The notes beneath the pieces were generated by a model. That model was not told the DNA's origin, ran no database searches, and saw only the letters and a list, made by a program, of their open reading frames with translations. The translations under genes were made by a program, and so were the position numbers. From Ignavibacteriales bacterium (GTDB taxonomy: Bacteria; Bacteroidota; Ignavibacteria; Ignavibacteriales; Melioribacteraceae), in assembly GCA_020061355.1 (NCBI GenBank), contig JAGUYK010000012.1, forward strand, positions 39,399 through 103,398: a stretch of 64,000 bases of DNA, given 5' to 3'. Positions 1 to 64,000 of this stretch are shown here, in pieces (the stretch's first letter is position 1; every line of letters starts with the position of its first letter).

Positions 1-542
1 TACAGACTTTGAAATAAGCGGTTGTCGGATATTTTTTGAAAATGATGAAGAAGGTTTTCGTGTTCGTTCAAGATACTCTGATTCAATTTTTCCATTGTGG
101 GAGCCGTGAGAACCATTAATAACTGGTTTCTCGCCCATAAATTATATTTATTGATAACAGAAATTGAATCTGAATTAATTAATTCTTTTACATCAGAGCT
201 CAACATCCCGTTAATATACTTACCAACCTCCGATTCAGAATTCAGAGGTGCGATTAAAATAATATTTTTTCTATTACGGTACTTTTCAAGCTCAACAATA
301 TTCTTACGAGTTAAAAGGAATAAATTTTCGGGTTGAGGAGTATAAATAATTTTCCCAAATACAGTAAGCAAAGAGTTTTCGAGTTGGTAAAACTCAGTTG
401 AATCTGCAAATACAATTATTTCGTCTTCCTGTCCGGTTGCCGGTTTTTGAGCTTGATCGCAAGCAATAAATATAATTCCTGATGAAAAAGTGAGAAGGAT
501 TGGGAGAAGTGCATAATTGAAAATTGTTTTAGCTTTTTTCAT
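1..542 (-). CDS. DUF4837-like lipoprotein, partial (C-terminus outside window)
   Basis: An open frame runs from an ATG at 542 leftwards to the window edge without a stop, giving about 180 residues of a truncated protein. It starts with a basic N-terminus and a hydrophobic stretch ending in FIAC, a plausible lipobox with Cys28 as the lipidated residue. The segment after it (DEIIVFADSTEFYQ, later TPQPENLFLLTR and NIILIAPL) resembles DUF4837, a lipoprotein family of Bacteroidota and relatives with no assigned function. It follows the kinase-like gene at 594-1262 on the same strand after about 50 bp, so it may be the last member of the tilS-hpt-ftsH cluster. The open frame is seen directly; the family call is from recall of motif style. 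Confidence 0.7.
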   Translation of the reverse strand, partial: MKKAKTIFNYALLPILLTFSSGIIFIACDQAQKPATGQEDEIIVFADSTEFYQLENSLLTVFGKIIYTPQPENLFLLTRKNIVELEKYRNRKNIILIAPLNSESEVGKYINGMLSSDVKELINSDSISVINKYNLWARNQLLMVLTAPTMEKLNQSILNEHENLLHHFQKISDNRLFQSL

Positions 543-593
543 AGTTTCTTCAATTTTCCTGTTTATACTTTGCTAATTATTTGTTTGTTTCAT

Positions 594-1262
594 TCAATTT
601 GGAACATTCGGAAGAACAAGAGATAAATCTGGAAGCAGCAAGGCGTATAAAATCCACATTGTTACACTAATGGAAACCGGTATAGTTAAATTATCATCCG
701 CCCATCCTGTTGATATATTTTCTGCAATAGCGCCAACTGCGACGGCAATAATACCTATCAAAAACTCTGTAATATTTCCTTCAATTTTAGGAGTAAATAA
801 TATTACAATACATGAAAAAATAAAGAAGGCAATGGTTCCTTCAAGACTTTTAAGAAGAAATTGCGTCTGGCCAAATTTTCGTCCGATTAATGCGGCAGCA
901 ATATCACCAATAATTAGTACAGCGAAACCAGTAACTGCAAAAACTTTAGGAAAGAAGGCAATAACAATAACCGCAGAGATTAGAACATAAGTTGCACCAT
1001 TTAAGTTTTTTCTTTTTTCATCTTTTTCATGACGGCGGAGCATAAATCCGAAAATTTTATAAAAAATATTGCTGAAAGGTTTAATGTAGTATCTGCTTAA
1101 ATCCAGTATTAAGGAAAGCAGAGCAAGAGGAATAAGAATTGAGAGAGCAACTTCACGGGTAATAAAATAATAAACTATTGGAATAGAAAGCGAACAAAGA
1201 TGAATTGCTTTTCTTAATACCTCACTCTGGTAATCTATAGTTGCGCGATCAGTTGCTACCAT
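594..1262 (-). CDS. CTP-dependent polyprenol/diacylglycerol kinase-like membrane protein
   Basis: This 222-residue, largely hydrophobic protein with about six to seven membrane segments fits the dolichol/phytol/diacylglycerol kinase (SEC59/VTE5-like) family. That family phosphorylates an isoprenoid alcohol or diacylglycerol with CTP in the membrane. Visible family marks are RKAIH (17-21), LNGATYVL (87-94), the [13 protein letters not shown] segment (119-131) and KSLEGT (138-143). Its start overlaps the 3' end of ftsH by 14 bp, so the two are probably translationally coupled. The substrate cannot be read from sequence: undecaprenol, a diacylglycerol or another prenol are all possible. Confidence 0.75.
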
Positions 1263-3351
1263 CAGTCTTTTCAGCGGGCTTATCGGATCCTCTTTTCTGT
1301 TTCTCTTCCAGTAATGCTTTTACATGATCTGGAATTTCTTTTTGTAGAGTATCTTTGGAATTATCTGTGCCATTTCTCTTAATTGGCGGTAGCTCCTCTC
1401 CGCGCATAATTTTTTCAATCTCTTCAGAATCAAGAATTTCACGTTCTAATAATTCTTTAGAAAGTTTATGAAGTAAATCAACATTTTCAGAGAGAATTTT
1501 TTCAGCACGCTCCATTCCGCTCATTATTATTCTCTTAAGTTCCGAATCAATGTCCTGTGCGGTTTGTTCGCTATAGTCCTTATGTTTTGTAATTTCACGT
1601 CCTAAGAATATCTCTTCTTCTTTTGCTCCATATGCAATAGGACCAAGTTTTTCACTCATTCCCCATTCGCAAACCATTTTGCGGGCAATATCCGTTGATT
1701 TCTCAATATCATTTCCAGCTCCGGTAGTAAACCGGTTAAATATCAATTTTTCAGCTGCACGTCCGCCAAGTGCATAAGTTATCATCGCTTCAAGATAATT
1801 TTTAGAGTACGTATGTTTTTCATCGACCGGTAAATAGGTCGTTACGCCAAGTGCGCGTCCTCTTGGTATTATTGTTACTTTATGAACCGGATCGGCTTCA
1901 GGAACCATTTTGGCAACAAGAACATGTCCAATTTCATGATAGGCTGTAATCTTCTTTTCATCTTCTGAAATTATCATACTCTTACGTTCCATTCCCATCA
2001 TCACTTTATCTTTTGCCTCTTCAAAATCCTCCATTGCCACTTTCTTTTTATTTTTCCGGGCAGCAAGTAAAGCTGCTTCGTTTACAAGATTTGCGATATC
2101 AGCTCCTGCAAGTCCGGGAGTACCTTTAGCCAGTGTTTCAAGTTCTACATCAACATCGAGTGGAATTTTTCTTGTATGAACCTTAAATATCCCTTCTCTG
2201 CCTTTAACATCAGGTCTATCTACTACTACCTGTCTATCAAATCTTCCCGGTCTTAATAAAGCCGGATCAAGAACATCGGGACGGTTTGTAGCAGCGATAA
2301 TTATTACCCCGCTGTTTTGCTCGAAGCCATCCATCTCAACTAACAACTGATTCAATGTCTGCTCGCGTTCATCATGTCCGCCGCCAAGACCCGCGCCCCT
2401 ATGTCGTCCTACAGCATCAATTTCATCAATAAAAACGATACATGGAGCGTTTCGCTTTCCCTGTTCAAATAAATCTCTTACACGGCTGGCGCCAACACCA
2501 ACAAACATTTCAACGAAATCAGCACCTGAAATTGAAAAGAATGGAACACCGGCTTCGCCGGCAACTGCTCTTGCTAATAGAGTTTTTCCAGTACCGGGAG
2601 GTCCCAGCAGCAACACTCCTCGCGGAATTTTACCGCCAAGTTTTTGAAACTTCGTCGGTTCTTTTAAGAATTCAATAATTTCTTCGAGTTCTAATTTGGC
2701 TTCATCAGCACCGGCAACATCTTTGAAGGTAACTTTGATAGCAGATTCAGAAATCAATTTCGCTTTACTTTTACCAAAATTGAAGATACCCCGTGTACCG
2801 CCGGCACCGCCCTGCATCCTACGGAAAATGAGTATCCATACAGCGAAAAGAATTACCCATGGAAGGAATCCGAGAAGAACTGTCATCCACTCATTTGATT
2901 CTTTTACAAATGTATATTTGATCTCTTTGGCTTTCCATGATTTAATATTTTCTTCGATGATTGATTGATCAAACGTAACGGTAAAATCTTTTACGCTAAC
3001 ATCTGCACCACGGATCGATACAATCTGTTTTTCGATTAATTGACCTTCGAGACGATAATCGTTGATATCGGATTTAACAACTCTAACTTCTTTTATTTTA
3101 TCAGCTTCAAGAAATTTTTCGTAGATATCAAATGTAACATCAACAACACCAGTTGTACCGGACCGCATAAACTGCATGATAATGACCGCGGCAATGATCA
3201 CAGCGCCCCAGCTGAAAACTGTACGGATTATTTTCGACCAATCGAAATCACCATCCGGTTTTAGAGGACCACCTCCAAAGGGTTTTTTCGGCTTGTTCTG
3301 ATTAGGTTTTTCAGAATCAGCCATAAATAATTTTTCAAATCTATTTAACAT
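1249..3351 (-). CDS. ftsH: ATP-dependent zinc metalloprotease FtsH
   Basis: FtsH is a membrane-anchored AAA+ protease that extracts and degrades membrane and short-lived cytosolic proteins. The 700-residue protein has an N-terminal membrane segment (about 44-62), a periplasmic domain, a second membrane segment (about 157-176), Walker A GPPGTGKT (250-257), Walker B IVFIDEID (305-312), the second region of homology with [17 protein letters not shown], and the zinc site HEIGH (472-476). A further acidic ligand is likely in [12 protein letters not shown]. Gene order tilS-hpt-ftsH is a widely conserved bacterial arrangement and supports the call. The first ATG is kept, although its GGAG lies rather far upstream; a second ATG at residue 10 is an alternative start. 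Confidence 0.98.
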
Positions 3352-3369
3352 ATTATTCTTAATTCTCCA

Positions 3370-3924
3370 TTATTCACTTAAAACGTAGATAGAGCTTAGA
3401 TTTCTGTACTTTTGAGCGTAATCTAAACCGTATCCAATGACAAATTTATTAGGAATTTGGAAGCCAATATAATCAATTTTGACCTCATATTTTAAACTCT
3501 CAGGTTTTAGCAGCAGTGTAACCACCTTAACACTTGCCGGATTATGTGCTAAAATCATCTCGCTGACATATTTTATTGAAAGACCTGAATCCACTATATC
3601 TTCAACAATTATCAAATGCCGGTCGGTAATATCCGCATTAAGGTCCTTAACTAGCTTTACCCTGCCCGATGAAATTTTTTCGTCGCCATAACTCGATAGC
3701 TTAAAGAAATCGATCTCACAGTTTATATTTATATTTTTCATCAAGTCGGACATAAACATAAACGAACCGTTAAGTATCCCGATGAAAATCGGAAGCTTGG
3801 TTTTGTATTCTTCAGAAATTTCCTTACCTAATTCTTCAATTCTTTTTTGAATTGTTTCTTGAGATAACATCGGGACAAATTTTTCGGTTCCGACCAGAAT
3901 TTCATCTTTATTTTCTGATTTCAT
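3370..3924 (-). CDS. hpt: Hypoxanthine phosphoribosyltransferase
   Basis: This purine-salvage enzyme transfers the phosphoribosyl group of PRPP to hypoxanthine or guanine to make IMP or GMP. The PRPP loop VEDIVDSG is clear (107-114 counted from the chosen start), as is the GILNGSFMFMSDL segment that contacts pyrophosphate. The length of 184 residues is normal. An upstream GTG at 3933 is in frame, but the ATG at 3924 overlaps the tilS stop as ATGA, the usual signature of translational coupling, so I take that start. It lies between tilS and ftsH, its common neighbours. Confidence 0.96.
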   Translation of the reverse strand: MKSENKDEILVGTEKFVPMLSQETIQKRIEELGKEISEEYKTKLPIFIGILNGSFMFMSDLMKNININCEIDFFKLSSYGDEKISSGRVKLVKDLNADITDRHLIIVEDIVDSGLSIKYVSEMILAHNPASVKVVTLLLKPESLKYEVKIDYIGFQIPNKFVIGYGLDYAQKYRNLSSIYVLSE

Positions 3925-5282
3925 TTTACCCACAATTTATAAATTTCTTTTGTAGTTGACTTTAGTCTGTAACGATTGTCAATTCTTAAACCGACAACCC
4001 ACACAATATTGTTCCGGTTTGTAAGCACAAGTTGATTTTTTCTATCGGATGAAGGTATTTTGATATCAGTTAAGAAATCAGATACCTTTTTAAAATTGGA
4101 CATCCCGAGCGGAACAAACTTATCGCCGTTTTTCCACCTGCGTAATATAAATATCCCGTTCAACTTATCAGCATCAATAAATTCGATATTACCATTCGGA
4201 TTATACTTTACTTTCATTCTATCTGACTTTTGAATTGAAACCGATTTATTAATGAATTTTACAGTCTCCCCCACATTCAGATGAACGATCTGCTCAGTAT
4301 CAGTTTTTTTTATTTCTATTTGTATAAAGTCTGATTCTCTAATCGCAATTAAATTCGAATTTAATTGTACCGATTTTCCTTTCTGCAGTTTGAATAATTT
4401 ATTCAACTTCATGAAATCACTATACTCAAAATCGTATCTAAAATGCTTTCTTAATAAATTCTTTAATAACTCCCCTATCAATCCGACATCATTTGACATA
4501 AAAAAGTCATTTTGGATTTGTAACCGGTCATTATAAACTTTAATAAACTTTTTAAGTTTGTTTTTTCGATATATATTAAGCAAAGGGACTGTACTTTCCA
4601 GAATTTTTGAAGAACGAAATACTGCCTCATCAAGTGACGGATTAATCTTATCCTTAAGTAAAGGAATTATTTTATTCCTCAAAAAATTTCGTTTGAAATC
4701 AGATTTAAGATTGGATGAATCTGTTATATAATGGATCTTATATTTATCCAGATATTCTACTATCTCTTTTTTTGTAAGGGATAAAAACGGACGGATAATA
4801 TTTTCTCTCCTGACCGGGATACCCGAAATCCCTGACAATCCAGTTCCAGATAGAATATTGAGCAAAACAGTTTCCGTATTATCGCTCTGGTTATGTGCCG
4901 TTACAATTTTGTCACATTTTAGTTCTTTAGATACTGTCGTTAAATTTTCATAGCGAAGTTTACGCGCAGCCTCTTCAATAGAAATTTTATACTGCTCAGC
5001 ATAATTCTTCACATCAATTTTTTTTGTCATAAACCGGATATCAAGCTGATCACAAAAACGTCTTGAAAATAATTGATCACGATCCGCTTCTTTCCCACGT
5101 AATCCGTGGTTAAAATGGATTGCAGAAATTTCAATTTTATATTTCCTGGCATACTTTGATAAAAAGTGGAGAGCAAACACAGAATCCGGTCCGCCGCTGA
5201 AGGCAATCAATAACTTATCGCCATGTTCGAGCAGATTATACTGCGAAATAAATTCGATTACTTTTTGTTCCATTTTTTTCAT
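3921..5282 (-). CDS. tilS: tRNA(Ile)-lysidine synthase
   Basis: TilS attaches lysine to C34 of the CAU-anticodon tRNA-Ile, changing both its codon and its charging identity. The N-terminal PP-loop ATPase motif SGGPDS is at residues 29-34, followed by HFNHGLRG and the TAHNQSDNTETVLLNILSGTG stretch typical of the family. The 453-residue length includes a C-terminal TilS domain (RRWKNGDKFVPLGM near residue 381). It is first in the tilS-hpt-ftsH unit and overlaps hpt by 4 bp. The only tRNA in the window also has a CAT anticodon, but looks like elongator Met rather than the TilS substrate. Confidence 0.96.
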   Translation of the reverse strand: MKKMEQKVIEFISQYNLLEHGDKLLIAFSGGPDSVFALHFLSKYARKYKIEISAIHFNHGLRGKEADRDQLFSRRFCDQLDIRFMTKKIDVKNYAEQYKISIEEAARKLRYENLTTVSKELKCDKIVTAHNQSDNTETVLLNILSGTGLSGISGIPVRRENIIRPFLSLTKKEIVEYLDKYKIHYITDSSNLKSDFKRNFLRNKIIPLLKDKINPSLDEAVFRSSKILESTVPLLNIYRKNKLKKFIKVYNDRLQIQNDFFMSNDVGLIGELLKNLLRKHFRYDFEYSDFMKLNKLFKLQKGKSVQLNSNLIAIRESDFIQIEIKKTDTEQIVHLNVGETVKFINKSVSIQKSDRMKVKYNPNGNIEFIDADKLNGIFILRRWKNGDKFVPLGMSNFKKVSDFLTDIKIPSSDRKNQLVLTNRNNIVWVVGLRIDNRYRLKSTTKEIYKLWVK

Positions 5283-5296
5283 TTCAAAAACATTTC

Positions 5297-6385
5297 CTAA
5301 CGCCTTTCAAGACGAATCAGCAGATCTTCACCTACTTTATCATAATCTTTGATACTATATTTCAACGCTTTTGGTAATGATTTTATCCGTACTCCATCAG
5401 TTAACGAAATACCGCTCCCGAGAATTTTGGGACCGATAAAAATCAATACTTCATCTTCGAGCTTATTATAAATAAAATTCGAAAAAACCTTACCGCCGCC
5501 TTCAACCAGAAGAGAAGAAATTTGTCTCTCTCCCAATTTCTTTAGCACTACTGACAGATCAAGATTTCCATTCTTTCTAACCGGCGCGAATACAAAATCG
5601 GCACCAAGCGACTTTAATTTCACTACTTTCTTTTTATCACGGTTTTTCTTTGCTGTAACGATTACAAGGTTCCTGTCATAGTTTTTCCTTACAAGGTCGG
5701 ATTGCGGACTAAGCTTCAAATCGGAATCAAGTACAATTCTTTTGGGATTCCTGCCTTCAACAAGTCTAACTGTGAGGTGCGGGTTGTCAATCTTAACTGT
5801 ATTATAACCGACCAGAACAGCATCATATTCACTTCGTAATTCATGACTCATACTTCTGGTTTCAACAGAAGTAATCCATTTTGAGTTTCCGTTTGCATCT
5901 GCAATTTTACCGTCGATTGTAGTTGACATTTTTAATGTTATATATGGAATTGCAGAAACGCAATGCTTGAAATAAAACCTGTTGAGCTCATAACAATCTT
6001 TTTCAAGAATACCGGATAATATTTCTATTCCTGCTTTCTTAAACTTTGAAATCGAACTTCCGCCGCAGCTGGGATTTGGATTAATAATGCCGACAACAAT
6101 CTTCTTGATTTTCGATTGAATTATTGTTTCTACACAATTCGGATCTTTCGATGAAAGAACACAAGGTTCAAGATTGGTATAAAGGGTAGCTCCTTCAGTA
6201 TTCTCTTTAGTTCCCTTAATAGCTATAATTTCAGGGCTCTCTTCATTAGGTGAGTTGCGATAAGCCGCTCCGATTATTTTATCATTCTTTACAAGAATGG
6301 CGCCGACCAATGGTTGCGGGCTTGCTTTTCCTTTCCCCTTTTTTGCGAGTTCTATCGCAATCTGTATGTATGATTCATCCAGCAA
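5297..6385 (-). CDS. ribD: RibD-like riboflavin biosynthesis protein with altered deaminase zinc site
   Basis: RibD normally has an N-terminal zinc deaminase (acting on the diaminopyrimidine formed by RibA) and a C-terminal reductase (5-amino-6-ribosylamino-uracil phosphate step). Length (362) and the C-terminal domain (TTIDGKIADANGNSKWITS, LLVEGGGKVFSNF) fit. In the deaminase half the canonical HAE zinc/proton-shuttle motif reads S50-P51-E52, so the zinc-binding His is missing while the shuttle Glu is kept. The two Cys ligands remain at C75 and C84 with canonical spacing, but the CSHxGRTPPC context is CVLSSKDPNC. The reductase half looks intact. By analogy with plant PyrR, the protein may be a reductase with an inactive deaminase domain. 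Its start overlaps the end of greA by 11 bp. Confidence 0.85.
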   Translation of the reverse strand: MLDESYIQIAIELAKKGKGKASPQPLVGAILVKNDKIIGAAYRNSPNEESPEIIAIKGTKENTEGATLYTNLEPCVLSSKDPNCVETIIQSKIKKIVVGIINPNPSCGGSSISKFKKAGIEILSGILEKDCYELNRFYFKHCVSAIPYITLKMSTTIDGKIADANGNSKWITSVETRSMSHELRSEYDAVLVGYNTVKIDNPHLTVRLVEGRNPKRIVLDSDLKLSPQSDLVRKNYDRNLVIVTAKKNRDKKKVVKLKSLGADFVFAPVRKNGNLDLSVVLKKLGERQISSLLVEGGGKVFSNFIYNKLEDEVLIFIGPKILGSGISLTDGVRIKSLPKALKYSIKDYDKVGEDLLIRLERR

Positions 6386-6857
6386 TTTGTTCTATTTTAA
6401 TTACTTCAAAATTTATTGTACCCGCCGGTACCTTTGCCTGCACTTTCTGTCCGGCTTTTGTACCCATTAAAGCCTGACCGACCGGAGATGAGATCGATAT
6501 TTTTCCTTTTTCAAGATCGGCTTCTTCATTGGATACAAGAGTATATTTGTATGTTTTTGAGTTATTCAGGTTTTTTACAGTGAGTGTAGAAAGAATATGA
6601 GCCTGATCCTTGGGCATGTTAGAGGTATCAATAACTCGTGCTCGGGAAAGTAGGTCTTCGAGCTTGCTGATTTTCAACTCAAATAGTCCCTGTTCTTCTT
6701 TCGCTGCATCATATTCGGCATTTTCAGACAGATCTCCGTGAGAGCGGGCTTCTGCAATCCTTTCCGCCATTCCTTTTCTACCATTGGTTTTTAAATCAGT
6801 TAGTTCCTTTTCCATTTCTCGAATTCGTTCTTTACTTAGATATACAAAATTTGTCAC
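6375..6857 (-). CDS. greA: Transcription elongation factor GreA
   Basis: GreA rescues backtracked RNA polymerase by stimulating transcript cleavage. The N-terminal coiled coil (LSKERIREMEKELTDLK through AEARSHGDLSENAEYDAAKE) carries the acidic tip D-x-x-E, and the C-terminal FKBP-like domain contains ISISSPVGQALMG. A longer frame opens at 6926, but that start lies inside a terminator hairpin. The GTG at 6857 is preceded by AAAGGAG at 8 nt spacing and gives a normal 160-residue protein, so I choose it. ribD follows with an 11-bp overlap. A strong hairpin-plus-T-tract just upstream suggests attenuation or separation from the AddB-like gene. Confidence 0.96.
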   Translation of the reverse strand: MTNFVYLSKERIREMEKELTDLKTNGRKGMAERIAEARSHGDLSENAEYDAAKEEQGLFELKISKLEDLLSRARVIDTSNMPKDQAHILSTLTVKNLNNSKTYKYTLVSNEEADLEKGKISISSPVGQALMGTKAGQKVQAKVPAGTINFEVIKIEQIAG

Positions 6858-6884
6858 TGATTTAACTCCTTTTACTGGTGATAT

Positions 6885-6924
6885 AAAAAAAATTGCCATC
6901 GTCCGGCAACTGCCTGACAATGGC
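6885..6924 (-). terminator. Rho-independent terminator/possible attenuator upstream of greA
   Basis: On the minus strand a 14-bp-arm inverted repeat (6895-6924; one G-T pair and one mismatch) is followed at once by a run of eight T (6892-6885). It ends only 27 bp before the greA GTG, which leaves no room for a promoter between terminator and gene. It therefore either ends transcripts of the AddB-like gene or acts as an attenuator in a greA leader. Confidence 0.85.
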
Positions 6925-7021
6925 ACTGAAAAAATAAGAAGATTATGGCTCTATTTCAACAATAGCTAATAAAAATTAGTTACTGTAATTAATTGCCATA
7001 ATTAAATGACCTTCAAAGAAA

Positions 7022-10000
7022 TTAGCCGGCTACATCCGATATTCTACAAACCGATTTGAATTGGCAATATCTGCAGACAATCTTTTCGCGGTCTTCATGC
7101 GGTGACAAACCAAACCTGCCTTCCGAGATTTGAGAGATATACTTCCTGATATACTGTAGTGTTAAATTGATTAATTGTTCAATTGTTGTTATTTCCTTAT
7201 CGCTTGATGAAACACGAAGTTTGCCAAATTCATCTGACGAATACTTAAGCGAATAAATAATCATTTCATTTGGAGAGAAAACTTTACCGTATTTTTTCTT
7301 TAAGAGTTCGGAAACTGCATATAGATATACCGGAAGTTGAAGTGAAACGCCTTCTTTCAGTTCGCGGAATGAAGGTTTCTTGCCGCTTAATTTGTAGTCA
7401 ACAACGTTAAACGAATCATTTTCTTTTGAGAGGTCAATCCTGTCGATTTTACCTTTCAGTTTTATCCCGTCAACTTTAACCGGTTCGGCATCACTTAAAA
7501 TTTCATCGGAACTTTCCTCTTTTATAGACCCAAATCGTACTTCAAAATAACCGGGCAAAAAATCGATATTGTTTTCAGATTCATATTCAATAAACCGGTT
7601 GAGAATCGATTCTTTTTCATTTCCCCCTATTCCGAATATTTTTTCTTTTTCGTAAAATGTTAATGGTGACTTAAACGGTGCTTTCGCAATCTGTTCCTGA
7701 GCGACTTCATTTATCAGTTTGCGAAGTTTCTCCAAGGAGGACTTATCATTCGAATCCAACTTTATATTGAGTTTCCTTAGTTTTGAATAAAAGTGATATA
7801 AAATATTATGAAGGATACTTCCCATTTCTATTGCTTCTATGTCTTCTGTCGGTTCTTCAATCGTATCTATTTTCAAGACCCTTTCGACAAAGAATTTGAA
7901 AGGACATTTTGCATAAGTTTCAAGCTGTGAAATTGAATACTGCCGGTTGGAAAATGACCGTAAAAAATCAGCTGACTTACTGCTTGCATAATTACTATCG
8001 GTTAATAGATGCCCCGAGAATGGTGAGCAGGCAAGCGGGTCAAGCTCTCTTAATTTCTCTATTTGAATTGCATTTTTAATTTGAGGTAGATTGAGATCCA
8101 ATTCACCACAATATTTTTCAATCTCTGATTCAATTTGTTCGATATCCGCTTTTCCAAGTTCAACTTCGATCTCTTCTTTCGAACAGATCAATTCGTTGTA
8201 ATGGTTTACAGTTAAAGATGAAATTTCAAAAAGTTCTTCAAAGTCATTTAAGAATGTTGAAACAACCGTTTCCCTGCCTCCTTCTGTCTGAGGATAGCTC
8301 AAGTATAGCTTTTTATTCCATGTCAGCAAGGATTGATAGAAAAGGTTCCGTTCTTCTGTCTGATGAGTGTAAGCCTGTTTCTTAAAAGAGGGTGAGTAAA
8401 AAATCTCGGGTGAATAACGTGTTGGTAAATCACCATCGCATAATCCTCCAATGAACAAATAATCAAACTGAAGCCCGCGAATCTCTTCTAAAGTTGTAAT
8501 CTGAACTCCGTAGTTCGATTTTTCTTTTACATTAAATCGTGCCCAGCCGCAAGCAGTCCTTATCTGTTCCATGAAAAAGCTGATCGGAAATTTTTTATCC
8601 TTTCCATGTTCTTCGGCAAGGAGATCAAATACTTCATTCAGTGTTTCAATAAATGCTGCAAACCCGCGAATGTTTTCTTCGGCATCCTGCGAAACCGAAA
8701 GAAGTTTGAAGGGTAGTTTACTCTTATAAACAAATTCAATTAACTTATCCATAAAATCCGGTATAGTGAGTTTTACTTCAAAGGGTTTTGTTAACTGTGA
8801 AATTGAATTTATATCATCAAGAGCTTTTTTAAATGCCGTCGATCTTTTACTCTTCACTTCCTCCTCTTCATCGGAATTATACTTTATATTTTCGAGTGAA
8901 TCGGTTAAAGTGGAGATCCAGTTTTCCTTCCCCGATACTATCTTAAGTTCGGATGCTAAACTGACAAGATTTGCAAAATCAATTTCGGATTTATCAATAA
9001 AACCACTGCTGAGTGCACGGAAAATATTTTTGTAATAAAAATCATTTTCTGCAATTTCCAGAAAATTTACGACCGCAGTGACCGGGTTGGAATTATCAAG
9101 TGGAATTCTATCTGATAAATTGAAAGGAAGTCCATTCTTTGTAAATATGTCGCGTATTATTGAAGTGTAATTTTGAACAAGGTTAAATACTACACATATA
9201 TTTGCCGGTTCAACATTCTCTTCACTAATTAGTTTTTTAATCTCTTTGGAAACCTGTTCAACTTCTTCTTCCCGGCTAAATGCAGGGATCTTTATAATTC
9301 GATCAGTATAATCAAGTTTTTTATTTTTCTCTGCGATCAAAAAGAGTTTATCACGAACGGATTGACGGAATTTAGTGAGCCGTTCTTCTGATATATCTTT
9401 AATAATATTGAATCCGAGTTCACCAAATTTATCAAAGCACTTATCGAGATGGGAAAAAATAAATTCATTTTTCCTGTTATAATCGAAATTGAGAAATAAG
9501 CTGGTGTTCTTAATATCCGCCATTCTGTTTAAAATGGTTTGTTCCGGGATAGTAAATTCATCAAAACCATTAACAATGATTAGATCGGAATCGGGATAAA
9601 TTTTATTGAAGCACTCATAGAATTGAATATCTGTTAAACTATTAAGCCCCTTATATACGTCTCCGATTTCAAACGCATTCAACTTCAGACATTTCAACAA
9701 ATATTTTTCGTAAATGTTAGCGATATCCAGAGCTTTCAATTTTTCTGATTTATCTAATTTCTCCGCCTCTTTTCTTAAGGAGTCCGGTGTAATTCCGTGA
9801 CGCTTATATTCAGAGATAATATTTTTAATCCTGTCCAAAGTACCAAATGGTATTTCTTTTTTGTAGAGGGAGAGATACTCTAACTTTAATTCTGATGCAC
9901 TCCGCTTTATAAAGACAGTTGCCGCAGCTTCGCTTAATTGCCGAAAGGGTTTAATTATACCCAGCAATTTTGACGAAAGAGTACCAAGAGTTTCAACATG

Positions 10001-10174
10001 TATCCCCTGCGTCGATTTCTTTGGCATCAACGAGATTATTTCTTTTTTAAGTGTCCGCGACTTACGATTCGTTGGTACTATCAACAACAACTCATCAATC
10101 CGATTCGATTCAATTTTTGAATTGATAAGCAAATCGAGATCAACTTTATCGATTTTTAATTTACTTAGTATCAT
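7022..10174 (-). CDS. AddB-like helicase-nuclease subunit with PD-(D/E)XK nuclease and Fe-S cluster motif
   Basis: This 1050-residue protein resembles AddB, the subunit that pairs with AddA to process double-strand breaks for recombination. The N-terminal part (LLLIVPTNRKSRTLKKE) matches the UvrD-like fold without a Walker A GKT, so it is probably not an active motor. The C-terminal nuclease shows GSILHNILYHFYSKL, GKIDRID and VVDYK. A Cys in YAKCPFKFFVERVLKI plus C-x2-C-x5-C near the end match the four-Cys iron-sulphur staple of AddB. No AddA gene is in the window. It overlaps the CYTH gene by 14 bp, so they are co-transcribed. The function is an inference from domain architecture. Confidence 0.82.
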   Translation of the reverse strand: MILSKLKIDKVDLDLLINSKIESNRIDELLLIVPTNRKSRTLKKEIISLMPKKSTQGIHVETLGTLSSKLLGIIKPFRQLSEAAATVFIKRSASELKLEYLSLYKKEIPFGTLDRIKNIISEYKRHGITPDSLRKEAEKLDKSEKLKALDIANIYEKYLLKCLKLNAFEIGDVYKGLNSLTDIQFYECFNKIYPDSDLIIVNGFDEFTIPEQTILNRMADIKNTSLFLNFDYNRKNEFIFSHLDKCFDKFGELGFNIIKDISEERLTKFRQSVRDKLFLIAEKNKKLDYTDRIIKIPAFSREEEVEQVSKEIKKLISEENVEPANICVVFNLVQNYTSIIRDIFTKNGLPFNLSDRIPLDNSNPVTAVVNFLEIAENDFYYKNIFRALSSGFIDKSEIDFANLVSLASELKIVSGKENWISTLTDSLENIKYNSDEEEEVKSKRSTAFKKALDDINSISQLTKPFEVKLTIPDFMDKLIEFVYKSKLPFKLLSVSQDAEENIRGFAAFIETLNEVFDLLAEEHGKDKKFPISFFMEQIRTACGWARFNVKEKSNYGVQITTLEEIRGLQFDYLFIGGLCDGDLPTRYSPEIFYSPSFKKQAYTHQTEERNLFYQSLLTWNKKLYLSYPQTEGGRETVVSTFLNDFEELFEISSLTVNHYNELICSKEEIEVELGKADIEQIESEIEKYCGELDLNLPQIKNAIQIEKLRELDPLACSPFSGHLLTDSNYASSKSADFLRSFSNRQYSISQLETYAKCPFKFFVERVLKIDTIEEPTEDIEAIEMGSILHNILYHFYSKLRKLNIKLDSNDKSSLEKLRKLINEVAQEQIAKAPFKSPLTFYEKEKIFGIGGNEKESILNRFIEYESENNIDFLPGYFEVRFGSIKEESSDEILSDAEPVKVDGIKLKGKIDRIDLSKENDSFNVVDYKLSGKKPSFRELKEGVSLQLPVYLYAVSELLKKKYGKVFSPNEMIIYSLKYSSDEFGKLRVSSSDKEITTIEQLINLTLQYIRKYISQISEGRFGLSPHEDREKIVCRYCQFKSVCRISDVAG

Positions 10175-10667
10175 TCTGCTCTAAAAGCCTCTTATAAGAA
10201 GCCCTTATCTGTTTGGAAAGATCAAGATTTAATAATCTCACAACATCATTAAACTCTTTTTCCGAACTTCTTTTATTAATGGTAACCACCGATTCAAGTT
10301 CAAGGAAATTGCCCAATCCCTTTACTTTATCGAGATGGATTCTTGTATTTTTATATAAGAATAATTTTCTTTCTTTTTGGACTACTTGGTCGACACTAAA
10401 AACTTCCGAAAGATATTTCTCAGGATTCCTGCCGGATAGTTTCAATATTTCATAATTGCTCCAGCGCTTTCCTTTTTCATCCCTAAAATATTTAATAAGC
10501 CAATAATTTTTATTTTCAACACGCAATTTCAATAAACCCTTGGATACTTTATAATAAATATCCTTCTGCTTTAAGATGCCCAAAAATTTTGAATTTATTT
10601 TCTTAAGTTTATTAATAATCTGTGGGTGGGAATCGACCTTAATTTTAAGTTCAAGATTAAAAGCCAT
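10161..10667 (-). CDS. CYTH-domain protein (class IV adenylyl cyclase/triphosphatase-like)
   Basis: A 168-residue protein whose start (LELKIKV, residues 5-11) resembles the CYTH signature of alternating charged residues on the first strand. LLKLRVEN and the later LDKVKGLGNFLELES follow in the order expected for the triphosphate tunnel fold (CyaB/thiamine triphosphatase type). Members bind long triphosphates and may be adenylyl cyclases, thiamine triphosphatases or inorganic triphosphatases; sequence alone does not decide. It precedes and overlaps the AddB-like gene by 14 bp. A divergent promoter region of 90 bp separates it from the barrel gene at 10758. Confidence 0.75.
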   Translation of the reverse strand: MAFNLELKIKVDSHPQIINKLKKINSKFLGILKQKDIYYKVSKGLLKLRVENKNYWLIKYFRDEKGKRWSNYEILKLSGRNPEKYLSEVFSVDQVVQKERKLFLYKNTRIHLDKVKGLGNFLELESVVTINKRSSEKEFNDVVRLLNLDLSKQIRASYKRLLEQNDTK

Positions 10668-10757
10668 ACAGAACCTTTTTAATAATGATGTTGTTTAATT
10701 GCGCAAGAGTACTAATTTTATCACGTTGATTTTTTCCATAATATCAATATCTTACAT

Positions 10758-11429
10758 ATGAAGGTTAGCAAAAGGATTGCAAATATGAAAGTATTAGCAT
10801 ATTTCTTGTTTTTACTTGTTGCTTTTAGTTCAATAGAAGGGCAACGAATCGGTCAGATTGCACCGGATAAAGCGCCGGAGTTTTTCCCGCCAAACAGCTG
10901 GGGAGCAGATTTAATGTTCGGCGAAGGCGGATTTGGACTAGGCACTTTTTACAAAAGATCTTTTTCAAGAACTCTTACAGGGGTCATTGATTTTTCAATT
11001 TCGGAATCCAAGGATGAACGCGAAATGGAATACATTGACTATTGGGGAAATACATTTGTGTATGGCAAGGTAAACCGGATTTTTTTAATCCCGGTAAATC
11101 TTGGATTACAATACCGCCTTTTTGCTGATAACATAACCGAGACTCTCAGACCTTATGTAAGCGTGGGTTTCGGTCCAACATTTGTTATTACAACTCCATA
11201 TGAAAAAGAATTCTTCAGCTCTTTCGGAGATGCTAAAATGCATTATGCCGCCGGAGGTTACATTGGATTCGGTGCTAATTTTGGAGAAAGTAAATCAAAT
11301 CTTGTTGGACTTAATGCAAGGTATTATTACATCAGCATTTTCGGTGATGGTGTCGAAAGTATGCAATCAAACATCAGGAAAAATTTCGGCCATTTTTATC
11401 TTTCGCTTTCTCTCGGAATTATGTATTGA
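10758..11429 (+). CDS. Putative outer-membrane beta-barrel protein
   Basis: A 223-residue protein with an N-terminal signal peptide (VLAYFLFLLVAFSSIEG) and alternating hydrophobic/polar strands rich in Gly and aromatic residues. It contains LGLQYRLFA and PYVSVGFGPTFVITTP, and ends in FYLSLSLGIMY, an aromatic C-terminus typical of an outer-membrane barrel. No specific family is recognised. The following DUF2461 gene starts with a TTG that overlaps this stop codon, implying co-translation. A second ATG at residue 10 is a possible start. Confidence 0.65.
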   Translation: MKVSKRIANMKVLAYFLFLLVAFSSIEGQRIGQIAPDKAPEFFPPNSWGADLMFGEGGFGLGTFYKRSFSRTLTGVIDFSISESKDEREMEYIDYWGNTFVYGKVNRIFLIPVNLGLQYRLFADNITETLRPYVSVGFGPTFVITTPYEKEFFSSFGDAKMHYAAGGYIGFGANFGESKSNLVGLNARYYYISIFGDGVESMQSNIRKNFGHFYLSLSLGIMY

Positions 11430-12154
11430 AAGAAGAAGATTTAATTTTTACAGGATTCAATTCCGGACTTTTTCAGTTTCTTAAGGATCTTAAAAAGAAT
11501 AACAAGGTTGAATGGTTTCATAACAATAAAGAACGGTATCAAAAGTATTTAGTAATTCCTGCCAGGGGTTTTATTACCGAATTAGCTCCTTTCTTAAATA
11601 GGTTAAACCCTGCAATCCGCACCGAGCCCAAATTTAACGAAACGATTATGAGACTTAACAAAGATATGCGTTTTGCAAAGGGCGAACCGTACAGACTGTT
11701 TTTACTAATTCATTTTGGAAGATTCAAACTAGACAGCGAGTTTTATCTCTATTTTGAACCCGATGGTGCCGAACTTGGCATGTTTATCAATAACTCCAAA
11801 GAGAAAAACCTTTTCTTCAAACAAAATATTATAAAGTTTCAGAAAGAGATTATAAACACCTGTAAAATTTATGATATTGATAATAATTATAGCCTTTCTG
11901 ATTTGAATGACGATATGAATATTGTTGAAAAGAATTTTAACGCAGATAAACATTTCAATAAACTCAACGAAATTGAATACATATTAATTCAGCGGAAAAA
12001 AGTAGTCTCTGAAAAAGTATTATTTTCAACAAAGATTATTGAAGAGATGATAAAAATGATCCTTCAGCTTTACCCGCTCTACTGCTTTGCTATTTCACCA
12101 CAGCCATTGAAATTAATCCACAAATTTGAAGATGATTTCGGAGAAGCCGTTTAA
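11426..12154 (+). CDS. DUF2461 family protein
   Basis: A 242-residue cytosolic protein that fits DUF2461 (TIGR02453), a widespread family without a settled biochemical role. Marks are FLKDLKKNNKVEWFHNNKERYQKY near the N-terminus (about 16-39) and IMRLNKDMRFAKGEPYRLF (about 72-90), including the R-x-x-x-D-x-RF core. The TTG start overlaps the TGA of the barrel gene. It converges on the thioredoxin-fold gene with no intergenic base: the two stop codons abut at 12154/12155. Confidence 0.8.
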   Translation: MKEEDLIFTGFNSGLFQFLKDLKKNNKVEWFHNNKERYQKYLVIPARGFITELAPFLNRLNPAIRTEPKFNETIMRLNKDMRFAKGEPYRLFLLIHFGRFKLDSEFYLYFEPDGAELGMFINNSKEKNLFFKQNIIKFQKEIINTCKIYDIDNNYSLSDLNDDMNIVEKNFNADKHFNKLNEIEYILIQRKKVVSEKVLFSTKIIEEMIKMILQLYPLYCFAISPQPLKLIHKFEDDFGEAV

Positions 12155-12694
12155 TCATCTTTTCCATTTTATCGTGCAGCCGATCGTAAAAGTCTCAGGT
12201 ACAGATACTTTTTTCCCGGCTATCAATTCTTCCAACGCATTACGCAAATATTTCGATTTAACACTTTTCGGATCCTGCCAGTTGTCATCTATTTTTCCAT
12301 GAAAGGCCAGTTTTCGATCATTATCGAACAAAAATATTTCCGGTGTATGAGTTGCGCCAAAAGCCGTAGCAATATCCTGACTTTCATCCCACAAATACGG
12401 AAAGTTGAATTTCTTAAGTTCCGCCCGTTCTTTCATCTTTTCAAATGAGTCCTCCGGATAATTAACTGTTTCATTTGAACTGATCGCTACAACATTCAGG
12501 AATTCATTGAAATCCTTTTGAATCTCTATTATTCTATCTTCATACGCCTGAACATACGGGCAATGATTACAGCTAAAAATAACAATGAGAAACCGCTTAT
12601 TTTTGAACGAATCCAATGAATATGATTTACCATCAGTAGCCGGTAAATTAAAATTGGGTGCTTTGGAGCCGAGAGTTAGTTTATCGGTAGCCAT
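12155..12694 (-). CDS. Thioredoxin-fold, AhpC/TSA-like protein
   Basis: A 179-residue protein without a clear signal peptide. It begins LGSKAPNFNLPATDGK, the common opening of peroxiredoxin/TlpA-like redoxins, and has a CxxC motif C42-N-H-C45-P-Y followed by the cis-Pro loop THTPEIFLFD. This matches a group of cytosolic thioredoxin-family proteins related to AhpC/TSA. It probably acts as a thiol-disulphide oxidoreductase or peroxide reductase, but the partner is unknown. Its 85-bp upstream region is shared with the divergent M14 peptidase gene. Confidence 0.8.
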   Translation of the reverse strand: MATDKLTLGSKAPNFNLPATDGKSYSLDSFKNKRFLIVIFSCNHCPYVQAYEDRIIEIQKDFNEFLNVVAISSNETVNYPEDSFEKMKERAELKKFNFPYLWDESQDIATAFGATHTPEIFLFDNDRKLAFHGKIDDNWQDPKSVKSKYLRNALEELIAGKKVSVPETFTIGCTIKWKR

Positions 12695-12800
12695 TTATAC
12701 TCCGTAATAAATTTTAATTAATCTCTTTAATTATTAATAAAGACAGACTAAATTTGGAACAATTCATTCAGAAAATCAATTGCTAATTGAGAGGTTCAAT

Positions 12801-14207
12801 TTGGAAATCAATATCGACTACAAAAAAATTCTAAACGATTATGACAGGTATTATGAAAATTCCCTTAATACTGCAAGAATTACACATTCCGATATTCTTC
12901 CTTTAATAAATGAAATAAAAGGAAATAATTTATTCAGGGTAGAGAATGCCGGGAAATCGATTGAGGGGAGAGAGATATTTTACATCGCACTTGGAAACGG
13001 AAGTAAAAAAATTCTGGCATGGTCCCAGATGCATGGTGATGAACCAACGGCTACTGCTGCTCTATTCGACACATTAAATTTCTTTTCACAAAGCGATGAA
13101 TATACTTTTATTAGAAATGAAATCCTGGAAAAATTGCAAATCATATTTATCCCGATGTTAAATCCCGATGGTGCAGAGAGACACCAGCGAGAAAACAAAA
13201 TAAATATCGATGTCAATCGCGACGCTTCTAGATGTATTTCGCCTGAATCGAAGTTGCTCTGGCAAATTGCAGAGAAATTTAAACCCGAATTTGGATTAAA
13301 CCTGCACGACCAGAATAGTTATTATACGGCAGGAAGAGCCGGCAATAGTGCGGCAATCTCTATGCTGGCGCCACCTTTTAATTTTGATAAATCCATTAAT
13401 GAATGCCGGAAAAAGAGTATGCAGGTTATATCATCTATTTATCAAACTTTAACTCAATTTATTCCTGGACAGATTGGAAGATATAAAGACGATCATGAAC
13501 CACGGTCATTTGGCGATACATTCACAGGAAATAATATCAGTACAATCTTAATCGAATCAGGCTTTATTAAAAACGATAATGATAAGAACTATATCCGCAA
13601 AATGAATTTTATTTCACTTCTTTCCGTGTTCCTTTCAATTGCAACCGAAGATTATAAAAAGATAAACGAAATGGACTACTTCTCGATCCCTGAAAATGAA
13701 ACTCTGCTTTTTGATCTTCTGCTTCGGAATCTTTTTATTTCAGAAAACGGAAAAGAATTCAAAGTAGATATCGGAATTAATCGTGAAAAGAAATTTAATT
13801 TGAAGAATAATCAATTTTACTACAAGGGTAAAATTGCAGAAATTGGCGACTTGTCAATTCATCACGGAATTGAAGAATATGATTTGCCCGGGTACCATGT
13901 TCAACCGGTAAGAATTTTTGAGAAAGAGTTAAAATCGATAGATGAAATAAAAGATTATGAAAAAATGCTTTATAACGGTTATGGTTTTGTAAAACTTGAT
14001 CCGTTCGCAATTGATAACGATTATACAGAATGCAAGATTAACATAATACCATCTTACCTGAAATATGAACCCTCAATTACTGTAGATGAATATGCAAACC
14101 TTTCCCTATTTTGGGAAAACCAAGTGGATTATATTGTCATAAACGGCTTTATTGAGGATATTTCTGAACAAAAAAAATCAATATTAAATGGGATTGTAAT
14201 TTCTTAA
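12801..14207 (+). CDS. M14-family zinc carboxypeptidase-like protein
   Basis: This protein carries the M14 fold marks. Zinc ligands are H78 and E81 (SQMHGDEPT) and H169 (GLNLHDQ), with the catalytic Glu at E252 (STILIESGF), numbered from the TTG at 12801. An LNPDGAERHQRENKINIDVN segment matches the substrate-binding Arg/Asn region. The frame opens at a TTG at 12780, but GAGAGG lies 6 nt before the TTG at 12801, so I prefer 12801 (468 residues). No export signal is evident, so a cytosolic peptidase or deacylase (succinylglutamate desuccinylase-like) is possible. The last third has no recognised domain. Confidence 0.82.
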   Translation: MEINIDYKKILNDYDRYYENSLNTARITHSDILPLINEIKGNNLFRVENAGKSIEGREIFYIALGNGSKKILAWSQMHGDEPTATAALFDTLNFFSQSDEYTFIRNEILEKLQIIFIPMLNPDGAERHQRENKINIDVNRDASRCISPESKLLWQIAEKFKPEFGLNLHDQNSYYTAGRAGNSAAISMLAPPFNFDKSINECRKKSMQVISSIYQTLTQFIPGQIGRYKDDHEPRSFGDTFTGNNISTILIESGFIKNDNDKNYIRKMNFISLLSVFLSIATEDYKKINEMDYFSIPENETLLFDLLLRNLFISENGKEFKVDIGINREKKFNLKNNQFYYKGKIAEIGDLSIHHGIEEYDLPGYHVQPVRIFEKELKSIDEIKDYEKMLYNGYGFVKLDPFAIDNDYTECKINIIPSYLKYEPSITVDEYANLSLFWENQVDYIVINGFIEDISEQKKSILNGIVIS

Positions 14208-14255
14208 ATTACAACCGACAAATTTCGCAACAGTAAAGATTGAGCAATTGAATCA

Positions 14256-14861
14256 ATGCAACTACGATCTGCTTCAAATACAGATACTAAACTGCAGATC
14301 CTTTACCAGGATTTTGAAAAAGAAGCCATCCCTCACATGGATTCGCTCTATAATTTCGCCTTAAAAATGACAGGCGATGAAGATGACGCTGATGATCTGG
14401 TGCAGGAAACCTACCTTAAAGCATTCCGTTTTTTCGATAAGTTTGAGAAGGGCACTAATTGCAAGGCCTGGTTGTTTAGAATAATGAAGAATTCATATAT
14501 CAACGACTACCGTAAACAGGCAAAGGAACCGAATAAGGTTGATTATGAAGATGTCCAAAATTTTTATGAGAATATTAAATCTGACGAGGTTGAATTAAAA
14601 CATTATGAGCAGGATGTCTTCACTAATTTACTGGATGACGAAATCTCGAAGGCAATTACCGGTTTACCGGAGGATTTCAGGACGATTATTATATTAAGCG
14701 ACATTGAAGGATTTACGTACGATGAGATAGCAGATTTTGTCGATATTCCGGTCGGTACGGTAAGATCGCGACTTCACCGTGCTCGTAAAATGCTCTATTC
14801 ACTGTTATATGATTATGCAAAGGATAAAGGTTTTGTAAGCAGCAGCGGACAAAAAAAATAA
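14256..14861 (+). CDS. ECF-type RNA polymerase sigma factor
   Basis: A 201-residue sigma-70 family protein. Region 2 is seen in LYNFALKMTGDEDDADDLVQ with TYLKAFRFFDKFE and AWLFRIMKNSYINDYRK. Region 4 is seen in LPEDFRTIIILSDIEGFTYDEIADFVDIPVGTVRSRLHRARKML. It lacks regions 1 and 3, as ECF factors do. The next gene starts within the stop codon (TAATG overlap) and encodes a single-pass membrane protein, so this looks like a sigma/anti-sigma pair. The regulon is unknown. Confidence 0.93.
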   Translation: MQLRSASNTDTKLQILYQDFEKEAIPHMDSLYNFALKMTGDEDDADDLVQETYLKAFRFFDKFEKGTNCKAWLFRIMKNSYINDYRKQAKEPNKVDYEDVQNFYENIKSDEVELKHYEQDVFTNLLDDEISKAITGLPEDFRTIIILSDIEGFTYDEIADFVDIPVGTVRSRLHRARKMLYSLLYDYAKDKGFVSSSGQKK

Positions 14862-15697
14862 TGGAAATATTAGAAGAAATAACATCATACGTTGATAACG
14901 AATTAAGAGATAATTATGTTTTCAACAGGATTAAAAAACTTATTGAAGAAAATTCCTCTGTGCGTGCAGAATATCTGCGACAATCCTTAGTGAAAAACCT
15001 GTTACATCAAAGATTCAGTAATTCAAAAGCACCTGAATATCTGGTCAATAATATCCGTAACCAGATTTTCAAACCTTTACCTGCAAGAAAAATAAGTGAG
15101 CCATTTCAATTCATTCAAAATTTTTTCAAAGCTAAGTATGCTTTTGCCCTTTTGGTACTTGTATTATTTTTTATTTTAGTCAGCCTTCCATTTGCCCCTG
15201 ATTTATCACCGGAGTCATTAATCCATCAGCAAAAAGGTGATAACAATATGCTTATTCAAGCCCATTCCAATTTTCATAAAATAGTGGAAGGAGAATTAAA
15301 AGTTCAGTTTGCTGATAAGAATCCCAAAAGTATATCTAATTTCTTCGAATTAAATGGAGTAAGTTATTCTACAATTATTCCAGAATGTCCCAGCTGGGAA
15401 GTAATTGGGGCAATAATTTCGGAATCCGACGGGGAAAAACTAGCTCATACATTATTCAGAAACGAGAAGAATGAAATTTTATACCTTTATCAGGCGAATG
15501 AAAATATAATTAAGCGAAAATTGTTTGTAAATATTTCCGATGATCTGATACAATACCTTAGTGAAGGTAATCTGCTTAAAATAAATGAAACGGATTGCCA
15601 GATTTTGATGATGAAGTGTAAGAATAATTTTATTGCAATTGCCTCGAATTCACTTACCAATAATTTAGAAAACAGTTTTTTAGCATATATGAATTAG
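14861..15697 (+). CDS. Probable membrane anti-sigma factor
   Basis: A 278-residue protein with an N-terminal helical cytosolic part (EEITSYVDNELRD, RAEYLRQSLVKNLL) resembling anti-sigma domains. One membrane segment (about 93-112, YAFALLVLVLFFILV) is followed by an extracytoplasmic domain of about 160 residues. It lacks the zinc H-x3-C-x2-C motif of ZAS anti-sigmas. The role is inferred mainly from the overlap with the ECF sigma gene and the topology. The outer domain has no recognised family. Confidence 0.65.
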   Translation: MEILEEITSYVDNELRDNYVFNRIKKLIEENSSVRAEYLRQSLVKNLLHQRFSNSKAPEYLVNNIRNQIFKPLPARKISEPFQFIQNFFKAKYAFALLVLVLFFILVSLPFAPDLSPESLIHQQKGDNNMLIQAHSNFHKIVEGELKVQFADKNPKSISNFFELNGVSYSTIIPECPSWEVIGAIISESDGEKLAHTLFRNEKNEILYLYQANENIIKRKLFVNISDDLIQYLSEGNLLKINETDCQILMMKCKNNFIAIASNSLTNNLENSFLAYMN

Positions 15698-15701
15698 GAA
15701 A

Positions 15702-16157
15702 ATGTTTGATATAAAGACCATAGTTGTACCTATCATTTTTAGTAAGATCTCCTTTTCAGCGTTTGAATACGCCCGTGATTTATCGTAAAGGAAGAATGCG
15801 GCAATTCATCTAATTTACGTAATAGAAAAAACACCACCCTTTTTTGCTGCTAAATTATTAGAGAAATCTGAAGAAATACTTAAATCAATGGAGATTGAAG
15901 GGAGAAAACAATTATCCGAAACAGTTTCTCACCTAAGGGAGGATACTAAACTTCTGGTTGAGGAGATATTCAGGATAGTTTACGAAAATGAAAAGATCGT
16001 AAGCTAATTAAAGGAAATAAAGGCTGGTCTAATTGTCATGGCCTCTCACGGTAGGACAGGTGTTCTTCACTCATTGTTTGGGTGTGTTGTTGAAAAGGTG
16101 ATCCGATTTTCATAATGCCCTGTTCTTGTTATTTCTCCGAATGGCGACTACGAATAA
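15702..16157 (+). pseudogene. Universal stress protein (UspA family) pseudogene with three internal TAA codons
   Basis: A frame from the ATG at 15702 to the TAA at 16155-16157 encodes 151 codons that read as a full-length UspA-domain protein. It opens with KTIVVPIIFS, then IHLIYVIEKTPP, the ATP-loop-like LIVMASHGRTGVLHSLFG and the C-terminal CPVLVIS strand. It is interrupted by TAA at 15786, 16005 and 16113, all in the same frame with no indel. At the first and third positions the family usually has Lys, consistent with AAA to TAA changes. An AGGA precedes the ATG, and it begins 5 bp after the anti-sigma stop. Ordinary genes here also stop with TAA, so recoding is unlikely. Confidence 0.85.
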
Positions 16158-16231
16158 GGTTTGACAATATTCACTTAAATCCTTAGGTTTGGTGCGCTAA
16201 TTTTTATCCACAATTAAGGTAGGTGATATAA

Positions 16232-16435
16232 GTGGTAGGTATTACCGTTCAGGAGAACGAGAATATTGACAAAGCTCTCAAACGTTTTAAGAAAAAATAC
16301 GAACGTTCAGGAATTTTGAAAGAGTTCAAAAAGAGAACTTTCTTTGTTAAGCCGTCAATTGAAAAAAGGATGGATTTAATAAAAGCAAAACGTAGAGCTA
16401 CAAGAGAACAAGCTTTCAAAGACAGAAAAGCTTAA
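16232..16435 (+). CDS. rpsU: 30S ribosomal protein S21
   Basis: S21 is a small basic 30S subunit protein involved in initiation. The 67-residue product reads MVGITVQENENIDKALKRFK and continues with ERSGILKEFKKRTFF and a Lys/Arg-rich tail, as in the family. It starts with GTG, preceded by AGGTAGGTGAT. A canonical terminator follows directly. This short gene is intact although the gene upstream is a wreck. Confidence 0.95.
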   Translation: MVGITVQENENIDKALKRFKKKYERSGILKEFKKRTFFVKPSIEKRMDLIKAKRRATREQAFKDRKA

Positions 16436-16440
16436 TCTGG

Positions 16441-16468
16441 AAACCCCGTATTATTTACGGGGTTTTTT
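16441..16468 (+). terminator. Rho-independent terminator of rpsU
   Basis: A GC-rich stem, AAACCCCGTA paired with TACGGGGTTT, with a short loop, runs into a T tract ending at 16468. The convergent LOG gene ends inside this hairpin: its TAA is at 16451-16453, so its last codons lie in one arm. Confidence 0.92.
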
Positions 16469-17290
16469 GTTTATCAAATTTTTATTAATAAAATACTTCT
16501 GAAAGTGTAGAGTTAACTTCTCAAATACTTCATCAATCGAATTACCAAAATCAAACAGTTTCAAATCTTCACGACTGATAGTACCATGTTCAATTAACGC
16601 TTCAAAATTTATTACTTCCTTCCAGTAATTTTCATCATACATAATAATTTTCATCTTCTTCGTGATTTTCTTTGTTTGAACAAGTGTCAGTACTTCCATT
16701 AATTCATCCATTGTTCCGAAACCGCCAGGAAAAACTATAAGAGCTTTAGCAAGATAGATAAACCATAACTTACGCATGAAGAAGTAATGAAACTCGAAAG
16801 CAAGTTCAGGATCAACATATTTATTTACAAATTGCTCGAAAGGAATACTTATGTTTAATCCGATTGAATGACCTCCGGCAAGTTTTGCCCCTTTATTTGC
16901 TGCTTCCATAATACCCGGACCGCCACCACTGCAAATTATGAAACGATTCTTTTCTTCTTTTAATGATTTTGACCATGAAGTTAATTTCTTTGAAAGTTTT
17001 ACAGCATCTTCATAGTACGTGGACATTTCCAATTGCTTAACAGCTCGGTCGAAATTATACTCTGCATTTTTTGAATTATCCTTTTGCGCTTTTTCAACAA
17101 GTTTTAAAGCCTCTTTGCGCGAAATTATTCGAGCCGATCCGAAGAAAACAATTGTATCTACAATATTATGTTTTTGGAATCTTGCCTTAGGTTCATAATA
17201 CTCGGATAAAATTCTAAGAGTTCTTGCATCTGCTGAACTAAGAAAATCTAAATTCTTATAAGCTTTCTGAGGTTTCTTCACTTTGCTCAT
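16451..17290 (-). CDS. LOG-family protein (nucleotide 5'-monophosphate phosphoribohydrolase-like)
   Basis: This 279-residue protein has the LOG signatures SGGGPGIMEAAN (121-132) and PGGFGTMDE (188-196), which form the phosphoribohydrolase active site in enzymes that cleave cytokinin ribotides or purine/pyrimidine monophosphates. Older annotations call such proteins 'lysine decarboxylase', which is misleading. Relative to short LOG proteins it has an N-terminal extension of about 45 residues before VFFGSARI. Its stop falls inside the rpsU terminator. It is convergent with rpsU and lies downstream of secG. Confidence 0.88.
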   Translation of the reverse strand: MSKVKKPQKAYKNLDFLSSADARTLRILSEYYEPKARFQKHNIVDTIVFFGSARIISRKEALKLVEKAQKDNSKNAEYNFDRAVKQLEMSTYYEDAVKLSKKLTSWSKSLKEEKNRFIICSGGGPGIMEAANKGAKLAGGHSIGLNISIPFEQFVNKYVDPELAFEFHYFFMRKLWFIYLAKALIVFPGGFGTMDELMEVLTLVQTKKITKKMKIIMYDENYWKEVINFEALIEHGTISREDLKLFDFGNSIDEVFEKLTLHFQKYFINKNLINKKPRK

Positions 17291-17339
17291 AAATTCACCA
17301 TAGGTTTAAGAGTGATATGGAATGAAAGTAGGTCATCAA

Positions 17340-17368
17340 TAAAAAACCTCTTCCGAAGAAGAGGTTTT
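17340..17368 (-). terminator. Rho-independent terminator of secG
   Basis: A perfect 11-bp inverted repeat with a tetraloop (AAAACCTCTTC / GAAGAGGTTTT, 17343-17368) runs into a T tract on the minus strand. It starts 5 bp after the secG stop codon. Confidence 0.92.
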
Positions 17369-17373
17369 AAAAC

Positions 17374-17718
17374 TTACTTTTCCGAAGGTGGAGTAGTTGA
17401 CTGTTGCTGTGGCAGAGCCGGTGCAGTAGGTACTGCCTGTCGATCTCTCTGAATAATACTTTCTCTTTGTTCAACCGATGTCTGTCCAGGTAAAAAGAAA
17501 AGATTAATTATTATTGCTAATACCAACAGGGAACCGCCAAGCCACCATGTAGCTTTGCTTAGGAAATCGGCTGTTCTTCTTGTTCCGAAAACAGTTCCGA
17601 ATTGACCCGTACCGCCAAAGGAACCTGCAAGACCACCGCCTTTGCTCGATTGTAATAGTACAACTATAACTAAGAATAAAGAAATAATTAACGAAACCGC
17701 GATTAATAATGTATACAT
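17374..17718 (-). CDS. secG: Preprotein translocase subunit SecG
   Basis: SecG is the small two-helix subunit of the SecYEG channel. The protein (114 residues from the chosen start) has two membrane segments flanking the conserved QSSKGGGLAGSFGG and FGTRRTADFLSKATW loop. A Pro/Gln-rich C-terminal tail follows, longer than in E. coli but common in relatives. A TTG at 17730 extends the frame by four residues, but GGAG six bases before the ATG at 17718 fixes the start. tRNA-Met lies just upstream on the same strand. Confidence 0.95.
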   Translation of the reverse strand: MYTLLIAVSLIISLFLVIVVLLQSSKGGGLAGSFGGTGQFGTVFGTRRTADFLSKATWWLGGSLLVLAIIINLFFLPGQTSVEQRESIIQRDRQAVPTAPALPQQQSTTPPSEK

Positions 17719-17738
17719 TTTTAACTCCAATAAGAATG

Positions 17739-17812
17739 TAGCGAGGGAGGGATTCGAACCCCCGACACGTGGATTATGATTCCACTGCTCTAACCTACTG
17801 AGCTACCTCGCC
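17739..17812 (-). tRNA. tRNA-Met (anticodon CAT)
   Basis: A complete cloverleaf can be drawn. The acceptor is GGCGAGG with CCTCGCT (first pair G-T), the D-arm is GCTC...GAGC, the anticodon stem is GTGGA/TCCAC around loop ATCATAA, and the T-loop is TTCGAAT. CCA is not encoded. The general pattern (GGTAGCTCAGT...TCATAAT) looks like elongator Met. TilS-modified tRNA-Ile2 also has CAT and cannot be fully excluded by eye. Confidence 0.93.
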
Positions 17813-17928
17813 AGAATTTTAAAGTAAAACCGATTTTAGCAATTTGCTGAAAACCGGGCATCAAATATAAAGAGACCGACTTGAAACTTCAAGTTATCAC
17901 TTAAATTCTCTTAAAAGAGCTTGATTTA

Positions 17929-18269
17929 CTATTTTAATAAACCTGTGTATAAATAAACATAACCTCCGGGTACATCAAAAGCATTTAACATTGTATCATT
18001 CTGGATTATTTACATTTGGCATGGATAAACCGAAGTATTTTTGAGCTCAGGGGATTTAACAATTTCCAGAAATATTCTATTGTTAATGTATTCCTTTACA
18101 CTTGAATCACCGTTATAAACCGAATACTCCTTTGTGTTCTTTCTTATTTCCTGATCGAATTGCTGCCCCATTGAAATTTCATCGTTATCGGAAAAATATT
18201 TATCCCGGTTGAACATGCCGTAACGACAATCAATCCAATGATAAAGAATTTTAGCTTATTAAATTTCAT
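17929..18269 (-). pseudogene. M48-family metalloprotease lipoprotein pseudogene, frameshifted and truncated
   Basis: From the ATG at 18269 the minus strand reads a lipoprotein signal (FFIIGLIVVTACSTGINIF). The frame then shifts by one within a T run (T5 where T6 would keep frame) into DNDEISMGQQFDQEIRKN and VKEYINNRIF, the N-terminal signature of M48 peptidases. A TAA at 18010-18012 replaces the expected codon after QM. The same frame continues with NDTMLNAFDVPGGYVYLYTG up to LLK and a TAG at 17929-17931. The catalytic HEXXH helix that normally follows is absent. So there is a frameshift, a nonsense codon and a 3' truncation. Confidence 0.85.
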
Positions 18270-18280
18270 AACGACTTATC

Positions 18281-19291
18281 CTAGAAAATGATTTTAAATC
18301 TTCTTCTAAGTAAATAGATAAATATCGGCGCACCAATAAGTGCAGTGATAGCACCAACAGGTAATTCTGCCGGCGATATAATGGTGCGTGCAATTGTATC
18401 GGCTAATACTAAATATGAAGCGCCAATAAAAAATGATGCAGGAAAAACGATACGATTATCAACACCCAAAACCATACGGCAAACATGAGGAACGAGTAAC
18501 CCAACAAAACCAATTATCCCGCTTACTGAAACAAGAGTACCAATCATTATACTAGTTAATAAGTATGTTACACTTTTGAGAGTATTAGTATTAATGCCAA
18601 CCTGTTTTGCGTAATCTGCGCCCAAACTCAGCACGTTAAATTTATCTGAGAGTAAAATTAAAATTGTCGAAACAATCAAAGTAATAGAAAGAACAAAGAA
18701 AACATTATCTTTATCCGCTAATGAAAGATTGCCTATTAACCAGAAGACCGCAGTACGCAGAGAGTCATTCAGCAAGCTCATCATAAGTAATATTGCTGCT
18801 GAGAAGAAAGCTCCAACCATCACTCCCGACAAGAGCAGAACATTAGGTTCAATCGCACCAAATCTTTTTCCAAGAAGAAAAACAACTATCATTACTATTA
18901 AAGCACCACTGAACGCCATTGCCTGTGTCCCCAGAAACGAAGCTCCAATTAAAAATGAAAGGACAGCTCCGAAAGTTCCTCCACTCGAGATCCCCAGAAT
19001 ATAAGGTTCTGCAAGCGGATTCATTAACATTGCCTGAAAGACTGCCCCGGCTAACGAGAGCCCGCCCCCTACTGCCAATCCATACAGAATTCTTGGTAAG
19101 CGAATATCAAAAACAATTTGTGATATAGTAGAATTACTTTCACCGGTAATAAACAGATTAAAAAAATCAGAAAAACTGATACTGACCGGACCAATTACCA
19201 GAGCCGTTATGGATGCAGTAGCAGCAATAAGAAATAATATCAAAATCCTGATTGCAAAACCGACCGGGGTTAGTCTTGAAGTTGATCCCAT
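18281..19291 (-). CDS. FecCD-type ABC transporter permease (iron-siderophore/haem/cobalamin)
   Basis: A 336-residue polytopic protein of the BtuC/FecCD family, the membrane part of importers for iron chelates, haem or vitamin B12. Typical segments are RLPRILYGLAVGGGLSLAGA, NPLAEPYILGISSGG, VSGIIGFVGLLVPHVCRM and a C-terminal PAELPVGAITALIGAPIFI. No ATPase or binding protein lies next to it. Its start overlaps obgE by 22 bp, an odd pairing. A cobalamin riboswitch with a BtuB-like receptor occurs 10 kb away, so a BtuC role is possible but unproven. Confidence 0.9.
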   Translation of the reverse strand: MGSTSRLTPVGFAIRILILFLIAATASITALVIGPVSISFSDFFNLFITGESNSTISQIVFDIRLPRILYGLAVGGGLSLAGAVFQAMLMNPLAEPYILGISSGGTFGAVLSFLIGASFLGTQAMAFSGALIVMIVVFLLGKRFGAIEPNVLLLSGVMVGAFFSAAILLMMSLLNDSLRTAVFWLIGNLSLADKDNVFFVLSITLIVSTILILLSDKFNVLSLGADYAKQVGINTNTLKSVTYLLTSIMIGTLVSVSGIIGFVGLLVPHVCRMVLGVDNRIVFPASFFIGASYLVLADTIARTIISPAELPVGAITALIGAPIFIYLLRRRFKIIF

Positions 19292-20256
19292 ATTGTATCT
19301 AGCAGTTCTTGAATTCCATATTTAGTTGCTGAAGAAAAAATAACTTTTGGCCCGCTATGGCCGGTTATCTTTTTCTTGCGGATTTGTTCAATTAAAGTTT
19401 TATCAGTTAGGTCAGCTTTTGAAAAAGCTAAAATCTTTTTTTTCTTACTCAGTACCTTTGAGTACTGGTTAAGTTCGTTTAGTAAAGTTTTGTAATCGGC
19501 TTGATAATCTTCTGAAGTCACATCGATCATTAGAAGAAGAATCTTGGTTCTTTCAATATGCCGCAAGAATTTTAATCCGAGTCCTTTACCAATGTGAGCC
19601 CCTTCAATTATTCCGGGGATATCGGCAACAATAAAACTTTGAAAATTCTTATAACGGACTATTCCAAGATTAGGTTCTAAAGTGGTAAAAGGGTAATCCG
19701 CAATTTTCGGTTTGGCTTCTGAAATAACTGAAATCAGTGTTGATTTCCCCGCATTAGGAAATCCGACCAATCCTACATCTGCAATTAGTTTCAATTCTAA
19801 AATTACATTTTTTTGCTCGCCGGGTGTACCGGGTTCAGCATATCGTGGTGTTTGATTTGTTGGAGTTGCAAAATTACTGTTCCCTTTACCACCTTTGCCG
19901 CCTTTGGTTGCAATAAACTCTTTTCCATTTGAATCCAGATCGCATAACAATTCTTCAGTTTCAGCATCTTTAATTAGCGTACCGATAGGAACTCTTATGT
20001 AGATAGTTTTTCCTGTTTTACCATCTTTTAAGGACGACCCACCCTTTTCACCATCCTCTGCCGAATACTTTTTCAAATAACGAAAATCTAAAAGTGTACT
20101 TAAATTTGAATCGGCAACAAATATTACACTTCCTCCATTACCTCCATTACCTCCAGCCGGTCCGCCTTTTGGAACATACTTCTCCCTTCTAAATGCAACA
20201 GCACCTGCGCCCCCATCTCCGCCTTTCAAATTAATTTTTGCGTAATCAATAAACAT
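19270..20256 (-). CDS. obgE: Obg-family GTPase (ribosome assembly/stress)
   Basis: Obg is an essential GTPase tied to 50S maturation and the stringent response. The 328-residue protein has the Gly-rich N-terminal Obg fold (KGGDGGAGAVAFRREKYVPK, about 11-30), then the G domain with GFPNAGKS (165-172), switch II DIPGIIEGA (212-220) and the SKAD specificity motif. No C-terminal OCT extension is evident. It overlaps the downstream permease gene by 22 bp and is preceded by an unassigned gene 9 bp away. Confidence 0.96.
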   Translation of the reverse strand: MFIDYAKINLKGGDGGAGAVAFRREKYVPKGGPAGGNGGNGGSVIFVADSNLSTLLDFRYLKKYSAEDGEKGGSSLKDGKTGKTIYIRVPIGTLIKDAETEELLCDLDSNGKEFIATKGGKGGKGNSNFATPTNQTPRYAEPGTPGEQKNVILELKLIADVGLVGFPNAGKSTLISVISEAKPKIADYPFTTLEPNLGIVRYKNFQSFIVADIPGIIEGAHIGKGLGLKFLRHIERTKILLLMIDVTSEDYQADYKTLLNELNQYSKVLSKKKKILAFSKADLTDKTLIEQIRKKKITGHSGPKVIFSSATKYGIQELLDTIWDQLQD

Positions 20257-20265
20257 TGGGAATCA

Positions 20266-21840
20266 TTATCGGTTGAAATATTGAGAAATGATTGATTTAA
20301 ATGCCTCTGCTTCTTTCGAATTGCGGCTGATATTTCTATTTTTTAATGATTGGTTCAATACAACTAAAGCATCTTCCAGGGAAACACAACCAGAAATTTC
20401 GTCGAGAGTATTTGCAAATTCTTCTATGTCGTAATCGAAAATAACTTCAATTATGCGTGTCATGTCTTTATGTTCAAGCAATTCGGCAATATCCATTTTC
20501 TGCTTGCCATTCTCTTTAAAGAGGTCTTCTTGAGAGTCATCTTCTTTATCTTCAGGTTTTACCTCACTGTTTTGAATAATTGTTTTAAGCATACTTTCTT
20601 CATGTTCCTGTTCCTCCTTAACTATCTGCTCATACACTACATCAGGATGCATTGGATCTGCTGAAGATTCATCATCATTATTTCCATTAAGTTTTTCTTC
20701 TTTAATCTCTTGCTGGGTTAATTCAATTTTGTCATCAACTTGCTCCTGCTCATATTCAATATTTTGATTTTCAGTTTCCTCTTGCTCATCTTCCGATTCA
20801 ATTTCTTCTTCAGTTGCATTGATCGTTTCAGCTGGTTCACTGCTCAAATCTTCTTCTTCCACCGGCTCAATTTCATTATCCTTATCAATCCGTATCCTAA
20901 GTTTTGTATGTTTAATTACTTCCTCTTCTTCTACATCATGTAACGGTTGCGCATCTTCAAAATAAGCTTCTTCGTCTTTTAGGTCTTCGCCCTCTGTTTC
21001 TAACACTGGTTCTTCAACCGGTTGAATCTCCTCTTTTATTTCTTCCTCAACAATTTTTTGAACTGGGGCAGATTCATATTTTTCGATCATAATGCTATCA
21101 AGAGATTTTTGAAGATCTATAACATTGATCTTCTGTGAATTATCATCTCCAAAAACCGAATGGATTTTTGCAAGGTGTTTTTCCAGTTTTTTTTCTTCCA
21201 GGAATTTTTCAATTGCCAGAAAAGGAATTTTATTCTTCTGAATCTCCCCAATGTTGAAAAAGTCCGACATCGATTTCGTAGCATTGGATAGTATACTCGG
21301 CAGATAGGTTTCAATACCTAATTTATCCACTCTATCAAGAAGGTCGCCGAACTCTGCGGAGTTCATTGAAATTATTTTTTTCGAGTTGATATAGGAATTC
21401 AAAATCTTCTTAAGGTATTGATAATAATAAATATATTTCAAAATCTGCTTGATCTCTAAAGTCGTTTTATGATCACCCTCATCAAACACAAATTTTGAGA
21501 GAGTCCATTTAGGTCTCATTAAATAATTTACAGTGAATGACGAACCATGAAGTATCAATTTAGAAACATATTCGAGTGCAAAACGTTTGGACTTTTTAAC
21601 CTCTTCACTTATTAAAGAGAAGAAATTAGAAATTTTTTCACCCGAGTAATCGAAAACCGAGTTCTTTAGAAGCGCCTGCCTGTCTTCAAAAATCAGGAAA
21701 TCGATTTCTGCAGATATATAATTCAATAATGCAGGATGAATATCGATTGCTGAAAGCTGCTCGAATGTGAAATACGGACCGAGACGGTTAACCTTGTTAA
21801 GATTGAAATCGTATATAAATTTTATTTCACGTTCGAACAT
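20266..21840 (-). CDS. Unrecognised protein with long acidic central region
   Basis: A 524-residue protein that I do not recognise. Residues 1-250 are mixed helical and basic/aromatic. Residues about 260-430 are an extended Glu/Asp-rich, low-complexity linker (repeated EEE, EDEQEETE). Residues about 440-524 form a compact C-terminal domain (ELLEHKDMTRIIEVIF, FANTLDEISGC, ALVVLNQSLKNRNI). No signal peptide or membrane segment is visible. It is 9 bp upstream of obgE in the same direction, so probably co-transcribed. Confidence 0.6.
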   Translation of the reverse strand: MFEREIKFIYDFNLNKVNRLGPYFTFEQLSAIDIHPALLNYISAEIDFLIFEDRQALLKNSVFDYSGEKISNFFSLISEEVKKSKRFALEYVSKLILHGSSFTVNYLMRPKWTLSKFVFDEGDHKTTLEIKQILKYIYYYQYLKKILNSYINSKKIISMNSAEFGDLLDRVDKLGIETYLPSILSNATKSMSDFFNIGEIQKNKIPFLAIEKFLEEKKLEKHLAKIHSVFGDDNSQKINVIDLQKSLDSIMIEKYESAPVQKIVEEEIKEEIQPVEEPVLETEGEDLKDEEAYFEDAQPLHDVEEEEVIKHTKLRIRIDKDNEIEPVEEEDLSSEPAETINATEEEIESEDEQEETENQNIEYEQEQVDDKIELTQQEIKEEKLNGNNDDESSADPMHPDVVYEQIVKEEQEHEESMLKTIIQNSEVKPEDKEDDSQEDLFKENGKQKMDIAELLEHKDMTRIIEVIFDYDIEEFANTLDEISGCVSLEDALVVLNQSLKNRNISRNSKEAEAFKSIISQYFNR

Positions 21841-21930
21841 GAATCCCTTTAGCCTGATTTTTGATTACGAAAGATACCCTATTCTGCAACAAAGTCACAA
21901 AGGCACTAAGCGATAATACCAAAATGACAT

Positions 21931-21960
21931 AAAAAAATCCCGACAATATTTGCCGGGATT
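21931..21960 (-). terminator. Rho-independent terminator after the S8 peptidase gene
   Basis: The minus strand reads AATCCCGGCAAATATTGTCGGGATT followed by a T tract (complement of the A run at 21931-21937). It is the distal hairpin of the repeated element described separately at 21931-22001. Confidence 0.9.
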
Positions 21961-22001
21961 CCAAGCCTAAGCCATGAAGGTCTTTATAGACCTTCAAGGT
22001 T
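21931..22001 (-). repeat. Double-hairpin 3' element, copy A
   Basis: On the minus strand this segment begins AACCTTGAAGGTC, forms a hairpin with AAAGACCTTC, and continues after a spacer into the CCCGGCAA...TTGTCGGG terminator stem. A second copy with nearly the same length and the same two blocks lies at 25839-25907 after sdhB. The AACCTTGAAGGTC and AATCCCGGCAA/TATTGTCGGGATTTTTT parts are almost identical; the spacer differs. Confidence 0.8.
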
Positions 22002-22033
22002 GCATATTACTTATCCTTAATAATTACTTAGAA

Positions 22034-24862
22034 CTATTTTATCAACAGCATTTTCTTGCTGAGTATTTGATTTTTATATGTAATCTGGTATAAGTAAACT
22101 CCCGATACTGCTTTACTTCCATCCCATTTTACTGTGTACTTGCCTGCACTGATAAAACCATCTACAATCGTTGCTACTTCCCGCCCGAGAACATCAAATA
22201 CTTTTATTTGTACAGTACCATCTTCTGGTATTGTGTAACTGATTGTTGTTTCCGGATTGAAGGGATTCGGAAAGTTACTACTACCGAACTCGATTGTTTC
22301 TTCTGGTGTGTCTACCATTTTCGGAGTTTTGTCCTTTACAACAACTCCCAAATGTTTCAATTGCTTTTTCGCAAATTTGGTTGCTCCATTTTTAGGATAA
22401 TTGCTTAACATTTCTTCATATATTTTTATCGCTTCTTCTTTTTGTCCGGTTGAATACTCATGCAACAATCCTTTCGACAAAAGCACATCACAAATTAAAT
22501 CTTCATTCACTGATTTTGAATTTAATATCCCATTAGCCGTTAATAATGCATTGTTATAGTCTCTTTTAAAAGTGTAATAATCGATTAGAAGTTTATTTGC
22601 ATTATTAAACAAACTTTTCAGGTTTTCATTTCTGTTTATGTCACCTATAAGATTTTTAAGCCCTTCATAGTTTTCAAACTGTTTATACATGTGTGCCGCA
22701 ATATTTAGTGCCGTAGGTGCAAATAATGACAATATTTTCCCGTTAATAAATGTTTTACATATTGAAATGATCGAATTAAATTCATTAGAGTAATTTTCTT
22801 TTGTAAAACTACGATCTTTTGAATGCTCATTGTTTATCTTGGCAATAAGGTCCTGGTATAATAAATTCAGCTTGTGGAATTCATCAAAGGCAAAATCTTT
22901 TTTTACATCATCACTTATTAAAAAAGAAGAAGAATTCTTTAATAATCCACAGGTATAATATGTTCCCCAGCTTACATTACCCGATGTTTTATTATTGGGA
23001 TTACCACTGAAAGTTACATATTGAGCTAAGACTGCTGAGGCACCATCCGTAACAATATCATATCCATTATTGCAAAACCGTACATTGCTCAATGTAAAAC
23101 TGGAAGAGTTTATAAAATAGGTTGCAATTTCGTGATTCTCGAATCTTGTTGGATTTATTTGGTAGATTTGGCCGGTACTATTATTAAAATAAGCCCCATA
23201 TCCATATGGTGTATAATTCAATGTTACACCTCCTAAGTATAAAGGCGAGCAATTATTAACCATTAAACTCCACTCGGCATCCTCTGACCAGGGTGTTATT
23301 ATTACTTCTTCTACTCTTGCATTTGTACATCCACTTACACCTAGGTAGTTTGTTGTTAGATAGTATAATTGCGGGTAGTATGAATTTACTATAGTAATAT
23401 TACCATTAATTATTGTATTGTTTTTGTCAGCTCCGTAAACATAGATGATACTTGATTTATTGGCTATTGTAATGTTCTCACTAAAATAGCCGCTTGGAAT
23501 ATAAATGTTATTATTTAGGTTGGAGTTATCAATTGCTGTTTGAATTGTACTGCATAAGCCGTTTTGACCCTGATGCCCTAACTTTGCTCGTAAACCGTTG
23601 ATCGTTGCTCCATTTTCAATTGCTATTGTTCCACTAGAAGATATTATAGAATATCCATTTAGGTTAATCACTGCATTTGATAAAACAGTAAGCTTTATAT
23701 TATTGGGAACTATAACATTTCCGGTTAAATTAATTGTACCTCGCCATACTTCATGTCCTGGTAAAGTGCCAGAAGTAGTAATTCTTAGGGCATTCCAAGC
23801 ATCAATTCTACCCCAGCCATAATCATTGTCACGCCCAGGTGCACCTAAATCAATTGCTGTCTGCTCTATTATTGTTTGTACTTCATTTCTTGTTAACCAT
23901 GGATCCTTTGAAATTATTAATGCTGCTAAACCAGCTACAAGTGGAGCTGCGGCTGATGTTGCTCCAAAATTATTTACATAATTTGTTGGGCTTTGACCCG
24001 GTGCACCCATAATATCTGTAGTCCAAATATCACCACCTACTGGATAATTTCCGCTTGGAGCTACTATTCTTAAAGCATTACCTTTGCAGCTATAGTTCCA
24101 TCTTAAATCATTATGATCTGTGGCCCCAACTGAAAATGAATTTGCATACTGTGCCGGATACATCAATTGACCAATATCTCCTGCATTTCCAGCCGACACA
24201 ACTACAATACAACCCTTGCCATTCCTTCCATATGTGACAGCATTATTTATTGCTTCTACAACTCCATCACCTAATCCTACAAGGCTTTGTAAACTAATAC
24301 TTATAATATCTGCCCCACTATCTTTGGCAAAATTAATGGCATCTTTTAATTTATTTTCATCCCATCCACTTTCTACATTATTTATACGAAGAGGCATTAT
24401 TTTACAATTGTATGCAAGACCTACAATACCAACTCCATTATTTGCTTTAGCAGAAATTATTCCGGCGCATGCATTTCCATGATTATAATCTCCCGATGCT
24501 TGCGGAGAACTATCATTATCAAAATAATCATACCCGGATACTAACTGGCCAATAAACTCTTCATGGTTCATATCAATTCCATTATCAATAACAGCTATTG
24601 TAATATTAGAGTTTCCAGTATTAATTGACCATGCTTGTTGTGCATTAATTTTTGCTAATGTCCATTGGTTGTTAAAAAAGGGATCATTCGGGGGACTTAT
24701 TAATTGTTTAGTTAAACTTTTTGAAATTATTGAAAATTCATTTATTTCTGAATTAGCTGATAGATTTTTTTTATTGTAATTATTCTCTTGCCCAGGTAGA
24801 TTTAAAAAACTTACAAGGAACAAGGAAATAAGAATAATTAAAAAATACTTTTTCCTTTTCAT
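22034..24862 (-). CDS. Secreted subtilisin-like (S8) serine protease with T9SS sorting domain
   Basis: This 942-residue protein has a signal peptide (about 1-24) and an S8 domain with catalytic D93 (AVIDNGID), H128 (GDYNHGN) and S303 (GATSAAAP), plus oxyanion N225 (SAGN). A beta-helix-like repetitive region (about 390-640) and a helical repeat stretch that may be TPR-like (about 650-830, ending EEMLSNYPKNGATKFAKKQL) follow. It ends in a Type IX sorting domain from SNFPNPFNPETTISYTIPED to ILSKKMLLIK. So it is exported by Sec, crosses the outer membrane by T9SS and is probably surface-attached. Its substrate is unknown. The double-hairpin terminator follows its stop. Confidence 0.92.
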   Translation of the reverse strand: MKRKKYFLIILISLFLVSFLNLPGQENNYNKKNLSANSEINEFSIISKSLTKQLISPPNDPFFNNQWTLAKINAQQAWSINTGNSNITIAVIDNGIDMNHEEFIGQLVSGYDYFDNDSSPQASGDYNHGNACAGIISAKANNGVGIVGLAYNCKIMPLRINNVESGWDENKLKDAINFAKDSGADIISISLQSLVGLGDGVVEAINNAVTYGRNGKGCIVVVSAGNAGDIGQLMYPAQYANSFSVGATDHNDLRWNYSCKGNALRIVAPSGNYPVGGDIWTTDIMGAPGQSPTNYVNNFGATSAAAPLVAGLAALIISKDPWLTRNEVQTIIEQTAIDLGAPGRDNDYGWGRIDAWNALRITTSGTLPGHEVWRGTINLTGNVIVPNNIKLTVLSNAVINLNGYSIISSSGTIAIENGATINGLRAKLGHQGQNGLCSTIQTAIDNSNLNNNIYIPSGYFSENITIANKSSIIYVYGADKNNTIINGNITIVNSYYPQLYYLTTNYLGVSGCTNARVEEVIITPWSEDAEWSLMVNNCSPLYLGGVTLNYTPYGYGAYFNNSTGQIYQINPTRFENHEIATYFINSSSFTLSNVRFCNNGYDIVTDGASAVLAQYVTFSGNPNNKTSGNVSWGTYYTCGLLKNSSSFLISDDVKKDFAFDEFHKLNLLYQDLIAKINNEHSKDRSFTKENYSNEFNSIISICKTFINGKILSLFAPTALNIAAHMYKQFENYEGLKNLIGDINRNENLKSLFNNANKLLIDYYTFKRDYNNALLTANGILNSKSVNEDLICDVLLSKGLLHEYSTGQKEEAIKIYEEMLSNYPKNGATKFAKKQLKHLGVVVKDKTPKMVDTPEETIEFGSSNFPNPFNPETTISYTIPEDGTVQIKVFDVLGREVATIVDGFISAGKYTVKWDGSKAVSGVYLYQITYKNQILSKKMLLIK

Positions 24863-24945
24863 ATAATTTTCCTCATCTGATAAAATTTTTGATTTATAAT
24901 GCCTTTTGTTTATTAATAGACAATATTTTTTTAATTATGCGTCTA

Positions 24946-25530
24946 TTAAAACATCAAACCAATTCTAAGACTTAAAGTTTGCGATGTCACTTTAAGAAAA
25001 CGGCTCTGATATAATACGTCTAAATAAAAATCATAATTAAGTTCAGTTAGTATTTTAAGCTCCCATATCTTAAACTCGCTTCCTATTCCCAAAATCAAGC
25101 CGGTATAATTCTCCTTTTGGTATTGTGAAAATTTAAATGTAGGATCAATCACAAAATCAAATTGGGGTCCAATCAATAAATATGGATTAAATCCATTAAC
25201 GGGTATCCTTGGTTTAACAAGTAAAGCAATGTTGAAAGTATGAGCATAATAATTATTTATTCCGCTCCACCCTCTCTGAATATAATTCATTTCAATAGGA
25301 ATACTTAGATAGGGTAAATCTAATATTTCTATAAAAATACCCAAATTAAGACCAATCAAACTCTTGGGGAATGTTAGTCGGTCTCCTTGAAGCTCTTCTA
25401 AATGTTGCCATTGGTGATTTTGTTTTGTTACAGAGATTCCTACCTTAAAACCATAACCTCTAATAAACTGAGCATTTGCTGATGCCTGATAAACTATTAA
25501 CAGAATAATAAGAACAAAGATTTTCTTCAT
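24946..25530 (-). CDS. Small outer-membrane beta-barrel protein
   Basis: A protein of 194 residues from the chosen start, with signal peptide KKIFVLIILLIVYQASANAQ and strands rich in aromatic and Gly residues (GYGFKVGISVTKQ, NPYLLIGPQFDFV). It ends in LSLRIGLMF, an aromatic barrel C-terminus, as in the outer-membrane beta-barrel families of Bacteroidota. A TTG at 25548 extends the frame, but AAAGGAG is placed correctly for the ATG at 25530. It precedes the S8 protease gene by about 80 bp. A 9-bp inverted repeat (24913-24921/24941-24949) overlaps its stop codon. Confidence 0.72.
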   Translation of the reverse strand: MKKIFVLIILLIVYQASANAQFIRGYGFKVGISVTKQNHQWQHLEELQGDRLTFPKSLIGLNLGIFIEILDLPYLSIPIEMNYIQRGWSGINNYYAHTFNIALLVKPRIPVNGFNPYLLIGPQFDFVIDPTFKFSQYQKENYTGLILGIGSEFKIWELKILTELNYDFYLDVLYQSRFLKVTSQTLSLRIGLMF

Positions 25531-25838
25531 AAAAACTCCTTTTGCCAAAAATTAATTTACTCGGTAAGTAAAACCGGGAAAAAGAAGTGCAATAGTCATA
25601 TGAGATTTCAGATATTAATTCTATTCTTTTCCAACCCCTCCAATAGTTTGTTATTAACAAGTCATAGCAGTAAGCAACCGAAAAGCATGGGAATAAAGGA
25701 ACAGTACAAGAATTAAGTAATTACACATAACAATGGAGGGGGGCACTGTTTTGTAATTATAGTAGTATTAAATCGCGTAAGAATTGTAAGGAATTATTTT
25801 CAATTGTTCAAGTCTAAAAAGAATGGTATGCTATTAAT
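25531..25838. other. Intergenic region without recognised gene
   Basis: About 300 bp between the barrel gene and the repeat element after sdhB. I see no open frame with a plausible start, no tRNA and no clear structured RNA. A purine-rich ATGGAGGGGGGC stretch near 25733 is the only compositional oddity. The barrel gene promoter presumably lies here, but no motif is convincing. Confidence 0.5.
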
Positions 25839-25867
25839 AAAAAATCCCGACAATAATTGCCGGGATT
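25839..25867 (-). terminator. Rho-independent terminator of the sdhCAB operon
   Basis: The minus strand forms AATCCCGGCAATTATTGTCGGGATT followed by a six-T run, about 45 bp after the sdhB stop. It is the distal half of repeat copy B. Confidence 0.9.
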
Positions 25868-25907
25868 GTAAACTTAACCTTGACCGTCTTTGTCGACCTT
25901 CAAGGTT
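25839..25907 (-). repeat. Double-hairpin 3' element, copy B
   Basis: On the minus strand it reads AACCTTGAAGGTCGACAAAG with its inverted partner GGTCAAGGTT, then a spacer, then the CCCGGCAA/TTGTCGGG terminator stem. The layout matches copy A at 21931-22001 nearly base for base in the conserved blocks. Confidence 0.8.
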
Positions 25908-25912
25908 ATTCG

Positions 25913-26683
25913 TTATGCTTCAACATTTTCCGATTTTAGTTTGGCATTGAAATATTCTCGGTTAAGTCGGGCAATATTCCGTACTGAAATACCCTTAGGA
26001 CATTCAGCTTCGCAGGCATAAGTATTAGTACAGCTTCCGAAACCGAGTTCGTCCATCTTTTTAACCATTGCCTGAACGCGTTGATAGCGTTCCGGTTGTC
26101 CTTGCGGCAGAACAGCAAATTGCGACACCTTAGCAGAGACAAAGAGCATAGCTGAAGCGTTCTTACAAGCAGCAACACAAGCGCCGCAGCCGATACATGC
26201 AGCGGCATCTGTAGCAGTTTCAATTGCCTCCTTAGAAATCAGAATCGCATTGGCATCAGGGACGCCACCGGTATCGACAGAAATAAATCCTCCGGCTTGA
26301 ATAATTTTATCGAACGAGGTTCTATCAACAACCAAATCTTTAATAATCGGGAATGCTTTAGCACGCCACGGTTCAATCCAGATTGTATCACCGTCTTTGA
26401 AATGTCTCATATGAAGCTGACAAGTTGTAATCTTATCAAGAGGACCATGGGGTCTTCCGTTTATAACTAAACTACAAGCTCCACAAATTCCCTCGCGGCA
26501 GTCATGCTCAAATGCTACGGGATCCAATCCTTTAACTTCCAGTTCCTCATTAAGAATATCGAGCATCTCAAGGAATGAACTATCGGGAGAAATATTTTTT
26601 ACGTTGAAGGTAACAAATCCTCCAACAGCATTGGCGTTCGCCTGACGCCAAATTTTCAGAGTTAAATTCATATTTCCGCTCAT
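25913..26683 (-). CDS. sdhB: Succinate dehydrogenase/fumarate reductase iron-sulphur subunit
   Basis: This subunit passes electrons between the flavoprotein and the membrane quinone subunit. The 256-residue protein carries the plant-type ferredoxin 2Fe-2S motif [20 protein letters not shown] and the ferredoxin-like [16 protein letters not shown] with [14 protein letters not shown] for the 4Fe-4S and 3Fe-4S clusters. Its start overlaps the sdhA stop by 4 bp (ATGA). Gene order C-A-B with a single cytochrome subunit is the Bacteroidota type B arrangement. A terminator follows. Confidence 0.96.
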
Positions 26684-28593
26684 TTGTAACTCCTTACTGT
26701 TGGTTTCAGATACTCAAATTCAAGCTGCTCTTTGTGCAAAGCCCACTCACCCGGACTTTTGAATTCCCATGCAGCGACATAAGTATAGTTTTCATCGTCA
26801 CGTTTTGCTTCGCCGTCTTCGTATTGGAATTCTTCGCGGAAATGTCCGCCGCAAGATTCTTTACGGTCGAGCGCATCAACAGCCATTAATTCACCAAGCT
26901 CAAGAAAATCTGCAACTCTTCCGGCTCTTTCCAATGCCTGATTCAAATCTTCTGCAGAGCCCGGGACATTTACATTTTTCCAGAACTCTTCGCGCAAATC
27001 ACTTATCTCCTGTATGGCTTCTTTCAATCCTTTCTCGTTACGGGCCATACCAACTTTATTCCACATAATTCTGCCAAGCTGTCGGTGGATGTCATCGGTT
27101 GTACGTTTACCTTTTATTGAGAGAAGCTTCTTGGTCATTTCATCAATAGCGACTTTTTCTTTTTGAAATTCCGGATGATCAGTTTTAACCGCCTGGAATT
27201 TCGTTCCGGCAAGATAATCACCAATGGTATATGGAATAACAAAGTATCCGTCAGCCAATCCCTGCATAAGAGCACTTGCACCTAATCTATTGGCTCCGTG
27301 GTCTGAAAAATTAGCTTCACCAAGAACATATAAGCCGGGCACATTACTCATCAGGTTATAATCGACCCACAAGCCGCCCATTGTATAATGAGGAGCCGGG
27401 TAGATTCTCATCGGTACTTCCCACGGATTTTCAGCAGTTATTAATTCATACATTTCAAAAAGATTTCCATATCGCTCTTCAATCACTTTTTTGCCGAGAC
27501 GTTTAATTGCATCTGCAAAATCGAGATAAACAGCCTGGCCGGTTTCACCAGCGCCTTTGCCGGCATCGCAGGCTTCTTTAGCAGCTCTTGATGAAATATC
27601 ACGCGGTGCTAAATTACCGTATGTAGGATATTTCCTTTCGAGTATGTAATCTCTTTCTGATTCAGGGATTTCACCCGGCTTTCTTTTATCACCAGGTTTT
27701 AATTTAACCCATATTCTTCCGTCATTACGGAGACTTTCACTCATTAGAGTTAATTTTGATTGTTGTTCACCGTGCAAAGGAATACATGTTGGATGAATTT
27801 GGGTGAAGCATGGATTAGCAAACAGAGCTCCTTTTCTGTGAGCACGCCATATTGCTGTTGTGTTACAATTCATAGCATTGGTCGAAAGGAAAAATACTCT
27901 TGAATAACCACCGGTTGCAAGAACAACAGCATGAGCAGCATAATTTTCAATCTCGCCGGTTACTAAATTTCGAGCAACAACACCGCGGGCAGCCCCATCA
28001 ATTACTACTAAACCGAGCATCTCGCGTCTTGTGATCATTTTAATTTTTCCTAAACCAACCTGACGGGAAAGAGCACTGTAAGCACCAAGCAGTAATTGCT
28101 GACCGGTAATACTTCTCGAATAAAATGTTCTTGAAACCAGAGCGCCGCCAAATGAACGGTTATCAAGATGACCTCCGTACTCTCTTGCAAAAGGTACACC
28201 TTGTGCAACGCATTGATCAATAATACTATTACTTACTTCAGCTAAACGGTAGACATTTCCTTCCCGTGCTCTATAATCCCCACCTTTTAGAGTGTCATAG
28301 AACAGCCTCTTAATACTATCCCCATCGGTAGGATAATTCTTTGCAGCATTAATTCCACCCTGTGCAGCAATGCTATGTGCCCGCCGAGGTGAATCATGAT
28401 AAGTAAGCACCGTAACATTATACCCTAATTCAGCCATTGAAGCAGCAGCAGAAGCACCGGCTAATCCGGTACCAATAACTATAACGTCGTACTTTCTCTT
28501 GTTTGCCGGATTGACCAATTTCATATTGAAGCGGTGATTGGTCCACTTATCTTCTATTGCTCCTTTTGGAATTTTTGCATTTAACTTGATCAT
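26680..28593 (-). CDS. sdhA: Succinate dehydrogenase/fumarate reductase flavoprotein subunit
   Basis: The catalytic subunit interconverts succinate and fumarate with covalently bound FAD. The 637-residue protein shows the Rossmann [10 protein letters not shown] (41-50) and the FAD-linking His73 in [10 protein letters not shown]. Substrate-site segments are [17 protein letters not shown] and [13 protein letters not shown], followed by [19 protein letters not shown]. Coupled by 4-bp overlaps to sdhC and sdhB. Direction in vivo (oxidation or fumarate respiration) cannot be read from sequence. Confidence 0.97.
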
Positions 28594-29261
28594 AGGTTAC
28601 CTCCGTAGAAAAATAAAAAGTAAATTGGAATAGAGGCGAACCCGATTACCATAATAATTGTGTAAATGAGCCCAAGCTTTTCAATAATCGGGAAATACTT
28701 TTTGTTGTTCCATCCGAAAGTCTGAAAGGCACTTTGAAAACCGTGATTTAGATGGAATCCGAGTAAAATCACTGCCACGACATATAGAATTGAATAGATA
28801 GGATCACCGAATGCTTCAGCTACAATTTGATAATATTGATGCTCATCAGCAAGCGGATGACCCAAATTGAATGATACCCAGAATGTTCTTATATGAACAA
28901 CAAGGAAAATAAAAATGATCGAACCGGTGACAAACATTGTCCTTGAAAAAACATCTGAATTTTCCGAAGCTCCATTGATTTTATAACCCACCGGACGGGC
29001 TTTCTTATTTTCAATCCAGAGTCTTACACCGTTGAAAATATGTAGAATAAAGATAATGACCAATACTAACTCAACAACTCTAACGAGCGGTTTTATGCCT
29101 TCGAGATTTTTAACAACTGTATCGAATAACTCCGGTCCGCCATAAAGTGTAAGATTATTAATAAGATGGATAATAAGGAAGAGTAAAAGGCAGACACCTG
29201 TAACAGCCATTAAAAACTTTTTACCGATCGAGGAGTTTAATGCTCTAAAGAACCAGCCCAT
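28590..29261 (-). CDS. sdhC: Succinate dehydrogenase cytochrome b558 subunit
   Basis: A 223-residue protein with five membrane helices matching the sdhC b558 family of type B complexes, which bind two haems and use (mena)quinone. Likely haem-ligand His residues lie in [41 protein letters not shown] and [19 protein letters not shown]. It is first in the operon, with AGGAGA ahead of the ATG. The 570-bp upstream space is shared divergently with the cobalamin riboswitch and btuB-like gene. Confidence 0.94.
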
Positions 29262-29483
29262 TAAATTTCTCCTATGTTAATTGATTCTGTGAAATGAATT
29301 TTGATTTGAATTATGTGACGAATAGTAGAATTGAATGAATGCACAATCATTTATCAGTAAGTTTATATTTACATCTTAAGATAAGTTATAAATGTATTTT
29401 TTTCAAAGAAGAATAATTATAATAAAAATTAATTTGATGGTCAGATATATCTTTTCTATTTTGTATTCGGTTCTTGAATAATT

Positions 29484-29662
29484 TTAGGTGTCCCATTTAA
29501 GCTGGACTTAATAGGGAAACCGGTTAAAATCCGGTGCTGCCCCGCAACTGTAATTCCGATCCCGATTATATCGGGGTAAAAGTCTTCAATCAATTATGTC
29601 ACTGTCCTGATAATTCGGGATGGGAAGACGATTGAAGATCGGAAGAGCCAGGAGACCTGCCC
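29484..29662 (+). ncRNA. Cobalamin riboswitch aptamer
   Basis: The leader shows the order of conserved blocks of the adenosylcobalamin family aptamer: TTAGGTGTCCC, ATAGGGAAACCGGTTAAAATC, CCGGTGCTGCCCCGCAACTG and, at the end, the B12-box-like GAGCCAGGAGACCTGCCC. It sits in the 5' leader of a BtuB-like TonB receptor, the classic regulatory target. Boundaries are approximate. Confidence 0.93.
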
Positions 29663-29709
29663 AAAATTGAATTAATTAAATCATATAACCGGAATACGGT
29701 TAATTAACC

Positions 29710-29832
29710 TTCGCGGGTGAGGTTTTGGTTGACAAGTTACATATCAATTTATCGTATCAGTCTTCTACCCACGAAGTTACGTCTTTTAACCCAGTAACGT
29801 TCTTATCGTTACATAATCAAAGGAGTAACTTC
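29710..29832 (+). promoter_or_regulatory. Predicted translational expression platform of the B12 riboswitch
   Basis: GAAGTTAC (29773-29780) is perfectly complementary to GTAACTTC (29825-29832), which overlaps the end of the AAAGGAG ribosome site (29819-29825) and abuts the ATG. The preceding ACCCACGAA (29767-29775) can instead pair with TTCGCGGGT (29710-29718, one mismatch). The two pairings share GAA and exclude each other. A small GTAACG/CGTTAC hairpin lies between the arms. There is no T-run terminator, so control is probably at translation. Confidence 0.65.
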
Positions 29833-29833
29833 T

Positions 29834-31756
29834 ATGTTAAAATCTGTTTTTATCTCTTTCGTTTTATTAATTAACAATTCGTTGTTCGCACAAAGCGACA
29901 CAATTAAAACAACATTACAAGAAGTAGTAATATCTGCTACACGCACAGAAACACCTTATTATACTCTTGCAAGTTCTGTATCAATAATAAGTGCAGATGA
30001 TATCGCAAAGAAGCAATATTATTCGGTTGTTGATCTTCTTAGAGAAATACCCGGAGTAACAATCATTCAACAGGGAGGACCGGGAAAACTTTCTAATTTA
30101 TTTTTACGCGGCGCTAATCCGAATCATACACTTGTAATTATTGACGGTACTGAAATGAATGATCCGTCTTCACCGAATAATGCATTCGATTTTTCATTCC
30201 TAGCAACTCATGATATTGAAAGGATTGAAATTGTCAGAGGCCCTCAAAGTACATTGTACGGTTCCGAAGCACTTTCCGGGGTGATAAATATATTTACTAA
30301 AAGAGGCAGCGTGAATAGAAATTACAACATTCAAACTGAAGGCGGGTCAAATAACTTTTTCAGAGCCAACATTAACACTTCCGGCAGATTAGGTTTGATC
30401 GATTATTTCCTGTCAATTAATCGTATCGGGAGCGATGGAGTGTCGGCAAGCAATTCTAAATTCGGAAACATTGAAAAAGACGGATTTACCAATAATGGTT
30501 TAACTGCCGGATTTGGATTTGACCTGGCCGACCTTGGCAATCTTAACTTAAAATACAGAATTACAAAAGCTGAAAGTGATTTAGACCAGAGTGAAAAATT
30601 TGGTGATGACCCTAATTATATTTATAGGGTGGAAGAACAAACTTTAAGTGCCACCTTTAATAACAGTTCATTTAATGGTAAATGGGAGAATCGATTTAAC
30701 ACATCTATTCTTCGGCGATTTAGTAATGCATTCGATAATTTCGATTATATTCGTCCGAACGTATATTCCGACAGCTACAACAGATCATCAAGAATAAAAT
30801 TTGAATGGCAGAACAATCTGAGATTTATTGATTATAATTTAATCACTATCGGAATTGAAACTGAACGTGAGAAAGCAAATACAAGTTATTTAAGTGAAAG
30901 TGAGTGGGGACCTTATAACAGCACGTTCCCTGAAGAGTCAGTTGTAACGACAGGTTTTTATATTCAGGATCAGGTTAATATATCAAATACTTTTTTCACA
31001 TCCATTGGATTCAGAGTCGATAAGCATCAGAAATTTGGAAGTGTTGCAACATTCCGGTTTGCACCAGCTTATTACTTTAGTAATCTGGATTTAAAATTCA
31101 AATTCACTTATGGAACCGGGTTTAAAGCTCCGTCACTTTTTTATTTGTATGATCCGATGTTTGGTAATCCGGTACTAAAGCCGGAAAAGAGTAAAGGTTG
31201 GGATATTGGTTTTGAAAAATATTTATCAGGTAAAAGAATATTAATCGGATTGACATATTTTAATCTAAAGATGGAAAATATGTTCGGGTTCGATTCTAAC
31301 TTCAGAACAGTGAATATCGCCCAGGCATCTTCAAAGGGTATCGAATTTTACACCTCCTTAATAAATATTGACCGATTCTCGGTTAATGCAAACTATACTT
31401 TTACTGAGACGAGAGATTCATTCATTGGGAGTACAGATTTCAATCAGCAACTATTAAGACGACCGAAACACCAGGCATCAATTAACATGAACTACATGAT
31501 AAGTGAGAATCTGAATTTGAATTCGGGATTGCGATATGTCGGGAAAAGAGAAGATAAAGATTTCTCAGCTTTTCCCGCTCAAAGAGTAGTTTTGACTGAA
31601 TATATATTGGTAAACATTTCTGCATCCTACAAACTATTTAACTATTTACAGTTAACCGGACGAGTGGAAAATTTATTCAATGAAGAGTATGAAGAAGTCT
31701 TGTATTACGGAACTTTAGGCAGATCTTTTTATTTAGGATTGAACATCAGTCTCTAA
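29834..31756 (+). CDS. btuB: TonB-dependent outer-membrane receptor, BtuB-like (cobalamin uptake)
   Basis: A 640-residue receptor with a signal peptide (about 1-19). The plug region contains EVVISATRTETPYYTLASSV, the LLREIPGVTIIQQGGPG box and RIEIVRGPQSTLYGSEALSG. A barrel ending in FYLGLNISL follows. Size and plug sequence fit BtuB rather than the larger SusC receptors. The cobalamin riboswitch directly upstream is the main evidence that the ligand is vitamin B12 or a related corrinoid. The ATG follows AAAGGAG. Confidence 0.9.
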   Translation: MLKSVFISFVLLINNSLFAQSDTIKTTLQEVVISATRTETPYYTLASSVSIISADDIAKKQYYSVVDLLREIPGVTIIQQGGPGKLSNLFLRGANPNHTLVIIDGTEMNDPSSPNNAFDFSFLATHDIERIEIVRGPQSTLYGSEALSGVINIFTKRGSVNRNYNIQTEGGSNNFFRANINTSGRLGLIDYFLSINRIGSDGVSASNSKFGNIEKDGFTNNGLTAGFGFDLADLGNLNLKYRITKAESDLDQSEKFGDDPNYIYRVEEQTLSATFNNSSFNGKWENRFNTSILRRFSNAFDNFDYIRPNVYSDSYNRSSRIKFEWQNNLRFIDYNLITIGIETEREKANTSYLSESEWGPYNSTFPEESVVTTGFYIQDQVNISNTFFTSIGFRVDKHQKFGSVATFRFAPAYYFSNLDLKFKFTYGTGFKAPSLFYLYDPMFGNPVLKPEKSKGWDIGFEKYLSGKRILIGLTYFNLKMENMFGFDSNFRTVNIAQASSKGIEFYTSLINIDRFSVNANYTFTETRDSFIGSTDFNQQLLRRPKHQASINMNYMISENLNLNSGLRYVGKREDKDFSAFPAQRVVLTEYILVNISASYKLFNYLQLTGRVENLFNEEYEEVLYYGTLGRSFYLGLNISL

Positions 31757-31772
31757 TATAAACCAGAATAAA

Positions 31773-31816
31773 GGTTAGGGTCATAATAGAATTTATGAAA
31801 ATTCATGATCCTAATC
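31773..31816. terminator. Stem-loop between convergent btuB-like and pseudouridine synthase genes
   Basis: A 12-bp stem (31773-31784 with 31805-31816, two G-T pairs) begins 17 bp after the btuB-like stop. There is no clear T tract after it, so it may be a terminator aided by Rho or simply a 3' stabilising hairpin. Confidence 0.4.
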
Positions 31817-31845
31817 TTGATCATACTCATGCTCTAGATAGCCAT

Positions 31846-32439
31846 TTATTTCTTCAATCCTTCGATTTCATGTTTTGTAAGTTCCCTTACCTCACCAATT
31901 TTCATTTTACCGAGAGTTAATTTTTTGATTCTCACCCTTACTAACCTTAATGTGGGATGACCAACAGCAGCAGTCATTTTTCTAACCTGCCTGTTTCTTC
32001 CTTCAGTAATTGTAAGGCTAATCCATGTTGTTGGTATGGTTTTCCTTTCTCTAATCGGTGGAGTTCGAGTTTCGAATCCGGGTTCATCAATCAATTTGGC
32101 TTTTGCAGGTAATGTTTTAATCCCTTCAATAACAACTCCATCACAAAGTCTGTTTAATGCTTCGGTGGTCGGAATCCCCTCCACTTGAACGAAGTATTCC
32201 TTTTCATGCCTACTCTTCGGATTTAACAAATATTCAGTTAGCGATTTATCGTTAATAACTAGAAGCAATCCCTCGCTATCCATATCGAGCCGACCAACAG
32301 GGTAAACATCTTCGGGAAAATTGAAACGTGATTTGAGAGTTTTACGGTTATCTGAATCTGTGAATTGAGATAGAACTCCATATGGTTTATTAATTAAATA
32401 ATATCTTAATTTTTTTTCATTTTGCATGTTGATCAACAT
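31846..32439 (-). CDS. Pseudouridine synthase, RluE-like (RsuA/RluB/E/F family)
   Basis: A 197-residue enzyme that isomerises uridine in rRNA. The catalytic motif GRLDMDSEGLLL has Asp52, preceded by YYLINKPYGVLSQF, and the C-terminal part contains ITEGRNRQVRKM. No S4 RNA-binding domain precedes the catalytic domain, which fits RluE (23S) better than RsuA/RluB. A second ATG at residue 5 is an alternative start. It lies 28 bp downstream of the glycoside hydrolase gene. Confidence 0.88.
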   Translation of the reverse strand: MLINMQNEKKLRYYLINKPYGVLSQFTDSDNRKTLKSRFNFPEDVYPVGRLDMDSEGLLLVINDKSLTEYLLNPKSRHEKEYFVQVEGIPTTEALNRLCDGVVIEGIKTLPAKAKLIDEPGFETRTPPIRERKTIPTTWISLTITEGRNRQVRKMTAAVGHPTLRLVRVRIKKLTLGKMKIGEVRELTKHEIEGLKK

Positions 32440-32466
32440 CTCTTGGATAAATATTGGGTATTATTA

Positions 32467-33840
32467 TCACATACTTGTAAAAAAGATTACCGATTGAGAA
32501 GGAATCTCAAATTCAATTCCATCATTTAAATTGGCAGTAATATATTTCACAGGTATCGGAAATCCGTTCGATTCAACTTTCATCTCGTTTTCATTGTAAA
32601 GATATTGTTTGAAATCGAATCTCCCTTCACCATCAACTTTCAAGAAGATTTTGGTTGGTGTAGAATTAACATTAACTATAGAAAACGACCAGTTTGTTTT
32701 TCCATTAGTAATTGTTTTAGAACCCAATGCTCTAATATTAATTGAACGGGAACGAATTCTATAAATATCCGAACCGGCTGGAAAAAATTTAGCAAGCAGA
32801 GACCATGAATAGAACCATGGACGTAGCCTCATCCCGTTCTTTTTATCTGTCCATAATCCCCATGTAAAATCCGGGTGACTATTATCGTCAAGCATCCATG
32901 CCAGTACAGCATTAGCCCCGCTGTGTACTGCCTGAATTGCAAAATCTACCATAAAAACACCGTAGTAGAAATTATCTGTTTGAGTGCTTATAGCGGCTGA
33001 TTGCCCATCGCGCATTCCGGCTTCAGTTACAAAGTAGAGCTTCTTTGATGCTTTAGGATCAATCGATTTTGCATAATTCCACAATTGCGTCAAGTCGGTC
33101 TGAACACTCCCCTTTGCAGTTCTGTCTTTCCAGGCATACATGTGAACATCGTAAACATCGAACATATAACGGGCTTCATCAACAGTATCATAAAACCATT
33201 CATTATCATTACTCTGACCCGGACCGATAAATTTTATTTTTTTGTCAAGTTCTTTATCCTTAAAAATCTGGAAAAGATTTTCTGCACCGATTCGCCATCT
33301 TTCAAAATTACCGACTTCATAATTCGGTTCGTTCACAAGTCCGAAATACTTGATACACGAAAAACCCTTTTTGTTGATCAGGTAATCCAGGTAAGTCCCG
33401 ATCACCTCTGCATAAAGCGGATTGTCCATTTTTTCAATTCCGTCAACTGCAAGCCAATCCACTTCAATACCCCAATCCGATAGAATTACTTCAATACCGT
33501 TCTGTTGACAAAAGTTTAAATGACGGTAAAGAAGCTGCATGTTTCTATTTTCCCAATCATATCCGAGCGATTGACTGTAGCACCATTTAGTCTGCATCAT
33601 AATTCTTACTATCGGCATTTTCATCCACTTAATTCTTTCACCTATCAACTTAAAATCCTCTTCTGTAACCCCATTAAGATCGTAAGCGCGGGAATCCCAT
33701 TCGGCACCAAATCCTTTGAATTCCCTTACGGGTTGACTAGGATAGCTGATTATTAAATTAATCCGTTCACCGGTTTGTGCAAATAAATTAATTGACCAAT
33801 AAAATAAGAGAACAAAAAGGATGGATGACTTTCGAATCAT
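32467..33840 (-). CDS. Secreted clan GH-A glycoside hydrolase (GH30/GH39-like)
   Basis: A 457-residue protein with a signal peptide ending near FAQ (residue 22). The TIM-barrel pattern includes FKGFGAEWDSRAY, IMMQTKWCYS and likely catalytic acid/base E171 in FGLVNEPNYE. The likely nucleophile is E273 in YFVTEAGM. A C-terminal beta domain follows (INIRALGSK to SQSVIFFTSM). This is a retaining clan GH-A enzyme; the family (GH30, GH39 or relative) and substrate are not certain. It is downstream of a histidine kinase and beside the pectin locus, so a side-chain glycan target is plausible. Confidence 0.75.
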   Translation of the reverse strand: MIRKSSILFVLLFYWSINLFAQTGERINLIISYPSQPVREFKGFGAEWDSRAYDLNGVTEEDFKLIGERIKWMKMPIVRIMMQTKWCYSQSLGYDWENRNMQLLYRHLNFCQQNGIEVILSDWGIEVDWLAVDGIEKMDNPLYAEVIGTYLDYLINKKGFSCIKYFGLVNEPNYEVGNFERWRIGAENLFQIFKDKELDKKIKFIGPGQSNDNEWFYDTVDEARYMFDVYDVHMYAWKDRTAKGSVQTDLTQLWNYAKSIDPKASKKLYFVTEAGMRDGQSAAISTQTDNFYYGVFMVDFAIQAVHSGANAVLAWMLDDNSHPDFTWGLWTDKKNGMRLRPWFYSWSLLAKFFPAGSDIYRIRSRSINIRALGSKTITNGKTNWSFSIVNVNSTPTKIFLKVDGEGRFDFKQYLYNENEMKVESNGFPIPVKYITANLNDGIEFEIPSQSVIFFTSM

Positions 33841-33890
33841 ATATTCGCCAGATGTTTAATAGTTGATAGGATAAAATTAATTAAATGTTT

Positions 33891-35213
33891 CTAATTTTGG
33901 GTAGGAAATAGATCAAGAGGACGGGAAGATTCATAACTTTGAGGTCTAAATCTGGGAAGAGTAAAACGAAAGGATGAACCAACACCCAGGTTACTTTCAA
34001 CCCAGATGCTTCCACCATGTTTTTCAATCATTTCTTTGCATAGTGTAAGTCCTAAACCGGTTCCCACTTCATTTGAAGTTCCCTTTGTACTATACTGAAT
34101 ACCAATCGAAAAAATCTTACCTATGTCATCCTGGCTAATACCAATGCCGTTGTCTATTACATTAACAACGTAGAAATTTCCCGCAAGTGAAGCTCTGAAC
34201 TTAACATATCCTCCCTGCCTGGTAAATTTAAGTGCATTACTAAGTAAATTGTGTAGAATAGAGCGAAGCATATTTTCATCGGCAAATACAAAACAATCGG
34301 AATTAACTTCGTTATGGATTATAATCTCTTTGTTTATTGCATTCATGAAAAGAAGGTTTTTGATCTCGTCAATTTTATTTCTCAGATTGATTTTTTCCGG
34401 ATTAAAGTCAACCCTTTTGGTCTGCAATCTCGACCATTCGAGAACATTTATTAATAGATTATAGATATGAGTGGAAGAGGATCTGATTTCTTTAATAATA
34501 TTTTTCCTCTGCTCGTTATCCATAGAATCATAATCTTCATTCAGCATTTCAGTAAATCCCAGTAATCCCTGAAAAGGACTTTTCAAATCATGTGATATTA
34601 TTGAAAAAAATTTATCCTTTGATAAATTAATTTCTATTAACTCTTCAGTTTGTCCAATAAGCCGGATTTCAGCTTCTTTGCGCATTTTGATTTCATCTAA
34701 CAAGTTCTCATTCATCTTCATTAGTTCTCTTGTTCTAATCTCAATTTGTTCTTCTAACAATTGGTTTCTTCTCTTTATCACACTTGTATAAACTTTAAAT
34801 AGAATAAACAAAATTGCCAGAATAAATAGAACTAAAAATATTTTGAACCAGAAAGATTGAATAATTTGAAGTGTTGTTACCTGATTAACGATTGCTAATT
34901 TGGAGTGCACGGAATTTGGGGGTAGAAGGATAGAACTGATTTTGTTTGTGTAATTTGATCTATTTTCATAGGAAATATATCCCCCCGATAGATTCCCTAT
35001 AATATGTGTCGCTGTAGTTAGTAAAGTATTATTTGATAACTGTTTGAAATTATTTCCCATACCGAAGAGAGCGGAACCATATAAGTGAGAGAAAAGAAAA
35101 AGAACAATCAGGATTCTAATTTTAGAAACCTTTGTTAAAGAACAGGAAATTGAGTAAGCCATTTTAGAGATAAATTTGTTCAAGAGCATTAGACAAATAT
35201 TATACCGATTCAT
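33891..35213 (-). CDS. Sensor histidine kinase with reduced sensor region
   Basis: A 440-residue kinase. A hydrophobic segment (about 33-52) is followed by a short outer loop and a membrane helix (about 121-142). A coiled coil (RRNQLLEEQIEIRTREL) leads to the H-box SKDKFFSIISHDLKSP with phospho-acceptor His208. The ATPase domain has NLLSNALKFT, DNGIGIS and GTGLGLTLCKEMIEKHGGSI. The membrane and coiled-coil part looks like the end of a Reg_prop/Y_Y_Y-type sensor kinase, but the large sensor is missing. A response-regulator gene lies upstream on the same strand. Confidence 0.88.
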   Translation of the reverse strand: MNRYNICLMLLNKFISKMAYSISCSLTKVSKIRILIVLFLFSHLYGSALFGMGNNFKQLSNNTLLTTATHIIGNLSGGYISYENRSNYTNKISSILLPPNSVHSKLAIVNQVTTLQIIQSFWFKIFLVLFILAILFILFKVYTSVIKRRNQLLEEQIEIRTRELMKMNENLLDEIKMRKEAEIRLIGQTEELIEINLSKDKFFSIISHDLKSPFQGLLGFTEMLNEDYDSMDNEQRKNIIKEIRSSSTHIYNLLINVLEWSRLQTKRVDFNPEKINLRNKIDEIKNLLFMNAINKEIIIHNEVNSDCFVFADENMLRSILHNLLSNALKFTRQGGYVKFRASLAGNFYVVNVIDNGIGISQDDIGKIFSIGIQYSTKGTSNEVGTGLGLTLCKEMIEKHGGSIWVESNLGVGSSFRFTLPRFRPQSYESSRPLDLFPTQN

Positions 35214-35352
35214 TTTTTGATTAAATACTATAAACTAAAACTTCAAACAAGTAAAAGAGACATGTAAACTCTACATCATAATTTTAGATTACATAATTCC
35301 GAGCATGAAGACTATTCAGCATTGAGAAAATATTGTACAGCCGGGGAAACCG

Positions 35353-35727
35353 CTAAGTTTTCTTTACAGCTGCATTAAGTAAAATTTGAATCAAACGTGA
35401 GGCTTCCACAGGTTTAGTTAAGAACTCATCAACACCGGCTTCAAATGCGTTTTCTCTATCCTGGGGGAATGCATGAGCGGTTAAACAAATAACTGGTATA
35501 TTTTTATAATCAGGATTGCTCTTAATTTCTTTAGTTAACTGGAGCCCATCTTTAAAACCCTTTAAAGAAATATCCATTATAATGATATCAAACTTGAATT
35601 TCTTTAACAGTTTATAAAACTCCTCGTCATTATCGCAAACCTCAACTTTAAAATGCAATGCGAACATTTTCCGATATATGTTTTGAGTGTTTTTATCATC
35701 TTCAACCAATAATAATCTTTTCTTCAT
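35353..35727 (-). CDS. Single-domain response regulator
   Basis: A 124-residue CheY-like receiver with phospho-acceptor D52 (IIIMDIS), the acidic pair ED/D at 9-11, T83 (CLTAH) and K105 (LTKPV). It has no output domain, so it works by protein interaction or as a phosphorelay intermediate. The histidine kinase gene lies 139 bp downstream on the same strand and is the obvious partner candidate. Confidence 0.93.
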   Translation of the reverse strand: MKKRLLLVEDDKNTQNIYRKMFALHFKVEVCDNDEEFYKLLKKFKFDIIIMDISLKGFKDGLQLTKEIKSNPDYKNIPVICLTAHAFPQDRENAFEAGVDEFLTKPVEASRLIQILLNAAVKKT

Positions 35728-35885
35728 ATTTCATTTCTTCGGAGAATGAGATTGCCAGATTGCATTTATTTGAAATTCCCGAACATAAATTGCCAAAAAA
35801 AAAAGTGATATGCTATTGAAAATCTTACTTTTATAAAAGTGATTTATTTAAATATGGAGAATCTGGAAGGGTTAACCATCTAATG

Positions 35886-37037
35886 TTATTTTTTAGCAGC
35901 TTGCCAGGTCTTATAAAAATTTAAGATACTTTGAGGTGCATAAGTATACCATGCATAACCGGTTCGACGTTCTCTTTCAACTTCTGACATTGAATAGACC
36001 TTTTTCCCATCTCTATTGCAGAATAGCTGTCTTTGAGTTCCAAGTTCAGTAAAACGAGTCCATATATAAGGAGCATCGGGATCTTCAACAACAACCTTAT
36101 CCAAATTTGTTGAATGATATTTATAGTCGGTCTGTTCGGATTCAATTGTTTTAACTTTTATTCCAGAAATTTTACTCAGCTCAAACCACTCAACGGCTGA
36201 ATTTACTGAACGAATAACTCTTTCATCAGGATTAGCAAGGCTCATTAGAAATTCTACAATCTCGGCACTTTCCATATTACAAATCGAAGCCAGTTCAAAA
36301 GTTCGTGCACCGCGCGGTTCGAATGTAATATGATCATGTTGCTGACACCATACTGTAAGTTTACCATTATCATTGATTTGACAATTAAGGATGTTCTCAA
36401 TTCCTTTATTAAATGCGAGTTTAATTCTAGCACGAGCATTTGTTTCGATAAAAGAAAATTCCGGATCATTATTGACAATTTTTTGAAGTAGTTTCATTAT
36501 ACCAATCATTGCCCCGTCATTAAAAGTGATATGCTTCTGATAACCGCTTGTATCTGGAAAGAATTGAGGCCATCCACCGTTAGGATATTGTGCTGACAAA
36601 ATAAATTCCAATCCATTTAGAAATCCTGTTTTATATCTTTTATCATTAGTAACGAAAAATACTTTAGCTAAATATTCAGTATGACTATAAGTGGCTCCGT
36701 TATCAAAAGTCGTATTCAGTATAGTTTTATTCTTCCTTATAATTTCTTTCTGCTCATCTTTTAATATTGCCAGCATATCATAGTTCTTTGCCCAACCACC
36801 GTTTTCTTTTTGAAATAGAAGAATGTTCTCTGCAATATTGATTATATCGTTTTTCTTGAACCTTGGTTGATTTTTCACAGGAGAGATTATTTTATTTTCA
36901 TCATTGATATCATACCAGTGGTGAGAACTGTCGTAAAAACCTGAGATATTAATCTCATTATTATTAGATTTAGTTTGCTGAGAATGAAGAGATGAACATA
37001 AAATAAGAAGTAATATAAAGGGTTTCTTCAACATCAT
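35886..37037 (-). CDS. Pectate lyase, polysaccharide lyase family 10
   Basis: PL10 enzymes cleave polygalacturonate by beta-elimination. The 383-residue protein has a signal peptide (about 1-20). Its alpha/alpha motifs include NGGWAKNYDML (79-89), FDNGATYSHTEYLAKVF, NGGWPQFFPDTSGYQKHITF (153-172) and NDGAM, which match PL10 pectate lyases. It is the last gene of the 17-gene uronate operon, 1 bp after the cupin gene, giving an exported lyase together with cytosolic uronate enzymes. Confidence 0.9.
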   Translation of the reverse strand: MMLKKPFILLLILCSSLHSQQTKSNNNEINISGFYDSSHHWYDINDENKIISPVKNQPRFKKNDIINIAENILLFQKENGGWAKNYDMLAILKDEQKEIIRKNKTILNTTFDNGATYSHTEYLAKVFFVTNDKRYKTGFLNGLEFILSAQYPNGGWPQFFPDTSGYQKHITFNDGAMIGIMKLLQKIVNNDPEFSFIETNARARIKLAFNKGIENILNCQINDNGKLTVWCQQHDHITFEPRGARTFELASICNMESAEIVEFLMSLANPDERVIRSVNSAVEWFELSKISGIKVKTIESEQTDYKYHSTNLDKVVVEDPDAPYIWTRFTELGTQRQLFCNRDGKKVYSMSEVERERRTGYAWYTYAPQSILNFYKTWQAAKK

Positions 37038-37038
37038 A

Positions 37039-37479
37039 TCATTTTTTCAAATATTTTTTGATTACTAAATATTTTAGTTCTGAATCGCCAACGTTTTTAA
37101 TTGCATGCTCAACTTCCGAAGGGCAATAAAGACTGGTCATGGGTCCGACATTTTTTGTTCTTCCGTCTAAGTAAAACTCAGCCGTTCCTTGCAGAATAAA
37201 AAAGAATTCGTCTTCAGTGTGTTTGTGAGGCGGGTGAGTTGCAGAATGAGGAGCAACAACACTTAACTTAACTGTTTTGCCCTCTGCAAAATTTTTATCT
37301 GCAAACCAGTACTGGTATCCCACTTTAGTTTCTTCTGTATTCGCCGGATTGAATTCGTTAACACAATTTTCTATTGTATATTCCTTCTTATCGGTATTAC
37401 TTGCTGTTTGCGAAAGAATAAATGAAAAACAAGCAAAAGTAAAAAATAAAAACGAAGTGATAATAAATTTTGATTTCAT
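37039..37479 (-). CDS. Secreted/periplasmic cupin-domain protein
   Basis: A small single-domain cupin (146 residues from the chosen start) with an N-terminal signal (FIITSFLFFTFACFSFILSQ). The metal site is seen in HPPHKHTEDEFFFILQG, with the second cupin motif in SEVEHAIKNVGD. The ATG at 37479 overlaps the kduD stop as ATGA, which fixes the start; an upstream ATG at 37491 is less likely. Cupins of this kind in pectin loci have been linked to uronate or oligogalacturonide binding or isomerisation, but the role here is not known. Confidence 0.8.
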   Translation of the reverse strand: MKSKFIITSFLFFTFACFSFILSQTASNTDKKEYTIENCVNEFNPANTEETKVGYQYWFADKNFAEGKTVKLSVVAPHSATHPPHKHTEDEFFFILQGTAEFYLDGRTKNVGPMTSLYCPSEVEHAIKNVGDSELKYLVIKKYLKK

Positions 37480-38237
37480 CTTCCCATCCAACCACCGTCA
37501 ACTGTTACAACGGTGCCATTTAAATATTTAGATGCATCGGAACAGAGGAACACAACTGTGCCCATTAAATCCTCTGGGGTACCCCATCTTCCAGCCGGTA
37601 TGCGATCGAGAATTGATTTATTACGAACCGGATCTTCACGTAAAGGTCTGGTGTTTTCTGTTGCAATATAACCTGGTGCAATTGCATTTATGGTAACACC
37701 TTTCGAAGCCCATTCATTTGCAAATGCCATTGTTAGTTGTTTAACACCGCCTTTGGATGCGGCATAACCCGGCACAAGAATTCCACCCTGAAACGAAAGA
37801 AGAGATGCAATGAATACGACTTTTCCATAACCCCTTTCAGCCATATCTTTTCCAAACTCCCGTGTAAGAATAAACTGTGATGTTAAATTTATCTCAATTA
37901 CCTTATCCCAGTATTCGTCCGGGTGTTCTGCAATCGGTTTACGTAAAATTGTACCGGCGTTATTAACAAGAATATCAATTCGATCGAAATCAGATTTAAC
38001 ACCTTTTATAAACTGATAAAGATCCTCACGATTTGAAAAATCGCATACATAGGATTTAAATTTTCTACCTGTGCTGGAGATCAATTTTTCAGTCTCAGAG
38101 AAATCGCTTTCATAAGAAACAGTAACTATATCTGCACCGGCCTGAGCAAGTGCTAAGGCATAGCTCTTACCGATCCCTCTATTACCTCCGGTTACTAAAG
38201 CCGTTTTCCCATCCAGTTTGAAATCCTCAAGTACCAT
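37476..38237 (-). CDS. kduD: 2-dehydro-3-deoxy-D-gluconate 5-dehydrogenase (KduD)
   Basis: KduD reduces 2,5-diketo-3-deoxygluconate to KDG with NAD(P)H, the last step for unsaturated uronates released by pectate lyases. This 253-residue short-chain dehydrogenase has TGGNRGIG (16-23), NNAG (92-95) and catalytic Y158/K162 (GYAASKGG). LREDPVRNKSILDRIPAGRWG near the C-terminus is characteristic of KduD. It follows kduI by 23 bp and overlaps the cupin by 4 bp. Context strengthens KduD over other SDR roles. Confidence 0.93.
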   Translation of the reverse strand: MVLEDFKLDGKTALVTGGNRGIGKSYALALAQAGADIVTVSYESDFSETEKLISSTGRKFKSYVCDFSNREDLYQFIKGVKSDFDRIDILVNNAGTILRKPIAEHPDEYWDKVIEINLTSQFILTREFGKDMAERGYGKVVFIASLLSFQGGILVPGYAASKGGVKQLTMAFANEWASKGVTINAIAPGYIATENTRPLREDPVRNKSILDRIPAGRWGTPEDLMGTVVFLCSDASKYLNGTVVTVDGGWMGR

Positions 38238-38260
38238 TTTAGCTCCGATTCATATTTACA

Positions 38261-39094
38261 TTATTTTAATTGATCCATCGGAATCCAATCCATGTCATCA
38301 AAAACCTGGTTTTCGCCGCCCATTGCCCAGATGAACGAATAATTCTGCGTACCGCACCCGGCATGCATCGACCAGCTTGTTGATAACACTGCTTGCTCAT
38401 TACGGATTATTATATGTCTTGTTTCGCTTGGTTCGCCCATCATATGGACAACAATTGAATCAGGATTGATATTGAAATACATATACACTTCCGACCTTCT
38501 TTGATGAGTATGGGCTGGCATAGTGTTCCAGACATTACCTTCATCCAGTTCGGTTAAACCCATAACTAATTGACAGGTCGGCATTGTGCCGGGATGAATG
38601 TACTGATATATGGTCCTTTTATTTGCAGTTTCCTGAGAACCTAATTTCCTTGGAGTTGATTCACTGAATTTTATATGAGTTGTTGGGTAATCCTTATGAG
38701 CCGGATAGCTGACAAAATAATACTTTGCCGGTTTTGCTGCACTTGCACTTTCAAACTCGATGATTTTTGATCCTCTTCCAATATAGAGACCGTCACGATT
38801 TTCCATTTTATACTTTTTACCGTCGATATAAATTGTACCTGCCCCGCCAATGTTTATAACACCTACCTCACGGCGTTCGGCAAAATATTCTGCAGCCATT
38901 TCTTTTTTAGATGCCGCCAGTTTCAATTTTTTACCTGATGGAACAACACTTCCGGTAATCGAACGGTCAACATCTGAATAGATCATCGGGATTTTATTTT
39001 TTTCAAAAAGACTATCAATTAGAAATGATTTACGTAATTCATCGGTTGTAAATTTCTTAAAACCATTCTGATCGGGTGAATACCTGACTTCCAT
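38261..39094 (-). CDS. kduI: 5-dehydro-4-deoxy-D-glucuronate isomerase (KduI)
   Basis: KduI converts the open form of unsaturated galacturonate (DKI) to 2,5-diketo-3-deoxygluconate. The 277-residue protein from the chosen ATG reads MEVRYSPDQNGFKKFTTDEL at its start, as in the family. The metal-binding cupin segment is MPAHTHQRRSEVYMYF, and HAGCGTQNYSFIWAMGGENQ is conserved near the C-terminus. A longer frame starts at 39121 and would overlap tkt, but AGAGAGG precedes the ATG at 39094 and the length then matches KduI. Confidence 0.95.
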   Translation of the reverse strand: MEVRYSPDQNGFKKFTTDELRKSFLIDSLFEKNKIPMIYSDVDRSITGSVVPSGKKLKLAASKKEMAAEYFAERREVGVINIGGAGTIYIDGKKYKMENRDGLYIGRGSKIIEFESASAAKPAKYYFVSYPAHKDYPTTHIKFSESTPRKLGSQETANKRTIYQYIHPGTMPTCQLVMGLTELDEGNVWNTMPAHTHQRRSEVYMYFNINPDSIVVHMMGEPSETRHIIIRNEQAVLSTSWSMHAGCGTQNYSFIWAMGGENQVFDDMDWIPMDQLK

Positions 39095-39111
39095 TTTATC
39101 CTCTCTTATGT

Positions 39112-41097
39112 CTAAATCCAATGTTTAATTTTTTCTGCAACATGTTGTGGAGTAAAACCAAATTTCTCTGCAAGAGTTTTATACGGACCAGAAGCACCGA
39201 AACCGGTCATACCAATTGTCAGCAATTTTTGTCTAAACAGATCGCCCCAGCCGGTCATAGTGGCAGCTTCAATTACAACTACAGGAACATCAGCAGGGAA
39301 TATTTTTTCTTTATAATCATTCGATTGTTTATCAAACACTTCGCGCGAAGGAATTGAAACAACCCTTATTGATAACTCCGATAATAGTTTTTTAGCATCT
39401 TCTGCAATAGGTACTTCCGAACCGCTGGCAGCTATAACTAGATCTAGTTTCTCTTTATTTTCTTTTGATATTATATAAGCACCTTTCAATACATCTTCCG
39501 GTTTGAAATCCTTTTCTCTTTCGAAAGCTTCTATTTTTTGTCTTGATAATATTAAGGATATTGGTCCGTCTTTATGACGAAGTGCGAAAGCCCATGCAAT
39601 TGCAGTTTCAATTCCATCTGCAGGTCTGAAAACAGTCGAATTTGGGATTGCTCTTAGTACTGCAAGGTGTTCAACCGGTTGATGGGTCGGTCCGTCTTCC
39701 CCAACAAAAATACTATCATGAGTAAAAACATAAATAACCGGGATTTGCATAATTGCTGCCAGACGAATTGTTGGACGCATGTAATCACTAAACACAAAAA
39801 AAGTTGCACCGAAAGCTTTGAATCCTGCGTACAATGTAATTCCGTTTAGTATGGCTCCCATTCCATGTTCCCGGATTCCGAAATGAAAATTTCTTCCTTC
39901 GAACTTTCCGGGTGAAATAGCATCAAATCCATTCATCATCGTATTTGTTGAAGGTGCAAGATCGGCAGAACCGCCAATAAAATTTGGAACAATCTGAGCA
40001 ATTTTTTGAATCACTTTACTTGATAAGGTTCTTGTTGCATTTGGTTCTTTTGGCACTGCGGCTAAGAGTTCTTCTTCAAGATTCTCAGGAAGAGTTTGAT
40101 TAATAAATTTATCAAACAGACTGGCTTTTTCGGCATTTGATTTTTTCCACTCATCAAATTCCTTTTGCCAATTTAAATATACTTTATTCATCTCTTCTTT
40201 ACGGAAAGCAAAGAGTCCTGCAACTTCCTTTGGAACATAAAATTCTTTATCTTCAGGCCAATTCAGATTTTTCTTTGTTGCAAGTAATTCATCTTTACCA
40301 AGCGGAGCTCCATGAACTTCATGAGTATTAAATTTATTCGGGCTGCCGTAACCGATCAATGATTTTGTAATTATGATTGAAGGACGATTTTTTTCATTTT
40401 GTGCGGCAACAATCGCTTTTCTAATTTCATCATGATTGTATGCATCTGCTCTTAATACCTGCCAGCCATAACTTTCAAATCGTTTTCCAACATCCTCGCT
40501 AAATGTCAAATCGGTATGCCCTTCTATTGTAATTCCATTATCATCATAGAAATAAATTACATTGCCGAGTTTCAAGTGTCCTGCAATTGATGCCGCTTCG
40601 GAACTAACGCCTTCCATTAGATCACCATCACCGCAAATAGCATAGATATAATTATTTCCAAAAAGATTTTCACCAAATCGTGCTGAAAGCATTTTAGAAG
40701 CTATAGCCATACCGATTCCATTACCGAAACCCTGCCCTAACGGACCCGTAGTAGTTTCTACACCCGGTAAATGTCCGTATTCAGGATGACCTGCAGTCCT
40801 ACTTCCCCATTGTCTGAAAGATTTCAAATCATCAATTGTGCAGTCGTATCCGCTTAGATGAAGTAAGGAATAAATTAGCATTGAACCGTGTCCGGCAGAA
40901 AGAACAAAGCGGTCACGGTTAACCCATTTAGGGTCATCAGGATTGTGTTTAAGAAATTCAGTCCATAAAATTGTAGCAACGTCAGCCATACCCATCGGCA
41001 TGCCGGGGTGCCCGCTATTCGCTTTTTGAACACCTTCGGCAGCTAAAATTCTGATTGTGTTTGCAGCAAGTTTTTTTAATTCAATATTGTTCGACAT
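39112..41097 (-). CDS. tkt: Transketolase
   Basis: Transketolase moves two-carbon units between pentose and hexose phosphates using thiamine diphosphate. The 661-residue protein has the N-terminal ANSGHPGMPMGMAD, SAGHGSMLIYSLLHL, the ThDP motif GDGDLMEG (156-163) and the pyrimidine-domain GIREHGMGAILNG. Placement between gnd and kduI, inside an operon for uronates, is unusual: it suggests that carbon from this operon enters the pentose phosphate pathway. A role as the only genomic transketolase cannot be judged from this window. Confidence 0.96.
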   Translation of the reverse strand: MSNNIELKKLAANTIRILAAEGVQKANSGHPGMPMGMADVATILWTEFLKHNPDDPKWVNRDRFVLSAGHGSMLIYSLLHLSGYDCTIDDLKSFRQWGSRTAGHPEYGHLPGVETTTGPLGQGFGNGIGMAIASKMLSARFGENLFGNNYIYAICGDGDLMEGVSSEAASIAGHLKLGNVIYFYDDNGITIEGHTDLTFSEDVGKRFESYGWQVLRADAYNHDEIRKAIVAAQNEKNRPSIIITKSLIGYGSPNKFNTHEVHGAPLGKDELLATKKNLNWPEDKEFYVPKEVAGLFAFRKEEMNKVYLNWQKEFDEWKKSNAEKASLFDKFINQTLPENLEEELLAAVPKEPNATRTLSSKVIQKIAQIVPNFIGGSADLAPSTNTMMNGFDAISPGKFEGRNFHFGIREHGMGAILNGITLYAGFKAFGATFFVFSDYMRPTIRLAAIMQIPVIYVFTHDSIFVGEDGPTHQPVEHLAVLRAIPNSTVFRPADGIETAIAWAFALRHKDGPISLILSRQKIEAFEREKDFKPEDVLKGAYIISKENKEKLDLVIAASGSEVPIAEDAKKLLSELSIRVVSIPSREVFDKQSNDYKEKIFPADVPVVVIEAATMTGWGDLFRQKLLTIGMTGFGASGPYKTLAEKFGFTPQHVAEKIKHWI

Positions 41098-41126
41098 TTT
41101 TAATCCATAAAATTGTTTTGATAAAA

Positions 41127-42596
41127 TTAGACATTATAAGTTGTTGATGCAGTAGATCCTCCTCTTCCGGTCCAGTTGGTATGGAAAAATTGACCCCGGG
41201 GTTTATCAACTCTTTCGTAAGTATGTGCTCCAAAATAATCGCGTTGAGCCTGCAAAAGGTTAGCAGGTAGTCTTCCATTTCTAAAACCGTCAAAATAGTT
41301 TAATGCAGTTGAAAGAGCCGGAATCCAGATTCCGTTAGTAACTGCAGCGGCAACAACTCTTCTCCATGATTCCTGTGATGATTCGATTTTTTCTTTAAAG
41401 AAAGGATCGAGAAGAAGATTTGATAGATCCGGCATTTTATCGAATGCCTCTTTAATTTTAGCAAGGAATATGGAACGGATTATACAACCACCGCGCCACA
41501 TTAATGCAATTCCGCCGTTATTTAAATTCCATTCATATTCTTTTGCCGCGTATCTCATCAATACGTATCCCTGGGCATAGGAAACGATTTTAGAAGCATA
41601 AAGAGCTTGACGAAGATCTTCGATGAATTGTTTTTTATCGCCTGCAAATTTTGGCTTCGGTCCATTCAAAACTTTCGATGCTTCAACCCTTTCATCCTTC
41701 AATGCAGATAAAGTTCTGCCGTACACTGCTTCGCCGATTAATGTTAACGGAGCACCAACATCCAATGATGCTAAAACAGTCCATTTACCTGTTCCTTTTT
41801 GTCCGGCAGTATCAAGAATTTTTTCGACAAGCGGTGAACCATCTTCATCTTTGTAAGCAAGAATATCACGTGTAATTTCAATCAAATAACTATCGAGTTC
41901 CCCTTCGTTCCATTCCTTAAATACATTATACATTTCATCATAATTCAGTCCAACATAGTCCTTCATAATTTGATAAGCTTCGCAAATTAATTGCATGTCG
42001 CCGTATTCAATGCCATTGTGAACCATTTTAACAAAATGACCGGCACCATCCTGACCAACCCAATCGCAGCAAGGTGAGCCGTCTTCAACTTTTGCAGCAA
42101 TTGATTGAAAGATCGGTTTAACAAATGGCCATGCAGCAGGTGAACCGCCAGGCATAATTGATGGTCCTTTCAATGCACCTTCTTCACCACCGGAAACCCC
42201 TGTTCCAATGTAAAGGAATCCTTTCTCCTCAACATATTTTGTTCTTCTAATTGTATCCGGGAAATGAGAATTACCACCGTCAATTATTATATCACCTTTT
42301 TCAAGATGAGGAATTAAAAGTTCAATAAAATCATCAACTGGTTTTCCGGCTTTTACCATAAGCATAATTTTTCTTGGTGTTTTCAAAGAAGCAACTAACT
42401 CTTCTATTGATGAAGTACCGATTACTTTTTTTCCTTTACCTCGTCCGTTTACAAAACTGTTAACCTTTTCAACTGTGCGGTTATAAACGGCAACAGTAAA
42501 ACCGTGACTTTCCATGTTCAGTACTAAGTTCTCCCCCATTACAGCTAATCCGACCAATCCTATGTCTGCCTTTGCAGTTAAATCCACTTTTTGCAT
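41127..42596 (-). CDS. gnd: 6-phosphogluconate dehydrogenase (decarboxylating)
   Basis: Gnd oxidises 6-phosphogluconate to ribulose-5-phosphate with CO2 release. The 489-residue protein is full length: [17 protein letters not shown] (12-28), [29 protein letters not shown] and the C-terminal [16 protein letters not shown] are all family marks. It lies between the LarA-family gene (20 bp) and tkt (29 bp). Gnd is not needed for the standard Uxa/Uxu/Kdg route, so its presence here calls for a source of 6-phosphogluconate from the same operon. Confidence 0.97.
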
Positions 42597-42616
42597 TTCA
42601 CTACTCCTTTATTTAT

Positions 42617-43891
42617 TCAGTTATTAAAACGATCTTTGTGTGCCCACAATCCTAATGCCGGATTTGAAATGTAAAATACTTCTTCACCATCAGATAAAGT
42701 ATTATATCCATCAACCAGTTTCCCGGGATCATATTTATTTGTCATAGTGGTCAGGTCTGCATATTTAAAGTTCACGCTCTCAATTTCTTCTTTTGATAAA
42801 TTACCAGGACAATAGGTTATAGAAAATCTATTCTCTGATGAACCATGAATAAGGTGTGCGGCAGCACTGAGATTATTTTTCAGATCATCATTTTCTTCAA
42901 CGAATTTTAATATTTCCGGTGTTGTTTTGTAACCATATTTTCTAATTAGTCTATCGATTTCCTTATCCTCACCGAATTCTTTAAGACCGGGTGCAAGAAC
43001 TATTAATTCTCCGCCATCAGCAATTGCCATACGTGTACGGTAAATGCTTTTATTTCCAAGCCAGGTACTTTTAAACTCATCAGGATCCAGGTAGACTACA
43101 ACTTTTTTCAATGGCTTATCGAGCATAACGAAATTAACTTTCAAAGAAAGTTCGGATGCCAGTTTGAAGCACTCATAGTCATCACCAATAAATAATCCCT
43201 TAATAACAAGTTCACCTATTTCATTTTTGTCAACCACGGTCAATATGTAAATAATCGGAAGATGTCTGGCAAAGTTTTCGGAAGCATAGTTCAAAACTTT
43301 TCTTACCGGGTTATCGGCTCTTCCCATTATTCTTTCCATTCCGTAAACCGCACCGAGGAAATGGCTTTTATTTATTCCTTCTCGTCCGCCGGTTCCAACA
43401 AAAATATTTTTGTTATAATTAGCCATTCCTATCACTTCATGAGGAACTACCTGACCGACCGAAATAATAAGATCGTGATTACCTTCAACCAATAATTTGT
43501 TTACCTGAGCAGGCCAGGAATAATTAAGTTTACCTTCAGAAACTTCATTAACAAATTCTGCAGGTACTTCACCAAGTGTTTGAAGATCACTCCGCCAGTT
43601 ATGAGTTCTGAAGAGATCGAGCGGAATATTGCCATACATAGTTTTGATTTCATGTTCGGTCATCTTTGAATGAGTACCGAGTGCAGGAAGTATATCTGTA
43701 AGGTATTCTTTGTAATAGTAATAAATATATCGTGTAATGATTCCGGCTTGCGAATGGAATCGCGTAAAATCAGGCGGAATGACCAGTACCCGTTTTTTTA
43801 TACCGAGCTTAGCAAGTGAAGAAAAAATGGCTTCACTTATTTCATCTTCAGTTAAAAATTTATGCTCATCACCTTTAACATAAAGTAACAT
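42617..43891 (-). CDS. LarA-family nickel-pincer racemase/epimerase homologue
   Basis: LarA (DUF2088) enzymes racemise or epimerise 2-hydroxyacids using a nickel-pincer nucleotide bound to Lys. This 424-residue protein keeps the catalytic set: D41/R44 (PPDFTRFH), H74 (GTHSKMTEHE), H151 (VVPHEVIGM), K161 as pincer anchor and H177 as nickel ligand. The K161 and H177 spacings from H151 (10 and 26 residues) equal those of L. plantarum LarA (H174, K184, H200). Homologues include a D-gluconate 2-epimerase (gluconate/mannonate), a tempting role beside a mannonate-forming reductase and gnd. No pincer-synthesis genes (larB, larC, larE) are in the window. Confidence 0.88.
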   Translation of the reverse strand: MLLYVKGDEHKFLTEDEISEAIFSSLAKLGIKKRVLVIPPDFTRFHSQAGIITRYIYYYYKEYLTDILPALGTHSKMTEHEIKTMYGNIPLDLFRTHNWRSDLQTLGEVPAEFVNEVSEGKLNYSWPAQVNKLLVEGNHDLIISVGQVVPHEVIGMANYNKNIFVGTGGREGINKSHFLGAVYGMERIMGRADNPVRKVLNYASENFARHLPIIYILTVVDKNEIGELVIKGLFIGDDYECFKLASELSLKVNFVMLDKPLKKVVVYLDPDEFKSTWLGNKSIYRTRMAIADGGELIVLAPGLKEFGEDKEIDRLIRKYGYKTTPEILKFVEENDDLKNNLSAAAHLIHGSSENRFSITYCPGNLSKEEIESVNFKYADLTTMTNKYDPGKLVDGYNTLSDGEEVFYISNPALGLWAHKDRFNN

Positions 43892-43906
43892 TATAATTCT
43901 CCTTTC

Positions 43907-44791
43907 TCACCAATTCGGATGTTCGGGCAAATATTTTTCGAATTCTTCAATCAATTTCTTCTCATAACTACCCGCAAAAGTACCGTTAAAAAATTTATCT
44001 GCGGCTTCGCTGGCAAATCTCTCCCATGATGCTTCCTCATGTCCCGGATTAACCGGATAGAACAAAACCCCATTTGATTTAGCCGCCTGAAGATCACCGG
44101 GTGCATCACCAATCATCAATATTTTCTCCACCGGATATTTTCCTTTAGCTGCAAATTTTATGTGTTCGCCTTTTGTGCCGTATTCCTGTCCGGCAATGAT
44201 TTTAACATACTTGTCAATATTATGTTCTTCCCATTCTCTTTTCAATGCTTCAAGCGGTGTTTGTGATACAACAATCAAATCTGCTTTTGAATAAATCTTT
44301 TCGATCGATTCATGGAAAAAAGGAAACGGCGGGACATCAAAAACCAGCTCTTCAATATCTTCATTTACCTCTAATGACCATTCTAAAACTTTGTCGATAA
44401 CCGGATCTTTTACTTCTGCCGCATATAATTTAAGGGTTGGATTACCAAGTTTATTCTCTTTCTTTACCCACTCTGCAAGTGGTTTTAAATCCATTATTTC
44501 AGCACCACGATCTTTAACTTCCTTACGTTCTTTAAGCAATTCCATTGTACGTAAAAGCGCTTTAAATCTGTTGGCACCTCGAGTTGTGGAATATAAATTT
44601 ACAAACTCCCAGGTCTCTCTTGCATACTTAGAGACTCTCTGTAATTTGAAATGTTTTATGAATTGCGGACAGAAACATTCTTTCTGTTTTATTTCCATCG
44701 TATCGAAAACACAACCATCGGAATCGATGCCGATAAAAAATTCTTTCTCCGGTTTTAAGTCATCCAATATTTTATGAGGATTTTCAATCAT
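43907..44791 (-). CDS. HAD-superfamily hydrolase of unknown substrate
   Basis: A 294-residue cytosolic HAD protein. Motif I is FIGIDSDGCVFDTME (D23 nucleophile and D25 acid/base), motif II VVSQTP and motif IV LMIGDAPGD, with a large helical cap between (about 40-165). DxD chemistry predicts a phosphatase rather than a dehalogenase. It sits between kdgK and the LarA homologue, 15-23 bp from each, so its substrate is probably a phosphorylated sugar acid of this operon. Dephosphorylation of a KDPG-like or dead-end phosphate is one option; the true role is unknown. Confidence 0.78.
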   Translation of the reverse strand: MIENPHKILDDLKPEKEFFIGIDSDGCVFDTMEIKQKECFCPQFIKHFKLQRVSKYARETWEFVNLYSTTRGANRFKALLRTMELLKERKEVKDRGAEIMDLKPLAEWVKKENKLGNPTLKLYAAEVKDPVIDKVLEWSLEVNEDIEELVFDVPPFPFFHESIEKIYSKADLIVVSQTPLEALKREWEEHNIDKYVKIIAGQEYGTKGEHIKFAAKGKYPVEKILMIGDAPGDLQAAKSNGVLFYPVNPGHEEASWERFASEAADKFFNGTFAGSYEKKLIEEFEKYLPEHPNW

Positions 44792-44814
44792 TTAATTCCC
44801 TTTCAATAAACTTT

Positions 44815-45903
44815 TTATCGTTGAATACGAGCCGAACCGCCTTTTGCAAAAGCTCTAACTTCATCAATCGTAGCCATAGTAGTATCACCGGGATATGTTG
44901 TAAGTAGAGCACCGTGAGCCCAACCAAGTTTGACAGCTTCTTCCGGAGAATCATTATTCAACAGACCATAAATAAAACCGGCAGCAAATCCATCACCACC
45001 ACCAACACGGTCATAAACATCAAGTTCCGCAGTAGGTGCGGAATAAGTTTTTCCGTTTATCCATGCGACTGCACTCCAGCTATGACGATTTGTGGAATGA
45101 ACTTCGCGAAGTGTGGTTGCAACAACTTTAACCTGCGGATATTTTTTAACAACGTTGTCAATCATTCCAAAAAATGTAGAAGGATCAAGTTTAGATTTAG
45201 CTGCAACCTCAGGTCCGGGAATTCCCAAACCTTTTTGAAGATCCTCCTCGTTACCCACCAGCACATCACAATATTTAACAATTTGATCAATTACTTCAAC
45301 TGCTTTCTGCTCACCACCCCAGATATTCCACAACTTAGCACGGAAATTAAGATCAAAACTTGTAACAGCGCCAGCTTCCTTTGCTGCTTTCATTCCTTCA
45401 ATAATTACCTGTCCGGTAGTTTCAGACAAGGATGAAAAAATTCCACCGCTATGAAACCACTTAACTCCGCCGGCAAAAATTTCTTTCCAATTAAAATCGC
45501 CCGGCTTTAATAATGCTGCAGCTTCATTCGAACGGTTATAAAAAACCACAGGTGCACGAACTCCTAATCCTCTATCACTAAATACTGTTGCCATGTTTGG
45601 TCCGTTCACACCATTATGTTTGAATTTCTTATAGAAAGGTCTAACACCCATTGCTTTTACACGCTCGGCAATCAAATCACCAATCGGATATTCAACCATA
45701 GCTGTTGCAACTCCGGTATTAAATTTGAAACAATCAGCAAGATTAGCCGCAACATTAAATTCCCCGCCACTAACATGTATTTTGCATTCTGTCGCTTTCC
45801 TGAATGGAACGATTCCGGTATCTAAACGATGAACTAAAGCACCGAGTGAAACAAAATCAAGTGATGCATTTTGATTAATTTTTAATCCGTCTGTTAATGA
45901 CAT
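44815..45903 (-). CDS. kdgK: PfkB-family sugar kinase, probable 2-keto-3-deoxygluconate kinase
   Basis: KdgK phosphorylates KDG to KDPG. The 362-residue ribokinase-fold protein has the substrate Gly-Gly (SGGEFNVAAN, 45-54), FDLNFRAKLW (183-192), VGNEEDL (216-222) and the catalytic D304 in VGGGDGFAAGF. Neighbouring eda, kduD and the SDR reductase support KDG as substrate. PfkB specificity is hard to read, and if a gluconate bypass exists a gluconokinase would also be needed. The gene starts 60 bp after the SDR, the largest gap among the catabolic genes. Confidence 0.85.
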   Translation of the reverse strand: MSLTDGLKINQNASLDFVSLGALVHRLDTGIVPFRKATECKIHVSGGEFNVAANLADCFKFNTGVATAMVEYPIGDLIAERVKAMGVRPFYKKFKHNGVNGPNMATVFSDRGLGVRAPVVFYNRSNEAAALLKPGDFNWKEIFAGGVKWFHSGGIFSSLSETTGQVIIEGMKAAKEAGAVTSFDLNFRAKLWNIWGGEQKAVEVIDQIVKYCDVLVGNEEDLQKGLGIPGPEVAAKSKLDPSTFFGMIDNVVKKYPQVKVVATTLREVHSTNRHSWSAVAWINGKTYSAPTAELDVYDRVGGGDGFAAGFIYGLLNNDSPEEAVKLGWAHGALLTTYPGDTTMATIDEVRAFAKGGSARIQR

Positions 45904-45963
45904 ATTAATTTCCTCAATTTATTTTCGATAATAATTTTTGCATAGCCGGAACAAAAAGGATTC

Positions 45964-46809
45964 TCAAACCCCCGAATAAGCGCTGAATCCGCCATCAACC
46001 GGGACAACTATGCCGGTAACAAACTTTGAAATGTCGGAAACCAGATAAAGAAGTGTACCGGACACTTCATCAGGTTCACCAAATCTACCCATTGGAGTGT
46101 TGGAAATTATTTTGTTTCCGCGCGCTGTAAGTCCGCCTGTCTTTTCGTCGGTTAATAAAAACCTGTTTTGGTTGGTAAGAAAGAATCCCGGTGCAATAGC
46201 GTTAACCCTGATATTTACTTTTGCAAAATGAACTGCAAGCCATTGTGTCAAATTATTTATTGACGCTTTTGCGGCAGAATACGCCGGAATTTTAGTTAGT
46301 GGTCTATATGAATTCATCGAAGAAATATTTATCACCGATCCTCCTCTAACCAGCATATCTTCCGCAAATACCATTGTGGGAAGTACGGTACCGAGAAAGT
46401 TAAGGTCGAACACACTTCTAAAACCTTCCAGGTCCAATCCGAAAAATGATTTTGACAAGTCACTAATATTTTCATTTGTAACAAATTCATTTGCAGTAGT
46501 CGCAGTTGGTGCGTTACCACCGGCTCCGTTAATAAGTATATCAATCTTACCAAGTTCTTCATTAACCTGAGATTTTGCTTTTATTAAACTCTCCTTATCT
46601 AGAACGTTAGCAACCACACACAAAACAGGCGCACCGCTTTTCTTGGCAAGTCCCTGAGCACAATCATCGCATCTGCCCTGTTTGTAATCCATAATAGCTA
46701 CTTTTGCCCCGGCATTCAACATAGTTTGTGCAAATACATTACCGAATACACCGCATCCGCCGGTGACAACACAAACTTTTCCTTTTATATCATCAAAAGA
46801 TACTTCCAT
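45964..46809 (-). CDS. SDR-type fructuronate reductase (D-mannonate oxidoreductase)
   Basis: A 281-residue short-chain dehydrogenase that by sequence matches the SDR form of D-mannonate oxidoreductase (functional counterpart of UxuB), reducing D-fructuronate to D-mannonate. Motifs: TGGCGVFGN (16-24), NGAGGNAP (94-101), ISSMNSYRPLTKIPAYSAAK with catalytic Y177 and K181, and the diagnostic IAPGFFLTNQNRFLLT and FVTGIVVPVDGGFSAYSGV. It stands between kdgK and eda. With UxaC and UxaE it completes galacturonate to mannonate. Confidence 0.9.
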   Translation of the reverse strand: MEVSFDDIKGKVCVVTGGCGVFGNVFAQTMLNAGAKVAIMDYKQGRCDDCAQGLAKKSGAPVLCVVANVLDKESLIKAKSQVNEELGKIDILINGAGGNAPTATTANEFVTNENISDLSKSFFGLDLEGFRSVFDLNFLGTVLPTMVFAEDMLVRGGSVINISSMNSYRPLTKIPAYSAAKASINNLTQWLAVHFAKVNIRVNAIAPGFFLTNQNRFLLTDEKTGGLTARGNKIISNTPMGRFGEPDEVSGTLLYLVSDISKFVTGIVVPVDGGFSAYSGV

Positions 46810-46820
46810 TTTTTCTTCCC

Positions 46821-47468
46821 TTATTTTTTAACAGCATTGAAAATGTTATCCATAATAATTCTAGCATTCTCTGTAAGTTTAGAATAATTTTCCTTTTCAA
46901 TTGCTTCTTTATCAAGAAGTGCCGAACCTACACCCACAGCGCATGCGCCCGCGTTCAACCAATCACCTGCATTGATTAAAGTTACTCCGCCGGTGGGCAT
47001 TAATTTTAAGTGAGGCATCGGAGCAAGAATTCCTTTGAAGAAATCCATACCCAAAACATCAGCCGGGAAAACTTTAATTATATCTGCCCCTGCTTCAAAA
47101 GCTGTTTGAATTTCTGTTGGAGTAAAGCAACCGGGCATTGCAGGTATATCAAATTTATGAGCTGCATCAATTATTTCATTTTTAAAGATCGGGCTAACAA
47201 CATACTTAGCACCGGCTTTAATTGCATCTTCTGCAACATTTTTATTCAGTACCGATCCAACGCCAATAATTATATTTTTATCAAGCTCATTCGACATTTT
47301 TTCAATCAACTGAATAGCATTAGGAACCGTCATAGTTATTTCAGCAACTGAAATACCACCTTCATAAAGTGCTTCAATAACTTTCTTAAGTTTTTCCGGC
47401 TCTTTAATTCTAAGTACCGCGACTGCTTTACGTTTTACTATTTCATCAACTATCTTTTCTCTGTTCAT
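46821..47468 (-). CDS. eda: KDPG/KHG aldolase
   Basis: Eda cleaves 2-keto-3-deoxy-6-phosphogluconate to pyruvate and glyceraldehyde-3-phosphate through a Schiff base. The 215-residue class I aldolase has the E43-containing strand VAEITMTVP, GAKYVVSP (86-93), MPGCFTPTE (111-119) and the Schiff-base Lys132 in IIKVFPADVLG. It follows uxaE by 1 bp and precedes the SDR by 11 bp. Confidence 0.95.
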   Translation of the reverse strand: MNREKIVDEIVKRKAVAVLRIKEPEKLKKVIEALYEGGISVAEITMTVPNAIQLIEKMSNELDKNIIIGVGSVLNKNVAEDAIKAGAKYVVSPIFKNEIIDAAHKFDIPAMPGCFTPTEIQTAFEAGADIIKVFPADVLGMDFFKGILAPMPHLKLMPTGGVTLINAGDWLNAGACAVGVGSALLDKEAIEKENYSKLTENARIIMDNIFNAVKK

Positions 47469-47469
47469 A

Positions 47470-49020
47470 TTATTTGAATGGCTCTAAATGTTTACGAAAA
47501 TGTTTTACCAAAAAATCGTAATGTGTTTCTTCGTTTTCAATTAGACATTGAAGAATTTTATCTTTGAAAAGATAATTACCTGTTGGATCTTTGTCGGTTA
47601 ATACACGGCCGAATGTTACATGAAGAACCTGACGTACATCATTTGAATCAAATAAAATAATTAACTGTTCATTACCATAATCTTTCCCGGCAAGAACTTT
47701 ATTAACATCGGCAGAAACGTGATAGGTTTTCCTTTCTGTTTCATAAAGGTTTCTTGAGAAATCGAGAATTTCTCTAAATATGTCCGGACTTTTTGCAGCC
47801 ACAACTTTTAAAGCTTCCAGATAACTTGTTCCGGCTGTTTTAACATGGGTATAAGCTTCTTTAAGTGAACCGATAACTCTATAGACAGAGAATTTATCGC
47901 TACCCGAATGGAGACTTATTTTATAATTACCAAAATGTTTTGTGATTGCAAGATGCTTCTGGTATTCTGCCTTAAATAAAGAAAGATCCCCTTTATAATC
48001 GATTCCTTTTTCGAAGTCGCCAATAAATCGCGGTGCCAGACTGATGAACTTTACGTTTAACCTGTTAAGTTCATTCACAAAGAAAAAGTGTTCAAATGGA
48101 CTTGTAACAGAATCTGTTTCATCAACCGACACTTCCACTTCAAATTTATCCTGACTGCATTTTGAACTGATGTAATCGAACAATTTTTTAATATGTGCAA
48201 TCGCTTTACCGTACTTGGAATAAGCGCGCAAGAAATCATTTACGGAAACACTAATGCTAAAGCCTTCCGAAATGACAAAACTTTTATTAGCATATCTTTT
48301 CTCTGCAGCCGGGAATGAATCCTTTAATTCGCTCCATGGCAATGCTGAAGCAATCTTAAACAACGTTTCTTCATTGTAATTATCTGCATTATTATCTACA
48401 TGTTCGCTCGGGTCAAATGTAAACATTGTGAACCCGGCATTGAGCATCAGGTCGATATCATCGTTGTTTTTCAAGTGATCAGCATCCGAGCCGAAACCAT
48501 CTTTGTAACCTTCCTGAAAGACCGCCCACACAGCAGCATCCATAACCATTTCGGGTTTTCTGTTTGTTCTGGAAAGTTCGCGAATCGATTGCTGTGCAAG
48601 AATCGGTTGAAAGTCACTCCCCTTCAACGACCGGATATGTCCGGCATTTGCTAATCCTAATCTGTCACCAAATCCGAAGGAATTATTCAACCCAAGAACT
48701 TTGGGAATTGTATACATGAATATGGATTGAAGTTTTCTCCTGTTAAATGTATTTAGGAAACATTTTTTAATAAACAGGTTCGATTGATCACTTTCTAATA
48801 AAACACCTTCAAATTGTTTTAAATGATTCTCATTTTCAGCAACAATAAAAAGAAATTTATTATTTTCTTCCCGTCCAATAAAAAAGAGATTTTTTTCATA
48901 TTCATTTACAGATTTTGGATAAATATCAATTGAATATTTTTTTGTTAATTGAAAATTAGCCGGAGTATTTTGATCGTTATAAAGTTGTTTAATACTTTTT
49001 TTGATTTCACTGAATGTCAT
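47470..49020 (-). CDS. uxaE: Tagaturonate epimerase (UxaE family)
   Basis: UxaE converts D-tagaturonate to D-fructuronate, an enzyme described in Thermotoga that joins the galacturonate and glucuronate branches without UxaB/UxaA. The 516-residue protein shows family-style segments GFGDRLGLANAGHIRSL, the AVWAVFQEGYKDGFGSDADH segment, a TFDPSEHVDN stretch and EVSVDETDSVTSPFEHFFF. It ends in HYDFLVKHFRKHLEPFK. It is 12 bp downstream of uxaC, the enzyme that makes its substrate, which strengthens the call. Confidence 0.85.
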   Translation of the reverse strand: MTFSEIKKSIKQLYNDQNTPANFQLTKKYSIDIYPKSVNEYEKNLFFIGREENNKFLFIVAENENHLKQFEGVLLESDQSNLFIKKCFLNTFNRRKLQSIFMYTIPKVLGLNNSFGFGDRLGLANAGHIRSLKGSDFQPILAQQSIRELSRTNRKPEMVMDAAVWAVFQEGYKDGFGSDADHLKNNDDIDLMLNAGFTMFTFDPSEHVDNNADNYNEETLFKIASALPWSELKDSFPAAEKRYANKSFVISEGFSISVSVNDFLRAYSKYGKAIAHIKKLFDYISSKCSQDKFEVEVSVDETDSVTSPFEHFFFVNELNRLNVKFISLAPRFIGDFEKGIDYKGDLSLFKAEYQKHLAITKHFGNYKISLHSGSDKFSVYRVIGSLKEAYTHVKTAGTSYLEALKVVAAKSPDIFREILDFSRNLYETERKTYHVSADVNKVLAGKDYGNEQLIILFDSNDVRQVLHVTFGRVLTDKDPTGNYLFKDKILQCLIENEETHYDFLVKHFRKHLEPFK

Positions 49021-49032
49021 CTTAATTCTCTT

Positions 49033-50445
49033 TTATAGTTTATAAGTTTTTTTTACCAGGTTATATGTTAGGTCTTTTGCAACGCTAAAAGCTTCATCGA
49101 GCGATATTATATGCCGGGCAACCAAGCCGGCTAAAAAGTTCGAATCAATACGGCGAGCCAAATCGTGACGTGCGGGTATTGAGACAAATGCACGTGTGTC
49201 ATCATTAAAACCAACTGTATTATAAAACCCTGCTGTTTCGGTTACCATTTGTCTATATCGCGTCATTCCTTCAATACTATCATGAAACCACCATGCCGGA
49301 CCAAGTTTCATTGATGGATAATGACCTGAAAGCGGTGCGAGTTCGCGAGAGTAGGTACTTTCATCCAACGTGAAAACAATTACAGTCAATTTGGGATTGT
49401 TACCATATTTGTTAAGCAACTCTTTCAGATTGAATGTAAACTCTTCGTGCATCGGTATATCAGCACCTTTATCCGCACCATAATTCGCAAAGATCACCGG
49501 ATTATGATTTCGATATGAGCCGGGATGAATCTGCATTACTAGTCCATCTTCTATGCTCATTCTTGCCATTTCCATTAACATGTGAGCGGTAAATAAATTT
49601 TCATCTTCAAGAGTTGATTTCCCTTTCAATCCTCTTTGAAATATTTTTTCGGCTTCGGAAGCGGATAATTCGTGAGTGAATGGAGAGAAGACCCCATGAT
49701 CAGTAGAAGTACAGCCTATCGTTTTAAAAAAGGATCTACGTTCTTCAAGAGATTGAATAAATATTTGAAATGATGAAATTTCATAGCCGCAAACTTTTCC
49801 AAGCAATTCAACATTCGATTTCCAATTTGGATTAGATAAATCCGTAACTGCATCGGGTCTGAAACATGGAATTACTCTGCCGCTCCACCCCGACTCATTG
49901 ATACTTTTATGATATTCCAGACTATCAGTTGATCCGTCTGTAGTAGATAAAACTTCGATGTCAAATTTTTCAAATAATCTTCGCGGTAAAAATTCAGGTG
50001 AAATTAATTTCTCATTTAATTCATCATAGATTTTATCTGCATTAGATCCATTTAATTTTTCCCTAATACCAAAAATTATTGAGAATTCGTGATCCAGCCA
50101 TATACCAGACGGAGTTCCTTGAAAAAGAAAATAATTCTCTGCAAATAATTTCCAAATTTTCCGCGGATCTTTTTCGACTTCAGTACCATTGACTGAAGGA
50201 ATTCCCAATGCTTCCATAGAAATTCCTTGAGAGTAGAGCATCCTGAAAAGATAATGGTCTGGTGTGATAAATAATTGAGTTGGATTTTCGAATGGCTTGT
50301 TATCGACAAAGATTTTAGGATCCACATGCCCGTGCGGACTTATTATCGGTAATGATTTAACACTGCTGAATATTTCACGAGCGTAGCCTCGAATTAAAGA
50401 GTCTGAATCAAAAAAACGATCAGGGTGAAGTTCAAAATGTGACAT
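49033..50445 (-). CDS. uxaC: Uronate isomerase
   Basis: UxaC isomerises D-galacturonate to D-tagaturonate and D-glucuronate to D-fructuronate. The 470-residue amidohydrolase-superfamily protein has the metal His pair in ISPHGHVDP (H38, H40), AENYFLFQGTPSGIWLDHEF, LSTTDGSTDSLEYH and VIPCFRPDAV. Later segments include MQIHPGSYRNHNP and FNDDTRAF. It follows the DUF4861 gene by 14 bp and precedes uxaE by 12 bp. Confidence 0.96.
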   Translation of the reverse strand: MSHFELHPDRFFDSDSLIRGYAREIFSSVKSLPIISPHGHVDPKIFVDNKPFENPTQLFITPDHYLFRMLYSQGISMEALGIPSVNGTEVEKDPRKIWKLFAENYFLFQGTPSGIWLDHEFSIIFGIREKLNGSNADKIYDELNEKLISPEFLPRRLFEKFDIEVLSTTDGSTDSLEYHKSINESGWSGRVIPCFRPDAVTDLSNPNWKSNVELLGKVCGYEISSFQIFIQSLEERRSFFKTIGCTSTDHGVFSPFTHELSASEAEKIFQRGLKGKSTLEDENLFTAHMLMEMARMSIEDGLVMQIHPGSYRNHNPVIFANYGADKGADIPMHEEFTFNLKELLNKYGNNPKLTVIVFTLDESTYSRELAPLSGHYPSMKLGPAWWFHDSIEGMTRYRQMVTETAGFYNTVGFNDDTRAFVSIPARHDLARRIDSNFLAGLVARHIISLDEAFSVAKDLTYNLVKKTYKL

Positions 50446-50459
50446 TTACTTTCCTAAAA

Positions 50460-51692
50460 TTAAAATTCGATAATAAGCGGATTATTAAACCTGATTAATG
50501 AATTATCCAGGTACTTAACAAATTCTTTCTCATTTTTTATTCCGTCTGGTTCCTGAACCCAGGCAGCAGTAAAGTAATACGTTACTTTTGAATCGAGAGG
50601 GTTAAGAACTAAAACATAACTAAGTTTATCTTCGGTTAACTGGATTAAATTTTCATTATTATATAAAACTGCAATTCCCAGATCATCATCTGCTAACGAT
50701 TGTTTTCCATATAAAGCTATGTATTGCCATTTTCCGGTTGATTCACTCTTAATAAAATTAGTTCCGTCATATTTTGCCAGACCCGTTACTAAATTGTCGG
50801 CATTTTCAATTTTGAGATCGCATTTGGTTAATCTGCTTCGCGCATTTATCGAAATATTAGAATAGAGGCTGTACTTCTTACCATCGACAAGCCATCCGTA
50901 GTAATCAATTGTAAATTCAGATTTCAAGGGACCATTCTTAATCAGGTTATATTCAATCGAATCTGTTTTTGAAACCATATTTACTTTATCACTACTCCAC
51001 ATACCGAATGATCCGATACCAAGTGTGCTTCCAACCTTAAAGATATCCATCCCCCATTCCTGCATTTTATGATATGAATCATCACTTGCAACTGTATCAT
51101 GTACGCCAACTTCGTTCAAAAGAATTTTTTGTATTTTCTTACCGAATATATCGGTAGCATTCCGCCAGTCAAGATAGAGTCTATAACCGACAATTTCGGA
51201 TTCCCATCCCGGACCTTCATACTTAAATAACGCATCGTGATCTTTGTGAATTGCCGGCACTTTATAACTGGCAACACTTTCAAATTCCGTCCCTCTAAAT
51301 TTTCCATCAAAATAAATCCCACCTTTCTTTGGTGATAACTCTGCATAAGTTTCATTTTTATATTTTGACGGAATAATTCCATTCCCATATTCGATTTTAA
51401 TTTCTTTTTTTTCGCCGGCATTCAATGATATTATAAAACTAATCAATTTTTCACCATTGACATCTTCGATCTGAAAAGGAATTTCTTCGGCTTCGGAAGT
51501 GACAATAAAAGAATTCATGTCGAAACCTGAATACTTTTTAAATATTTCAGAAATATGAATGCTAACGAATTCATCTAATCTTTCAATTGAGGTTGGATTG
51601 CTAACTAAAATGCTGATTGTTTTAGTATTATTAGAACATCCGATTGAAGCTGTAATAATCAATATTGCTGCAATAATTTTTTTAACCATCAT
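50460..51692 (-). CDS. DUF4861 lipoprotein
   Basis: A 410-residue protein with a lipoprotein signal (ILIITASIGCSNN; Cys19 expected to be lipidated). The rest is a beta-rich domain matching DUF4861, common in pectin and rhamnogalacturonan loci of Bacteroidota and relatives. Marks are RGTEFESVASYKVPAIHKDH, GPGWESEIVGYRLYLDWRN and EWGMDIFKVGSTLGIG. The biochemical role is not settled to my knowledge; an uronide binding or cleaving function in the periplasm is likely from context. It is separated from dctM by 158 bp containing a strong hairpin. Confidence 0.8.
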   Translation of the reverse strand: MMVKKIIAAILIITASIGCSNNTKTISILVSNPTSIERLDEFVSIHISEIFKKYSGFDMNSFIVTSEAEEIPFQIEDVNGEKLISFIISLNAGEKKEIKIEYGNGIIPSKYKNETYAELSPKKGGIYFDGKFRGTEFESVASYKVPAIHKDHDALFKYEGPGWESEIVGYRLYLDWRNATDIFGKKIQKILLNEVGVHDTVASDDSYHKMQEWGMDIFKVGSTLGIGSFGMWSSDKVNMVSKTDSIEYNLIKNGPLKSEFTIDYYGWLVDGKKYSLYSNISINARSRLTKCDLKIENADNLVTGLAKYDGTNFIKSESTGKWQYIALYGKQSLADDDLGIAVLYNNENLIQLTEDKLSYVLVLNPLDSKVTYYFTAAWVQEPDGIKNEKEFVKYLDNSLIRFNNPLIIEF

Positions 51693-51725
51693 ATATACCT
51701 TTTTAATTTTTTAACAAGATATTTT

Positions 51726-51763
51726 GGGATGGCAACCTAAACTCATCAATCGGTTACCATCCC
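51726..51763 (-). other. Intra-operon stem-loop between dctM and the DUF4861 gene
   Basis: On the minus strand GGGATGGTAACC pairs with GGTTGCCATCCC, a 12-bp stem with one G-T pair and a 14-nt loop. No T tract follows, so it is more likely an mRNA-processing or 3'-protecting element that sets different levels for the TRAP genes and the enzymes. Confidence 0.6.
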
Positions 51764-51850
51764 CATTCATGGGAGGCACCATGAAAAACTATTTATTGTT
51801 TCTTAAATCATTTCATCGAACAAAACTGATTCAATACAAAATCCTTTCAA

Positions 51851-53149
51851 TTAATAACCGAAAAATTTCGGTATAAACATGCTTAAGTCAGGTAAATAAG
51901 TAACAACCATCAAAGTAATTATCATTGCTATAAACATAGGTATCAATGGTTTAATAACTTTAGTAATCGGAAGCTCGGCAACAGAACAACCTACAAATAA
52001 AACGCTGCCAACCGGAGGAGTGCATAAACCGATGCTTAAATTCATTACCATAATAATTCCGAAATGAATCGGATCGATTCCAAGCTGAATTGCTACCGGG
52101 AGAAAAATAGAAGTGAATATCAATACTGCCGGCGTCATGTCCATAAATGTTCCGACTAGAAGAAGTATAAGATTTATTATGATTAAAATGACAAACTTAT
52201 TATCCGATAGTGAAATCAATGCAGCTGCAACGTTTTGAGGAATATTTTCGTAAGCCATAACCCATGACATTGCCATAGAAGTACCGACGAGCATCATAAC
52301 GACTGCCGTAGTAGAAGCTGAGTTAAGTAATATTGCAGGAAGGTCCTTGAATTTAATTTCACGATAAAAAAATACCGAAAGTATAAAAGCATATAAAACT
52401 GCAATAGCTGATGCTTCGGTTGCAGTAAAATATCCTGCAACAATTCCGCCAATTACAATTATAATAAGAAGCAGACTTGGAATTGCATTCAAAAATTTTT
52501 TAACTGCATCACCAAATGTAAAATGCATAGTAACTTTATATTTATTTTTTTTTGCAAAGATACCGGCTGGAATCATTAATGAAATACCAAGTAAAAGGCC
52601 GGGAATGTATCCTGCAAGGAATAGTGCCGCTATAGAAACTCCACCGCTTGCTAATGAATAAACAATCAAGATATTGCTTGGTGGAATTATCATTCCAGTA
52701 GTTGCCGAGGTAATATTCACAGCAGCAGAAAACCCGGGGTCATACCCCTCTTTTTTCATTACCGGTGTCATAAAACCACCGATTGCAGAAGCAGCAGCAA
52801 CTGCAGAACCTGAAATAGCACCAAAGAGCATCGCAGCCATGATATTTACGAATGCCAGACCACCAGGTAATTTGCCAACGAGAATTTTAGCAAAGTCAAT
52901 TAACCGGCGTGCTATTCCTCCGCTATTCATCAACTGTCCGGCAAGTATAAAAAACGGGATTGCAAGTAAAGCAAAACTATCGATTCCAGTAGCCATCCTC
53001 TGCGCAACAGTTGTTAATGAAGGTAAAGTATAGATACTCATCAACATAGTAACAAGACTTGAGATTCCAATACTAAAAGATATTGGCACTCCCACTGACA
53101 GTAGAATAACAAATGTTAAGACCAAAACAATTATTTCAAGTGATTCCAT
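51851..53149 (-). CDS. dctM: TRAP transporter large permease (DctM)
   Basis: DctM is the 12-helix Na+-coupled channel subunit of TRAP transporters. The 432-residue protein has the family segments VPISFSIGISSLVTML, FILAGQLMNSGGIARRLIDF, ATTGMIIPPSNILIVYS, GTFMDMTPAVLIFTSIFLPV and IGLCTPPVGSVLFVG. It follows dctQ by 37 bp. With dctP and dctQ it forms a full TRAP system, expected from its context to import galacturonate or another uronate. Confidence 0.96.
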   Translation of the reverse strand: MESLEIIVLVLTFVILLSVGVPISFSIGISSLVTMLMSIYTLPSLTTVAQRMATGIDSFALLAIPFFILAGQLMNSGGIARRLIDFAKILVGKLPGGLAFVNIMAAMLFGAISGSAVAAASAIGGFMTPVMKKEGYDPGFSAAVNITSATTGMIIPPSNILIVYSLASGGVSIAALFLAGYIPGLLLGISLMIPAGIFAKKNKYKVTMHFTFGDAVKKFLNAIPSLLLIIIVIGGIVAGYFTATEASAIAVLYAFILSVFFYREIKFKDLPAILLNSASTTAVVMMLVGTSMAMSWVMAYENIPQNVAAALISLSDNKFVILIIINLILLLVGTFMDMTPAVLIFTSIFLPVAIQLGIDPIHFGIIMVMNLSIGLCTPPVGSVLFVGCSVAELPITKVIKPLIPMFIAMIITLMVVTYLPDLSMFIPKFFGY

Positions 53150-53187
53150 AGTAAATTCATTTTTATATCAAAGTGGCACAATAAGAA

Positions 53188-53670
53188 CTATACTTCTTTT
53201 AATTTTTTAATTGCTTCTAAAATGAAATAGGTTGAATAGAATATTATTAACAAACCGCTTATCGGAACAACAAGGTAAACATATCCCAGGGGTACCTGTA
53301 ACGCAGCTGAAATTTGATTGAGACTTAGTGTAATTAAAACCAATCGAAAACCGCCAATAAGCATAACGACTAATGAGAAGAAAAGAATAGATAGCTGAAT
53401 AAATATTTCAAGATAAAGTTTCGGTCTCCCTTTTAACTGCATCGAAAGAAGGTCGATAGCAAGATGCATTTTCTGACCGGCGACATAACTTGCACCGAGA
53501 ATTCCCAACCACACAAGAGTATATCGTGCTAATTCTTCTGTAAAAGAACTTGGATTTTGAAGAACAAACCGGGAAAATACTTGCCAAAGAACATTAATTG
53601 TCATCAATGCCAGGATAAACACTAGAAACCATTTTAAAACAATATCAATTGCGGTTTTTATCTTAGTCAT
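53188..53670 (-). CDS. dctQ: TRAP transporter small permease (DctQ)
   Basis: A 160-residue four-helix membrane protein with the DctQ segment NVLWQVFSRFVLQNPSSFTE followed by ELARYTLVWLGILGASYVAGQ, and the conserved H-L-A-I-D-L. It overlaps the end of dctP by 8 bp and precedes dctM. It forms the membrane unit with DctM. Confidence 0.94.
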   Translation of the reverse strand: MTKIKTAIDIVLKWFLVFILALMTINVLWQVFSRFVLQNPSSFTEELARYTLVWLGILGASYVAGQKMHLAIDLLSMQLKGRPKLYLEIFIQLSILFFSLVVMLIGGFRLVLITLSLNQISAALQVPLGYVYLVVPISGLLIIFYSTYFILEAIKKLKEV

Positions 53671-54655
53671 TGTTATTTACCATTTTGATTTGTCTAATAA
53701 GTTTATATACAGAAGGTTCATTTTTGTATTCTTCAAAAAGGGGTTTAACTTTTTCTTCGAAAGGAGCTTTATCCGGATAATATACTGTAACACCGGCTTT
53801 TTGAACTTCGCGCAAAGCTTCTTCGGTTGCCTCTTTCCATAATTTTTTCTGATACTCAAATGATTCATCAGCTGCTTCCTGAATCCATTGTTGTTTCTGA
53901 GGTGAAAGATCATTCCATATTACAGTACTTATTAGAAGAACATCAGGCACAGATGTGTGTTCGTTAAGAGAATAATACTTGCATACTTCGTAATGACGTG
54001 ATAAATAAAAACTCGGTGGATTGTTTTCAGCTCCGTCAACCACTCCCTGCTGAAGTGCAGTGTATAATTCACCCCATGAAATTGGAGTTGCTGACCCGCC
54101 CAAAGCTTTGACCATTTTAACTGAAGTTGGGCTTTCCTGTGTACGGATCTTCAATCCTTTTAAATCATCTGGAGAAAGAATCGGCTTATTTTTTGTGTAA
54201 AAACTTCTGTTTCCTGCATCATAGTAACACAAACCCCTAAGCCAAAATTTTTCTGTGCTCTTTAATAGATCTTTGCCGACTTGACTTTTAAAAAAATCGA
54301 ACTTTTGTTTTTCATCTGCAAAAATAAATGGTAATGAGAATACTTTAAAATCAGGTACAAATCCTTCAAGAACAGAGGCTGAGACTTTAGTCATCCCCAG
54401 GCTTCCAATCTGAAGAAGCTCCAGACATTCACGTTCTGTTCCAAGTTGTTGACTTGGATAAATTGTAATTAGAATCGTTCCATTTGATTTTTCTTCAGCG
54501 CGTTCGGCAAGAAATAACATTGCCTGATGAACGGGATGAGATTGGTCTAAGCCATGACCAATTTTAATTCTTGTAATTTTAGTCTCTTTAGCACAACCAG
54601 ACAGAAGTAATAAACTGCCAAGTAGAAAAAATCCAATTCCATTTTTAACTTTCAT
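53663..54655 (-). CDS. dctP: TRAP transporter substrate-binding lipoprotein (DctP)
   Basis: A 330-residue periplasmic binding protein with lipobox LLLSGC (Cys21). The DctP fold is seen in IGHGLDQSHPVHQAMLFLAE, YPSQQLGTERECLELLQIG and the substrate-carboxylate Arg in LKGLKIRTQESPT. TPISWGELYTALQQGVVDGA and ENNPPSFYLSRHYEV follow. This subgroup typically binds sugar acids such as glucuronate or galacturonate. It is the first gene of the 17-gene operon and has a LacI-type operator about 100 bp upstream. Confidence 0.95.
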   Translation of the reverse strand: MKVKNGIGFFLLGSLLLLSGCAKETKITRIKIGHGLDQSHPVHQAMLFLAERAEEKSNGTILITIYPSQQLGTERECLELLQIGSLGMTKVSASVLEGFVPDFKVFSLPFIFADEKQKFDFFKSQVGKDLLKSTEKFWLRGLCYYDAGNRSFYTKNKPILSPDDLKGLKIRTQESPTSVKMVKALGGSATPISWGELYTALQQGVVDGAENNPPSFYLSRHYEVCKYYSLNEHTSVPDVLLISTVIWNDLSPQKQQWIQEAADESFEYQKKLWKEATEEALREVQKAGVTVYYPDKAPFEEKVKPLFEEYKNEPSVYKLIRQIKMVNNND

Positions 54656-54755
54656 AAGTGTTTACTCAATTTAGCAACCGTATAATTTTAAACAACTAGT
54701 AAGAACTTAATCAAAACAAAATTTTTAAAAACGCTAAAATATCAATTTCATACCG

Positions 54756-54777
54756 TTTACTTAATCGTTTAACTAAA
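54756..54777. promoter_or_regulatory. LacI-family-type operator upstream of dctP
   Basis: TTTACTTAATCGTTTAACTAAA is a 22-bp palindrome with a central CG and 18 of 22 symmetric positions. The TTAAnCGnTTAA-like core is the layout typical of LacI/GalR-family sites. It lies 101 bp before the dctP start and about 105 bp after the PL9 gene, in the only sizeable gap ahead of the operon. No LacI gene is in the window. Confidence 0.65.
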
Positions 54778-54883
54778 AATCTTAAAAAAAACGGAATATG
54801 TCAATTTTATAATATTTTTTTAACAAGATGTCGAAAAAATCCACGAAAAAATCTAATAATCCGTCGATATTTCTAACATTTCC

Positions 54884-56413
54884 TTATTTAATAAGAACAA
54901 ACTGTTTCGTAATTGATGTAACGTTTGTGGATAAGCGATAAAAAAAGATCCCCGAAGAAATACCACTACCATTAAATGTGACAGTATAAGTTCCAGCAGT
55001 TTGATTGCCATCAGCAAGTACACTAATTGATCGACCAAGCATATCAAAGACTTCTAATTTAATTTTCATCTCCCCAGGTAGTATGTAGGTTATTTTAGTT
55101 TCAGGATTAAATGGATTAGGAAAGTTTTGATTCAGGACAACCGAAGATCCAATGATAGGTTCCGGACTAACAGAGGTTGGACCGTCATATTCAAATGCAC
55201 CGAGGTCAGGTGCTAATCCTAAGTACGGCAATCCAACATCAACTCCTGCATCAATAAAGGAGCTGCCTGGGGCTAAATGCAGAAATGTAATATCAGGAAG
55301 ACTCCCATCTTCTTTTCTTGATGCTGTGGCGGATGAAGGATCGATATCAACAAAATCTTGAGCTGAAACACTGAACGGCGGTCTCCAGCTATTCTTTTCT
55401 TGAATTACAAAACTGCCAAGTTCAACATAACCAAGATAAGAAACTGAATTTTTAATATTAACAGCTTGACCTGAATTAACCTCCCTAGTAATTCTATAAT
55501 CAGCAGTAAGATTACTAAAACCGGTGCAATTTAATAAAGTCATTGAACCATCGTTATTATTTTGATCGAATCCTTTAACTTTATTATTGAAAGCAACACA
55601 TTTTATTAATGTAACATGATGCATCAAACGGGCACTATTGCCATTATCTCCTCCGCCCATTTTAAAACCATTTCCATTTCCCGAGGTCTGTGTCCCATCC
55701 TTACGGTATCCGTTTTTGAAACTCCAGCAATTTTCAAGTGTAGTTGAAACATTATCTGCACCCCGCATATAACCATCCCAGCCATCATCGGAATTTTGCC
55801 ATGCACGACAACCATAAAAATAATTTCCCGTCCCGACGGCAAGTTTTGGGGCGAATCCATCAGCGTTCCCTTCTTTCTCATCAATATTAAAATATGAATC
55901 ACAATTTATTATTCGATTGTTTGAAGACCCGTTGCTCAACTGTAAACCGGTATCCCTATTTTCATAAAATGAACATAACTCTACAGTATTATTAGAACCT
56001 CCGTTAATCTCCATACCGTTATCACCTGCACCTTTTATACTCAACCCTTTAATATACCAGTAACTGCCTTTCAAGCTAATTCCTTTATTGCTACTGCTAA
56101 AACTCATTGCAGAAAAATCTAAAATCGGACGCTCGTTTTTATAAGCAAAAATGTAGTAGGTTAAAGTGCTTGTTCCGCTTTTGGAAATTGTAATAGTACT
56201 ATTATATACAAAGGTACCACCTCTTACAAAAATTGTATCACCAACTTTTACTCTGGTAATTGCTGAAGCCAATGAAAAAAGGGGTTGCGAAATTGTTCCG
56301 GGATTTATATCATTTCCATCGTGTGCAACATAGATATTCTGAGAAAAAACATTCGACGATGCTGAAAAAAAGAATTCAAGAAAAAGTAGAATCAAAAAAA
56401 TATTTATCCTCAT
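54884..56413 (-). CDS. Secreted pectate lyase, PL9-like, with T9SS sorting domain
   Basis: A 509-residue protein with a signal peptide (about 1-25) and a right-handed parallel beta-helix. PL9-type motifs are NADGFAPK (183-190), CRAWQNSDDGWDGYM (202-216, a likely Ca2+ site) and GNGFKMGG with candidate catalytic Lys251. The C-terminus is a Type IX sorting domain (NFPNPFNPETKITYILPGEM to TKQFVLIK). It should cleave polygalacturonate at or outside the cell surface. It is 68 bp downstream of the GH88/105 gene and in the same direction. Confidence 0.9.
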   Translation of the reverse strand: MRINIFLILLFLEFFFSASSNVFSQNIYVAHDGNDINPGTISQPLFSLASAITRVKVGDTIFVRGGTFVYNSTITISKSGTSTLTYYIFAYKNERPILDFSAMSFSSSNKGISLKGSYWYIKGLSIKGAGDNGMEINGGSNNTVELCSFYENRDTGLQLSNGSSNNRIINCDSYFNIDEKEGNADGFAPKLAVGTGNYFYGCRAWQNSDDGWDGYMRGADNVSTTLENCWSFKNGYRKDGTQTSGNGNGFKMGGGDNGNSARLMHHVTLIKCVAFNNKVKGFDQNNNDGSMTLLNCTGFSNLTADYRITREVNSGQAVNIKNSVSYLGYVELGSFVIQEKNSWRPPFSVSAQDFVDIDPSSATASRKEDGSLPDITFLHLAPGSSFIDAGVDVGLPYLGLAPDLGAFEYDGPTSVSPEPIIGSSVVLNQNFPNPFNPETKITYILPGEMKIKLEVFDMLGRSISVLADGNQTAGTYTVTFNGSGISSGIFFYRLSTNVTSITKQFVLIK

Positions 56414-56482
56414 TTCGAATACCTCGAATTCTGATTATAAAATTAATACACGATTTTCCATTGTAGGATATTTAAATGCAAT

Positions 56483-57727
56483 TTAATTAACACTATTAAT
56501 TTTTAATGTATTGAATTTATACCCGGCCTTGTCAAGTTCAAGTGCTGCAAGAATAAATGGACCATAACCTTTGATATCGTTCATTCTTTTGGGTTCACTA
56601 ATATAGTATTCAAAACTACCGTCACGATAAGGAGTACCTCCAAGCCCGGCACTTCTGCAAATATTATAAAGATTAATATAACCTGTTTCTTCTATCTTTA
56701 TTAAATTCTCCAATAATCCTGTAAAAACTTTTTCCGAAATTTTTAAATATTCCTTATCTATGTACCCTTCATTAGATCCCTTTGCAAGTGCATAAGCAAA
56801 CATAGAGGTAGCTGAAGCTTCAAGATAATTTCCTTCACGATCTCTCTGATCAATTACCTGGTACCAAATATTTGTTTTTTTGTCTCTGTATTTTACTATT
56901 GCTTCAGCAAGGCGTTCCAGTATTTTTTTTAATTCAACTTTTTCAGGATATGATTCGGGTAATATTTCTAGAACGTCAACAAGTGCCATCGAATACCAAC
57001 CCATAGCCCTACCCCAAAAATTAGGGGATCTGCCTGTTTCAGGATCAGCCCATTTCTGTTCTCTGCTTTCATCCCATGCGTGATAGAGTAGCCCTGTTTT
57101 ATCATCACGCGTGTTTTTTTCAATTAATGTGAACTGGTGAATTATGTCGTCAAAATTTTCAGGTTGATTATAAATTACAGAATATAAGGCATTGAAAGGC
57201 TGTCCCATATAAAGCCCATCCAGCCACATCTGGTTAGGATAGATTTTCTTATGCCATAATCCTCCACTTGGAGTACGTGGTTGATATTTCAATTGTTTTC
57301 TTAAAGTATCGGCTGCTATCTTAAGTTTTTCATTCTTTGTTTCTTGATAAGTATACAGAAGTGCCCTACCGGGATTTACCAGATCAATATTAAAGTTCTC
57401 GAACTTATATGTTTTTATCTTGCCATCTTCCTCAATATACTGGTCGAGATTTTCTTTTATGAATTGAAAATACTTTTTTTCACCGGTGTATTTATAAACA
57501 CGATAGAGAGCTTCCAGTATCAATCCCTGTTCATAGTTCCACTTAGTCTCGGTAAATATTGAATCATAAGTAACTGCACCCGGATGCCGGTGAAGAAATG
57601 AATCTGCAAGCCGAACATACATAGGTAAGTTTTCATCGACAATAATATTTTTCCGATCCTGACAATAAAACAGAGAGGTTGAAGATAATATTATTATCAA
57701 AACAAAATTCATAAAGCGCTTTTTCAT
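56483..57727 (-). CDS. Unsaturated glycuronyl hydrolase, GH88/GH105 family
   Basis: A 414-residue alpha/alpha-barrel protein resembling YteR/RhiN-type unsaturated rhamnogalacturonyl hydrolases, which remove the unsaturated uronate left by lyases. The catalytic Asp is probably D170 in NQMWLDGLYMGQPF; LWHKKIYP before it and FWGRAMGWYSMALVDVLEIL after it are typical. An N-terminal signal peptide (about 1-23) suggests a periplasmic location. The product would feed KduI/KduD. It follows the GH28 gene by 30 bp. Confidence 0.9.
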   Translation of the reverse strand: MKKRFMNFVLIIILSSTSLFYCQDRKNIIVDENLPMYVRLADSFLHRHPGAVTYDSIFTETKWNYEQGLILEALYRVYKYTGEKKYFQFIKENLDQYIEEDGKIKTYKFENFNIDLVNPGRALLYTYQETKNEKLKIAADTLRKQLKYQPRTPSGGLWHKKIYPNQMWLDGLYMGQPFNALYSVIYNQPENFDDIIHQFTLIEKNTRDDKTGLLYHAWDESREQKWADPETGRSPNFWGRAMGWYSMALVDVLEILPESYPEKVELKKILERLAEAIVKYRDKKTNIWYQVIDQRDREGNYLEASATSMFAYALAKGSNEGYIDKEYLKISEKVFTGLLENLIKIEETGYINLYNICRSAGLGGTPYRDGSFEYYISEPKRMNDIKGYGPFILAALELDKAGYKFNTLKINSVN

Positions 57728-57757
57728 TGTTTATACTCCGGCAAAAAAGATTTGTAA

Positions 57758-59173
57758 TTACTTTATATAATCAATTTGTTTTCCATTTATGAAAACATTG
57801 TTGAGTGTAATTGATTTAACATTTTGGATGAAATTATCTTTTTCAACATTATTGAATTCACAATCCGAAATAAATATTCCATCAATCTGCGGATTATCAA
57901 TTCCTATTAATTGTAAAGCATATTCACTTTTATTGCTCTTCACTCTTTCCACACTAATATTTCTAACCGTTGGTGGGAATTCACCTACCTCGCCATCTTT
58001 CATCTCATAAAGCAATTCAATCAAAAAGACTGCGTTGCTAACGGTTCCTACTTCAATATCTCTTATAAATATATTCTCAACCACACCTCCGCGAAGTGCA
58101 TTGGATTTTATTCTAAGCATGCGATCAAGATGCGGACTATCCATCTTGCAATTTTCGGCATAGACATTACGGCAGCCACCAGATACTTCGCTTCCAATTA
58201 CTACGCCACCATGACCATCTTTCATCGTACAGTTCCTTATAACTATATTTTCACTTGGTGTTGCAATTCTTCTTCCGTCATAATTTCTTCCCGACTTAAT
58301 CGCTATACAATCATCACCATTATCGAAGTAACAATGCTCAATCAAAACATTCCGGGATGATTCCGGATTACATCCATCGGAATTAGGACCATGACTAATA
58401 GTCTTAACATTTTTTATAGTAACATTTTCACAAAGGACTGGATGAATAACCCACATTGGTGAATTAATTATCTCAACATCACTTAATAGAATATTTTTAC
58501 ATTTATAAAACTGAACAAAATTCGGCCGAAGATAATAACCGTCTCCGAAAATTCTTTCAGATACATTTACCTGATCTTCATCCAGTTTCAATAACCGGGC
58601 TCTCGAATAATCATCCAGCTGACTCGGCATCCCTTTCTCATAGCCGAATTCTGCTTTCCCTTTCCAGGGCCACCAGTTACTGTTATCTGCCTGACCATTT
58701 AGAACTCCATTTCCTGTAATTGCAATATTCTCCTGTTCATATGCATAAATCAGCGGTGAATAATTGTAGCATTCAACACCTTCCCAGCGTGTAAAAACAA
58801 CAGGTAAATAATCATCCGGGTTATTACTAAAATTTACTATTACACCCTCTTCAAAGTGAAGATTAACATTACTTTTAAGATGAATAGGACCCTTAGAGAA
58901 ATATTCACCGGCAGGAATGATTATTTTACCTCCACCTTTACTAGAGCACTCTTGAATAGCTTTTTCAATAAATGGTTTTATATTAGCTCTTAGATCTTCA
59001 ATAGTACCATAGTTTGTAATCTTAAATTCGGTTGATGAGAACTGAGGTACTTTTATTTGAGAAAATATGTTTTCAACATTATCCCATCCGCTCTTTTGTA
59101 AATCATTTTTACCAGCACACCCCAGGGATGAGATAATTAGAATAAATACAGGAATAATTTTAAAGTATTTCAT
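57758..59173 (-). CDS. GH28 polygalacturonase lipoprotein
   Basis: A 471-residue beta-helix glycosidase with lipobox SLGC (Cys19), so anchored in a membrane. GH28 catalytic signatures are present: PNSDGCNPE with D266, NGDDCIAIKSG with D287/D288, and GHGGVVIGSE with H321. It probably hydrolyses galacturonide bonds of pectin oligomers (endo or exo not resolved). A strong terminator separates it from the T9SS beta-helix gene upstream with only 36 bp left for a promoter, so expression may depend on read-through. Confidence 0.92.
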   Translation of the reverse strand: MKYFKIIPVFILIISSLGCAGKNDLQKSGWDNVENIFSQIKVPQFSSTEFKITNYGTIEDLRANIKPFIEKAIQECSSKGGGKIIIPAGEYFSKGPIHLKSNVNLHFEEGVIVNFSNNPDDYLPVVFTRWEGVECYNYSPLIYAYEQENIAITGNGVLNGQADNSNWWPWKGKAEFGYEKGMPSQLDDYSRARLLKLDEDQVNVSERIFGDGYYLRPNFVQFYKCKNILLSDVEIINSPMWVIHPVLCENVTIKNVKTISHGPNSDGCNPESSRNVLIEHCYFDNGDDCIAIKSGRNYDGRRIATPSENIVIRNCTMKDGHGGVVIGSEVSGGCRNVYAENCKMDSPHLDRMLRIKSNALRGGVVENIFIRDIEVGTVSNAVFLIELLYEMKDGEVGEFPPTVRNISVERVKSNKSEYALQLIGIDNPQIDGIFISDCEFNNVEKDNFIQNVKSITLNNVFINGKQIDYIK

Positions 59174-59209
59174 CTTGTTATAAAGAATTGTTATAAAAAT
59201 TGTTGAGAT

Positions 59210-59244
59210 AAAAAATGCGATAGCCGTATTTCAGGCTACCGCAT
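59210..59244 (-). terminator. Rho-independent terminator between the T9SS beta-helix gene and GH28
   Basis: The minus strand forms ATGCGGTAGCC/GGCTATCGCAT, an 11-bp stem with one G-T pair, followed by six T. It lies 27 bp after the upstream stop codon and 36 bp before the GH28 start. Confidence 0.9.
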
Positions 59245-59270
59245 AACCGGAATAAAAAGTTAAGAACGCA

Positions 59271-60989
59271 TCACTTCAATAGCATCATCTTCTTTGTAAT
59301 TGTATAGTCATTAGCATTCAATTGATAGAAATAGATTCCGGATGCAAGATTATTACCATTCACATCTTTTCCGTTCCAAACGTAATTATAATTTCCTGCC
59401 CCCTGTTCCTGACCATCAATTAAAGTAGCAACTTTCTGCCCGAGTGTATTATAAATTACAAGAGAAATCGAGGCAGCTTTTGGCAAGCTGTACCTAATAT
59501 TAGTTGTCGGGTTAAATGGATTGGGATAATTTTGTTCAAGTGCATATTCAACCGGAATACCTTCCAATTGTTTAACACTTGTTCCGCCAGCAGCAATCCA
59601 TTCAGCTTTTTTGGATGGGAACCAATTAAGATCTCCAGCAGGAAAACCTTTCAATCCTCCAGAATAAGCCGGTGATGAAGTCGGGTAAGCACAATTCATT
59701 GTATCGATATAATAATTGAGAGTTCGTCTGTCCATATCATGTACTCTCCAATCGTACCCTGGTTTATCCTTTGTGTAATTTCCACCAGTCGGACTAACAT
59801 AATAATTCATGAGATTAACCATTAAAGCAGGTGCATTGGTAAAAGATAAACTAATCAACTTTGTAAATGCCTGGGCGGCATTAGCACCTAATTTAGTTTT
59901 AATATGGTTTGATAACTGAGATCCTTCTTTATGACGTGGATGAGCTGCAAACCAGTTTTGACCTGCCGTTGAAATACCGAAATAATTTTTCTGAATATCA
60001 TAACTTGTGGTATCATTGGGTGCAGTAAAAATCCAGGGCATTGTATTATTTCCATTAAGATATTTTTCGCCGGTATTATTGAACTCAACAGAACGGGTAA
60101 CATCCAAGGAATCCTCTCCCAATGCATAAGCATCCATGAATAGATTGCTTGTTATGCGAACATTTTTCCCAACATTACCTAACGATAATATTCCATGAAA
60201 GCCCATCCCGTTTACAAATGTGTTATGGTCAATAATGCAATATCCTAACAATCCTGTTACAGTATTTCCCGAAGCAAGATTTAAGTGACGAACCGGGCGA
60301 TCCTGATAATTAACGAAGGTATTATTTATAAGGATCAAAGAATCGCAGGAAACTTCGCGGAGATCAATTCCCTTACCGGCTCCAAAATTTGATGTAGTTA
60401 AAGAACCCATATTGGCAAATATGGAGTTAGTAACTTTAACAAGGTTAGATCCGCTTCCAGTTCTAATATGCTGACCGTTGATATTAGAAAGCACACAATT
60501 ATCAACCGATATTCTGCTCCCAACACCGGTTGTATTAATCAATCCGCCCTGCATATTTCCAATTGCCTCAGTATCCCATTCATAGATTCCGGCAATTGCA
60601 ATACCTGTAAGTTCAATGTGTGCACCTTGTAAAACCGCAAAATTTCCCGGAGGTCTTGTTGGATTTGCACCTGTACCGGTTGGGAATAAATAAATAATAG
60701 GCTTCGAACCGGTTCCCTGTGCCGCTCTAATTCTTAAGGTTTTTCCAGCTCTAAGGGTTAAGATTTCGGTACTAAGATAAATTCCCCCACGGTCAAGTTC
60801 GTAAATTCTTCTCTGCCAGAAAGTAGCATTTCCAGCATTCGCTACAGTATCTGCTCTAATCTGAGCAATTATGAATGATTCCGCGCTACCATCATAAGGT
60901 CTTAATCTCAGCACATCCTGACCAAGAGCAAAAGAGGCGGTAAATAAAACGAGGACAATTAAGAATGCAAAGTTCTTTTTGTTAATCAT
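59271..60989 (-). CDS. Secreted beta-helix protein with T9SS sorting domain, function unknown
   Basis: A 572-residue protein with a signal peptide (to about ALGQ, residue 23) and a repetitive beta-helix region (about 95-300: IELTGIAIAGIYE, ISVDNCVLSNINGQHI, LILINNTFVNYQD, IIDHNTFVNGMG). A Type IX sorting domain (YALEQNYPNPFNPTTNIRYS to TKKMMLLK) closes it. No lyase or hydrolase active site is recognisable. It lies directly after the TonB receptor, the place where SusD normally stands, so it could be a surface pectin-binding or lyase-like partner. Its own terminator follows. Confidence 0.75.
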   Translation of the reverse strand: MINKKNFAFLIVLVLFTASFALGQDVLRLRPYDGSAESFIIAQIRADTVANAGNATFWQRRIYELDRGGIYLSTEILTLRAGKTLRIRAAQGTGSKPIIYLFPTGTGANPTRPPGNFAVLQGAHIELTGIAIAGIYEWDTEAIGNMQGGLINTTGVGSRISVDNCVLSNINGQHIRTGSGSNLVKVTNSIFANMGSLTTSNFGAGKGIDLREVSCDSLILINNTFVNYQDRPVRHLNLASGNTVTGLLGYCIIDHNTFVNGMGFHGILSLGNVGKNVRITSNLFMDAYALGEDSLDVTRSVEFNNTGEKYLNGNNTMPWIFTAPNDTTSYDIQKNYFGISTAGQNWFAAHPRHKEGSQLSNHIKTKLGANAAQAFTKLISLSFTNAPALMVNLMNYYVSPTGGNYTKDKPGYDWRVHDMDRRTLNYYIDTMNCAYPTSSPAYSGGLKGFPAGDLNWFPSKKAEWIAAGGTSVKQLEGIPVEYALEQNYPNPFNPTTNIRYSLPKAASISLVIYNTLGQKVATLIDGQEQGAGNYNYVWNGKDVNGNNLASGIYFYQLNANDYTITKKMMLLK

Positions 60990-61107
60990 GCTTCCTCCTA
61001 ATTAAAGTGATAGTTGTTATTTCTTAATAAAGAAGTATCCTTTTTAGTGTAGTATCTGTAATATAGTCTTCTTTCTTAATTCTTAAAATGACTTATGATT
61101 TATTTAA

Positions 61108-64000
61108 TTATAATGTAATCTTAACGCCAAAATCCGCTGTTATACCATAAAGTTCGCTTGTATTTAAAATTTGATATCCATTAACACGATTATTTATCAT
61201 CCTATCTTCTTTGATATTTGATAAGTTGCTTACATTAAGAATTAGAGATAAATATCCAAACAGTTCCTGCTTTAGTGCAAGATCGAATCTGGTATAACCG
61301 CTTACAACATTATCGCTTCTGCCGCTTGGAGAGTATGACCTATTATATTCAGATTGATGGAACATCGAAATTCTTGCCGAGAATCCTCCGATATCATAAC
61401 CAAGTGCAATATTCCCATAAAATCCGGGTTGACTTTCCAATTTCTGTTTAACCCGGATTGGTACTTCAACATACTGAGGAGTTGGAAAAGGAAATGGTGG
61501 TTTAATAACATATGTAGTATCGGTCCTGGAGCCAATTAACCATGTTTCAGATTTAACAAATGATGCATTATAGCTAAGTACAATGTTTTTTAGTAAGCCC
61601 GGCAGGAAAGTAAAATTAATTTGATGTTCGAATTCCATACCATAAACTTTAGTAGGCTCTGGAGAATTATAGGGAACTGTTAATTGAAAAATGCCAGTAT
61701 GCAATGTTTTCCAATTTAATCCTAAGTTTTCAATCATAACATTTCCGGTCGTATTAAATCGATTCAGCATATGATACATATCTTTTATCTCTTTATAGAA
61801 TGCAGATACAGATATTAATCCGATTTCATTACCATAAAAAGAAGTGTTGATTTCGAAATTCCATGCTTTGGCAGTTTTTAATGTCGGATTGCCAAGAATA
61901 AGTTGCTTATCAGATCCAACTAAAGAAGGTCTCCATGCAAAATAGGAATTCAATCTCATTGTAAAATCAGGACGTGCCAATGATTTATAAGCAGCAAGAC
62001 GTATATTCAAGAAGTCTGTAGCTTTGATGTTGAGATGAAAATTCGGGAGAATAATTGTTTCAGAATAGGTTGAGCTTGTATCCCGAGTATCATCCTTTGG
62101 AACAGGGAATCCGGAAAAATCAACCAGGGAGAATTTGTTTTTATAATCATTGTTCTCAGATTCAATACGTAAACCGGAAATAAAAGTAATCGTCTGACCA
62201 AGCTTTATTGTATTCATAATATATGCAGAGGATACTGATTCATGAATATCATATGAATTTGCATTTACCGAAGGATCAACATAATATTCTTTTCCAACTC
62301 CGTTTTGGTCAACCCCATTCTTATTAAGATCGTACCACTGACGTAATTTATCTTTATTAACTAGAGGATATAATCTATAGAGATCATACATGTCTCGTGA
62401 TTGAGGGCTGTCGTCCAGAAACTCACTTAAGGACAATGTATTTATCAAAGGATTTGCCAGATATTTTTTATAAAATGAGTCGAAGTAAGTATTGCTTAAA
62501 TTTTTGCGTTGAATAGTGCCATCTGCGAGCCTCTCAAAAGCTCTCCAGTACCCCAGGTAATAAGGCGCATATTGTTCAGTGTTATGATTTGTTCTTGTTT
62601 TTGCTTTATAACTGGCTCCGAACTTTAATTCACCAGATAATGAATTACTAAGATTATAGTTGTTTGTGAGATGAAGAAATGCTGATTTATCCTTATCAAG
62701 ATTATTCTGAGTGCGATAATAAGCATTATATAAAGTTGCACTTGTAAAATTATTCCAGGCATAATCTATTATTCTTTCAGGATTGGTTTTTAAATTCGGA
62801 ACATTCGATTTCATACCTGAAACATTTGTTGACGACTCAAGAAAGTCAATAGAATAATCATAAGGGAATTCCGAAACCGATTGTGCAAATGACAAACCCC
62901 AGTTAATCCTAAAATCCAACAGATTATTTTCGCCCGTTAAAGAACTATTGAATGTACTTATTTCCTGTTCTCTATCACGGAATAGATAGGTTACAGATCC
63001 ACCCGTTCCGCCGCCAGCAGGATAATCTCGGGAGTGTAACAAGAAATTTCTTTTCGTACTGTTATAAACAGTATTTAACTTGATATTACCATTGTCAGGA
63101 GTGTTATAGTCTAATAATAAGCTGAAACCATTTCTTGTTCTGGTTTCATCTGTAAACTCTAATATAAAATTATTGATTGCATAATCTGTTTGGTTGACAA
63201 GTGTCTGGTCATAATCGAGATCAATTCTTTCATTGCTTCTATACTTCTGCTCAATATTTCCTGTAACCTGAACACCAAATAAATTTTCAAAAAATCTTTC
63301 CCCGTATTTAAGTGAAAAATCGTATTGCTCGAATGACTTCATCAAATCATTATAATTACCCTTTGAAATTACTGTCAACTCTCTAATAGACGGAGCTTTT
63401 TTGGTAACTAGGTTTACCTGTCCGGCAATTGCATCAGCATCCTTGTCCGAAGTTAAGGCCTTAAACAATTCAATTCCGGCCAAAGAGCTCTGTGAAATTG
63501 TTGATAGATCCAAACCCCTGCTAGTAGCATCAGTAGAAGCAATTTTAACACCATCAATAGTAAAGTTTGTATAGGCGTCACTTAAACCACGTAAAATAAT
63601 TTTGTTAGCTTCCCCACCGGATCTTATAATAGAAACCCCTGGTAAACGTCCAATCGCTTCTGCAGCATTTACATCAGGGAGTTCCTTAATTTTTTCTTCG
63701 GAGACAATATTTACAATTGTATTGGAAGTAAGCTGCTGGTTAATTGCTGCTGCCTGCCCTAATGCTTGTGCTGTAACAATGACCGTCTCGCCTTCCAAAA
63801 CATCGGGAACTAAACTTACATTCAGTTCTAAGGTTCTATTATCTTGAATTGTAATGGAAAGTTCTTTGGTTAAGTAGCCGATGTAGGATACTCTCAGTGT
63901 ATAATTACCTTCAGGAATTTTGGTGATTCTATACGTCCCCTCAATATCAGTAGCACTACCTAATGAGGTCCCAAGCAGAAAAACATTTGCACCAATCAAA
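61108..64000 (-). CDS. TonB-dependent receptor for oligosaccharides, partial (N-terminus outside window)
   Basis: An open frame of more than 963 residues continues past the right edge. Read from that edge it begins in a carboxypeptidase-regulatory-like domain (GTSLGSATDIEGTYRI). It then has a plug with AEAIGRLPGVSIIRSGGEAN, IILRGLSDAYTNFTIDGVKI, LDLSTISQSSLAGIELFKAL and DADAIAGQVNLVTKKAPS. A long barrel ends in GITADFGVKITL. The plug resembles the TonB receptors of Caulobacter/Xanthomonas type (TIGR01782-like) rather than SusC. With the pectinase genes next to it, oligogalacturonides are the likely cargo. The signal peptide and true start are not visible. Confidence 0.92.
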   Translation of the reverse strand, partial: LIGANVFLLGTSLGSATDIEGTYRITKIPEGNYTLRVSYIGYLTKELSITIQDNRTLELNVSLVPDVLEGETVIVTAQALGQAAAINQQLTSNTIVNIVSEEKIKELPDVNAAEAIGRLPGVSIIRSGGEANKIILRGLSDAYTNFTIDGVKIASTDATSRGLDLSTISQSSLAGIELFKALTSDKDADAIAGQVNLVTKKAPSIRELTVISKGNYNDLMKSFEQYDFSLKYGERFFENLFGVQVTGNIEQKYRSNERIDLDYDQTLVNQTDYAINNFILEFTDETRTRNGFSLLLDYNTPDNGNIKLNTVYNSTKRNFLLHSRDYPAGGGTGGSVTYLFRDREQEISTFNSSLTGENNLLDFRINWGLSFAQSVSEFPYDYSIDFLESSTNVSGMKSNVPNLKTNPERIIDYAWNNFTSATLYNAYYRTQNNLDKDKSAFLHLTNNYNLSNSLSGELKFGASYKAKTRTNHNTEQYAPYYLGYWRAFERLADGTIQRKNLSNTYFDSFYKKYLANPLINTLSLSEFLDDSPQSRDMYDLYRLYPLVNKDKLRQWYDLNKNGVDQNGVGKEYYVDPSVNANSYDIHESVSSAYIMNTIKLGQTITFISGLRIESENNDYKNKFSLVDFSGFPVPKDDTRDTSSTYSETIILPNFHLNIKATDFLNIRLAAYKSLARPDFTMRLNSYFAWRPSLVGSDKQLILGNPTLKTAKAWNFEINTSFYGNEIGLISVSAFYKEIKDMYHMLNRFNTTGNVMIENLGLNWKTLHTGIFQLTVPYNSPEPTKVYGMEFEHQINFTFLPGLLKNIVLSYNASFVKSETWLIGSRTDTTYVIKPPFPFPTPQYVEVPIRVKQKLESQPGFYGNIALGYDIGGFSARISMFHQSEYNRSYSPSGRSDNVVSGYTRFDLALKQELFGYLSLILNVSNLSNIKEDRMINNRVNGYQILNTSELYGITADFGVKITL

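Follow-up and report, generated by a model that had tools for sequence, protein, structure and literature searches.

How would D-mannonate be metabolized by a bacterium whose hexuronate operon carries no mannonate dehydratase? The operon belongs to an Ignavibacteriales bacterium (GCA_020061355.1) and lies in a stretch of 64,000 nucleotides of contig JAGUYK010000012.1 (the window), to which all coordinates refer. Open reading frame positions and strands confirm the pectin/hexuronate cluster described in the first-pass annotation, with 17 genes, every one on the minus strand, spanning 35886..54655. Spacing is tight or overlapping as proposed (-16 to +60 bp), the sole exception being the 158-bp gap between dctM and the DUF4861 gene (51693..51850). 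This gap folds into stem-loops with a minimum free energy (MFE) of -42.4 kcal/mol, and the hairpin noted there exceeds chance because its z-score is -4.0 and none of 200 shuffled sequences was equally stable. Stem-loops occur at the equivalent site in two relatives, in one with a z-score of -4.0 (L001) and in the other with an MFE of -37.4, a value obtained without a shuffle control (L013). Two Rfam matches near the hairpin are both below the gathering score, and neither covers it.

Profile searches support most of the enzyme identities proposed earlier. Uptake of hexuronates is the predicted role of a TRAP transporter composed of the binding protein DctP (53663..54655; PF03480, 4e-86), the small subunit DctQ (53188..53670; PF04290) and the large subunit DctM (51851..53149; PF06808), which is followed by a DUF4861 protein (50460..51692; PF16153). 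Saturated galacturonate would be converted to D-mannonate by the hexuronate isomerase UxaC, which forms tagaturonate (49033..50445; PF02614), the tagaturonate/fructuronate epimerase UxaE (47470..49020; PF16257, 7e-175), and a UxaD-type SDR acting on fructuronate (45964..46809; NF006132 D-mannonate oxidoreductase, 386 bits, cut-off 281). Unsaturated ends would pass to KDG through the unsaturated-uronate isomerase KduI (38261..39121; NF002091, 426 bits, cut-off 250) and the KDG 5-dehydrogenase KduD in the reductase direction (37476..38237), whose best model, NF005390, scores 353 bits, slightly below its cut-off of 369. A KDG kinase (KdgK) encoded on another contig, C28, and the KDPG aldolase Eda/KdgA (46821..47468; PF01081; TIGR01182, 188 bits, cut-off 156) would complete this branch. 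The cluster ends with a cupin with an N-terminus that appears hydrophobic by eye (37039..37491; PF07883), which from its position we take to be KdgF-like, and a pectate lyase (35886..37037; TIGR02474, 318 bits, cut-off 190) whose family number, PL10, comes from the earlier annotation. Between these two sets of genes lie a PfkB-family sugar-acid kinase (44815..45903; PF00294), a HAD-family protein (43907..44791; PF13419), a LarA homolog (42617..43891), the NADP-dependent 6-phosphogluconate dehydrogenase Gnd (41127..42596; TIGR00873, 774 bits, cut-off 427) and the transketolase Tkt (39112..41097; PF00456, PF02779).

The lack of uxuA, first noticed in the operon, extends to the whole genome. The PF03786 profile, which finds matches in 5 of 14 control genomes, has none in this 99.88% complete assembly, and this rules out a uxuA gene elsewhere. 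No IlvD/EDD-family dehydratase candidates were found by profile search of the genome, so an Entner-Doudoroff or gluconate dehydratase of that family is likewise excluded as an exit. Standard gluconokinases are also ruled out elsewhere in the genome: its one FGGY_N match (22.6 bits) is under the 28.8 cut-off, and TIGR01313, for GntK-type enzymes, has no match. The earlier remark that no gluconokinase is seen thus holds genome-wide for the FGGY and GntK types, but the operon itself offers a candidate in its PfkB protein.

Because the genome is without UxuA, mannonate would go to the LarA-family protein, which would act as a 2-epimerase yielding D-gluconate. The operon PfkB kinase would then form 6-phosphogluconate, from which Gnd would produce ribulose 5-phosphate, CO2 and NADPH, and Tkt would help to pass ribulose 5-phosphate into the pentose phosphate pathway. 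We assign a probability of roughly 0.65 to this overall explanation, in which pectin uronates are processed through two branches, mannonate enters the pentose phosphate pathway via gluconate, and LarA uses a cofactor that is scavenged or comes from an unrecognized source. Gene content, order and absences were established by profile searches; the substrates of the epimerase and kinase and the cofactor source are what we infer. The NADPH yield proposed in the first-pass annotation stands insofar as Gnd makes one reduced cofactor, but a net gain is doubtful because the UxaD reductase should spend one. According to the available text, the analogous route in Lactobacillus suebicus is redox-cofactor-neutral to ribulose 5-phosphate (PMC6978723).

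The assignment of LarA draws on several features. The protein scores 679 bits with the NF052594 model ("putative hexonate epimerase"), above its cut-off of 500, contains the Lar_N domain (PF09861, 48 bits, cut-off 23.3), and matches the Thermotoga maritima GntE2 structure (4nar) at 1e-41. Residues that bind the nickel-pincer cofactor (NPN) are kept (R44, K161, and H177, equivalent to R75, K184, and H200 in L. plantarum), as are the catalytic residues D41, H74, H151, and K281 (D72, H108, H174, and K298). K161 and H177 were aligned to GntE2 K164 and H180, and the remaining residues were placed by motif and spacing, as were the E152-V153 loop (EV/S) and the alpha-11 tryptophan W277. The model it passes is that of LarA group 18 (NF052594), and the EV loop and tryptophan are as the accessible literature describes them for groups 18-20. 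By domain, model and residues, LarA is thus assigned to the D-gluconate 2-epimerase branch, groups 18-20. The literature available to us reports no enzymatic activity for a group-18 member; for GntE2, epimerization between mannonate and gluconate is known by assay (PMC7583248).

The T. maritima UxaR locus (aldH-pelB-gnd-uxaRED-gntEK) likewise combines Gnd, UxaE, UxaD, and a LarA-family epimerase in a pectin operon, as far as the accessible accounts go (PMC3750489, PMC7583248), and our profile searches find this Thermotoga-type set together in the operon. To it the operon adds Tkt, KduI/KduD, and the TRAP transporter, and it has the PfkB kinase instead of the gluconokinase gene gntK. Searches of control genomes show that T. 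maritima has uxuA and LarC, whereas the genome studied here is without UxuA, LarC, and LarE. Similarly, the canonical isomerase pathway (UxaC, UxaB/UxuB, UxaA/UxuA, KdgK, and Eda) shares UxaC, Eda, and a KdgK-clade gene with this genome but includes UxuA. A route into the pentose phosphate pathway was proposed for T. maritima in 2012, according to the parts consulted of PMC3750489 and PMC6978723. The mannonate-to-gluconate route toward Gnd and Tkt suggested for this locus is well supported by gene content (UxuA absent, NF052594 passed, Gnd near LarA in 45 of 51 loci), although it is already known in principle from T. maritima GntE.

LarB, LarE, and LarC are described as the makers of NPN in the literature available, and the first-pass annotation presumed a cofactor made by LarB/C/E. 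Two of these three were not found: the genome has no LarC match and no LarE match over the cut-off, the best being NadE. Group-18 members occur without both proteins in 15 of the 36 LarA-18 genomes of the class sample, including the closed Melioribacter roseus chromosome, and 11 sampled genomes have LarA-18 without UxuA, LarC, or LarE. LarA-18 fragments under the cut-off were left uncounted (G226 and G200, with LarC, and G229, without). It is doubtful that a complete NPN pathway exists in these genomes, with enzymes that have diverged beyond the reach of the LarC and LarE profiles. LarC of Marinilabiliaceae is indeed short and divergent, its best piece scoring 71-87 bits, but the profile still detects it, and the 15 genomes yield no LarC match at E 1e-3 or better and no LarE match over the cut-off.

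Using score brackets set after the scores were known, we found LarC in 13/13 genomes with an intermediate LarA match (139-188 bits) and in 11/15 with a weak one (<40 bits). The four without it belong to one genus and weaken the statement that only LarA-18 lacks LarC.

Which enzyme would phosphorylate gluconate? In a quick tree that carried a long-branch warning, the operon PfkB protein lies outside the Eda-linked KdgK clade, in another starred clade, and a separate KdgK-clade gene on contig C28 shares 76% identity with the L007 gene c5. The operon kinase was earlier called KdgK; this was not borne out, and the C28 gene excludes it as the genome's only KDG kinase. The operon PfkB is probably not the KDG kinase, and probably is the missing gluconokinase. 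Its nearest solved structure (2afb) is annotated as a KDG kinase, and it retains residues common to KdgK proteins, so it could phosphorylate KDG, and a substrate range overlapping with KDG is possible. Among the papers listed in a limited literature search, none reports a PfkB-family gluconokinase.

Kinases of this type also stand beside LarA in relatives. We examined the best 80 of at least 578 LarA matches, a selection that therefore leans to close relatives, and used the 51 loci with at least 2.5 kb of flank on each side of LarA (29 short-flank loci were left out), scoring same-strand neighbors within 3.5 kb. Gnd was found in the 45 loci given above, UxaD in 43, and UxuA in 6. Kinases labeled PfkB-w, PfkB-6, or PPi-PFK occupy this neighborhood in 42/51 loci, and none of the three types in 9; 4 of the 20 rows labeled PfkB-w (L044_03, L065_12, L074_12, and L080_06) fall on the KdgK side of the tree. 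A slot kinase and a KdgK-clade gene are both near LarA in 8/51 loci (L006, L027, L039, L043, L047, L051, L058, and L061); both are present farther apart in L007, L008, and L076, and L042 has only a KdgK fragment.

A PPi-PFK-like kinase fills the slot in 7/51 loci and retains its PFK family assignment; it may act on fructose 6-phosphate, which weakens the notion that all enzymes in this slot phosphorylate gluconate. The HAD protein, for which a structure search gave no solved relative, is present in 11/51 loci, including 7/7 with the PPi-PFK-like kinase. By eye, window-type PfkB tracked LarC-minus genomes in a 50-genome set (LarC status was taken for 50 of the 80 loci). As a marker of LarC loss it was rejected, as LarC-plus loci of the class carry it (L110, L113, L116, L122, and L127).

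These neighborhoods bear on an unlikely alternative, that a non-UxuA enzyme encoded elsewhere (enolase-family ManD) converts mannonate to KDG, with PfkB as a second KdgK and LarA and Gnd serving imported gluconate or another hexonate. The resemblance of PfkB to KDG kinases and the presence of Eda, KduI, and KduD in the operon fit this idea, but the genome already has a KdgK-clade gene, the LarA-linked kinase forms a separate clade that co-occurs with KdgK in the same loci, and UxaD commonly accompanies LarA. Comparably improbable is a swapped order, in which PfkB phosphorylates D-mannonate and LarA epimerizes 6-phosphomannonate to 6-phosphogluconate. An identical gene inventory would serve it. 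The galacturonate/phosphoketolase pathway of L. suebicus likewise leads from mannonate through 6-phosphogluconate to ribulose 5-phosphate with UxuA not detected; in that organism phosphorylation of mannonate comes first, extracts displayed both activities with the genes unassigned, and no LarA is implicated in the text available (PMC6978723). The assayed relatives GntE1 and GntE2, however, use free D-mannonate in the available description (PMC7583248), and in the literature consulted no LarA is reported to use phosphate esters.

LarA active-site columns are identical in 80/80 rows (40 LarC-plus and 40 LarC-minus; 74 distinct sequences), a count that, like the tree, omits a 172-residue LarA fragment (L088) and 30 rows from loci outside the LarC check. 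The dN/dS ratio is 0.057 against L001 and 0.039 against L002, with similar values for neighboring genes, pointing to strong purifying selection; against L003, dS was saturated and gave no value. LarA without LarC and LarE might be uncharged and idle; conservation speaks against this. The absence of both genes would suit a relic that persists through its place in the operon and does not function in pure culture, but this is very improbable given dN/dS of 0.04-0.06 like that of neighbors, intact active-site columns in 40/40 LarC-minus rows, and 11 such genomes that also lack UxuA.

Since its active-site residues are unchanged and the protein is under strong constraint, LarA is probably active, and since these residues are kept while LarC and LarE are absent, its nickel-pincer-type cofactor would be scavenged or made by unrecognized enzymes. 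We tentatively suggest, at less than even odds, that this Ignavibacteria lineage has a functional, essential hexonate epimerase of nickel-pincer type without LarC/LarE, through a second NPN route, another nucleotide cofactor bound in the NPN pocket, or NPN as a community vitamin, together with a PfkB gluconokinase in the operon. The operon thus supplies a concrete gluconokinase candidate in the PfkB family. NPN is highly unusual among cofactors, and whether it has an alternative source can be tested directly in a cultured organism that combines a closed chromosome, a conserved and constrained NPN-type enzyme, and the absence of LarC and LarE.

The hexuronate operon is best accounted for by a route from galacturonate through mannonate, gluconate and 6-phosphogluconate to ribulose 5-phosphate. 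Galacturonate would be converted to mannonate, LarA would turn mannonate into gluconate, the PfkB-family kinase of the operon would produce 6-phosphogluconate, and Gnd would form ribulose 5-phosphate, with Tkt acting next. The same route was proposed for T. maritima in 2012 (as told in excerpts of PMC3750489 and PMC6978723), and its epimerase was assayed in 2020 (PMC7583248). As far as ribulose 5-phosphate the route is probably near redox-neutral, and in this we liken it to the L. suebicus route, which an excerpt of PMC6978723 states to be redox-neutral to the same intermediate.

The 17-gene, same-strand operon described in the first-pass annotation was recovered on the minus strand, where it begins with dctP (54655) and ends with the PL10 lyase (35886), with gaps of -16 to +60 bp and a single exception, the 158-bp gap between dctM and the DUF4861 gene. 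The hairpin noted in this gap is also real, folding far beyond shuffled sequences (z -4.0, 0/200). The gap holds two tandem stem-loops after dctM (51693-51850, minus strand), covered by no Rfam match, with equivalents in two loci around LarA relatives, L001 (2975-3109) and L013 (dctM/DUF4861 gap). The hairpin CATGGTGCCTCCCATG is the same in the window and L001; L013 instead has a different long stem. They may serve for processing or attenuation inside the operon, where the transporter genes give way to the enzyme genes. Family scans bore out the gene names, including KduD (the top-scoring model for its gene, yet slightly below cut-off), except that the "KdgK" was identified only as far as the PfkB family. 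Further pectin genes (Pel9A-like, GH88, GH28) lie on the same strand at 54884-63999, together with a TonB-receptor-like protein (61108-63999), and some secreted proteins of this region carry secretion sorting tails.

The suggestion that uxuA may lie elsewhere did not hold: no UxuA was found in the whole genome (GCA_020061355.1; 3.69 Mb, 47 contigs, 99.88% complete) by a search positive in 5 of 14 control genomes. The genome also has no IlvD/EDD-family dehydratase (14/14 controls positive), so the dihydroxy-acid dehydratase of branched-chain amino acid synthesis seems to be missing as well. A gluconokinase of a standard type, not seen in the operon, is likewise not found genome-wide, with no GntK-type enzyme (5/14 controls positive) and no FGGY kinase above cut-off (one match at 22.6 bits against 28.8; 11/14 controls positive).

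With the NCBIfam model for LarA superfamily group 18 (LarA-18; NF052594, "nickel-dependent putative hexonate epimerase"), whose cut-off is 500 bits, the window LarA (42617..43891, minus strand) scores 679 bits. The sole solved relative found is 4nar (1e-41), identified in PMC7583248 as T. maritima GntE2; excerpts of this paper report that GntE1 and GntE2 epimerise D-mannonate, and that the group 18 substrate is hypothesised to be a hexonate. In a later account, LarAH15 and LarAH10 also show mannonate/gluconate activity, and none is given for group 18 in the part consulted (PMC11770544). The residues R41, K164 and H180, with which GntE2 binds the nickel-pincer (NPN) cofactor, correspond to R44, K161 and H177, where K161 and H177 were taken from alignment to 4nar and the remaining active-site positions from motif and spacing. 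Catalytic and NPN-binding columns are identical across 40 LarA rows from LarC-containing genomes and 40 from genomes lacking LarC (80 rows, 74 different sequences), and with a 70% majority as the threshold no column tells the two sets apart. LarA dN/dS is 0.057 against L001, from a LarC-lacking genome, and 0.039 against L002, with dS near saturation for both and saturated against L003; neighboring enzymes give similar values.

We examined gene neighborhoods in the best 80 of at least 578 confirmed LarA relatives, counting same-strand genes within 3.5 kb in the 51 loci with at least 2.5 kb on either side of LarA. UxaD is present in 43/51 and Gnd in 45/51 (neither in four), so LarA mostly lies near the mannonate-making reductase and the 6-phosphogluconate-using dehydrogenase. 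Tkt is rarer (L003, L005, L007, L076 and the Melioribacter roseus locus L139). In six of the 51 loci uxuA lies within 3.5 kb of LarA (L007, L011, L016, L037, L063, L074), in some cases with UxaD on one side and the kinase on the other; a locus can thus have both exits from mannonate. In several relatives, a gene for a PdxB-type 4-phosphoerythronate dehydrogenase (L075 11282-12424, plus 11 more cluster members) lies between, or adjoins, LarA and Gnd.

One of three kinase types accompanies LarA in 42 of these 51 loci: the window type of PfkB in 12, "PfkB-6" in 23 and a PPi-PFK-like type in seven, the last of these possibly a normal PFK acting on fructose 6-phosphate. KdgK-clade genes occur in nine of the 51, plus a fragment alone in L042. 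The operon PfkB (44815..45903, minus strand) most likely phosphorylates gluconate, and may instead act on KDG or mannonate. The closest protein of solved structure bears the annotation KDG kinase, and the operon PfkB retains D304, which we take to be the catalytic Asp, and R116, R124 and R188, arginines common to KdgK proteins that presumably bind the carboxylate of the sugar acid. In a quickly built tree, which carries a long-branch warning and places four further rows labeled as window type on the KdgK side, the LarA-linked PfkB clade (16 rows, SH-aLRT 96) is separate from KdgK (15 rows, SH-aLRT 100), and L006, L007, L008 and L076 carry both. The genome has nine PfkB-family matches. One of these, the KdgK of contig C28 (L083; C28:61313-62347, L137 9314-10348), shares 76% identity with the KdgK-clade gene of L007. 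Around it lie genes for an SDR, an MFS transporter and a protein resembling heparinase/alginate lyase (the last named by eye, the others also by match), perhaps an alginate- or ulvan-type utilization locus. Next to LarA, the window encodes a HAD-family protein (43907-44791), for which no relative with a solved structure was found; it occurs in 11 of the 51 loci, including 7/7 with the PPi-PFK-like kinase, and is possibly a phosphatase repairing kinase side products.

The known makers of the NPN cofactor include LarC and LarE. The genome has no LarC (PF01969; 6/14 controls positive) and no LarE match over cut-off (TIGR00268; the top match is NadE, named by eye). Across 197 genomes of the class (at least 90% complete), LarA-18 is over cut-off in 36, with LarC in 21, LarE in 19 and neither in 15, among them the single-contig genomes G152, G187 (M. 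roseus) and G217. Eleven, including the window's own, lack LarC, LarE and UxuA. The window's family contributes 23 genomes to the sample; 11 of them have LarA-18, and just one of these 11 has LarC. Each of 13 other genomes of the sample, with an intermediate LarA homologue as best match (139 to 188 bits), has both LarC and LarE, and the 15 with weak matches only (<40 bits) have LarC in 11 and LarE in 10. The four weak-match genomes without LarC (G060, G096, G118, G131) also lack LarE and belong to one genus, g38, whose LarA-like proteins perhaps do not use NPN or represent a second case of decoupling. For LarC, LarA-18 genomes compared with others give Fisher p values of 0.004 (against the 13) and 0.027 (against all 28), with kinship ignored and score brackets set after the fact. 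LarC is found in 25 of 50 genomes, of unstated completeness, carrying loci from the best 80 of at least 578 relatives. On the LarA tree LarC status requires seven changes, at least two of them forced by starred branches, and loss is indistinguishable from gain; the separation, or the joining, of LarA-18 and the cofactor genes thus happened more than once. In Alkaliflexus, LarE, LarB and LarC form a compact cluster (L099 8700-11133), LarE and LarB being identified by eye. Its LarC is short (287 aa) and rich in His, and seven others of the 50 genomes have similar weak LarC matches.

The M. roseus locus reads MFS, UxaC, UxaE, Eda, UxaD, PfkB, LarA, Gnd, Tkt, KduI, KduD, and uxuA is present away from it. 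Excerpts of PMC3534657 report that growth on pectin was not confirmed although pectinases are encoded. Lack of the cofactor in pure culture would fit this report, which is no proof of it, because UxuA gives a bypass and the authors name other reasons.

The opposite arrangement, larB/E/C without larA, is described in part of PMC11796402. Among the matches listed in searches of open-licence literature by title and abstract start, we found no report of LarA without LarB/C/E or of a PfkB gluconokinase. Three things are new here: UxuA has been lost from the genome, a kinase assignment is proposed, and an NPN-type enzyme is decoupled from LarC and LarE.
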